A DNA stretch of 35,739 nt from contig JALHNX010000029.1 of assembly GCA_022843305.1 (NCBI GenBank), positions 1 to 35,739 of the forward strand. The letters run 5' to 3'. The stretch comes from Pyrinomonadaceae bacterium. Its GTDB lineage: Bacteria; Acidobacteriota; Blastocatellia; Pyrinomonadales; Pyrinomonadaceae. Position numbers and translations under genes: made by a program. Numbering within the stretch: position 1 is the stretch's first letter; each line of letters starts with the position of its first letter. Shown here piece by piece: positions 1 through 35,739 of this stretch. Below the pieces are notes generated by a model. It was not told where the DNA came from, did not search any database, and worked only from the letters and a program-made list of their open reading frames with translations.

Positions 1-291
1 ATGCCCGCAGGTCGCCGAATTCCAGCCCAAACCGACTTTGTCGCCGACCGCCAAACCTTTCACGCCGTCGCCCGCCGCGACCACTTCGCCGACGACCTCG
101 TGCCCGCCGACAAACGGAAAAACCGTCATTCCCCAATCGTTATTGAGCATCGAGAGATCCGAATGACAAATCCCGCAGTGCGAAACTTTTATTTCAACCT
201 GCTCGCTGCCGAGTTCGCCCGCCTCGAATTCAAACGGCTCGAATTTCCCTTTCGGCTCGTGCGCCGCGTATGCTTTTATTTTTTCACTCAT
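1..291 (-). CDS. Zinc-dependent alcohol dehydrogenase (YahK/AdhC-like), N-terminal part, truncated by window edge
   Basis: Reverse translation gives MSEKIKAYAAHEPKGKFEPFEFEAGELGSEQVEIKVSHCGICHSDLSMLNNDWGMTVFPFVGGHEVVGEV..., with the GHE and CGICHSD zinc-ADH motifs; the plus-strand ORF 1..375 is its antisense. Confidence 0.9.
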   Translation of the reverse strand, partial: MSEKIKAYAAHEPKGKFEPFEFEAGELGSEQVEIKVSHCGICHSDLSMLNNDWGMTVFPFVGGHEVVGEVVAAGDGVKGLAVGDKVGLGWNSATCGH

Positions 292-297
292 AAATTT

Positions 298-951
298 TCA
301 CTTTGTAAAATCGTAGATCAAATCTCCGCTCGTATATTTTTCATTCCCGAAAATATGCGGATAATGTTTGCCTAATTCCTCTAAATACAGATCATACGGC
401 AAATCACTGAAAAACCCGTAATCGTGCAGATAGGTCATAAAGACATTGCCCTGCTCGTCGTACTGCTGAAAGATCGAATCCGCTGTGCCGTCGAATTCTA
501 ACGGCGCGACGCCGAGGTATTTGCACAAACCGGCGTTAAACGCCGGCGTCGTCTTGAGCCAACTGCCGCCGAGAAAAACTTCCGCCGCGCCGTGAAACAC
601 GAGATAATTTTTCTTCAAAGCCTTTTCGAGCTTTTCGGTCGCGATATGATTGCGGACGATGTAAAAACTCAGACGGCTCGGCACGCCGACGGCGCGCGCA
701 CTCGCGGCGAGCAAAACGGCTTTTTCGACGCAGTAACCGCGATTTCGCGTCAATAGATCGCTCGCCTTTAAGCCTTCGCGGCGTAAATCCAGCAGATACG
801 GATTATATTGAAACCCGTCGCGCACCGCGTAATAAAGCGCGACCGCTTTTTCCTTTTCGTTTTTCGCGCCGACCGTATTTTTTTCGGCAAAATCGCGCAC
901 GCTTTTTTGCTCAAAATCCAAAAACTCCGTCGGCTGTAAATATTCCTGCAT
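298..951 (-). CDS. Transglutaminase-like domain protein
   Basis: 217 aa; RNRGYCVEKAVLLAASARAVGVPSRL ... FHGAAEVFLGGSWLKTTPAFN resembles the Cys-His-Asp transglutaminase core. Confidence 0.8.
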   Translation of the reverse strand: MQEYLQPTEFLDFEQKSVRDFAEKNTVGAKNEKEKAVALYYAVRDGFQYNPYLLDLRREGLKASDLLTRNRGYCVEKAVLLAASARAVGVPSRLSFYIVRNHIATEKLEKALKKNYLVFHGAAEVFLGGSWLKTTPAFNAGLCKYLGVAPLEFDGTADSIFQQYDEQGNVFMTYLHDYGFFSDLPYDLYLEELGKHYPHIFGNEKYTSGDLIYDFTK

Positions 952-980
952 AATCTTTCGTTAAACCGGCATTTGGAGAA

Positions 981-1069
981 ATTTTCCCTGCGAAACACAC
1001 GAAATAAACGAAAAAGAAAAAATTATTTTGTTTTATTTTCGTACTTTTCGCGTGTCTCGCAGGCAAAAT
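981..1069. repeat. Imperfect long inverted repeat, CGAAACACACGAA family
   Basis: attttccctgcgaaacacacgaaataaacgaaaa paired with ttttcgtacttttcgcgtgtctcgcaggcaaaat. Confidence 0.8.
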
Positions 1070-1073
1070 GCTT

Positions 1074-1928
1074 TTAAGAATTTGCAGCCAGTTCGGGAAA
1101 ATCCGCGCCTTCCGTGACTTCCGCCCAATCGTCGAAATCCTTTTTCAAAGCATCGAGCCGCAGCCGCGCATTTTTCAAAGCGGCGCGTCCCAAAAGCAGA
1201 TTGAACGGCGGATTTTCCGATTCGACCGCCCCGACAATCGCTTTTGCCGCCCGCACGGGATCGCCCGGCTGATTTCCGCTGTAACCGCGAATCGCCGCCT
1301 GATTCGCGCCGGCGGTTTCCGCGTAATCGGCAATCGTTGACGGCGCTTCGTTTGCCGAACGTCCCGCCCAATCGGTGCGAAATCCCGACGGCTGAACGAC
1401 GATGACTTTTATTCCGAGCGGCGCGACTTCTTTTTGCAGAGCTTCGGAAAAACCGTTGACCGCAAATTTTGTCGCGTTGTAATAGCCGACACCCGGAAAA
1501 CCGACAAAACCGCCGATCGAAGAAATATTAACGATCGTTCCCGAACGCCGTTCGCGCATTTTCGGCAAAACGGCGCGCGTCATTTCTGCCAAACCCCAAA
1601 AATTCGCTTCAAACATCGAACGAACTTCCTGCTCGTCGGATTCTTCGACCGAACCGAAATAACCGAATCCGGCGTTGTTGACCAGAACATCAATCGCGCC
1701 GAAATGCTCTTCGGCTTTGGCGACGGCGTGTGCGACCTGCGCTTTATCGGTTATGTCCAGATTGATCGCCAGCGCGTTTTCCTTATTTATCGCAACCAAA
1801 TCGTCAACTTTGTCCGCATTTCGCGCCGTGACGACCACGCGATAATCATTTTCAAGCAGATGTTTCGCCAATTCGCGTCCGAATCCGGTCGAACAGCCCG
1901 TAATAAACCAAACTTTTTTCTCACTCAT
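1074..1928 (-). CDS. SDR-family oxidoreductase
   Basis: TGCSTGFG, NNAG and YNATK motifs. Confidence 0.93.
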   Translation of the reverse strand: MSEKKVWFITGCSTGFGRELAKHLLENDYRVVVTARNADKVDDLVAINKENALAINLDITDKAQVAHAVAKAEEHFGAIDVLVNNAGFGYFGSVEESDEQEVRSMFEANFWGLAEMTRAVLPKMRERRSGTIVNISSIGGFVGFPGVGYYNATKFAVNGFSEALQKEVAPLGIKVIVVQPSGFRTDWAGRSANEAPSTIADYAETAGANQAAIRGYSGNQPGDPVRAAKAIVGAVESENPPFNLLLGRAALKNARLRLDALKKDFDDWAEVTEGADFPELAANS

Positions 1929-1940
1929 TTTATTCTCCCC

Positions 1941-2849
1941 TTAATCCTTAAAATTTCGATACGAACCGTTTTCAATATCGTCCAAAATCGTCTTGTTGGA
2001 AGTTATTTCCCATTTCAAATCGCGCCGCGCTTTTTCCGCCGAAAGCTGATTGTTGATCGAAAGAAAATCGAACATTTTCCCGAATTGCTCGCGCGCTTTT
2101 TCGGCTGAAATGCTTTTCGCTTTGATATTTAATAAACGCGCAGCGGCTTCGTTCAACGCTTTCATCGAAACGCTTTCCGCCGCAACGTTGTAAAGCCCTT
2201 TCGCCGTGCTTGTTTCGAGTGCCGAAAGATACAAATCCGCCGCGTCTTCGACGTGAACCGCCGAAACTTTGTGTTCGCCCGATTCAACATAATTAGCGGA
2301 ATTTTCCGCCTGTGCCTGTTTAATGATAAACGGCACGAATGAACTTCCCGAACGCCCGTAAACAAACAGCGGCAGACGCAAAACGATGCCGCGAATTCCT
2401 TTTGAAGACAATTGCAAAATATCGCGCTCGGATTCGCCGCGCTCTTTTCGCGGTGAATTTTCCCCGAACGGATAATCTTCGTCCGCTTCGTTCGAGCGCG
2501 TGTCGCCCAAAATCGCCGAACTCGATGTTACGATCAAAGGTTTGTTCGTCTCAGCCAACGCTTCGCCGAAAGTTTTGATAACTTCGCGGTCGAGATTGAC
2601 CGCGTCGTTGTAATCGGAAAAATTATGACTAAACGCCGTATGAATCACGGCATCGGCTTCACGCGCCGCATTTTTCAAAACTTCAAAATCACTCAATTCA
2701 CCGCGAACCGTTTCAATATTTTTCGCATTTAATTTTGCTTCCGAGTCAGAGTTCCGCGCCAAACCGACAATTTTATGTCCTTTTCCTTTTAATTTTTCCG
2801 CGACCACCGAACCGATATAACCGCTTGCACCCGTCAAAAAAATTTTCAT
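1941..2849 (-). CDS. NAD-dependent epimerase/atypical SDR
   Basis: MKIFLTGASGYIGSVVAEKL; GxxGxxG Rossmann motif. Confidence 0.9.
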   Translation of the reverse strand: MKIFLTGASGYIGSVVAEKLKGKGHKIVGLARNSDSEAKLNAKNIETVRGELSDFEVLKNAAREADAVIHTAFSHNFSDYNDAVNLDREVIKTFGEALAETNKPLIVTSSSAILGDTRSNEADEDYPFGENSPRKERGESERDILQLSSKGIRGIVLRLPLFVYGRSGSSFVPFIIKQAQAENSANYVESGEHKVSAVHVEDAADLYLSALETSTAKGLYNVAAESVSMKALNEAAARLLNIKAKSISAEKAREQFGKMFDFLSINNQLSAEKARRDLKWEITSNKTILDDIENGSYRNFKD

Positions 2850-2902
2850 AAATTCGATTTTACAATCGTTTCTTTCGGACTTCTAATCGTAAATTTCGAT
2901 AA

Positions 2903-2936
2903 GCAATTCCGCCAAAAACAGCTTTAGCGGAATTGC
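2903..2936. terminator. Perfect 10-bp stem hairpin, possible terminator
   Basis: GCAATTCCGC ... GCGGAATTGC with 14-nt loop, between minus-strand genes. Confidence 0.55.
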
Positions 2937-2948
2937 GTTAAATCATTA

Positions 2949-3689
2949 TTACCACGGCAATTCTTCGCCGAGATGAATAAATTTGCCGGTGTAGCCGTCC
3001 GCCGGAAGCGTCGCCAAATCAACCGAAGTTTTCGCGCCTTCTTCGAGCGGAATTTCGCCGCTCTTGTTCATATCCGTGACAACCGAACCCGGATGCGCCG
3101 CGTTGACCTTGATCGGCGTGTCCTTCAATTCATACGCCAGATGCACCGCGTAACCGTTAAGCGCGGTTTTCGAAATGTCATAAGCGGGAATTTTGAAATT
3201 GTAGATCGGCGAATTCGGATCGCTGTGTAAATTCAGAGAACCCAACCCGCTCGATAAAAAGACAATTCTGCCCGCGTCCGATTTTTTGAGCAAAGGGATG
3301 AATTCCTGCGTGACGGCGATCGTATTGAAAAAGTTCGTGTCAAAGGTTTTGCGAAAAATATCGAGCGATGTGCGGCTTGCCTGAACCGGCGCATCGTTTT
3401 CAAATTCATCAATCGCAATTCCCGCGTTATTAATCAGAATATCCAGTTTTCCAAAATTTTCTTCGATATATTTCGCCGCCGCCGCGTGCGTTTCCGCATT
3501 GTCAACGTCGAGCAAAATAAACTCGGCATCCAAGCCTTCGTTTTTCAAATTCGATTCGGCTTCTTTTCCTTTTTCCTCGTCGCGCGCGCCGACCAAAACC
3601 TTAATTCCCTGTCCGCCGAGTTGTCTCGCCGTTTCAAACCCGATCCCGCGATTCGCGCCCGTAATTAATGCAATTTTCTTTTCACCCAT
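2949..3689 (-). CDS. SDR-family oxidoreductase
   Basis: TGANRGIG, NNAG and YDISKTALN motifs. Confidence 0.93.
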   Translation of the reverse strand: MGEKKIALITGANRGIGFETARQLGGQGIKVLVGARDEEKGKEAESNLKNEGLDAEFILLDVDNAETHAAAAKYIEENFGKLDILINNAGIAIDEFENDAPVQASRTSLDIFRKTFDTNFFNTIAVTQEFIPLLKKSDAGRIVFLSSGLGSLNLHSDPNSPIYNFKIPAYDISKTALNGYAVHLAYELKDTPIKVNAAHPGSVVTDMNKSGEIPLEEGAKTSVDLATLPADGYTGKFIHLGEELPW

Positions 3690-3717
3690 TTTCTTTTCCC
3701 TCCAATTTTTTTCCGAC

Positions 3718-3918
3718 TCACTTGTCAGTTACCATCACAAACGGCGAAGCGATAAAAGTCAAAAGCCCCAGACTTTCACCGATGCCCGCCGTAAATAATC
3801 CGAAATATAAACCTGCAATCATCATTAAAACCCCGATTATCAATCTGAATTTTTCGACAAATGTCTGCACATTCGTATATCTTTCCATTTCAGCCGTGTA
3901 GTTCATCTTATTTTCCAT
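3718..3918 (-). CDS. Small hypothetical membrane protein
   Basis: 66 aa with two hydrophobic segments; follows the ArsR gene on the same strand. Confidence 0.6.
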   Translation of the reverse strand: MENKMNYTAEMERYTNVQTFVEKFRLIIGVLMMIAGLYFGLFTAGIGESLGLLTFIASPFVMVTDK

Positions 3919-3937
3919 TCCTCGTTTTTAAAAATGC

Positions 3938-3973
3938 TTTTGCATATATACAAGCATCTATATACAATGCAAA
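3938..3973. promoter_or_regulatory. Candidate ArsR operator dyad
   Basis: TTTTGCATATATACAAGCATCTATATACAATGCAAAA, inverted symmetry around TATATA-N8-TATATA. Confidence 0.4.
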
Positions 3974-3978
3974 AATTT

Positions 3979-4269
3979 TTACTTTCCTTCCAATTTCAGA
4001 CGATTTTTCAATTCGGAAATATAATCGTTGATTGTTTCATAATTTACCGCAAAAAACTTGAATTGCCCTTCGCAGTGCGGCGTGATCAGATCGGCTTCGG
4101 TCAGCTCCTTTAAATGATGCGACACGGTCGCCTGCGCGACCGAAACCGTTTCGCAAATATTTCCCGAGCAAATCTTTCCCGCATTGCTTGCCGCGATGGT
4201 CTGCAAAATACCGAATCTTCGCGGGTCAGCCAATGCTTTTGCTGCTTTTTGAAATCGTCTTTCGTCCAT
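3979..4269 (-). CDS. ArsR-family winged-helix transcriptional regulator
   Basis: MDERRFQKAAKALADPRRFGIL ... VAQATVSHHLKELTEADLI; ORF track start extended into the promoter region. Confidence 0.88.
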   Translation of the reverse strand: MDERRFQKAAKALADPRRFGILQTIAASNAGKICSGNICETVSVAQATVSHHLKELTEADLITPHCEGQFKFFAVNYETINDYISELKNRLKLEGK

Positions 4270-4287
4270 AATAACCTCGACAGTTAG

Positions 4288-4311
4288 ATATATTGACATC
4301 CGTCTATATAT
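4288..4311. promoter_or_regulatory. Candidate ArsR autoregulatory operator overlapping promoter
   Basis: ATATATTGACATCCGTCTATATAT: ATATAT-N-GAC-N4-GTC-N-ATATAT dyad; minus-strand TTGACA box overlaps. Confidence 0.45.
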
Positions 4312-4326
4312 TTGTCAAGCCCGAAT

Positions 4327-5112
4327 TCAAATATTTTTTGAATTCAAAACCGCCGCCCGAATTTTTCTTAAACTATGCAGCCAGCGGTCGCGGTTTTCCG
4401 CTTTTTTAACGATGTATTCGGCAACTTCCGGGTGCGGCAGAATCAGAAAAGTTTCTTTCTCCAACGCTTTTATCACGGCATCTGCGCATTCTTCAGCCGA
4501 AATCGCATCAACCGTCAAAAAGCCGTTCGGATTGTTTTCTCCGCCCATAATCAAATCCGTTTTCACGCCCTGCGGACAAAGGCACGAAACGTAAATTCCC
4601 TTTTCGGCAAATTCGATCGCCAGATTTTCCGCCAGCGCAACCGCCGCGTGTTTCGTCGCGGCATACGGCGCGGCAAGCGGATGCGTCAGTAGTCCCGCCG
4701 CCGAAGCCGTAATCAAAAACGCGCCCGCGCCGCGTTCGATCATCGAAGGAAACGCCGCCCGCGCCAGATAAACGTGCGACAGAACATTGATTTCGTAAAT
4801 CTTCTGCCAGACTTCGTTTTCGACTTCCAGAGAACCCTGCGCACCGCCGATTCCGGCATTTGAAGCGATAAAATCAATCCGTCCGCTTTCGTTCAAAATT
4901 TCCGCAATAATCAATTTACAATTCGCTTCGTCCGAAACATCGAGTCTGAAAGCCTTTCCGCTAATAGAAACAGCAACCCGTTCGGCATTTTCAAAATCAA
5001 TGTCGGCAACATAAATTTTCGCCGCGCCGTCCGCGTGAAACCTTTCGCACAAAGCCCTGCCGATGCCGTTCGCGCCGCCGGTTACGAGAATTATCTTGTC
5101 TTTTACATTCAT
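4327..5112 (-). CDS. SDR-family oxidoreductase
   Basis: TGGANGIG and YAATKHA motifs. Confidence 0.93.
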   Translation of the reverse strand: MNVKDKIILVTGGANGIGRALCERFHADGAAKIYVADIDFENAERVAVSISGKAFRLDVSDEANCKLIIAEILNESGRIDFIASNAGIGGAQGSLEVENEVWQKIYEINVLSHVYLARAAFPSMIERGAGAFLITASAAGLLTHPLAAPYAATKHAAVALAENLAIEFAEKGIYVSCLCPQGVKTDLIMGGENNPNGFLTVDAISAEECADAVIKALEKETFLILPHPEVAEYIVKKAENRDRWLHSLRKIRAAVLNSKNI

Positions 5113-5129
5113 AATTTAGCTTTGTCTCA

Positions 5130-5603
5130 TTAAATTTGGTCTGTGTGAACATACTCAATTTTGGTTTCGCCGAAACGTAAATTTACATTTTGCTTCATTT
5201 TCTTTTTTATATAATTTCCCAAACCAAATAATTTCCGATGGCGGTCATAGACTAATAACCATGTCATTCTTTTTTCAAAAATCACGAAATCAACAAGATT
5301 ATTCTGCTCCAAAAATCTCAATATTTGGCTTTTTTCAAATTTATAGAAGTTTATATTTTCTTTAAGTAGCGGAATAACATAATATTCATTTTCAGGAAGA
5401 AAATTACATATTTCGCTTAAAATATCAGGCTCAATATTGAAGCTTATTGATTGATAATCTTTAAAAGAAAAGCCAAAATGCCCATGTTTCGAGAAAGATT
5501 CTTCAGAAGTTAAAAACAAAAAGTTTAAGTATAAATCTAAATCAAAAAAGGTATTCAGCTTTTTTCTAATTTTTGCGATTTCAATTTCATCTTCAATAAT
5601 CAT
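5130..5603 (-). CDS. Hypothetical protein, AT-rich gene
   Basis: 157-aa ORF, no family recognised; locally AT-rich. Confidence 0.6.
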   Translation of the reverse strand: MIIEDEIEIAKIRKKLNTFFDLDLYLNFLFLTSEESFSKHGHFGFSFKDYQSISFNIEPDILSEICNFLPENEYYVIPLLKENINFYKFEKSQILRFLEQNNLVDFVIFEKRMTWLLVYDRHRKLFGLGNYIKKKMKQNVNLRFGETKIEYVHTDQI

Positions 5604-5653
5604 TTCGATTTCGCTAATAATTTTTTGAAATTATTTGTTTTGTTTAATCGTGG

Positions 5654-6613
5654 TTAATTTCCTACTGTCAAAACAACTTTTCCGGTCGTTTTGCGGTTTT
5701 CAATCGCTTCGTGCGCTTCTTTTGCTTGTTCGAGAGGAAACTCAGTAACCTGAATTTTCAAACGTCCCGCGCTTAAGTTTTCGAGCAATTCTTTGGTAAA
5801 AGCGATTCGATTTTGAACAGATTCGTTCATCAGCCAATAGCCGCGAATCGTGTGATTTTTTGCCATCAAACTTAAGACGGAAACTTTGAAATCTTCGCCG
5901 CTTGCCGCGCCGTAAATCCACATCGTGCCGTGTTTGGCGAGAACTTTGAGGTTTTGCGCGACGATTGCGCCGCCGACCATTTCGATGATCCAATCCGCGC
6001 CTTTACCGTCGGTCGCTTTCAAAACTTCGTCCGTCCAATCCGACTCGCTGTAATTTATCGCAAAATCCGCGCCGAGATCGGCAACCAATTGCAATTTTTG
6101 CTCGCTCGAAGCCGTTCCGATAACTTTTAAGCCTTTATGTTTCGCCAACTGCACGAGCAAAGTTCCGACACCGCCCGCCGCCGCGTGAATCAGAATTGTT
6201 TGTCCCGCTTTTGTTTCATTCAAAAGTCCGAGCGCGGTCAAACCCTGCACGAGCAAAGCGGTCGCTTCGCCAAAACCCAGTTCGTCTGGAATTGGCATCG
6301 TCAAAGCGGCTTTGGCGGTCGCAAATTCGGCATAACCGCCGCTCGAAGTCGTCGCCAGAACGCGCTGTCCGACTTTCAAATTCGTGACGTTTTCGCCCAA
6401 ACTTTCAACCGTTCCCGCCGCTTCGTAGCCGAGCGTAAACGGCAGATCGGGTTTTGTCAGATAATTTCCGGCACGCATCATCGTATCGGCGTAATTAATG
6501 CCCGCCGCCGCAACTTTTATCAAAACTTCATCCGCGCTTGGAGTCGGTTTTTCAATTTCTTCGAGCGACAATTTATCCGCTCCGCCAAGTTCATTTACTC
6601 TGATTGCTTTCAT
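5654..6613 (-). CDS. Quinone oxidoreductase / zinc-binding dehydrogenase family (MDR)
   Basis: MKAIRVNELGGADKLSLEEI ... HAAAGGVGTLLVQLAKHKGLKVIGTASS. Confidence 0.92.
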   Translation of the reverse strand: MKAIRVNELGGADKLSLEEIEKPTPSADEVLIKVAAAGINYADTMMRAGNYLTKPDLPFTLGYEAAGTVESLGENVTNLKVGQRVLATTSSGGYAEFATAKAALTMPIPDELGFGEATALLVQGLTALGLLNETKAGQTILIHAAAGGVGTLLVQLAKHKGLKVIGTASSEQKLQLVADLGADFAINYSESDWTDEVLKATDGKGADWIIEMVGGAIVAQNLKVLAKHGTMWIYGAASGEDFKVSVLSLMAKNHTIRGYWLMNESVQNRIAFTKELLENLSAGRLKIQVTEFPLEQAKEAHEAIENRKTTGKVVLTVGN

Positions 6614-6627
6614 AATTTTTCTGTTTC

Positions 6628-6737
6628 TTGCCGCGGATTTCGCGGATTTCGCAGATTAAATCTCAGATATAAATCTGATTTCAAGTTATTTCATCTCAAG
6701 AAAAAATCTGCGTTTATCCGCGTCCATCTGCGGTTAA
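6628..6737. repeat. Inverted repeat, CCGCGGATTT / CCGCAGATGGACGCGGATAAACGCAGAT family
   Basis: Left arm ccgcggatttcgcggatttcgcagatt; right arm is its degenerate reverse complement and overlaps the 3' end of the LLM gene. Confidence 0.75.
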
Positions 6738-7778
6738 TTTCTTCTGATTTTCATTAAAGAGTTCGGCAATGATTTCATACGAACGGAGACGTTTTTGATG
6801 GTCGTAAATCATCGCGTTGACCATTATTTCATCGGCGTTTGTTTGTTCTAAAAATTCTTCCAATTTTCGCTTGACGGTTTCCTTGCTTCCGACAATCGAA
6901 CCGCCGGTGCGCGAAGCAACCAACGCTTTTTCCTGTGCGTTCCAGATCACGTCCATATTTTCAACCGGCGGCGGAATTTTGCCCGGTTTTTGACGGATTA
7001 AATTCAAAAATGATTGCGTTTGCGAAGTCGCCAAAAATTCGGCTTCTTCGTCGGTTTCCGCCGCGACGATGTTCAAAGCGACCATCGCATAAGGTTTCGG
7101 TAAATCGTCCGAAGGCTGAAATGTTTGACGATAAAGTTTGAGCGCGGGCAAAGTGTATTCGGGCGAAAAATGCGCCGCAAACGCGAACGGCAAACCCAAA
7201 ACTCCCGCCAGATGCGCCGAAAAACCGCTCGAACTCAAGAGCCAGATCGGAACATTCAGCCCCGCACCCGGAACTGCCTGCACTTTTTGATTTTCAACCA
7301 CATCTTTAAAGAAAAACCGTAATTCTTCAAGCTGTTCGGGAAATTCTTCGCCGTCATTCGTGAGCGTTCGGCGCAACGCAAGCGTCGCCGGACGATCAGT
7401 TCCGGGCGCACGTCCCAAACCTAAATCAATTCTTCCCGGAAACAAACTTTCGAGCGTTCCGAATTGCTCGGCAATGACAATCGGCGAGTGATTTGAAAGC
7501 ATAATTCCGCCCGAACCGACGCGGATTTTCGTCGTGCCGCCCGCGACATAACCGATCACGACCGAAGTCGCCGCGCTCGCAATTCCGGGCATATTATGAT
7601 GCTCGGCAAGCCAAAATCTTTTATAACCCAGCTTTTCAGCCGTCTGCGCCAAGCTCAAAGAATGACGCAACGCGTCCGATACGGTTTCGCCTTCAAAAAC
7701 CGGCGATAAATCCAAAACCGAAACCGGAATTTTTGTAATACTACTGCTCATAACTTCCCTTTGTTCAAATTCACCCAA
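6714..7778 (-). CDS. LLM class flavin-dependent oxidoreductase (luciferase-like)
   Basis: [13 protein letters not shown] ... [42 protein letters not shown]. Confidence 0.93.
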
Positions 7779-7812
7779 TCAACATTTTTTTCAGAGCAAA
7801 TCCAAAATCCAA

Positions 7813-8709
7813 CTATGTCATTCCAACCCAGCTTTCGTCCGCGACTTCGCGCCAACGTTCGCGGATCGCTTCAAATTCTTCGTCCGAAAGATTTCCTTCC
7901 GAGACGTAGCGGGCATTTTCTTCCCAACGTCGCGGGCGCGTCGTGCCGACAATCATCGTATCAATGCCCGGAATCGAAAGCGTAAAACGCAAGGCGGTTG
8001 CCGTCGCTTCCGCCAGCGATTTGTCCAAAAATCCGAATCTTAACTTTTGAATTCTTTCCCAATATTCGTGATGATAAGAATCCGGCGGTTTTTCCGTGTG
8101 CCGCCAGACGGCGTTGGCAATCGGGCGTTTAGCGACAATTCCCAGACCTTTTTCGACCGCGAGCGGAATATTTCCGTCAATCGGCAACTGATCGGCGATT
8201 GAAACCGAAGTTTGCAAAGAATCGAAAATGTTCATTTCAATCGCGTATTTCGCGTCGTCGTTGTCGCCCGAATAACCGATAAATCGCGTGTAGCCTTTTT
8301 CCTGCGCCCGCTGCAATCCTTCGATGCAACCGCCCTGGCGCAAAATTTCGGCTGAACAGCTGTGAAGCTGGGCAATGTCGAGATAATCGGTTTTTAAGTT
8401 TCGCAGACTGTTTTCGATGGTTTCCAAAATTCCTTTTTTCGACCAATCTTCGCGCGTAAAAGCGTCGAGCGCACCGCATTTTGTCAGCAAATAAAACTCT
8501 TTTCGCCTTTTGCCGACCGCTTTGCCGATCAGTTCTTCCGAGGTTTTATAAGCCGCCGCCGTGTCAATTACGTTCAGACCGGCATCGAGCGCGGAGTTTA
8601 ATAATTCTCCGACCGTTTCGGTCGTTTCATTGCTCCAGCCGATTTCCGCGCCGCCAAAACCAAGCACGGAAAATTCCATATCCGTTCTGCCGAATTTTCT
8701 GGTTTCCAT
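7813..8709 (-). CDS. Aldo/keto reductase
   Basis: METRKFGRTDMEFSVLGFGGAEIG ... DTAAAYKTSEELIGKAV; start placed at METRKF. Confidence 0.92.
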   Translation of the reverse strand: METRKFGRTDMEFSVLGFGGAEIGWSNETTETVGELLNSALDAGLNVIDTAAAYKTSEELIGKAVGKRRKEFYLLTKCGALDAFTREDWSKKGILETIENSLRNLKTDYLDIAQLHSCSAEILRQGGCIEGLQRAQEKGYTRFIGYSGDNDDAKYAIEMNIFDSLQTSVSIADQLPIDGNIPLAVEKGLGIVAKRPIANAVWRHTEKPPDSYHHEYWERIQKLRFGFLDKSLAEATATALRFTLSIPGIDTMIVGTTRPRRWEENARYVSEGNLSDEEFEAIRERWREVADESWVGMT

Positions 8710-8716
8710 AATTTTT

Positions 8717-8818
8717 ATTTGCCCACGAAACACACGAAAGAAACGAAAATAAAACAAAAATTTCAAGATGATTTCTAAAAATTTCTTTTCGTATGTTTCG
8801 TGTGTTTCGTGGGCAAAA
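8717..8818. repeat. Long inverted repeat filling the AKR/GPx spacer
   Basis: GCCCACGAAACACACGAAAGAAACGAAAA vs reverse-complement arm GCCCACGAAACACACGAAACATACGAAAA, 27/29 matches. Confidence 0.9.
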
Positions 8819-8820
8819 TC

Positions 8821-9369
8821 CTACTTCTCTAATTCTTCTTCGACTTTTGTAATCAATCTTTCGTCTTCCGCCGTTACATCGGGCGCGAAACGCGCGGCGA
8901 TCTCACCGTTTTTGCCGATCAAAAACTTCTCGAAATTCCACAAAACCTCATTCGGCTTTGAGCGCGTCGAGCCGAAGCCTTTCAATTTTTCTTCAAAACC
9001 GCCGTCGTTGACATCCGTTTCCGGTTTGGTTTCGGTCAGATAATGATAAAGCTGATGCTGGTCTTCGCCCTTGACCGAGATTTTCGAGAAAAGCGGAAAT
9101 TGGACGTTATAATTCGTGCCGCAAAAATCCTTGATCTCTTCTTCCGTGCCGGGTTCCTGTCCCATAAAATTGTTCGCGGGAAAGCCCAGAATTTCAAAAC
9201 CCTTATCGCGGTAATTCTCATAAAGATTTTCCAAACCTTCGTATTGCGGAGTCAAACCGCATTTCGACGCGACATTGACGACAAGCAAAACCTTGTCCTT
9301 ATATTCGCCCAAATTCGTTTCCTGCCCGTCAATCGTTTTGACGGGAATTTCGTAAAATTCGTCTGCCAT
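8821..9369 (-). CDS. Glutathione peroxidase family protein (Cys type)
   Basis: VNVASKCGLTPQYEGLENLYENYRDKGFEILGFPANNFMGQEPG. Confidence 0.94.
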   Translation of the reverse strand: MADEFYEIPVKTIDGQETNLGEYKDKVLLVVNVASKCGLTPQYEGLENLYENYRDKGFEILGFPANNFMGQEPGTEEEIKDFCGTNYNVQFPLFSKISVKGEDQHQLYHYLTETKPETDVNDGGFEEKLKGFGSTRSKPNEVLWNFEKFLIGKNGEIAARFAPDVTAEDERLITKVEEELEK

Positions 9370-9385
9370 AAATTTCTCCCTAAAA

Positions 9386-9814
9386 TTAATATTGAATATT
9401 TCTTTTTCTGACGTTTTCGATTGAACTTTCAATCAATTCCGTTAAAACATTTTCGTCCACATCGCTCAAACGCTTGATGTAAAGACACGATTTGCCGGTT
9501 TTGTGCTTGCCCAATTTCGCCATCAATTCGTCGTATTTCGTGAATCCGCTCATAATGTAAAGCGTCAGATTCTGTTTGCGCGGCGAAAATCCGATCTCCA
9601 TCCATTCGTAATCGCCGCTTGTTGAATTTTTATATTTGTATGTGCCGAACCCGACAATGCCCGCGCCCCACATTTTTGGCTCGGCAGCGGTCGCTTTCTG
9701 CATCATTCCGGCAATTTTTTTGCAGTCTTCGCGCACGGTTTCATCGGCAATTCCGTCCAAAAACTCCTCGACGCTCGCTTCCGTTTTCTTCGTTTTCAGT
9801 TCATATTTTCCCAT
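9386..9814 (-). CDS. DUF1801-type protein
   Basis: MGKYELKTKKTEASVEEFLDGIADETVREDCKKIAGMM ... MWGAGIVGFGTYKYK; internal start chosen over the ORF-track start. Confidence 0.82.
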   Translation of the reverse strand: MGKYELKTKKTEASVEEFLDGIADETVREDCKKIAGMMQKATAAEPKMWGAGIVGFGTYKYKNSTSGDYEWMEIGFSPRKQNLTLYIMSGFTKYDELMAKLGKHKTGKSCLYIKRLSDVDENVLTELIESSIENVRKRNIQY

Positions 9815-10455
9815 TATTCGCGCTCCTTTCTGATGACCATCAAGCCGTCGCGCACGGCAAACAAAATATTGCTGACGCGCTCGTCCGCCTGAATCTTCTC
9901 GCTGAATTGGCGCAGCGCGACCGTGTTTTCGTCGTCGTTTGTTTCCGTGTCCAGAACCATTCCGCTCCACAAAACATTGTCCGCCAGAATCACGCCGCCG
10001 ATTCGTAAATGCGGAAAAATAATATCGTAATAGTGCTTGTAATTGGGTTTGTCGGCATCTATAAAAACCAGATCGAAGGTTTCGCCCAGCATCGGAATAA
10101 TTTCCAGAGCGTTGCCCAAATATGATTCGATTCTGCTGTAAAGCTGTGTTCGCGCCCAGAATTCTTTGGCAACCTCGTTGGTTTCGGGATCAATGTCGAG
10201 CGTGATGAGCTTGCCGTCTTCGCTCAAACCTTCCGCCAGACAAAGCGCGGAATAACCCATATAAGTTCCGACTTCAAGAATCCTTCGCGGCTGGAGCATT
10301 TTGCTGAACATCGCCAGCAAGCGACCTTGATAAAAGCCCGAAAGCATTGATTTATCGGCGCGCGTGCTGTAAGTTTTCTCCAAGAGTTCGGTCAACAGAG
10401 GGCTTTCGGCTGACGTATGCTGTTCGGCGTATTGTTGAATATTATCGTCAATCAT
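9814..10455 (-). CDS. O-methyltransferase (class I SAM-dependent)
   Basis: RRILEVGTYMGYSALCLAEGL ... DLVFIDADKPNYKHYYD. Confidence 0.93.
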   Translation of the reverse strand: MIDDNIQQYAEQHTSAESPLLTELLEKTYSTRADKSMLSGFYQGRLLAMFSKMLQPRRILEVGTYMGYSALCLAEGLSEDGKLITLDIDPETNEVAKEFWARTQLYSRIESYLGNALEIIPMLGETFDLVFIDADKPNYKHYYDIIFPHLRIGGVILADNVLWSGMVLDTETNDDENTVALRQFSEKIQADERVSNILFAVRDGLMVIRKERE

Positions 10456-10463
10456 AAATTTTG

Positions 10464-10543
10464 CAGGTGAAAAAGTGAAAAAGGGTAAAAGTGAAAAAGT
10501 TATCTTCGGCTTTTAATAATTTACTTTTTCACCTTTCGACTTT
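10464..10543. repeat. Inverted repeat with GTGAAAAA tandem words
   Basis: aggtgaaaaagtgaaaaagggtaaaagtgaaaaagtta paired with tactttttcacctttcgacttt. Confidence 0.65.
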
Positions 10544-10910
10544 AAGATGCTCCGTCAACTCTCGATTCAAAATGCAGACTGATCAGAGTGTTCTGATCGT
10601 CCGTAATTTCCAGCACATTTTCGCTTCCGTCCGTGTCGTATTGGACGGCGACTCCGCGCACGCCGGTAATCACGTCGCGCGTTTTTTCGGCGGTACTGTT
10701 CGTGCGGTCAATGCGGATGACTTCGACCGATCTTTGATTGCCGTCAGTTTTCAAACGAATGTCTTCGAGATGTTCTTCACGCGCTTCTGCTTCCGTCGCG
10801 CCGCCGCGCCGGTAAACGTCGAAACGCGCCCGCCGGTTGTTGTTTCGCGCCGCAAATTCGCGCAGAAATTCCGCCCAGTTCGCAGGTTCGATTTGCACAA
10901 TTTCACTCAT
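10542..10910 (-). CDS. Conserved hypothetical protein, DUF5335-like
   Basis: 122 aa beginning MSEIVQIEPANWAEFLREFAARN; family name from memory. Confidence 0.6.
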   Translation of the reverse strand: MSEIVQIEPANWAEFLREFAARNNNRRARFDVYRRGGATEAEAREEHLEDIRLKTDGNQRSVEVIRIDRTNSTAEKTRDVITGVRGVAVQYDTDGSENVLEITDDQNTLISLHFESRVDGAS

Positions 10911-10929
10911 AATCAATTTTCTCCGTCTT

Positions 10930-11937
10930 CTAAAATTTTACGACAATTTTGCCGAAATGCGCACCGGCTTTCATATAATTCAGCGCGTCTTTTACTTCCC
11001 CGAATTCAAACGTTTTATCAATTATCGGCTTTAGATGGTAGTGCTGGCAAAGCAAAAGATTCATTTGTTCGAACATCTGGCGCGAACCGACGAAAAGCCC
11101 CTGCATTTTGACGGCTTTCATAAAGATCGGAACCATGCTGAATTCGCCTTTGCCCGCCAAAACGCCGATGACGGCGATATGTCCGCCCATTTTGACGGCG
11201 TTCAGGGATTTTTGCAAAGTTCCCGCGCCGCCGACTTCGATAACGTGGTCAACGCCGCGTTTTTCGGTCAATTCGAGAACGACTTTGTCCCAATCCTCGC
11301 GTTCTTTGTAGTTAATTAAATCGTCCGCCCCGAGTTCTTTCGCCCGCTGTAATTTTTCATTTGAACTTGATGTGATAATCGTCCGCGCACCGTAAACGCT
11401 GGCTAATTGCAAAGCGAAGATCGAAACGCCGCCCGTGCCTTGCAACAAAACCGTGTTTGACGGATGCAGTCTGCCCGACTCAAAAAGCGCGTGATACGCC
11501 GTCACCGCCGCGCACGGCAAGGTTGCCGCTTCTTCAAACGAAAAATGGTCGGGAATTCTGACCAGACCGCTTTCGTCGAACGCGCCGAATTCGCGCAAAA
11601 CGCCGTCGCGGTCGCCGCCGAGCGCGGTTCGCGCTTTTTCAAACGAAACTTCGCCGTCAATCCAGCCCTGCATAAAGATCGGCATCACGCGGTCGCCGAT
11701 TTTCCATTTCGTCACCGCGTCGCCGACCGCGACGACGCTCCCTGCGCCGTCCGAAAACGGCACGAGCGGCATTTTCAAGCGCGGATTATACGCGCCTTCG
11801 ATCATCAACAGATCGCGGTAATTCAACGATGCGGCGTGAAATTTTACGAGAACTTCCGATTCCGTAATATTTGGCTCGTCGCGCTCGACCAGCGCCAGAT
11901 TTTCGATCCCGAATTGTTGTATTTCGTATGCTTTCAT
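10930..11937 (-). CDS. Zinc-dependent alcohol dehydrogenase family protein (MDR)
   Basis: MKAYEIQQFGIENLALVERDEP ... LLQGTGGVSIFALQLASVYGARTI. Confidence 0.92.
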   Translation of the reverse strand: MKAYEIQQFGIENLALVERDEPNITESEVLVKFHAASLNYRDLLMIEGAYNPRLKMPLVPFSDGAGSVVAVGDAVTKWKIGDRVMPIFMQGWIDGEVSFEKARTALGGDRDGVLREFGAFDESGLVRIPDHFSFEEAATLPCAAVTAYHALFESGRLHPSNTVLLQGTGGVSIFALQLASVYGARTIITSSSNEKLQRAKELGADDLINYKEREDWDKVVLELTEKRGVDHVIEVGGAGTLQKSLNAVKMGGHIAVIGVLAGKGEFSMVPIFMKAVKMQGLFVGSRQMFEQMNLLLCQHYHLKPIIDKTFEFGEVKDALNYMKAGAHFGKIVVKF

Positions 11938-11945
11938 AAAATTGA

Positions 11946-12019
11946 TTAACCGCGAAATACGCGAAACAGACTAAAAAAGACAGGAAAATTTTAGCGTATT
12001 TCGCGTATTTCGCGGTTAA
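11946..12019. repeat. Long inverted repeat, ACCGCGAAATACGCGAAA family
   Basis: ttaaccgcgaaatacgcgaaacagactaaaa vs ttttagcgtatttcgcgtatttcgcggttaa, 28/31 paired. Confidence 0.9.
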
Positions 12020-12023
12020 AGGT

Positions 12024-12692
12024 TTATTTCTTTCTTGAACTCTTCAAATTCAGACGAATCACGACATCGTCACGAATCAGATCGTCGGCTTTGCCGGCGT
12101 AAACGATGCCGAAATCTTTGCGGTTGATCGCAAATTCCGAATCAACCGAAACTTCCGCGTCCGTGACGCTGATCTTCGCCGGAAACGTGATTGATTTTGT
12201 CTGCCCGTGCAGATTGAAATCGCCCGTTACCGTGTAATTTCCCGCGCCCTTCGCCGTGTCGGGAACGATTTTTGTCGAAGTAAATGTCGCTTTCGGAAAT
12301 TTTTCGACATCAAAAAAGTCGGCTGATTTCAAATGTCCGGTTAGCTTCTCGTCGTCGCTGAAAACCGAATTCGTATCAATATCAACCGTCACGCCGCTTT
12401 CTTCGGGTTTCGCATTGACCAGATCAATCGTGCCGGTAAAAGCCTTAAATCCGCCGTCGTGTTTGCCCGTTACCTTCGAGCCGGTAAATTCGACTTTCGA
12501 GTTTTCTGCCGTTAACGGCAAAGCCTCGCCTTTGGTCGCCGGTTTCGTTGCCGGCACGGTCGCGCTTTGCGTATTTCCCGCCGAATTCGTCGTCGAATTT
12601 GTCGTCGTCGCCTTCGGTTTATCGGCTGCCGGGTCGGCACAAGCCGCTAAAAATAAAGATAAAGATAAAATGCCCAATGCAATTTTTTTCAT
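12024..12692 (-). CDS. YceI-family lipoprotein
   Basis: Lipobox LAAC; YceI core KVEFTGSKVTGKHDGGFKAFTGTIDL ... HLKSADFFDVEKFPKATFTST. Confidence 0.93.
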   Translation of the reverse strand: MKKIALGILSLSLFLAACADPAADKPKATTTNSTTNSAGNTQSATVPATKPATKGEALPLTAENSKVEFTGSKVTGKHDGGFKAFTGTIDLVNAKPEESGVTVDIDTNSVFSDDEKLTGHLKSADFFDVEKFPKATFTSTKIVPDTAKGAGNYTVTGDFNLHGQTKSITFPAKISVTDAEVSVDSEFAINRKDFGIVYAGKADDLIRDDVVIRLNLKSSRKK

Positions 12693-12756
12693 TCAATTCC
12701 TCTCAAAGATTATTTTTCGATCTTACTTCCCCGGTTCGATAAATTCTTAATTTTTT

Positions 12757-13371
12757 TTAAAGCGTTGCCGCGCTTTCCTTTTCTCTTGTCCATTCCCCCA
12801 AAAGATTTTCAAATTCCGTCTGAATCGCCTGATTTTTGTCCGCGAGATACCAGCGCTGCAGATTTTCCATCATCAGAGTTTTTTCCAGCCCGCGTTCGCG
12901 CATTTCGATAAATAAATCCATCGCCGCCTTTGGGCGCGGTCCCCAAGTTCCGATTTCCTCTAAACTTTCCGCGTCGAGCGCGATCAATTTCGGAATCGAA
13001 CGCGCGTTATTGGTCAAATATGCGTCCATCAATTCGAGATTTTCGTCGCGCAGAACGTAGCGTGTTTCGATTGCGTCGTTTTCCGCCGCGATCTTTTCGA
13101 TCAACGGAATATTCTGCGCCGCGTCGCCGCACCAGCCTTCCGTGATTATCAGCCAAATCATCTTGCGCTTATTATTTTGCACTTTTTCGCGTAAAGATTC
13201 ATTTAAGACAACCGTTTTTTCAAGCCGCTCCATTCGCTGCCGATTCAGTTTGCCGTAATTAAACATTGCTTCCGACTGATTCGCTCCGGTCGTTTTGCCG
13301 TCCAGCAGCAAATCGTCAATCAGCTTGATGTATTCGGCAAAAGTCATTGATTTTTCGATATATTCCTTCAT
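12757..13371 (-). CDS. Thioredoxin-like family protein
   Basis: WLIITEGWCGDAAQNIPLIEKIAAE. Confidence 0.85.
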   Translation of the reverse strand: MKEYIEKSMTFAEYIKLIDDLLLDGKTTGANQSEAMFNYGKLNRQRMERLEKTVVLNESLREKVQNNKRKMIWLIITEGWCGDAAQNIPLIEKIAAENDAIETRYVLRDENLELMDAYLTNNARSIPKLIALDAESLEEIGTWGPRPKAAMDLFIEMRERGLEKTLMMENLQRWYLADKNQAIQTEFENLLGEWTREKESAATL

Positions 13372-13418
13372 ATTTTTAACCCCAACTTCCGTTCGGGCAA
13401 ACGTCATTTCTTAAAAAA

Positions 13419-13814
13419 TCACTCGTTCTTTTTAAGAAGATTATCCACGCTCCACGCGCCGCCGCCCGAAAAAATAAAATAGAAAAAGACGAAACAATAT
13501 AAAACCGCCAGTTCGCCGCGATTGACGATCGGCAGAAATCCGCCCGGCGCGTGCCAGCCGAAATACGCGACCGCCATCAAACCGCTTAAAACAAAAGCCG
13601 TCGAGCGCGTAAACAATCCGATCATAAACAAAATGCCGCCGGCAAATTCCAAAATCCCGCCGACCAGCATCAAAGCCGACAGCGAACCGCCGCCGCCCTG
13701 CGATGGCGGGAAACCGAACAGTTTCTGCATTCCGTGCCAAAGCATCAAAAATCCCGTAACGATCCGCAAAACGCTCAAAATTCGCGGCGACCAGCTATCT
13801 AAAAATTCACGCAT
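13419..13814 (-). CDS. DoxX family membrane protein
   Basis: RIVTGFLMLWHGMQKLFGFP ... GGILEFAGGILFMIGLFTR. Confidence 0.92.
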   Translation of the reverse strand: MREFLDSWSPRILSVLRIVTGFLMLWHGMQKLFGFPPSQGGGGSLSALMLVGGILEFAGGILFMIGLFTRSTAFVLSGLMAVAYFGWHAPGGFLPIVNRGELAVLYCFVFFYFIFSGGGAWSVDNLLKKNE

Positions 13815-13867
13815 CTTCCATTTTTCTCCGTAATTTATTTTTTATTGAACTAACCTAATAAACCGAG

Positions 13868-14002
13868 TGCCAGTTATGAAAAATAAATTTTATTTGCCGG
13901 CGAAACATACGAATAAAACGAAACAAGATAAAAACATTCTCTGATTTTTCGTATCTTTCGTATGTTTCGCCGGCAAAATCCCTGTTAATTCTTTAACTGG
14001 CA
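13868..14002. repeat. Nested inverted repeats, CGAAACATACGAA family inside TGCCAGTTA...TAACTGGCA
   Basis: TTTGCCGGCGAAACATACGAA / TTCGTATGTTTCGCCGGCAAA with outer TGCCAGTTA / TAACTGGCA, both pairs centred near 13935. Confidence 0.85.
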
Positions 14003-14036
14003 ACATTGGATTTAATAAATAATTGCTGAATTTCAA

Positions 14037-14133
14037 AAACCATAAATAAACACGGATAAATTCCATTGAAATCTTCAGCAAAAATGCTGAAAGATTTTTA
14101 GACCGAAAAAATCCGTGTTTATTCGTGCCGGTT
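14037..14133. repeat. Inverted repeat, AATAAACACGGAT family with inner hairpin
   Basis: aaccataaataaacacggat / atccgtgtttattcgtgccggtt with inner ATCTTCAGCA...TGCTGAAAGAT. Confidence 0.75.
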
Positions 14134-14200
14134 TGTGATTCCATCTCGCCCTTCCCCAAGCTCGCCGTTTGTCTGCCCTTATTTGAAAAACCTTTTAAGT

Positions 14201-14866
14201 TCAGATCGTTTCGATCAATTCTTCTTTCCGATAGCGGACTTTCGGCAGATTCACCAGCCAATCGCTTTCCGCGTCACGATAACCGATTGCCGCGACGACG
14301 ACCGCCGAATGATCCGTCAAACCTAAAATTTCGTTAAACCGCGCCGCGTCGAAACCTTCCATCGGTGTCGCATCAATGCCTAACAGTGCCGCCGTTTCGA
14401 GCAAAAAGCCGAGCGCAATATAAACTTGACGCGAATTCCACGTTTCGACATATCCGCCGTCAACCGCCCGTTTCGCCGAGCCTTTCAAAACCTTTTCGTA
14501 ATCCGCCAGAGATTCGCGCGTTTGCCCGCGAACTTCCGCCGTGCGCTCGATAAAATGCTCGACATCCGCATCGGTCAGAGTTTTTTTGTAGGCGAACACA
14601 ACGAGATGCGACGCGTCCGTGATCGGTGCTTGCCCGTAAGCCGCCGCTTTCAATTTTTCCCTCAATTCCGGATTGGTAATGACCAACGCTTTATACGGTT
14701 GAAGACCGAAACTCGACGGCGCGAGCATCATCGCCTGCTGCAGAGTTTCCCAGTTTTCACCCGAAACTTTCTTTGTTTTGTCGTAGCTTTTAGTCGCGTA
14801 ACGCCAGTTCAAACTTTCCAAAATCACTTCTTCCGATACTTTTTCTTTCTCTAATTCTGCTTTCAT
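14201..14866 (-). CDS. NAD(P)H-dependent nitroreductase
   Basis: LNWRYATKSYDKTKKVSGENWETLQQAMMLAPSSFGLQPYKALVI. Confidence 0.92.
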   Translation of the reverse strand: MKAELEKEKVSEEVILESLNWRYATKSYDKTKKVSGENWETLQQAMMLAPSSFGLQPYKALVITNPELREKLKAAAYGQAPITDASHLVVFAYKKTLTDADVEHFIERTAEVRGQTRESLADYEKVLKGSAKRAVDGGYVETWNSRQVYIALGFLLETAALLGIDATPMEGFDAARFNEILGLTDHSAVVVAAIGYRDAESDWLVNLPKVRYRKEELIETI

Positions 14867-14878
14867 AATTAACTTTTT

Positions 14879-14900
14879 TGTAACCTCTTTTGATACAGTT
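14879..14900. promoter_or_regulatory. Candidate Rrf2 operator upstream of nitroreductase
   Basis: TGTAACCTCTTTTGATACAGTT, matches the element upstream of the Rrf2 gene at the same GTAAC-N7-GNTAC spacing. Confidence 0.45.
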
Positions 14901-14914
14901 TTGAATAAATTTTT

Positions 14915-15334
14915 TTAGGCTTCCTCGATATGTTCGATCACGTCGCGCAATGTGTATTGACGTAATTTTTCCTCGATAGATTTGTCAATTTCTTTTTGCA
15001 ATCCGCATAAAAACGCCGCCATATTTCTGCCTATCGGGCAATCCTGATTCGCTTCTTTCGCGTGCAAAGCAAAAACTTCGCCGCACGGCAAAGCCTTGTA
15101 AACTTCTGATAATCGAATATCTTTTGCTTGTTTTGCGAGAGTCGTGCCGCCCGTTGCCCCGACGTGCGAAACGACCAGACCGGCTTCCTGAAGATTGCTC
15201 AATAGACGACGAATAACGACCGGATTGGTATTAACGCTTCCCGCGACGTAATCGGATTTCACCCGTTCATCGCCGGCTTTCGCCAGAATCGTTAATACGT
15301 GAATCGCTACTGCAAATTGACTATTAGCCGCCAT
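14915..15334 (-). CDS. Rrf2-family transcriptional regulator (YwnA-like)
   Basis: MAANSQFAVAIHVLTILAKAGDERVKSDYVAGSVNTNPVVIRRLLSNLQEAGLV. Confidence 0.9.
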   Translation of the reverse strand: MAANSQFAVAIHVLTILAKAGDERVKSDYVAGSVNTNPVVIRRLLSNLQEAGLVVSHVGATGGTTLAKQAKDIRLSEVYKALPCGEVFALHAKEANQDCPIGRNMAAFLCGLQKEIDKSIEEKLRQYTLRDVIEHIEEA

Positions 15335-15337
15335 AAC

Positions 15338-15359
15338 TGTAACCAGTTTAGTTACGATT
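15338..15359. promoter_or_regulatory. Candidate Rrf2 autoregulatory operator
   Basis: TGTAACCAGTTTAGTTACGATT; GTAAC-N7-GTTAC dyad just upstream of the start codon. Confidence 0.45.
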
Positions 15360-15386
15360 AAAAATTTTGTCAAGCACGAAATAAAA

Positions 15387-15458
15387 AAAGTACGACAAAC
15401 TTCAGTTTGTTGAAATCATTCGCCGCCTAACGCGACAAACTGAAGTTCGTCGTACTTT
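15387..15458. repeat. Near-perfect 24-bp inverted repeat
   Basis: aaagtacgacaaacttcagtttgt / acaaactgaagttcgtcgtacttt, 23/24 paired; arms also internally palindromic. Confidence 0.92.
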
Positions 15459-15686
15459 CTAAATAATTTGTGTCGGCTTGCGATCAGGCTCTTTAATGCT
15501 CGGTTTATCTACAACATCGGGCGGCTCTTCGACCGGCGCGGGTTTGGGTTCGGTCGGCGGAAGCGGAATGTTTTCGACATCTTCGTTGCTGATATTTTCG
15601 CCCTCGATGTCCGTTCGATTGCCGTATTGGTCTTCGGTTTCGGTTGAATTCACATCGGGATTCGGAATATTTTGTATGTCTTGCAT
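15459..15686 (-). CDS. Hypothetical acidic proline-rich protein
   Basis: 75-aa low-complexity ORF. Confidence 0.55.
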   Translation of the reverse strand: MQDIQNIPNPDVNSTETEDQYGNRTDIEGENISNEDVENIPLPPTEPKPAPVEEPPDVVDKPSIKEPDRKPTQII

Positions 15687-15699
15687 CGTTTTTCTCCTT

Positions 15700-15894
15700 T
15701 TAATTTCTTTCCGTGTCGCGTTCAGGTCTTAGATCAACCAGCGGTTTTATGATTATCTCGGTTGATTTTCGGGTTATTTTTTCCTCGTATTTTTCCGGCA
15801 ACTCATCCTTTTGCTTTTGAAAGCCGGAATCTTCCCGATAGACGATGTCTTCGAGATTTTCTTCAAAAATATTAAAACTTACACTCTTATACAT
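15700..15894 (-). CDS. Hypothetical protein
   Basis: MYKSVSFNIFEENLEDIVYRED..., same strand as preceding ORF. Confidence 0.5.
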   Translation of the reverse strand: MYKSVSFNIFEENLEDIVYREDSGFQKQKDELPEKYEEKITRKSTEIIIKPLVDLRPERDTERN

Positions 15895-16043
15895 AGCATT
15901 TCCCCACGACCACGCTTTGGTTAAACTTCTGAAATGCAACCTACGTGCCGTAAAAAAAGCCAGTATTTATCGAGGCTTGAAAGTTGTTTGGTTTATTTGC
16001 AAAACGATGTTAGCTAATTTAATGAACGATTATCGGACAGTTT

Positions 16044-16928
16044 TTAACAAATTTGGGTGAGTTCGCCGAGTGATTCTTCGGCAATCAGGCGGAATACGCG
16101 GACGTTTTGCAGGTCTGTGAGATTTTTCGCGGTCAACGAATCGCAGATAATCATCGAAGCCGCGCTCAAACCTTTGCGCCAGTTCGCTTCGCGTGTCGCG
16201 CGAATTATCAAACTCTCCGGCTCGATGTTTACGGCGACAAGCATCGTTTTTGCCAGAATGAGAAAATTATCCCAGCCCGAAACGACGGCGATCAGATCGT
16301 CGGCGGTCGGACGCGCTTCGTCCTTCATCGAAGCGGCGGGCGAATTCGTTTTCAGAAAAACACAGTTTTTTTCGGGCGGCAAAACCGCGCCGATTTTCGC
16401 TTTTTCGTCAAACATCGCGGTAAAATTCGCGCCGCGCATTTGTAAAAGAGTTTCAAAATCTTCAAATTCCGCGCCGGCGACATCGAGTTTCGTCGCTTCA
16501 CGGATTTCTTCGACCAAAATCTCCCTTAATCCCGCATCGCTTTCGATGACAAATAATTGATTTGAATGATTTGAATCGAAAAAATGCGCGAGCCGCGTTT
16601 TTATTTCTTCGATTGAAAATCCGACGGTTTGCGCCGCGCCGACAAACTGCACGATGAGCCGGTCGAGCGAATTCGCGTGATTTGCGTGATTTGTTTCGCG
16701 GACATAAAAACCGCTGCCCTTGCGGAATTCGAGCCAGCCCTGCTCGGCAAGAATCTGATAAGCGTTGGAAACCGTGTTTGAATGAATTTTATAACGAAGC
16801 GCAATTTCGCGCGTGCTTGGCAGACGAGTGCCGACCGCCAGCTCGCCACTCGCAATGCCGAGCGTGATTTGCGTTATAATCTGTTCGCGCACGGGAACTT
16901 CTGAGTTTTTCGAGAGCCAGATTTTCAT
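16044..16928 (-). CDS. GntR-family transcriptional regulator (YtrA-like wHTH)
   Basis: VPVREQIITQITLGIASGELAVGTRLPSTREIALRYKIHSNTVSNAYQIL. Confidence 0.9.
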   Translation of the reverse strand: MKIWLSKNSEVPVREQIITQITLGIASGELAVGTRLPSTREIALRYKIHSNTVSNAYQILAEQGWLEFRKGSGFYVRETNHANHANSLDRLIVQFVGAAQTVGFSIEEIKTRLAHFFDSNHSNQLFVIESDAGLREILVEEIREATKLDVAGAEFEDFETLLQMRGANFTAMFDEKAKIGAVLPPEKNCVFLKTNSPAASMKDEARPTADDLIAVVSGWDNFLILAKTMLVAVNIEPESLIIRATREANWRKGLSAASMIICDSLTAKNLTDLQNVRVFRLIAEESLGELTQIC

Positions 16929-16984
16929 AAAGGATGAAGGATGAGAGATGAATTTCAGGATTTTTTTTCATCCCTCATCCCTTA
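16929..16984. repeat. Inverted repeat with GGATGAA heptad words
   Basis: aaaggatgaaggatgagagatgaa / ttcatccctcatcccttt-like arm. Confidence 0.65.
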
Positions 16985-17881
16985 ATCTAATACATGTTTT
17001 AGAGCATCTTCCAAATTGGGAAATTGAAACTCGAACCCGGCTTCCTGCAATTTTTTGGGAGTCATTCTTTGTCCTTGCAAAAGCAGTGTTTCGCCCATTT
17101 CGCCATAGAGCAACTTGATCGCAAATGCGGGAATCGGCAGAATCGTCGGGCGATTGATTGCCTTGCCGAGAGTTTTCGTAAATTCTTCGTTCGTCACTAT
17201 TTCCGGCGCAATCGTGTTGACCGCGCCTTTCAAATCTTCGTTTTCGAGCGCGAAAATTATCACGCCGAGCAAATCGTCGAGCGCGATCCACGGCATCCAT
17301 TGTTTGCCCGAACCGACCACGCCGCCGACCCCCAATTTAAACGGTGTCAGCATTTTCTCAAGTGCGCCGCCGTCTTTTGCCAGCACGACGCCGATGCGCG
17401 GATTGACGACCCGCGCGCCGAATTCTTCCGCTTTTCGCGCTTCCGCTTCCCATTCGTCGCAGACATCGGGCAAAAATCCCGCGCCTTTCGCGCTGTCCTC
17501 GGTCAAAATCTCGTCCTTGCGGCTGCCGTAAAACCCGCTCGCCGACGCGGAAACGAAAACCTTCGGCGGATTCTCTGCCTTTTTCAAAGCGTCAACCAGC
17601 ACGCGCGTCCCGACGACGCGGCTTTCGCGGATGCGCCGTTTTTTATCGTCCGACCAGTTTTCCGACGCGACGTTATCGCCCGCGAGATGGACGACGGCGG
17701 CGAAATTTTCCAATTTCCCCTGTTCCGCGTCCGAAAACCCCTTACCAGCATCCCATTGAATCTCGTCCGCGCCGCGCGGAGTTTTCCGCACGAGCCGAAA
17801 AATCTCGTGTCCTTTCGCTTCCAGAACCGGAATCAAATGCGTTCCGACCAAACCGCTTGCGCCTGAAATTAAGATCTTCAT
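16982..17881 (-). CDS. TIGR01777-type NAD-dependent epimerase (SulA/YfcH-like)
   Basis: MKILISGASGLVGTHLIPVLEAKGHEIFRLVRK ... WMPWIALDDLLGVI. Confidence 0.9.
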   Translation of the reverse strand: MKILISGASGLVGTHLIPVLEAKGHEIFRLVRKTPRGADEIQWDAGKGFSDAEQGKLENFAAVVHLAGDNVASENWSDDKKRRIRESRVVGTRVLVDALKKAENPPKVFVSASASGFYGSRKDEILTEDSAKGAGFLPDVCDEWEAEARKAEEFGARVVNPRIGVVLAKDGGALEKMLTPFKLGVGGVVGSGKQWMPWIALDDLLGVIIFALENEDLKGAVNTIAPEIVTNEEFTKTLGKAINRPTILPIPAFAIKLLYGEMGETLLLQGQRMTPKKLQEAGFEFQFPNLEDALKHVLD

Positions 17882-17893
17882 AAAAAAGATTTT

Positions 17894-18236
17894 CAACGCA
17901 AAGCCGCGAAGATGCAAAGACGCAGAGGATTTCTTGTTAAATATAAAAATTTTTAGGGCTGTTGGAAAGTCGGAACTTGAAAAGATAAGTAGCAGGACAG
18001 ATTTATCATAATCTAAAAAACATCAGTAGAGCGAGCGGTAGCGAGTCTGCTCCGCTGATAGACAATTGATAGTGAGTCAGACTCGCTACCGCTCGCTCTA
18101 CTGATTGCCGACAGATTTAGATTCGTTTATTTCTGTCCGATTGCTTAGATTTTGCCCGAATCGAAATAAATTTCGCGCTGATTCCGACTTTGCAATAACC
18201 GTGTAAAAACTTTGCTCCTTCCGCATCTTTGCGTTA
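17894..18236. repeat. Concentric nested palindrome around a perfect 28-bp inverted repeat
   Basis: Paired blocks AACGCAAAG/TTTGCGTT, AAAGTCGGAA/TTCCGACTTT, GGACAGA/TCTGTCC, ATCTAAA/TTTAGAT and the perfect 28-mer. Confidence 0.8.
18022..18105. repeat. Perfect 28-bp inverted repeat with 28-nt loop
   Basis: ATCAGTAGAGCGAGCGGTAGCGAGTCTG (18022-18049) / CAGACTCGCTACCGCTCGCTCTACTGAT (18078-18105). Confidence 0.97.
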
Positions 18237-18274
18237 AATTAACTGTATAATCTCAAAACAAACCATTTCGTGCG

Positions 18275-19705
18275 ATGAAGAAAACAAACCTGCAAAAAAA
18301 ACCTGTTGATTCGCTGGCACTGAGTCATCAATTCGTCGAAGAATCGTTTGACCGCGTGACGGGCGCGGAGCTTCTTCACGGAAACGATGTCAGATTGTTA
18401 AAGGACGCGGCGGAAAATTATCCGGCGTGGCTCGCGGCGATTGAATCGGCAAAAGACAGAATCTTTTTTGAAAGCTACATCATTCACGAAGACGAGCAGG
18501 GCGCGCTTTTCGCCGACGCTTTGATCAAAAAGGCGCAAGCAGGCGTTTCGGTCAAATTAATCTACGATTGGATGGGCGGATTCGGCAAGACTTCCCGAAA
18601 GTTCTGGCGGCGTTTACGCGAAGGCGGCATCGAAGTGCGCTGTTACAATCCGCCGACGTTTTTCGACCCGCTGATGATTCTGGTGCGCGATCATCGCAAA
18701 TGTCTGATCGTTGACGGGCAGATCGCGTTCGTCACGGGTTTGTGCGTCGGGCAGGACTGGGTTGGTCGCCCGCAGAAAAATATGCCGCCGTGGCGCGATA
18801 CGGGCGTTGAAATTCGCGGTTCGGCGGTCGCCGAGGTCGAGCGGACTTTTGCCAACGTCTGGGCGATGATGGGCGCGCCGATTGATAAAGACTTGCTGGC
18901 GAAGCGCGAGAATTTCCCGAAAACCGGAAACGTCGCGCTGCGCGTTGTCGAAGGCATTCCGGCAAGCTCGCATATTTACCGCATTGACCAAATCCTCGCC
19001 GCCGGAGCGCGTGAAACGATGTGGATTACCGACGCTTATTTTGTCGGCGTGCCGTCGTATTTGCAGTCAATCAAAGACGCGGCACAGGACGGCGTTGACG
19101 TGCGAATTTTAGTTCCGCAAGGCACGGACATCGGCATTATCCGCGACACGACGCGCTCGACATATCGCGCTTTGCTCGAAGCGGGCGTTAAGGTTTTTGA
19201 ATGGAACGGCTCGATGGTTCACGCCAAAACCGCCGTTTTCGACGGCAGATTTTCGCGCGTCGGTTCGACCAATCTGAACATCGCCAGCTGGTTCGGCAAT
19301 TACGAACTCGACGTTCTGGTCGAAGACGCTGATTTCGGCAGACAGATGCAGGAAATGTTTCTCGAAGATTTGCGGAATTCGACCGAAATCGTGCTTGCCG
19401 ACACGCAAAAACCTAAACAAAAAGGCAGAAAACACAAGCTCAAAGGCAAAGGCGCGGGCAGCGTCCGCAAGGCGACCGCCGGAGCGATCAACGCGGCAAC
19501 TTCAATCGGCGCGGTCATTACGAAACAAACACCGCTCGGCGCGGCGGAAGCGAAACTTTTGTTCATCGTCGGCGCGATTTTGCTCGGCTTCGCGTTGCTT
19601 CTGATATTTTTTCCGCGCATCGCTTCAATCCCGCTCGTCATCATACTGCTCTTATTAGCTTTGCCGACTTTGTTAAAGGCTTTGAGAAATTACAGGAATT
19701 ATTGA
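18275..19705 (+). CDS. Phospholipase D-family cardiolipin synthase-like protein
   Basis: Two HKD motifs: DHRKCLIVDG and VHAKTAVFDG...GSTNLN; hydrophobic C-terminus. Confidence 0.92.
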   Translation: MKKTNLQKKPVDSLALSHQFVEESFDRVTGAELLHGNDVRLLKDAAENYPAWLAAIESAKDRIFFESYIIHEDEQGALFADALIKKAQAGVSVKLIYDWMGGFGKTSRKFWRRLREGGIEVRCYNPPTFFDPLMILVRDHRKCLIVDGQIAFVTGLCVGQDWVGRPQKNMPPWRDTGVEIRGSAVAEVERTFANVWAMMGAPIDKDLLAKRENFPKTGNVALRVVEGIPASSHIYRIDQILAAGARETMWITDAYFVGVPSYLQSIKDAAQDGVDVRILVPQGTDIGIIRDTTRSTYRALLEAGVKVFEWNGSMVHAKTAVFDGRFSRVGSTNLNIASWFGNYELDVLVEDADFGRQMQEMFLEDLRNSTEIVLADTQKPKQKGRKHKLKGKGAGSVRKATAGAINAATSIGAVITKQTPLGAAEAKLLFIVGAILLGFALLLIFFPRIASIPLVIILLLLALPTLLKALRNYRNY

Positions 19706-19712
19706 TTCGTTC

Positions 19713-19804
19713 GTCGTCAGTTGTTCGTTGTTCGTTGCCGATTGAATGTAAGCTAAATTCTAAGTTTGTATTCGACCGGCAACGAACAACGAACAACTGA
19801 CGAC
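19713..19804. repeat. Perfect 28-bp inverted repeat with TTGTTCG heptad words
   Basis: GTCGTCAGTTGTTCGTTGTTCGTTGCCG (19713-19740) / CGGCAACGAACAACGAACAACTGACGAC (19777-19804). Confidence 0.97.
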
Positions 19805-19829
19805 TGACAATATAATGAATTAATTCCGC

Positions 19830-20540
19830 ATGTCAACCTACAACATTCACAAATGCGTCGGCATTGACCGCAAGTTTTCGCCTGAAAGAATCGCCGGGGT
19901 TTTGCGGGAAATTGATGCCGATGTGATCGCTTTGCAGGAAGTTTTGTGTCATTCGAATTCACAAAAACGCGAGCATCAAGCCGAATTTTTGGCGGAAGAA
20001 CTCGGCACCGATTTCTTTCTCGGCGAAAACCGTCAGATTCAGGGCGGACTTTACGGCAACGCGGTTTTGAGCCGTCTGCCTGTCAAACATTCGCAGAATT
20101 TCGACATCAGCATCCGAAAACGCGAACCGCGCGGCTGTCTTTTGACCGAAATCAGCTTGGGCGGCACTCACGAAACCTTACAGTTTTTCAATGTCCATCT
20201 CGGCACGTCGTTTTTCGAGCGTCGTCAACAAGTCCACAAACTGCTCGCCGCGCACGTTCTCGAACACACGAAGTTTGCCGGCAAACGCATCGTCGCGGGC
20301 GATTTCAACGAATGGACGAAAGGTTTGACAACCAAACTTTTCAAAACGAAATTTCAAGCGGTCGAAGCCAAAGCGCATCTCGGACGGGCGCGCACTTTTC
20401 CGGGAATTTTGCCGGTTTTTCATCTCGACCACATTTATTTCGACAAAAATTTCCGATTAACGGACGCATTCCTGCACAAAAGCAAAACTGCGCTCGTCGC
20501 TTCGGATCATCTGCCGATTGTCGCGGAATTCGAGTTTTAG
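19830..20540 (+). CDS. Endonuclease/exonuclease/phosphatase family protein
   Basis: STYNIHKCVGID ... VIALQEVL ... VAGDFNEW ... LDHIYFD ... ASDHLPIVAEFE. Confidence 0.92.
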   Translation: MSTYNIHKCVGIDRKFSPERIAGVLREIDADVIALQEVLCHSNSQKREHQAEFLAEELGTDFFLGENRQIQGGLYGNAVLSRLPVKHSQNFDISIRKREPRGCLLTEISLGGTHETLQFFNVHLGTSFFERRQQVHKLLAAHVLEHTKFAGKRIVAGDFNEWTKGLTTKLFKTKFQAVEAKAHLGRARTFPGILPVFHLDHIYFDKNFRLTDAFLHKSKTALVASDHLPIVAEFEF

Positions 20541-20548
20541 AATGTTTT

Positions 20549-20660
20549 TTAACGCAAAGACGCAGAAGACGCAAAGGATTGTGTAAATTATTTGCAAAAG
20601 AGTTGGATTAGTTATTAAAAAATCTTTGCGTCTTCGTAACTTTGCGGCTTTGCGTTAAAT
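20549..20660. repeat. Inverted repeat, TTAACGCAAAGACGCAAAG family
   Basis: ttaacgcaaagacgcagaagacgcaaaggatt / aatctttgcgtcttcgtaactttgcggctttgcgttaa. Confidence 0.85.
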
Positions 20661-21020
20661 TTATTCTTCTTTTCCCTGCAAATCACGCCTGATAAATTTG
20701 ACCATTTTTTGGATTTCTTCTTCGGTCAGCTGATTTCTGAACGACGGCATCGGCAATTTGCCGTTGGCGATCTGGTCGTAGATTTCGGCTTCGGTCTTTT
20801 GCGCTGCCGCGCCGTAACGAAGGCTCGGAATTATCCGACCGTCAATTTCCTTGCCGTTGGCTTCCTGCCCGTGGCAGATCGCGCAGTTCTGGCGAAAGAT
20901 CGAGGCTTCGTAGGATTTGCTGGTCGCGATCACAAAACTTTTGCGCGGCGCGGCGGCTTGGTTGCAGGCGATCGCCGCCGCGATAAACGATAAAACTATT
21001 ACGATTTTCAAAAACTTCAT
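20661..21020 (-). CDS. Cytochrome c lipoprotein
   Basis: Lipobox AIAC; heme motif CAICH; distal PMPSF. Confidence 0.9.
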   Translation of the reverse strand: MKFLKIVIVLSFIAAAIACNQAAAPRKSFVIATSKSYEASIFRQNCAICHGQEANGKEIDGRIIPSLRYGAAAQKTEAEIYDQIANGKLPMPSFRNQLTEEEIQKMVKFIRRDLQGKEE

Positions 21021-21107
21021 ATTTTAAGCTGAAGCTCGCACGACAGTAAGGGCGAATTTCTTTTTTATCATTTTTCACCCTTGCCAACGCGCGGTTTTCT
21101 GCATTTA

Positions 21108-21338
21108 TTTTGCACTCGCACCTGATTCTTTTGCACTCTTATCCGAAAGTTTTGCACTCTTATCCGAAAGTTTTGCACTCGCACCCGAAAGTTTTGCAAA
21201 GTCATCCCAAAGTTTTGCACTCGCACCCGAAAGTTTTGCAGATGCACCCGAATCTTTTGCAAACCTACCCGAATCTTTTGCAGTTTAACCCGAAAGTTTT
21301 GCAGACGAATCCGAAAGTTTTGCAGACGCACTTCAACG
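21108..21338. repeat. Tandem array of 11 x 21-bp units
   Basis: Consensus TTTTGCAnnnnnanCCgAAag, strict 21-bp period; open on both strands as a heptapeptide repeat. Confidence 0.95.
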
Positions 21339-21374
21339 GTTTTCAGTTTTGCCTTTTGCCTTTTTACTTTTGCC

Positions 21375-22145
21375 TTATTTGATCGCGCCTTCGATTGGAC
21401 TCGACGCTGAGGCGTAGAGACGTTTCGGCATTCTGCCCGACAAATATCCGAGTCTGCCTGCCTGCACCGCAAAGCGCATCGCCGTCGCCATCTGCGCGGC
21501 ATCTTTCGCTTCGGCGATCGCCGTGTTCATCAGGATCGCGTCCGCGCCAAGCTCCATCGCAATCGCCGCGTCGGACGGCACGCCGACACCCGCGTCAACA
21601 ATGATCGTCGCGTCGGGCAATTGCTCGCGCATAATCCGTAAGTTGGAAGGATTCTGCACACCCATTCCCGAACCGATCGGCGCGGCAAGCGGCATCACCG
21701 CCGGACAGCCCGCGTCGAGCAATTTTTTCGCCATTATCAAATCGTCCGTGAAATACGGCAGCACGATAAAGCCTTCCTTTATCAAAACTTTGGCGGCTTC
21801 CAAAGTCTGTTCGTTGTCGGGCAAAAGCGTGATTTTGTCGCCGATAACTTCGAGCTTGATCCAGTCGGTTTCGAGTGCTTCTCTTGCTAATCGCGCTGTC
21901 CGAATCGCGTGTTCGGCATCGTAACAGCCCGCCGTGTTCGGCAGAATCTGCATTTCAGGCGAAAGATAATCGAGAAAAGATTCGGTCGCGCGATCCAAAG
22001 GAACGCGATTGACCGCGACCGTTACCATCTCCGCGCCCGAAGCCTTGTGCGCCGCCTGCATTTCATCGAACGAGCGATATTTTCCCGTCCCGATAATCAG
22101 GCGCGAATTAAATGTTTTTCCCGCTAATGTAAAAGTGTCTGTCAT
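21375..22145 (-). CDS. thiG: Thiazole synthase ThiG
   Basis: [25 protein letters not shown] ... [20 protein letters not shown]. Confidence 0.95.
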
Positions 22146-22150
22146 ATAAA

Positions 22151-22282
22151 AATTACGAATTACGAATTACGAATTACGAATTATAAGAATAATCTTATCG
22201 AAAAAGCGCGCGCAAAAGAAACGCGGACTAAATTAGAAAATTTAATCCGCAATTCGTAATTCGTAATTTTTAATTCGTAATT
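22151..22282. repeat. Inverted repeat built from AATTACG heptads
   Basis: aattacgaattacgaattacgaattacgaatta / aattcgtaattcgtaatttttaattcgtaatt. Confidence 0.92.
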
Positions 22283-22285
22283 GAA

Positions 22286-22486
22286 TTAGCCTCCGCCGAC
22301 GAAATGGACGATCTCGATCTTGTCCGCGTCGTTTATCAGAATGCTTTCCCAATCTTTTTTGCGCACGACTTCCCTGTTTAATTCGATCGCGATGCGTTCC
22401 GACGGTAAAGCGAATTCTTTGAGAAGTTCGCGCAAATTTACCTGTTTAGTGATTTCCTTCGTTTCGCCGTTGATTGTAACTTTCAC
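22286..22486 (-). CDS. thiS: Sulfur carrier protein ThiS
   Basis: 66 aa, MKVTINGETKEI ... IEIVHFVGGG with C-terminal GG; directly upstream of thiG. Confidence 0.93.
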   Translation of the reverse strand: MKVTINGETKEITKQVNLRELLKEFALPSERIAIELNREVVRKKDWESILINDADKIEIVHFVGGG

Positions 22487-22529
22487 GACCTAGATTTTAC
22501 CAAACCAATCCAAAATCCAAAATCTAAAA

Positions 22530-23492
22530 TCACCCTTGTCTGACGATCTGGCGAAGTTCGGCTTCTTCACCGGCGCTGATCGCGCGCACTAAAATCGCGC
22601 CGCGCCCCGAACGGAACTGCGGCAATTGCAGATGGACGACGGCGACGCCCTGTTCATTGGTTCGCGCGTGAAAGATCAGCGGGCGAAAGCTCGATCCGAG
22701 AACTTTGACCATGACCTGCGCTTCGCGGATGAAATTTTCCGAACTGCCGCGAAAAACGCGGATGTTGAGAGTTTTTCTTTCACCGGCTTTGAAAACCGTT
22801 TCGTTCAGAAATTCGATTTCGAGATTCGGTTTTTTGAGCTTCGGCGAGGGGTTGTTCAGATCAGGGATCACCTCGACCGCGTCCGCCGACAGGATCGTTT
22901 CGGCTTCGATGATATTACCGGCATCGACGATAAAACCGTCGTCAATTATTTCGAGCGGCAGATCCCAGACGAGTTCTTCTTTCGGCTGCGGAATTGCCGG
23001 CACAAAAGATTCTTTCGGCTGCGGGATCGCCGGCGCGAAATGCTCTTTTACTTCCTTTGGCGGAGTCGGTTTCAGCTCTTTATTAATCGGCGAAACCGTA
23101 AAATTCACATTATTTTGCGACAGCGGCTGAATGTTTCCGACCTGAGTTTTGGGCGAGTTTTGCGGTTTTGAAAGCGGCGCGTGTCCGATGCCGGCTTTCG
23201 CTTCTTTTTTCAATGCCGCTTCTTTCGCGGTCATCTGTTTTAATTCTTCGATGCGTCCGGCACGAACCGCCGCGCAGATGAGTTTGTGCTGTTTTTGCAG
23301 GCGTTCGGCAAGAATCTGTTCATCAAAGCCGCTTTGCACTAAATCATTATACGGCGAACGTTTGCTGGCTAAAATCGTGCCGCGATTATAGACCAGAGAC
23401 AAAATCAGAGGCGTATCCACACCTTTGTCTTCGGTTTGAACGTGATAAATCACGCCGTCGTGTTCAATGTCTGTATTAAATCCGGTTATCAC
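22530..23492 (-). CDS. Conserved hypothetical protein
   Basis: N-terminal MITGFNTDIEHDGVIYHVQTEDKGVDTPLILSLVY, proline-rich linker with repeated PAIPQPKE, C-terminal beta-rich domain. Confidence 0.75.
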   Translation of the reverse strand: MITGFNTDIEHDGVIYHVQTEDKGVDTPLILSLVYNRGTILASKRSPYNDLVQSGFDEQILAERLQKQHKLICAAVRAGRIEELKQMTAKEAALKKEAKAGIGHAPLSKPQNSPKTQVGNIQPLSQNNVNFTVSPINKELKPTPPKEVKEHFAPAIPQPKESFVPAIPQPKEELVWDLPLEIIDDGFIVDAGNIIEAETILSADAVEVIPDLNNPSPKLKKPNLEIEFLNETVFKAGERKTLNIRVFRGSSENFIREAQVMVKVLGSSFRPLIFHARTNEQGVAVVHLQLPQFRSGRGAILVRAISAGEEAELRQIVRQG

Positions 23493-23746
23493 AATTTCAG
23501 TAAAAGAGGCGAGTAAAGGCAGTAGTTTAAGGCAAAAGCGCCATTAATGAAATTATCACAGGCGGTTGCGGTCGGTCAATAAAAATTAGTCGGGATTCGA
23601 TTCCGACCGAAAACTCTCGACTCTCGACTCTTGACTCTCTTTTCGGCTTAACTTACGATTTAATTTGTGCAATAATTCTCAAATTTAACAGGTGTTACTT
23701 TCTCTTTAATTTTACAGCTTTAAAGCAAGGAAAATTAGAAATTTCG

Positions 23747-24235
23747 ATGAACGATTTCAGCATAATGGATTACGCGCCGATTGGCATAATGTTTCTGGTC
23801 GCAATCGGTTTCGCCGCCAGCCAGCTTCTGGTAACGCAGCTGATCGGACCGCGCAAACGGACGGCAACAAAACTGATGCCGTATGAGTGCGGCAAAGACC
23901 CGGTCGGTTCGGCGCGCGACAGATTTTCGATCAAATTTTATACGGTCGCCGTAATTTTCCTGTTGTTCGATATAGAAGTTCTGTTTATGGTTCCGTTCGC
24001 CGTCGCGTTCAAATATCTGTTGGAACAGGAAAAAATCAGCGGGGTAATGTTCGGCACAATTGCCTTGATCGAAATTTTAATCTTTATCGGCACATTGATC
24101 GTCGGATATATCTACGTCTGGAAAAAAGGCACGTTCGATTGGGGCTTGCAATCACGCGCCGAAGCCCGCAACGAGGCGAAAGCAATGGCAAACGCGAAAC
24201 GGCAGGAAGCATCCAATCTTCAAAAAGCGGCATAA
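23747..24235 (+). CDS. nuoA: NADH-quinone oxidoreductase subunit A
   Basis: [38 protein letters not shown]. Confidence 0.96.
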
Positions 24236-24366
24236 GGATTTGGGATCGGGGATTTGGGATTTCGGATTTAATAATCCTCGATAATAAAAAGTTTTGGTGA
24301 AAAAAGTTTGAAGGAGAAAGGAATTCAGAAAAAAATCCGAAATCCGAAATCTGAAATCCGAAAATC
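24236..24366. repeat. Inverted repeat with GGGATTT/ATCCGAA heptads in the nuoA-nuoB spacer
   Basis: 34-nt arms, 26/34 paired; 7-bp internal period. Confidence 0.85.
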
Positions 24367-24372
24367 AAAATA

Positions 24373-25020
24373 ATGGGTTTAGAAAATAATCTTTGGGAAT
24401 CACTGCCGGATGTCATTACCGTCAAATTAGATGCCGTCATCAATTGGGCGCGAAAATCTTCAATCTGGCCGGCCACGTTCGGGCTTGCCTGTTGTGCGAT
24501 TGAAATGATGAACAGCGTTTCGGCGAGAAACGATCTGTCGCGCTTCGGTGCGGAAACATTTCGCGCTTCGCCGCGGCAGGCGGACGTAATGATCGTTTCA
24601 GGCAGAGTTTCGCGGAAAATGGCGCCGGTTCTGCGTCGAATTTACGACCAGATGCCGGAACCGAAATGGGTTATTTCAATGGGCGCGTGCGCCACGAGCG
24701 GCGGCGTTTTCGATAATTATGCGATTGTCCAGGGCGTTGACAAGATCGTGCCGGTTGACATTTATATTCCGGGCTGTCCGCCGCGACCGGAAATGCTCGT
24801 CCACGCGATTATGATGCTTCAGGACAAAATTATGAAGGAATCGGTCAAAGACCGTTACGATACGTTCGAGGAAGAATCGCGCCGCTCGATCGTTCCCGGA
24901 ACTTTGCCCGTCACGGAAGGCACGGCACTCGAAAGAGAAACCGAAATCGAGGTTTCGCAAAACAAAGTTTCGCGTCCTTATACGATTCCTTCACGTCACG
25001 AGCGACGAAAATCATCGTAA
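24373..25020 (+). CDS. nuoB: NADH-quinone oxidoreductase subunit B
   Basis: [15 protein letters not shown] ... [37 protein letters not shown]. Confidence 0.97.
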
Positions 25021-25027
25021 GATTTTA

Positions 25028-25063
25028 CGGCGGTGAAATTCTCGGAAAATTCGCCGCTTTTTT
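25028..25063 (+). terminator. Intrinsic-terminator-like hairpin between nuoB and nuoC
   Basis: GGCGGTGAAATT ctcgg AAAATTCGCCGC followed by TTTTTT. Confidence 0.6.
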
Positions 25064-25071
25064 ATTAAAAT

Positions 25072-25557
25072 ATGGCTGATACAGCAGTTTTATTAGAATT
25101 TGTCGAAAAATTGAAAGCGGAAAACGCCGATTGGGTCGCAGACGTTAAAGACGCGCTCGGCGAAGTTACCGTTACCGTTCCGCGTGAAGCGATTTCCGGA
25201 GTCTGCACGGTTTTGAAAACGGCGCACGGTTTTGATATGCTTGCCGATTTGTGCGGTGCTGACCGCGGACCGGAAGAAGACCCGCGTTTCGAGGTCAATT
25301 ATCATCTGTTTTCGACCACGCATCACAAACGTCTGCGCCTGAAAGTGCTTTTATCGGAAGATGATCCGCACGTCGAAACCGTTTCGAGCATCTGGAAAAC
25401 CGCCGATTGGCACGAGCGCGAAACTTTCGATCTGCTCGGCGTGATCTTCGACAATCACCCCGATTTGCGCCGAATTCTTTTGCCGTCTGATTTCGACGGA
25501 CATGCACTCAGGAAAGATTATCCGCTGCGCGGTTACGAGCCGTATAGTTTGAGCTAA
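25072..25557 (+). CDS. nuoC: NADH-quinone oxidoreductase subunit C
   Basis: DWHERETFDLLGVIFDNHPDLRRILLPSDFDGHALRKDYPLRGYE. Confidence 0.96.
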   Translation: MADTAVLLEFVEKLKAENADWVADVKDALGEVTVTVPREAISGVCTVLKTAHGFDMLADLCGADRGPEEDPRFEVNYHLFSTTHHKRLRLKVLLSEDDPHVETVSSIWKTADWHERETFDLLGVIFDNHPDLRRILLPSDFDGHALRKDYPLRGYEPYSLS

Positions 25558-25562
25558 GAAAA

Positions 25563-26174
25563 ATGATTAACGAACAAATCCGAGAGGCTTTAAATGAAGT
25601 TCGTCCGCTGCCGATAACTTACACGGTGGACGATTTGGAGTTTATGCCGGAGGATGACAATCGGTATGAAATTATTGGAGGAAATCTTTTTGTGTCACGC
25701 GCTCCGCATCTCGACCACCAGCGAACAATAACCAATTTCATGCGGGTTTTCATACCATATCTCGACAAAAATCCGATTGGGGAAATTTTTACTACACCGG
25801 GCGTGATTTTCGGTAAGGATGATGCGGTAATTCCCGACCTTGTTTTTGCAACACACGAAACCATCGAAAAAAACGTGGTGGTAACGGATGAGAAGTTTGA
25901 GGGAAAATTTATTGCCGCGCCGGAACTCTTGATCGAAATTTTGTCTTACAGCAAAAAAGACATTGAGCGCGACCGTGTTGTCAAACGCGAGCTTTACGGA
26001 AAATACGGTGTGAAAGAATATTGGGTAGTTGACGGAATGTTTAATACGATTGAAGTTTATCGTTTGACCGAACAAGGACTCGACCGAATTAAAAGATTCG
26101 AGATCAACGAATCAATCGAAACGCCGCTTTTGCCGCAATTCGAGTTGAACTTGACCGATATTTTCAGATTTTAA
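25563..26174 (+). CDS. Uma2-family (DUF820) putative endonuclease
   Basis: VIPDLVFATHE ... APELLIEILSYSKKDIERDRVVKRELYGKYGVKEYWVVDG. Confidence 0.9.
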   Translation: MINEQIREALNEVRPLPITYTVDDLEFMPEDDNRYEIIGGNLFVSRAPHLDHQRTITNFMRVFIPYLDKNPIGEIFTTPGVIFGKDDAVIPDLVFATHETIEKNVVVTDEKFEGKFIAAPELLIEILSYSKKDIERDRVVKRELYGKYGVKEYWVVDGMFNTIEVYRLTEQGLDRIKRFEINESIETPLLPQFELNLTDIFRF

Positions 26175-26178
26175 TTTT

Positions 26179-27399
26179 ATGTCAACAGCAGTAGAAAATT
26201 TACCGAACCAGTTTGATGTTCTCGACGAAAATCTCGATTCGCAGATGACGCTTTCGATGGGACCGCAGCACCCTTCGACGCACGGCGTTTTGCGGCTCGA
26301 TCTGCGGCTCGACGGCGAACTCGTGATCAAAGCCATTCCCGACATCGGCTATTTGCACACGGGAATGGAAAAGTTGTTCGAATATAAAAAATACCAGCAA
26401 GGCATCGTCATTACCGACCGCATGGATTATCTCAATCCTTTGGGGAACAATCTTGTTTACGTGATGGCGGCGGAAAAACTTCTCGGTTTGGAAATTCCTG
26501 AAAGAGCGCAGGTGATCCGCGTTTTGATGTGCGAACTGCAGCGCATCGCCTCGCATATGGTCTGGCTCGGCACGGGCGCGCTCGATCTCGGTGCGATGAG
26601 CGTTTTCTTTTTCGCTTTTCGCCAGCGCGAAAAGATTTTGAATTTGATCGAAGCGGCTTCGGGCGGACGGATGACACCGAGCTATTTTCGAATCGGTGGT
26701 TTGATGATGGATTTGCCGGCGGGATTTGAACGCCGCGTCAGACAGTTTTTAGACGATTTTCCCGAAGCGCTCGACACGTTCGATACACTGGTGACGGGCA
26801 ATACGATCTGGCAGTCGCGGACGATGGGAATCGGCGTAATCTCAAGAGAAGATGCGATTGATTTCGGATTGACGGGACCTTGTCTGCGCGCGAGCGGCGT
26901 TGATCTCGATCTGCGGCGCGACAATCCTTATACAGGTTATGAAACCTACGATTTTGAAATTCCGGTCGAAAAGGACGGTGATGTCTGGTCGCGATTTTTG
27001 GTGCGGATGCGCGAACTGCGCGAGTCGTGGAAGATCGTCCGACAGGCGTTGGACAGACTAAAACCGGGACCGACGAAAGCCGACGCGCCGAAAGTCGTTT
27101 TGCCCGACCGCGACGATATGCGAAAACATATGGATTCGCTGATCCATCATTTTTTGATTGTCGCCGAAGGTTTCAATGTGCCGGAAGGCGAAGTTTATCA
27201 CGCGATCGAAGCGTCGAAAGGCGAACTCGGCGTTTATATGAAATCGAACGGCGGTCCGAAACCCGAACGCGTCCATTTCCGCGGTCCGAGCTTTGTCAAT
27301 CTGCAGTCGCTGCCCCTGATGAGCGAAGGCGAAATGGTCGCCGACGTCGTCGCGATCATCGGCTCGCTCGATATTGTTTTGGGAGAAATCGACCGCTAA
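26179..27399 (+). CDS. nuoD: NADH-quinone oxidoreductase subunit D
   Basis: MTLSMGPQHPSTHGVLRLDLRLDGE ... C-terminal VVAIIGSLDIVLGEIDR. Confidence 0.97.
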   Translation: MSTAVENLPNQFDVLDENLDSQMTLSMGPQHPSTHGVLRLDLRLDGELVIKAIPDIGYLHTGMEKLFEYKKYQQGIVITDRMDYLNPLGNNLVYVMAAEKLLGLEIPERAQVIRVLMCELQRIASHMVWLGTGALDLGAMSVFFFAFRQREKILNLIEAASGGRMTPSYFRIGGLMMDLPAGFERRVRQFLDDFPEALDTFDTLVTGNTIWQSRTMGIGVISREDAIDFGLTGPCLRASGVDLDLRRDNPYTGYETYDFEIPVEKDGDVWSRFLVRMRELRESWKIVRQALDRLKPGPTKADAPKVVLPDRDDMRKHMDSLIHHFLIVAEGFNVPEGEVYHAIEASKGELGVYMKSNGGPKPERVHFRGPSFVNLQSLPLMSEGEMVADVVAIIGSLDIVLGEIDR

Positions 27400-28136
27400 T
27401 GAATGCGAATTTTGTAAAGTACATTTTTGCGGCTTTAACTTTAATGATGTGCGGTTTTTTACCGGTCTCGGCGCAGAGAAAACCGATTTCGTCGCAGAAC
27501 GAGTGTAATTTACAAATCAGCGTATATGAGTTTAAAGAAGACGGAAGTTCCGAAGAGTTTCCGGTCGGGGACGCAAAAATAACGCTGGTCAATACAAAAA
27601 CCGGAAAATCTTTGAAAATCAATCAGGACGCAACCGCCCCGACATTGACGAATGTCGGGGCAGAAGAATTTCAACTGACCGTTTCAAAGGAAGGTTTTAA
27701 AAAAATTTCGCGGATTTTTTCGAACGAGTGTAGTTTTCTGGATGATCAGAACACCTATTCGTTAATCGTTTTTCTTTGGAAGGGAGATTCAAAGCAAACA
27801 GTTAATTACGAAAAATTAACTGGAAATTACGGCAGTTACTTTAATGTCGGAAGCAATAAAACTGGCGAGGAAAAACCGCTCAATAACGGCGCTGTTTCGT
27901 TGGGAAGACCCGCCTATCCGAAAGCGGCATTAGCAGTTGGAGCAGCCGGAGCGGTTAATGTGCAGGTCACGATTAACGAATTGGGCTACGTGATTTCCGC
28001 GCACGCGCTTGATGGTCATCCGCTTTTGCGGTCGGCGGCTGTTGAAGCGGCTAAAAAATCCAAATTCCGGATGACTCTTTTAGAAGGGTTTCCCGTCAAG
28101 GTGACGGGCGTTATTGTTTATAATTTTGTACTATAA
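27399..28136 (+). CDS. Secreted protein with TonB C-terminal-like domain
   Basis: Signal peptide MNANFVKYIFAALTLMMCGFLPVSA; VSLGRPAYPKAALAVGAAGAVNVQVTINELGYVISAHALDGHPLLRSAAVEAAKKSKF; ATG overlaps the nuoD stop. Confidence 0.85.
   Translation: MNANFVKYIFAALTLMMCGFLPVSAQRKPISSQNECNLQISVYEFKEDGSSEEFPVGDAKITLVNTKTGKSLKINQDATAPTLTNVGAEEFQLTVSKEGFKKISRIFSNECSFLDDQNTYSLIVFLWKGDSKQTVNYEKLTGNYGSYFNVGSNKTGEEKPLNNGAVSLGRPAYPKAALAVGAAGAVNVQVTINELGYVISAHALDGHPLLRSAAVEAAKKSKFRMTLLEGFPVKVTGVIVYNFVL
27636..27661. repeat. Perfect 11-bp stem hairpin inside a CDS
   Basis: GCCCCGACATT gacg AATGTCGGGGC. Confidence 0.85.
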
Positions 28137-28149
28137 AAATCTTAAAGCT

Positions 28150-28404
28150 ATGACTCCAAATCAAGAAAAACAACTGTTTTCGACACTTGAAACGTTGGTT
28201 TCGAGTGTTAATAAAATTCAATCCGACGTTTCGGGGTTGAAATCCGACGTTCAAGAAATTAAAGAAGTTCAAAGGGAACATTCTCAAATTTTAACTCGAC
28301 TGGATGCGAAAACCGATAGTGTTGCGGAAAGGGTGATGGATCACGAAATTCGTTTAACAAAAGTAGAAAAGGATGTTGACAATTCACGCGGCGGAATTCA
28401 TTAG
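28150..28404 (+). CDS. Hypothetical coiled-coil protein
   Basis: MTPNQEKQLFSTLETLVSSVNKIQSDVSGLKSDVQEIKEVQREHSQIL; heptad pattern. Confidence 0.65.
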   Translation: MTPNQEKQLFSTLETLVSSVNKIQSDVSGLKSDVQEIKEVQREHSQILTRLDAKTDSVAERVMDHEIRLTKVEKDVDNSRGGIH

Positions 28405-28419
28405 AATTTTGTAGAAGTT

Positions 28420-28830
28420 ATGGCTGACGGAACGATTTCCGATGAAAGATTCAAAGAAGAAATGCTGCGTCTGATGAAATCCGTCGCTTTCAAGGTTGGT
28501 GAAAACTCGAAAGAAATCGCGCTTTTGAGAACGGATGTTGATAAAAACACAAGAGAATTAAGAAAACTGAAAGAAGAAATCCGCACGAGTTTGGATTTGG
28601 ATAATGATGTCAGATTTAGAGTTCTCGAAATGTATAACCGGCTATGGGAAATTGAAAATCAGGTTAAAGCGGTTGCGGGTAGATTTCCTTACTTGAAACA
28701 TGAGTATGAACGAGTCTGTTCCGAAACGTTAAAGTTATTTACTGACATTGACGACAATCCTGATGCAAAAGTTCAGCTTGACGAGTTGAGTGTGTGGGTT
28801 GAGAATTTAGAAGAAAAGATATTTGTATAA
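28420..28830 (+). CDS. Hypothetical coiled-coil protein
   Basis: 136 aa charged helical ORF in operon. Confidence 0.65.
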   Translation: MADGTISDERFKEEMLRLMKSVAFKVGENSKEIALLRTDVDKNTRELRKLKEEIRTSLDLDNDVRFRVLEMYNRLWEIENQVKAVAGRFPYLKHEYERVCSETLKLFTDIDDNPDAKVQLDELSVWVENLEEKIFV

Positions 28831-28835
28831 AATTT

Positions 28836-29366
28836 ATGGCATCAGCAGTTGCAACAGATTTTACGAATCAGATCGTTTATACGGACGAAGTGGCGGAATT
28901 TTCGCCCGAAGTCGTCGCCGAGATGGAATCGCATCTCGTGAAATATCCGGCGGAAAGAAAGCGTTCGGCGCTGATTCCTTTGCTGTTCGTGATTCAGCGC
29001 GAGCGCGGCTGGGTCGATAACGAGGGCGTTAATTTTCTGGCGAAATTTCTCCAGTTGGAAGTGACGGACGTTTGGGAAACGGCGACGTTTTATTCGATGT
29101 TCAACCTGCGTCCCGTCGGTCGGCATCATATTCAGATCTGCAAAACGCTTTCGTGCAAGATTATGGGCGAGCCGGAAATTACCGACCATATTTGCAGCAA
29201 ACTCGGCATTCACGCCGGCGAAACGACCGCCGACGGAAAATACACGGTCAGCTTGGTCGAATGCCTCGGCTCTTGCGGAACCGCGCCGATGATGCAGATC
29301 GGTTTTGATTATTACGAAGATCTGACGACTGAAAAGGTTGATAAGATCATGGATTCGTTAAAGTAA
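28836..29366 (+). CDS. nuoE: NADH-quinone oxidoreductase subunit E
   Basis: LLFVIQRERGWVD ... ICKTLSCKIMGE ... VSLVECLGSCGTAPMMQI; 2Fe-2S cysteines. Confidence 0.96.
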   Translation: MASAVATDFTNQIVYTDEVAEFSPEVVAEMESHLVKYPAERKRSALIPLLFVIQRERGWVDNEGVNFLAKFLQLEVTDVWETATFYSMFNLRPVGRHHIQICKTLSCKIMGEPEITDHICSKLGIHAGETTADGKYTVSLVECLGSCGTAPMMQIGFDYYEDLTTEKVDKIMDSLK

Positions 29367-29367
29367 A

Positions 29368-29532
29368 ATGGAAGTCAAGTTCGAGATTTTTCGCGGCACC
29401 TGGGCAAGCTGGGACGATCTATTTCAGCAGGCGGCGGAATTTGCGAGCCGCATCGGGCGTGACCGTTTGATCGGAATTTCGCATTCCTGCGATAATCACG
29501 AAGGCGTCGTCACGGTCTGGTACTGGTTTTAA
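29368..29532 (+). CDS. Small 54-aa protein of unknown function
   Basis: MEVKFEIFRGTWASWDDLFQQAAEFASRIGRDRLIGISHSCDNHEGVVTVWYWF; start 1 nt after the nuoE stop; below the ORF-track length cutoff. Confidence 0.75.
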   Translation: MEVKFEIFRGTWASWDDLFQQAAEFASRIGRDRLIGISHSCDNHEGVVTVWYWF

Positions 29533-29533
29533 G

Positions 29534-29558
29534 GATTTGAGATTTGAAATCTGAGATC
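29534..29558. repeat. Short self-palindromic heptad element
   Basis: GATTTGAGATTTGAAATCTGAGATC. Confidence 0.6.
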
Positions 29559-29572
29559 ATTGAATTAACAAT

Positions 29573-30079
29573 ATGCGCGCCTTGCTTGTTTGTACGATTT
29601 TTGTTTTTTGTTGTTTGGCAATCGGCTGCAAAGGCTTTGCTTACAGAGTTCCGACGCTAAATATGGCGCCGACTATCAAGCCCGGACAAACTTGTATTGT
29701 AGATCAATACAGCGAGGTTAAAATCCAGCGTTTTGACATTCTGATGTTCAACGCGCCGGAAGCAGCGAAGAAACTAACAAAGGAAAACGGAGACGTTCAA
29801 TATATTTCACGGATAATTGGATTGCCGAACGAAAAGATTGAAATTAAAGACAGCAAAGTATTTATAAATGACAAACTACTGGAAGAATCTTTTGAAAAAA
29901 TCACCGATGACCGTGACAGTCGAAAAGATGTGCCGGCAATGGTAATTCCTGAAAATGAATATTTTGTAATGGGTGATAACCGCCCACAAAGCCTGGATAG
30001 TCGTTATTGGAAAACGGTCAAAAAGGAAGAGATTCTCGGAAAAGTCGTGGAAATTCTTCCAATAGATGTGAAGAAATAG
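29573..30079 (+). CDS. Signal peptidase I-like lipoprotein, predicted catalytically inactive
   Basis: Box-E MGDNRPQSLDSRYW and RIIGLPNEKIEI retained; catalytic Ser position is Asn (TLNMAPTI), Lys position is Ser (YISRIIG); lipobox-like LAIGC. Confidence 0.85.
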   Translation: MRALLVCTIFVFCCLAIGCKGFAYRVPTLNMAPTIKPGQTCIVDQYSEVKIQRFDILMFNAPEAAKKLTKENGDVQYISRIIGLPNEKIEIKDSKVFINDKLLEESFEKITDDRDSRKDVPAMVIPENEYFVMGDNRPQSLDSRYWKTVKKEEILGKVVEILPIDVKK

Positions 30080-30082
30080 TTT

Positions 30083-31393
30083 ATGGAAATCAAAGCAATC
30101 GGATGCGAACCTTTACAGTTAAAGCTAATGCACGTTAAAGACGGGCATACGCTGAAGGTTTATCAGAAACACGGCGGATATAAATCGCTGAAAAAAGCGA
30201 TGGATATGTCGGCGGACGATATTATTAATGAGGTCAAAGCGTCTGCCCTGCGCGGACGCGGCGGCGCGGGATTTCCGACCGGCATGAAATGGTCGTTCGT
30301 GCCGCGCCAATCGCCGAAGCCGAAATATATCGTCTGCAACGCCGACGAATCCGAACCGGGAACGTTCAAAGACCGTTATCTTTTGGAGCGTGACCCGCAC
30401 GCGCTGATCGAAGGAATGCTGATCGCGGCTTTCGCTTTGGGCGCGGAAACCTGCTACATCTATTATCGCGGCGAATATCGTTATTTGATCGACATTATGG
30501 ACCGCGCGATCGAGGAAGCGCGCGCCGCGAACTTCGTCGGCGAAAATATCTTAGGTTCCGGTTTTAAGTGCGAAATTTACACGCACACCGGCGCGGGCGC
30601 GTATATTTGCGGCGAAGAAACCGCGCTTTTATCGAGTCTTGAAGGCTATCGCGGACATCCGCGCATGAAACCGCCGTTTCCGGCTGTCGAGGGCGTTTAC
30701 GCCTGCCCGACGGTCGTCAACAACGTCGAAACTCTGACGAGCGTTCCGCAGATCATCGAAATGGGCGGAATTGCGTGGCGCGATCTCGGTACGGAAAAAT
30801 CGGGCGGCACGAAACTTTGGTCGGTCAGCGGGCACGTCAAAAAACCCGGCGTTTACGAACTTCCGATGGGCTACAAGGATATGGAAAAATTCATCCTTGA
30901 AGACTGCGGCGGAATGCTGCGCGACGATAAAAAGCTGAAAGCGGTGATTCCCGGCGGCTCGTCGGTTTACATCATGAACGCCGAACAGATCATCGGCAAA
31001 AATGTTACGCTCGATTACGAAGGTTTGGTCGAAGGCGGTTCGATGGTCGGCTCGGGCGGATTTATCGTCATGGACGAAACGGTCGACGTGATGGAATCGA
31101 CGAAAAATCTGACCGAATTTTACAAACACGAATCGTGCGGCTGGTGTACGCCGTGCCGCGAAGGAACCGATTGGCTGGTCAAAATTTTCAACCGCATATC
31201 CATCGGCGAAGGTCGTCCCGAAGACGCGCAATTGCTGTTGGACATCTGCGACAACATCGAAGGAAAATCGTTTTGTCCTTTGGGCGACGCGGCAGCATGG
31301 CCGATCCAAAGCGCGATAAAACGATTTCCTGAAGATTTCAAAAAATGGCTTTTTAATAAAGCGAACGGTAACGAAATTACCGCGAATGTATAA
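30083..31393 (+). CDS. nuoF: NADH-quinone oxidoreductase subunit F
   Basis: [17 protein letters not shown] ... [14 protein letters not shown] ... [15 protein letters not shown]. Confidence 0.97.
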
Positions 31394-31398
31394 TAATT

Positions 31399-31465
31399 AG
31401 TTCCAAGTTCCAAGTTTCATGTTCCAAGTCGGAATATTCAACTTGGAACTTGGAACTCGGAACTT
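31399..31465. repeat. Inverted repeat built from GTTCCAA heptads
   Basis: aagttccaagtttcatgttccaagt vs reverse-complement arm aagttccgagttccaagttccaagt, 22/25 paired. Confidence 0.9.
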
Positions 31466-31485
31466 AAAAAAGGAGGTAAATAATT

Positions 31486-31614
31486 ATGGGTAGAGGTGAT
31501 AAAAGAACACGGCGCGGAAAGATTTTCGCAGGAAGCTACGGCAAAACTCGTCCGAAATATAAAAAGAAAGACGCGGCAAACACGAAACCGGCGGAAACAA
31601 AAACGGAAGAATAA
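31486..31614 (+). CDS. 30S ribosomal protein bTHX
   Basis: [42 protein letters not shown], 42 aa; preceded by AAGGAGGT; matches Thx G-K/R-GDK-TRRGKI-GxYGK-RP signature. Confidence 0.92.
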
Positions 31615-31641
31615 ATTTTAGTTTCTTAAAACAAGTTAAAA

Positions 31642-33918
31642 ATGTCAGAACTTATCAAAGTTACGATTAACGAACAGGAATTCGAAGTCGAAAAAGGTGC
31701 GCGTTTGATTGACGTGTGCCATGAAAAAGGCTTCGGAATCCCGTCGTTTTGTTATTACAAAGACCTCGCTTTGCAGGCTTCCTGCCGGATGTGTCTGGTG
31801 CGCATCGAAAAAATGCCGAAGCTCCAGACTTCCTGCACGATCACCTGCACGGACGGGATGACCGTCACGACGCAAAGCGAAGAGATCGAAAAAGCGCAGC
31901 GTTCGATGGGCGAATTTCTGCTCGCAAATCACCCGCTCGACTGTCCGGTTTGCGACCGCGGCGGCGAGTGCGAATTGCAGGAAGTGATTTTCGATTGGGG
32001 CGATGTCGAAGAGCGTTTTACCGAAAAGAAAAACGCGCAGCCCGAAAAATATCTTTCGCCGATTGTCGCCAACGACCCGCAGCGTTGTATCGTCTGCAAA
32101 CGCTGTACAAGAGTTTGCGACGAATGGATGGGCGAAGATGCCATCGAAGCCGGAAATCGCGGTGTGAATACGGTGATCGGCACATACGGCGGCTGGCTCG
32201 GCTGTTCGCAGTGCGGAAACTGCATCGAAGTTTGTCCGACCGGCACGCTTCTTGACGGAACTTACCGGCACGAAACGCGTCCCTGGGAACTCGATCAGAC
32301 GATTTCGACCGATCCGTACGGTTCGGACGGAATGCAGCTTTCAATCGGTTCACGCGGCGGCTTTGTTCATCGAATTGTCGCCCGCGACCGTTATGTTGAC
32401 GGTTTGAACGGCGAATTTCTCGATGTCAAAGCGCGTTTCGGACACGGCTTCATCAATCACGCCGACAGAATCAAAACGCCGCTTATTCGCTATAAAAAAG
32501 GCGGCAAGCTGATTCCCTCGACATGGGACAACGCGATAACTTTTGTTGCCCAGAAATTAAAGGAAAGCGGAAAAAACGTCGGTGTCGTCGCTTCATCGCG
32601 TCTGACGAACGAAGCGATTTTCACCTTAAAAAGATTTGCGACCGAAGTTGCCGGAACTGATAATTACGCGGTTTCCGACGATTACGATCTGTCGGCGGTT
32701 TTCGATAATTTGTCCGCACCTTTGGCGACACATAAAGAAATCCGCTACGCGAAAACGATTCTTTTGATCGGCGGCGAACCCGAAGAGGAACAAACATTTA
32801 CGGCGAAACAGATTCGTCAGGCGGTTCGTAACAGCGGCGCGAAATTGATCGTCGTCAACGATACGCCGATTCGTCTTACCGCGCAGGCATCGCAGTTTTT
32901 ACACGTTAATCCGAAATCTTACGATGCTTTCGCGCTCGCGTTCGCCGATGCTTTGACCGCCGATGCGGCAACGAAACTCGGCATCGAAACTGACGCTTTT
33001 GACGAAATGCTGAAAACGATCGGCGAAACCGAAGGCGATCTGGTCGTCATGTTCGGCGGCGATTTATCAGAGGAAGCGCAGGCGATTCTCGCAAACGCGG
33101 TCGGCGGTTTCGGTTCGGAAACGCGCCGCGCTTTGCTGCATCCTCTGCCGCGTCATAATAATTCGGTCGGCGCGAATGATATGATGGCGGGCAAAAAATC
33201 TTTGGCGGAAGTTTTGAAATCGTCAAAAGCGCTGTTGATCGGCGGAAGTTTGCAGGAAAAAGACGCTAAACTTCTGGCAAATAAAGATTTTGTCGTCGTA
33301 CAGGAACTTTTTGAAACGGCGACGACCGATCACGCGGACGTGGTTTTTCCTGCGGCGAGTTTTGCCGAAGTTGACGGAACTTTTACGAATAATACAGGTT
33401 TCGTGCAGAGAGTCCGGCAGGCGATCGAACCGATTCATCAGGCGAAATCGGATTGGGTAATTACCAGTCTGATCGCCCGCGAAATGGGTGTTGATTTCGG
33501 TTACAGTTTCTCGTCACCGATGGTTTTCAAAGCACTTGCTGACGCGGTTCCGGCTTACGCCGGCTTGCGTTATCCGAACTTAAAGGACGAATCGCGTCCG
33601 GTTCAGGTCAAACACGAAATTGCGGCGAAGCAAGATTTATCGAAAGAAACTGACACGCTGAAAACGCGCGTCGAAAAACTCCCCGAAGAGATCGGCAAGA
33701 TCATGGAAACGCCGCGTGTCGGGCATCTGTTGCATCGCGTGACGACGATGACCGGAAAGACAGAGCAGTTTCATCTGCTTGCCAACGGCAATCCGAAACC
33801 CGAAAATCTTCTCGTCTCGCCGCTCGTGCAGTTTAATTTGGACGGTACGCCGCGCGCGAAAGAAATCGGCGAAGCGGTCGGCGTTGGCGACCGGGTTAAT
33901 TTGAAAACGGATTATTAA
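31642..33918 (+). CDS. nuoG: NADH-quinone oxidoreductase subunit G
   Basis: N-terminal 2Fe-2S domain, CIVCKRCTRVC and CSQCGNCIEVCPTGTL 4Fe-4S motifs, molybdopterin oxidoreductase-like domain. Confidence 0.96.
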   Translation: MSELIKVTINEQEFEVEKGARLIDVCHEKGFGIPSFCYYKDLALQASCRMCLVRIEKMPKLQTSCTITCTDGMTVTTQSEEIEKAQRSMGEFLLANHPLDCPVCDRGGECELQEVIFDWGDVEERFTEKKNAQPEKYLSPIVANDPQRCIVCKRCTRVCDEWMGEDAIEAGNRGVNTVIGTYGGWLGCSQCGNCIEVCPTGTLLDGTYRHETRPWELDQTISTDPYGSDGMQLSIGSRGGFVHRIVARDRYVDGLNGEFLDVKARFGHGFINHADRIKTPLIRYKKGGKLIPSTWDNAITFVAQKLKESGKNVGVVASSRLTNEAIFTLKRFATEVAGTDNYAVSDDYDLSAVFDNLSAPLATHKEIRYAKTILLIGGEPEEEQTFTAKQIRQAVRNSGAKLIVVNDTPIRLTAQASQFLHVNPKSYDAFALAFADALTADAATKLGIETDAFDEMLKTIGETEGDLVVMFGGDLSEEAQAILANAVGGFGSETRRALLHPLPRHNNSVGANDMMAGKKSLAEVLKSSKALLIGGSLQEKDAKLLANKDFVVVQELFETATTDHADVVFPAASFAEVDGTFTNNTGFVQRVRQAIEPIHQAKSDWVITSLIAREMGVDFGYSFSSPMVFKALADAVPAYAGLRYPNLKDESRPVQVKHEIAAKQDLSKETDTLKTRVEKLPEEIGKIMETPRVGHLLHRVTTMTGKTEQFHLLANGNPKPENLLVSPLVQFNLDGTPRAKEIGEAVGVGDRVNLKTDY

Positions 33919-33930
33919 TTTTAGTTCAGT

Positions 33931-35019
33931 ATGGAACAGATTATAAAAACAGCTTTCCCATTTATAGTTTTTTCGGTGGCGATTCTGCTCGCGTTTCAGG
34001 GCGTTTTGATGATCGTCGCCTACACGGTTCTGGCGGAACGCAAGGTTCTCGGCTGGATTCAGGGGCGCATCGGACCGAATCGCGTCGGACCGTGGGGCGT
34101 TTTGCAACCGTTCGCGGATTTGCTGAAATTCATCTTCAAGGAAGACCTCGTTCCCGATAAATCCACGAAGTTCATCTATTTTCTCGCGCCGCTCGTCGCA
34201 TTGACCTGTGCGCTTCTGCCGATCGTCGTTTATCCGTTCGGTCCGGCGATCACGACGATTGACTGGAGTTTTCTGCCTTACGGTTTGGGCGATAACATCA
34301 GACAATTGCCGATGACAATCGCGCAGATCGATGTCGGCGTGTTGTTTGTTCTGGGCGTAACGTCGGTCGGCGTTTACGGCATCGCGCTCGCGGGCTGGTC
34401 GTCGAACAACAAATACAGTTTGATGGGCGGACTTCGCTCGTCGGCGCAGATGATCTCTTACGAATTGGCGATGGGCGCGTCGGTTCTCGGCGTGGTGATG
34501 CTCGCCGGAAGTCTCGATCTGGGCGGAATTATTCAGGCGCAGATAACGTCGCCGTTCCGATGGTATATCATTCCGCAGTTTATCGGTTTTATCGTTTTTC
34601 TGATCGCCGCGTTTGCCGAAACGAACCGTGTGCCGTTCGACCTGCCCGAAGCCGAAACCGAGCTTGTCGCGGGTTTTCATACGGAATACTCGGCACTCAA
34701 ATTCGCGCTGTTTTTTATGGCGGAATATGTCAATATGTTCACGGTTTCCGTGCTGTGCGTAACGCTATTTTTGGGCGGCTGGTATGTTCCGGGCTTGAGC
34801 TACCTGTTTGAACCGGGTTCGATTCCTTACGCGATAGTCAGCCACTTAGCGTTTATCGGTAAAATCTGCGCGTTTCTGTTTTTATATATCTGGGTTCGCG
34901 GAACTTTGCCGCGTTTCCGTTTCGACCAGCTGATGAATTTCGGCTGGAAATTCCTTTTGCCACTCGCGCTGGTAAACGTAATTTTGACGATTATCGTCGT
35001 TTATTTTTTGAATAGATAA
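33931..35019 (+). CDS. nuoH: NADH-quinone oxidoreductase subunit H
   Basis: [38 protein letters not shown] ... [26 protein letters not shown]. Confidence 0.97.
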
Positions 35020-35089
35020 AGTGAGTGGAAAGTTGTGAGTGGAGAGTAAAGAGAAAATACTCTCCACTCTTTACTCTCCACTCTCCACT
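35020..35089. repeat. Inverted repeat built from CTCTCCA heptads
   Basis: Perfect 17-bp core gagtggagagtaaagag (35037-35053) / ctctttactctccactc (35067-35083). Confidence 0.92.
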
Positions 35090-35095
35090 AAAACA

Positions 35096-35680
35096 ATGGC
35101 AACAACTGTTTTATTTTTCATTTTCGCCGGACTCGCTATCGGCTGTGCGCTTTCGATGGTTTATCATCGCAACCCGCTTTACAGCGCGGTTTCGCTGATC
35201 GGTGTTTTTGTCGCGCTGTCGTGCATTTACGTCACGCTCGCCGCGCCGTTTATCGCCGCCGTGCAGATTTTGATCTACGCGGGCGCGATTATGGTTTTGG
35301 TGATCTTCGTCATTATGCTCTTAAATCTCGACGAGGAAAAACCGTATCGAAGGCTGAATTACCTTTACGCGCTCGGTGGGTTTCTCGGGATCGTTTTATT
35401 GGCGCAGACGCTTTTCATTTTCGTCGCCGTCAACAAAGCGCCGAAAGCCGCTGTCAATACCGATGAAACGGTCGGGAAAACCCTCAGCATCGGCGCAAGT
35501 ATGTATTCCGAATATCTTTTGCCCGTCGAAATGGTCGGCGTTTTACTGCTCATGGCGATTATCGGCGGCGTCATCTTAGTGCGCCGTTTGAGCCAGCCGG
35601 AATTGAAACTGGTCGTTGACAACGAATTGGAACGCCGCAACGAAGCGGACGAAAAAGACGATTACCGAATTGCTCTTTAG
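35096..35680 (+). CDS. nuoJ: NADH-quinone oxidoreductase subunit J
   Basis: VYHRNPLYSAVSLIGVFVALSCIYVTLAAPFIAAVQILIYAGAIMVLVIFVIMLLNLDEE; start moved to MATTVLFF. Confidence 0.95.
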   Translation: MATTVLFFIFAGLAIGCALSMVYHRNPLYSAVSLIGVFVALSCIYVTLAAPFIAAVQILIYAGAIMVLVIFVIMLLNLDEEKPYRRLNYLYALGGFLGIVLLAQTLFIFVAVNKAPKAAVNTDETVGKTLSIGASMYSEYLLPVEMVGVLLLMAIIGGVILVRRLSQPELKLVVDNELERRNEADEKDDYRIAL

Positions 35681-35739
35681 CGAGTCGAGAGTCGAGAGTC
35701 GAGAGTCGAGAGTCAAAAACCTCTTAACTCTCGACTCTC
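35681..35739. repeat. GAGTCGA heptad array with inverted partner, runs off window
   Basis: gagtcgagagtcgagagtcgagagtcgagagtc ... aactctcgactctc. Confidence 0.9.

What the first reader, a model, noticed from the sequence alone, without database searches (positions are those of the whole stretch)
981..35739. Intergenic spacers are occupied by long inverted repeats built from degenerate ~7-bp words, with a different word at nearly every locus
Seen directly: about 17 spacers carry paired arms of roughly 17-35 nt. Arms often have a 7-bp internal period: AATTACG (22151), GGATTTG/ATCCGAA (24236), GTTCCAA (31399), CTCTCCA (35020), GAGTCGA (23614 and 35681), TTGTTCG (19713), GGATGAA (16929). In several cases the arms nearly touch both flanking genes, e.g. 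11946-12019 between genes ending 12024 and starting 11937, and 35020-35089 between nuoH (ends 35019) and nuoJ (starts 35096). The word changes but the layout is constant, which argues for a generating process such as slippage expansion plus inversion, or for selection on structure rather than sequence. Heptanucleotide STRR repeats are described in filamentous cyanobacteria; the pairing into spacer-filling hairpins with locus-specific words is what looks distinctive here. I do not know of an established name for it.
Basis: partly seen in the sequence, partly recalled or inferred. Interest (0 to 1): 0.85.

Follow-up and report, generated by a model that had tools for sequence, protein, structure and literature searches.

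The report
Heptamer-armed hairpins linked to four-helix-bundle genes
The gaps between this soil bacterium's genes are full of DNA hairpins built from repeated 7-letter words, and the same words, in the same orientation, frame a small selfish-looking gene (a four-helix-bundle protein known from ribosomal-RNA intervening sequences), as similar arms do in several other bacterial phyla, which points to an unrecognised kind of small mobile element.

Summary
In 1.21 Mb of this Pyrinomonadaceae (Acidobacteriota) genome, 256 of 695 spacers carry inverted arms, against about 1 in shuffled spacers. Period-7 arrays number 192 against 0, and 84% are paired. "A different word at every locus" is only partly right: words recur as dispersed families. 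The window also mixes in REPINs and a 9-mer family.

Arms are shared between loci but loops are not, and orthologous spacers carry hairpins with different words. The explanation found: genes for the four-helix-bundle S23/IVP protein (PF05635, known from 23S rRNA intervening sequences) are bracketed by the same kind of arms: 10/13 copies here against 2/859 genes, and 18/20 plasmid copies from other phyla. Four plasmid empty sites show arms plus gene arriving as one block, replacing 25-328 nt without target duplication. 52/117 period-7/8 hairpins match this genome's own gene-bracketing arms in sequence and polarity (opposite polarity 10, foreign arms 6). Two relatives without the gene have no heptamer arrays in about 300 kb.

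Best reading: the hairpins are non-autonomous partners of a mobile IVS-like element. Mobilisation by the protein is inferred, not shown.

The parts
22151..22183 (+). left heptamer arm AATTACG x4.7, thiS-thiG spacer
   Evidence: matches the perfect 35-nt arms of the own-genome four-helix-bundle element L218 (score 27, shuffled max 15)
22243..22284 (-). right (inverted) AATTACG arm of the same hairpin; the terminator-like core between the arms is conserved in relatives that have other words or no arms
35021..35053 (+). left arm GAGTGGA/GAGTGGAAAGTT, spacer between nuoH and the next nuo gene
   Evidence: orthologous spacers carry other words
35058..35089 (-). right inverted arm (inward AGTGGAG), matches own element L215
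35682..35714 (+). GAGTCGA x4.7 array at the window end; inverted partner lies just past the window across a 10-N scaffold gap, before nuoK
   Evidence: matches own element L214 (where shuffled copies of this array score as high)
31399..31429 (+). left arm AGTTCCA, spacer upstream of a small ORF and nuoG
   Evidence: absent at the orthologous site in L082
31440..31465 (-). right inverted AGTTCCA arm
24236..24269 (+). left arm GGATTTG/GGATTTC
24333..24363 (-). right inverted arm
19713..19754 (+). left arm with TTGTTCG/GTCAGTT units
   Evidence: orthologous spacer in L077 carries a TTGGTTT hairpin instead
19763..19804 (-). right inverted arm
16930..16952 (+). short GGATGAA arm
16968..16982 (-). 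its short inverted partner TCATCCC
10467..10500 (+). octamer arm GTGAAAAA, matches own element L216 (score 29 of 34); inverted partner near 10520-10548
21347..21376 (-). unpaired array, inward AAGGCAAAAGG, matches own element L224
23613..23639 (-). unpaired GAGTCGA array, matches own elements L214/L215
22505..22531 (-). unpaired ATTTTGG array at the upstream gene's stop codon; L077 has a different-word hairpin here
8718..8817 (.). 9-mer family hairpin GCCCACGAAACACACGAAAG
   Evidence: no cognate four-helix-bundle element found
981..1069 (.). 9-mer family hairpin
11946..12019 (.). 9-mer family hairpin (CGCGAAATA)
13893..13977 (.). 9-mer family hairpin
18022..18105 (.). REPIN (two inverted GTAG-tagged REPs), a different known class
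   Evidence: REPINs flank RAYT genes in this genome
15387..15458 (.). REPIN-like pair AAAGTACGACAAACTTCAGTTTGT (tentative class)
20548..20659 (.). pair of CGCAAAGACGCA-type arms, perfect in L077

Best explanation
The heptamer hairpins are the ORF-less members of a dispersed element family. Its gene-bearing form is a small four-helix-bundle protein gene (S23/IVP, PF05635, the protein of 23S rRNA intervening sequences), framed by two inverted arms of about 4-5 tandem copies of a 7-nt (sometimes 8-10-nt) word. SHOWN by sequence: (1) such arms bracket most PF05635 genes in this genome, in its relatives and on plasmids of other phyla, each lineage with its own word; (2) arms plus gene are present or absent as one block, replacing a variable stretch of target with no target-site duplication; (3) hairpins without the gene share arm sequence and inward polarity with the gene-bearing copies of the same genome; (4) the two arms of one element are kept identical while words change between genomes. 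INFERRED: the protein (a pentameric ring in solved relatives) recognises the heptad arrays and helps copy or insert arm-bounded DNA, and arm-to-arm copying (fold-back template switching) keeps arms paired. The spacer hairpins are then MITE-like passengers, tolerated next to stop codons.
For: Bracketing in the own genome: 10/13 PF05635 genes score >=16 (e.g. perfect 43-nt and 35-nt arms) vs 2/859 genes, one of those two a RAYT. Own genome plus relatives, 33 loci with full flanks: 22/33 score >=16 vs 2/45 neighbouring genes, Fisher p 2.5e-9; all 29 arms scoring >=12 are periodic, 23 with period 7. Plasmids: 18/20 score >=14, covering Cyanobacteria, Chloroflexota, Bacteroidota and Bacillota; the Spirochaetota copy scores 13. 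Cognate words: 52/117 hairpins match own-genome element arms inward, vs 10 in opposite polarity, 6 for foreign elements, 2 shuffled. Window 22151/22243 matches L218. Empty sites: four loci where the new DNA equals arms plus gene, replacing about 25, 188, 328 and 61 nt. Protein similarity tracks arm similarity (Mantel rho 0.12, p 0.008). Two relatives without PF05635: 0 real heptamer arrays in about 300 kb vs about 41 expected. Decayed gene with perfect arms: L021. Same insertion in two Nostoc strains with arms of 34 vs 27 nt, both arms changed together. Literature: the Coxiella 23S IVS has a 28-bp terminal inverted repeat, an S23p ORF and three tandem heptamers GACAGAT (PMC4990558).
Against: 65/117 period-7/8 hairpins have no matching gene-bearing copy found in this genome; in the window this includes AGTTCCA and the 19713 word. 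Copy number of PF05635 does not correlate with array density over 49 genomes (rho 0.17, p 0.25; small samples per genome). Loops of hairpins show no shared remnants of the gene, so derivation by simple internal deletion is not supported. At thiS-thiG the arms flank a pre-existing conserved core, which unit insertion does not explain. No nuclease or polymerase is encoded by the element, and this genome has no detectable reverse transcriptase. Nearly identical proteins can have different words. The two gene-less genomes may differ for other, e.g. ecological, reasons.
Confidence: 0.68

Rival explanations
1. Purely mutational: heptamers expand by polymerase slippage and are copied to the other side of the spacer by fold-back template switching, with no dedicated protein. 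The four-helix-bundle gene is a passenger that tends to land in such hairpins.
For: Arms are exact copies of each other including irregular units. Word changes stay paired. Arms flank a pre-existing core at thiS-thiG. Unpaired arrays exist (30/192). No reverse transcriptase.
Against: In four empty-site comparisons arms and gene are gained together, not gene into an existing hairpin. Hairpins share words and polarity with the own genome's gene-bearing copies and not with foreign ones. 31-35-nt irregular arms recur at unrelated loci. Heptamers are absent in gene-less relatives.
Confidence: 0.17
2. Selection on RNA or DNA structure: the hairpins act as transcription terminators, mRNA 3'-end protectors or insulators, and the words are incidental.
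For: Arms start a median 7 nt after the upstream stop codon. Heptamer hairpins are about half as frequent in divergent spacers (9/105 vs 103/590, p 0.02).
Against: No excess of G.U over A.C mismatches on the sense strand (80 vs 91). Only 17% have a T run >=4 after the arm. Pairs up to 650 nt apart. Hairpins are mostly not shared even between close relatives (both 6, one 23, none 84 at >=85% identity). Location bias is also expected from purging of harmful insertions.
Confidence: 0.1
3. REPIN/RAYT-type system: arms are REPs moved by a Y1 (HUH) transposase.
For: The genome holds 10 Y1_Tnp matches, most of the eight inspected lying beside inverted REP-like repeats; REPINs such as 18022-18105 are present.
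Against: Heptamer arms lack the GTAG/GGAG-tagged small palindrome of REPs and do not frame the inspected RAYT genes. They frame PF05635 genes instead. REPIN loops are better conserved than heptamer-hairpin loops in the largest REP family.
Confidence: 0.04

Closest known systems
23S rRNA intervening sequences (IVS) with S23p/IVP ORF, e.g. Coxiella (PMC4990558)
   Same: Inverted-repeat stem framing a PF05635 ORF; the Coxiella IVS even has three tandem heptamers (GACAGAT) at the 5' end; described as selfish, possibly the remnant of a mobile element.
   Different: Here the elements lie between protein genes (or break one), in up to 17 gene-bearing copies per genome plus very many ORF-less hairpins, with a different word per lineage. 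RNase III excision not tested.
REPIN / RAYT (PMC2817692, PMC3116915, PMC3733652)
   Same: Dispersed inverted pairs in spacers, with a cognate small gene framed by the same repeats.
   Different: Different protein (four-helix bundle, not Y1 transposase), arms of tandem 7-mers without the REP palindrome or GTAG tag, word changes quickly.
Heptameric SSRs of Xanthomonas and Nostoc (GGGAATC; PMC4692102)
   Same: Intergenic tandem heptamers, 70-75 convergent inverted pairs per Xanthomonas genome, few in divergent spacers.
   Different: One G-rich word type studied as G-quadruplexes; authors found no general association with mobile elements; no link to S23p was made.
STRR repeats of filamentous cyanobacteria
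   Same: Tandem heptamers; two hairpins from this genome, searched against 72,556 plasmids, find cyanobacterial plasmids only.
   Different: Usually described as direct repeats without pairing or a cognate gene (own knowledge).
TAACTGA direct repeats of Beggiatoaceae (PMC4679880)
   Same: Abundant intergenic heptamers.
   Different: Direct, upstream of start codons, only one inverted case among 170 sets.

Membership tests
23S rRNA IVS element | PF05635 (S23p/IVP) ORF inside inverted repeats | tested here: met
   Gene-bearing copies. Not met by the ORF-less window hairpins themselves.
23S rRNA IVS element | located inside a 23S rRNA gene | tested here: not met
   The copies whose surroundings were examined lie in spacers or in protein genes.
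23S rRNA IVS element | excised from the transcript by RNase III | not testable with these tools
   needs RNA data
REPIN / RAYT | cognate Y1 transposase gene framed by the same repeats | tested here: not met
   None of the 8 inspected Y1_Tnp loci is framed by heptamer arms; those with repeats carry REPIN-like ones.
REPIN / RAYT | REP unit = small palindrome with GTAG/GGAG tag | tested here: not met
   Heptamer arms are tandem 7-mers. Met by 18022-18105, which is a REPIN.
Classical MITE of a DDE transposon | terminal inverted repeats with target-site duplication | tested here: not met
   Filled vs empty plasmid sites show no duplication and 25-328 nt of target replaced.
Classical MITE of a DDE transposon | internal sequence shared between copies | tested here: not met
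   Loops between same-word hairpins are barely above shuffled (0.40 vs 0.34).
Intrinsic terminator | G+C-rich stem, short loop and T run downstream | tested here: not met
   Loop median 21 nt; T run >=4 in 17%.
Heptameric SSR / STRR | tandem heptamers over-represented in intergenic DNA | tested here: met
   192 vs 0 shuffled

The most novel reading that the evidence does not exclude
A widespread class of bacterial mobile element with no recognisable nuclease or polymerase: a four-helix-bundle ring protein plus inverted tandem-heptad arms. The word is not conserved but re-written in both arms together, and the element inserts by replacing target DNA. The class would underlie 23S rRNA intervening sequences, paired heptamer repeats in Xanthomonas and cyanobacteria, and spacer-filling hairpins in Acidobacteriota.
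Probability: 0.5. Interest if true: 0.93.

Novelty: new variant of a known kind. Interest (0 to 1): 0.86.

Why it matters
Two long-standing loose ends would meet: why heptanucleotide repeats are over-abundant in so many bacterial genomes, and what the S23/IVP four-helix-bundle protein of rRNA intervening sequences is for. It gives a cheap genome test (are PF05635 genes framed by periodic inverted arms?) and a bench test (does the protein bind its own word?). It also offers a simple reason why this gene turns up beside CRISPR and restriction genes: it is inserted there.

Tried and rejected
RNA-structure selection was tested by the G.U/A.C asymmetry and not supported. A shared loop (unit MITE with fixed interior) was tested and rejected. 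A copy-number correlation across 49 genomes was tested and was not significant. tRNA or Rfam content gave nothing. The reverse-transcriptase (DGR-like) idea: PF05635 resembles the DGR protein Avd (PMC10053308), but no RT was found in this genome. Orthologous 'hairpin vs none' spacers were too diverged to define junctions in general, so plasmid empty sites were used. One phage-collection query was mis-framed; a corrected one gave only two unannotated phages from human faecal samples.
Full report
WHAT WAS CLAIMED. Organism: the ThiG protein is 96% identical to an uncultured acidobacterial MAG and about 90% to many Pyrinomonadaceae MAGs; the window is contig C29 of a 5.7-Mb MAG in 322 contigs.

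IS IT REAL. Yes. I took 1.21 Mb of the same genome, called genes with a simple coding-potential caller, and scored ungapped inverted repeats in 695 spacers. At score >=14, 256 spacers had one, against 1.1 on average in dinucleotide shuffles and 1 in coding controls. Spacer autocorrelation peaks at 7, 14 and 21. Period-7 arrays: 192 vs 0 shuffled; period 8: 30 vs 2; period 9: 17 vs 1; 162 of the 192 are in inverted pairs. In the window I count 12 strong and 2 weak paired spacers. The window set is mixed: heptamer pairs, one octamer pair (10467), a 9-mer family (981, 8718, 11946, 13893), at least one REPIN (18022) and a CGCAAAGACGCA pair (20548).

WORDS ARE FAMILIES, LOOPS ARE NOT. AATTACG occurs at about 25 dispersed loci, with 0 matches for the reversed control. 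Copies share irregular arms such as AATTACG-AATTTCA-AATTACG-AATTACG-AAT, and the right arm is often its exact reverse complement. Loops of same-word hairpins are unrelated (0.40 vs 0.34 shuffled for the AATTACG family); the largest REP family is clearly above its shuffle (0.29 vs 0.12). Orthologous spacers carry hairpins with different words. thiS-thiG has AATTACG, AATTAAG, AGATTCC, GATTTGG or one-sided AAGGATA in different relatives, around a conserved terminator-like core that some relatives have without arms. The spacer after nuoH has GAGTGGA here, GAGTGAC in G008, GAGCGAT in G001 and AATTAAA in G002. Over all orthologous pairs with hairpins in both, arms match their partner (about 0.86) but not the orthologue (0.25-0.50), and hairpins are usually not shared: 6 both, 23 one, 84 none at >=85% flank identity.

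NOT AN RNA-SELECTED STRUCTURE. In tandem spacers G.U and A.C arm mismatches are equal (80 vs 91); T runs follow 17% of hairpins; heptamer hairpins are somewhat depleted in divergent spacers (9/105 vs 103/590, p 0.02). They begin a median of 7 nt after a stop codon.

THE KEY STEP. Two apparently unpaired arrays turned out to be the two ends of long spacers (L021, L065) holding an uncalled small gene, a four-helix-bundle S23/IVP protein. All 13 PF05635 matches of the genome were then examined: ten are framed by inverted arms of score >=16, mostly heptameric, for example AGTCGAGAGTCAAGAGTCGAGAGTCA (L214), a perfect 43-mer with TAATTGATA-type units (L217) and a perfect 35-mer AGTAAATTACGAATTTCAAATTACGAATTACGAAT (L218), the consensus of the AATTACG hairpin family in the window. 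Control: 2/859 genes, one a RAYT with its REPINs. In 33 own and relative loci with full flanks, 22 reach >=16 vs 2/45 neighbouring genes (p 2.5e-9), and all 29 arms with score >=12 are periodic: 23 of period 7, the rest 8-10. On plasmids, 18/20 copies score >=14, among them Nostoc, Anabaena, Aulosira, Planktothrix, Gloeocapsa, Euhalothece, Dolichospermum, Chlorohelix, Bernardetia and Monoglobus, many perfect; Treponema scores 13.

COGNATE WORDS. 52/117 period-7/8 hairpins of the sampled genome match the arms of its own gene-bearing copies in inward polarity; 10 match in opposite polarity, 6 match arms from other genomes, 2 match shuffled arms. Two of the 13 reference arms are not strict brackets of an intact gene (L221, a hairpin just upstream of its gene; L021, a decayed gene) and account for 9 of the 52. 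In the window 22151/22243, 10467, 21347, 23613, 35059 and 35682 have such partners (the 35682 match is not above its own shuffles). Similar proteins have more similar arms (Mantel rho 0.12, p 0.008), but words change faster than proteins.

MOBILITY. Related plasmids without the element give empty sites. Aulosira: 502 nt replaces about 25 nt. Nostoc C052: 422 nt replaces 188 nt, right flank 100% identical. Nostoc N6: 466 nt replaces 328 nt of a DNA cytosine methyltransferase gene. Nostoc TCL26-01, between cas2 and cas1: about 586 nt replaces about 61 nt. The new DNA runs from about outer arm end to outer arm end; no target duplication is seen. The N6 and C057 copies are the same insertion with 34- and 27-nt arms: both arms differ by one heptad. 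L021 is a decayed gene with perfect 30-nt arms and a REPIN inside.

GENE-LESS RELATIVES. Two of 50 relatives lack PF05635; about 300 kb from them contains no real heptamer array (3 listed are N runs), against about 41 expected. Copy number otherwise does not correlate with density.

MECHANISM. Most likely the S23/IVP protein acts on arm-bounded DNA or RNA. A close solved relative, 2rld, has five chains, and PMC4990558 cites a pentameric ring for the Xanthomonas protein. Arms of 4-5 heptads would suit one subunit per heptad: a guess. Copying between arms (fold-back template switching) would keep them paired while words drift. What cuts and copies is unknown; no reverse transcriptase was found here.

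KNOWN OR NEW. Known pieces: IVS elements with S23p and, in Coxiella, tandem heptamers and a 28-bp inverted repeat (PMC4990558); convergent heptamer pairs in Xanthomonas, not linked to mobile elements (PMC4692102); TAACTGA repeats (PMC4679880); REPIN/RAYT (PMC2817692, PMC3116915). I found no paper in the held library joining heptamer arms to S23/IVP genes outside rRNA; subscription journals are largely missing, so this is not proof of novelty. PMC10910872 lists 23S rRNA IVP among genes drawn at CRISPR-linked loci, consistent with the insertions seen between cas2 and cas1.

CAVEATS. MAG data, home-made gene calls, one genome for the cognate test, two gene-less genomes, and about half of the hairpins without a known gene-bearing partner.

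Noticed in passing
L157, L158, L159, L160, L162, L163: Y1_Tnp (RAYT-like) genes of this genome lie beside inverted REP-like repeats, with several distinct REP families (e.g. GGAACGCCGTCATCCTGACGGCA on both sides of L162's gene).
   Followed up: partly
L259, L261 (plasmids): Four-helix-bundle element sits between cas2 and cas1 in Anabaena and Nostoc; a Nostoc plasmid without it (L279) has cas2 and cas1 adjacent.
   Followed up: yes
L266, L267 vs L278, L280: A four-helix-bundle element interrupts and partly replaces a plasmid DNA cytosine methyltransferase gene.
   Followed up: yes
window 21108-21331: About 10.7 copies of a 21-bp tandem repeat TTTTGCACTCGCACCCGAAAG (63-bp higher order) next to thiG; unexplained.
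   Followed up: no
L038:6627-6782: Nested hairpins: an outer GGATTTC-word pair encloses an inner TCATTTA-word pair, suggesting insertion of one element into another.
   Followed up: no
L086, L087, L102, L107, L132, L151 (thiS-thiG spacers): Other relatives carry inverted CACAGAGGACACAGAG-type arms (longer period) at the same site, possibly the same kind of element with another unit length.
   Followed up: no
L165, just past window position 35739: A 10-N scaffold gap lies inside the heptamer hairpin upstream of nuoK; such hairpins probably break MAG assemblies.
   Followed up: partly
L065:16734-17154 and L021:5181-5846: Gene-bearing copies with a stop codon or a REPIN insertion in the gene but perfect arms: arms outlive the gene.
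   Followed up: yes
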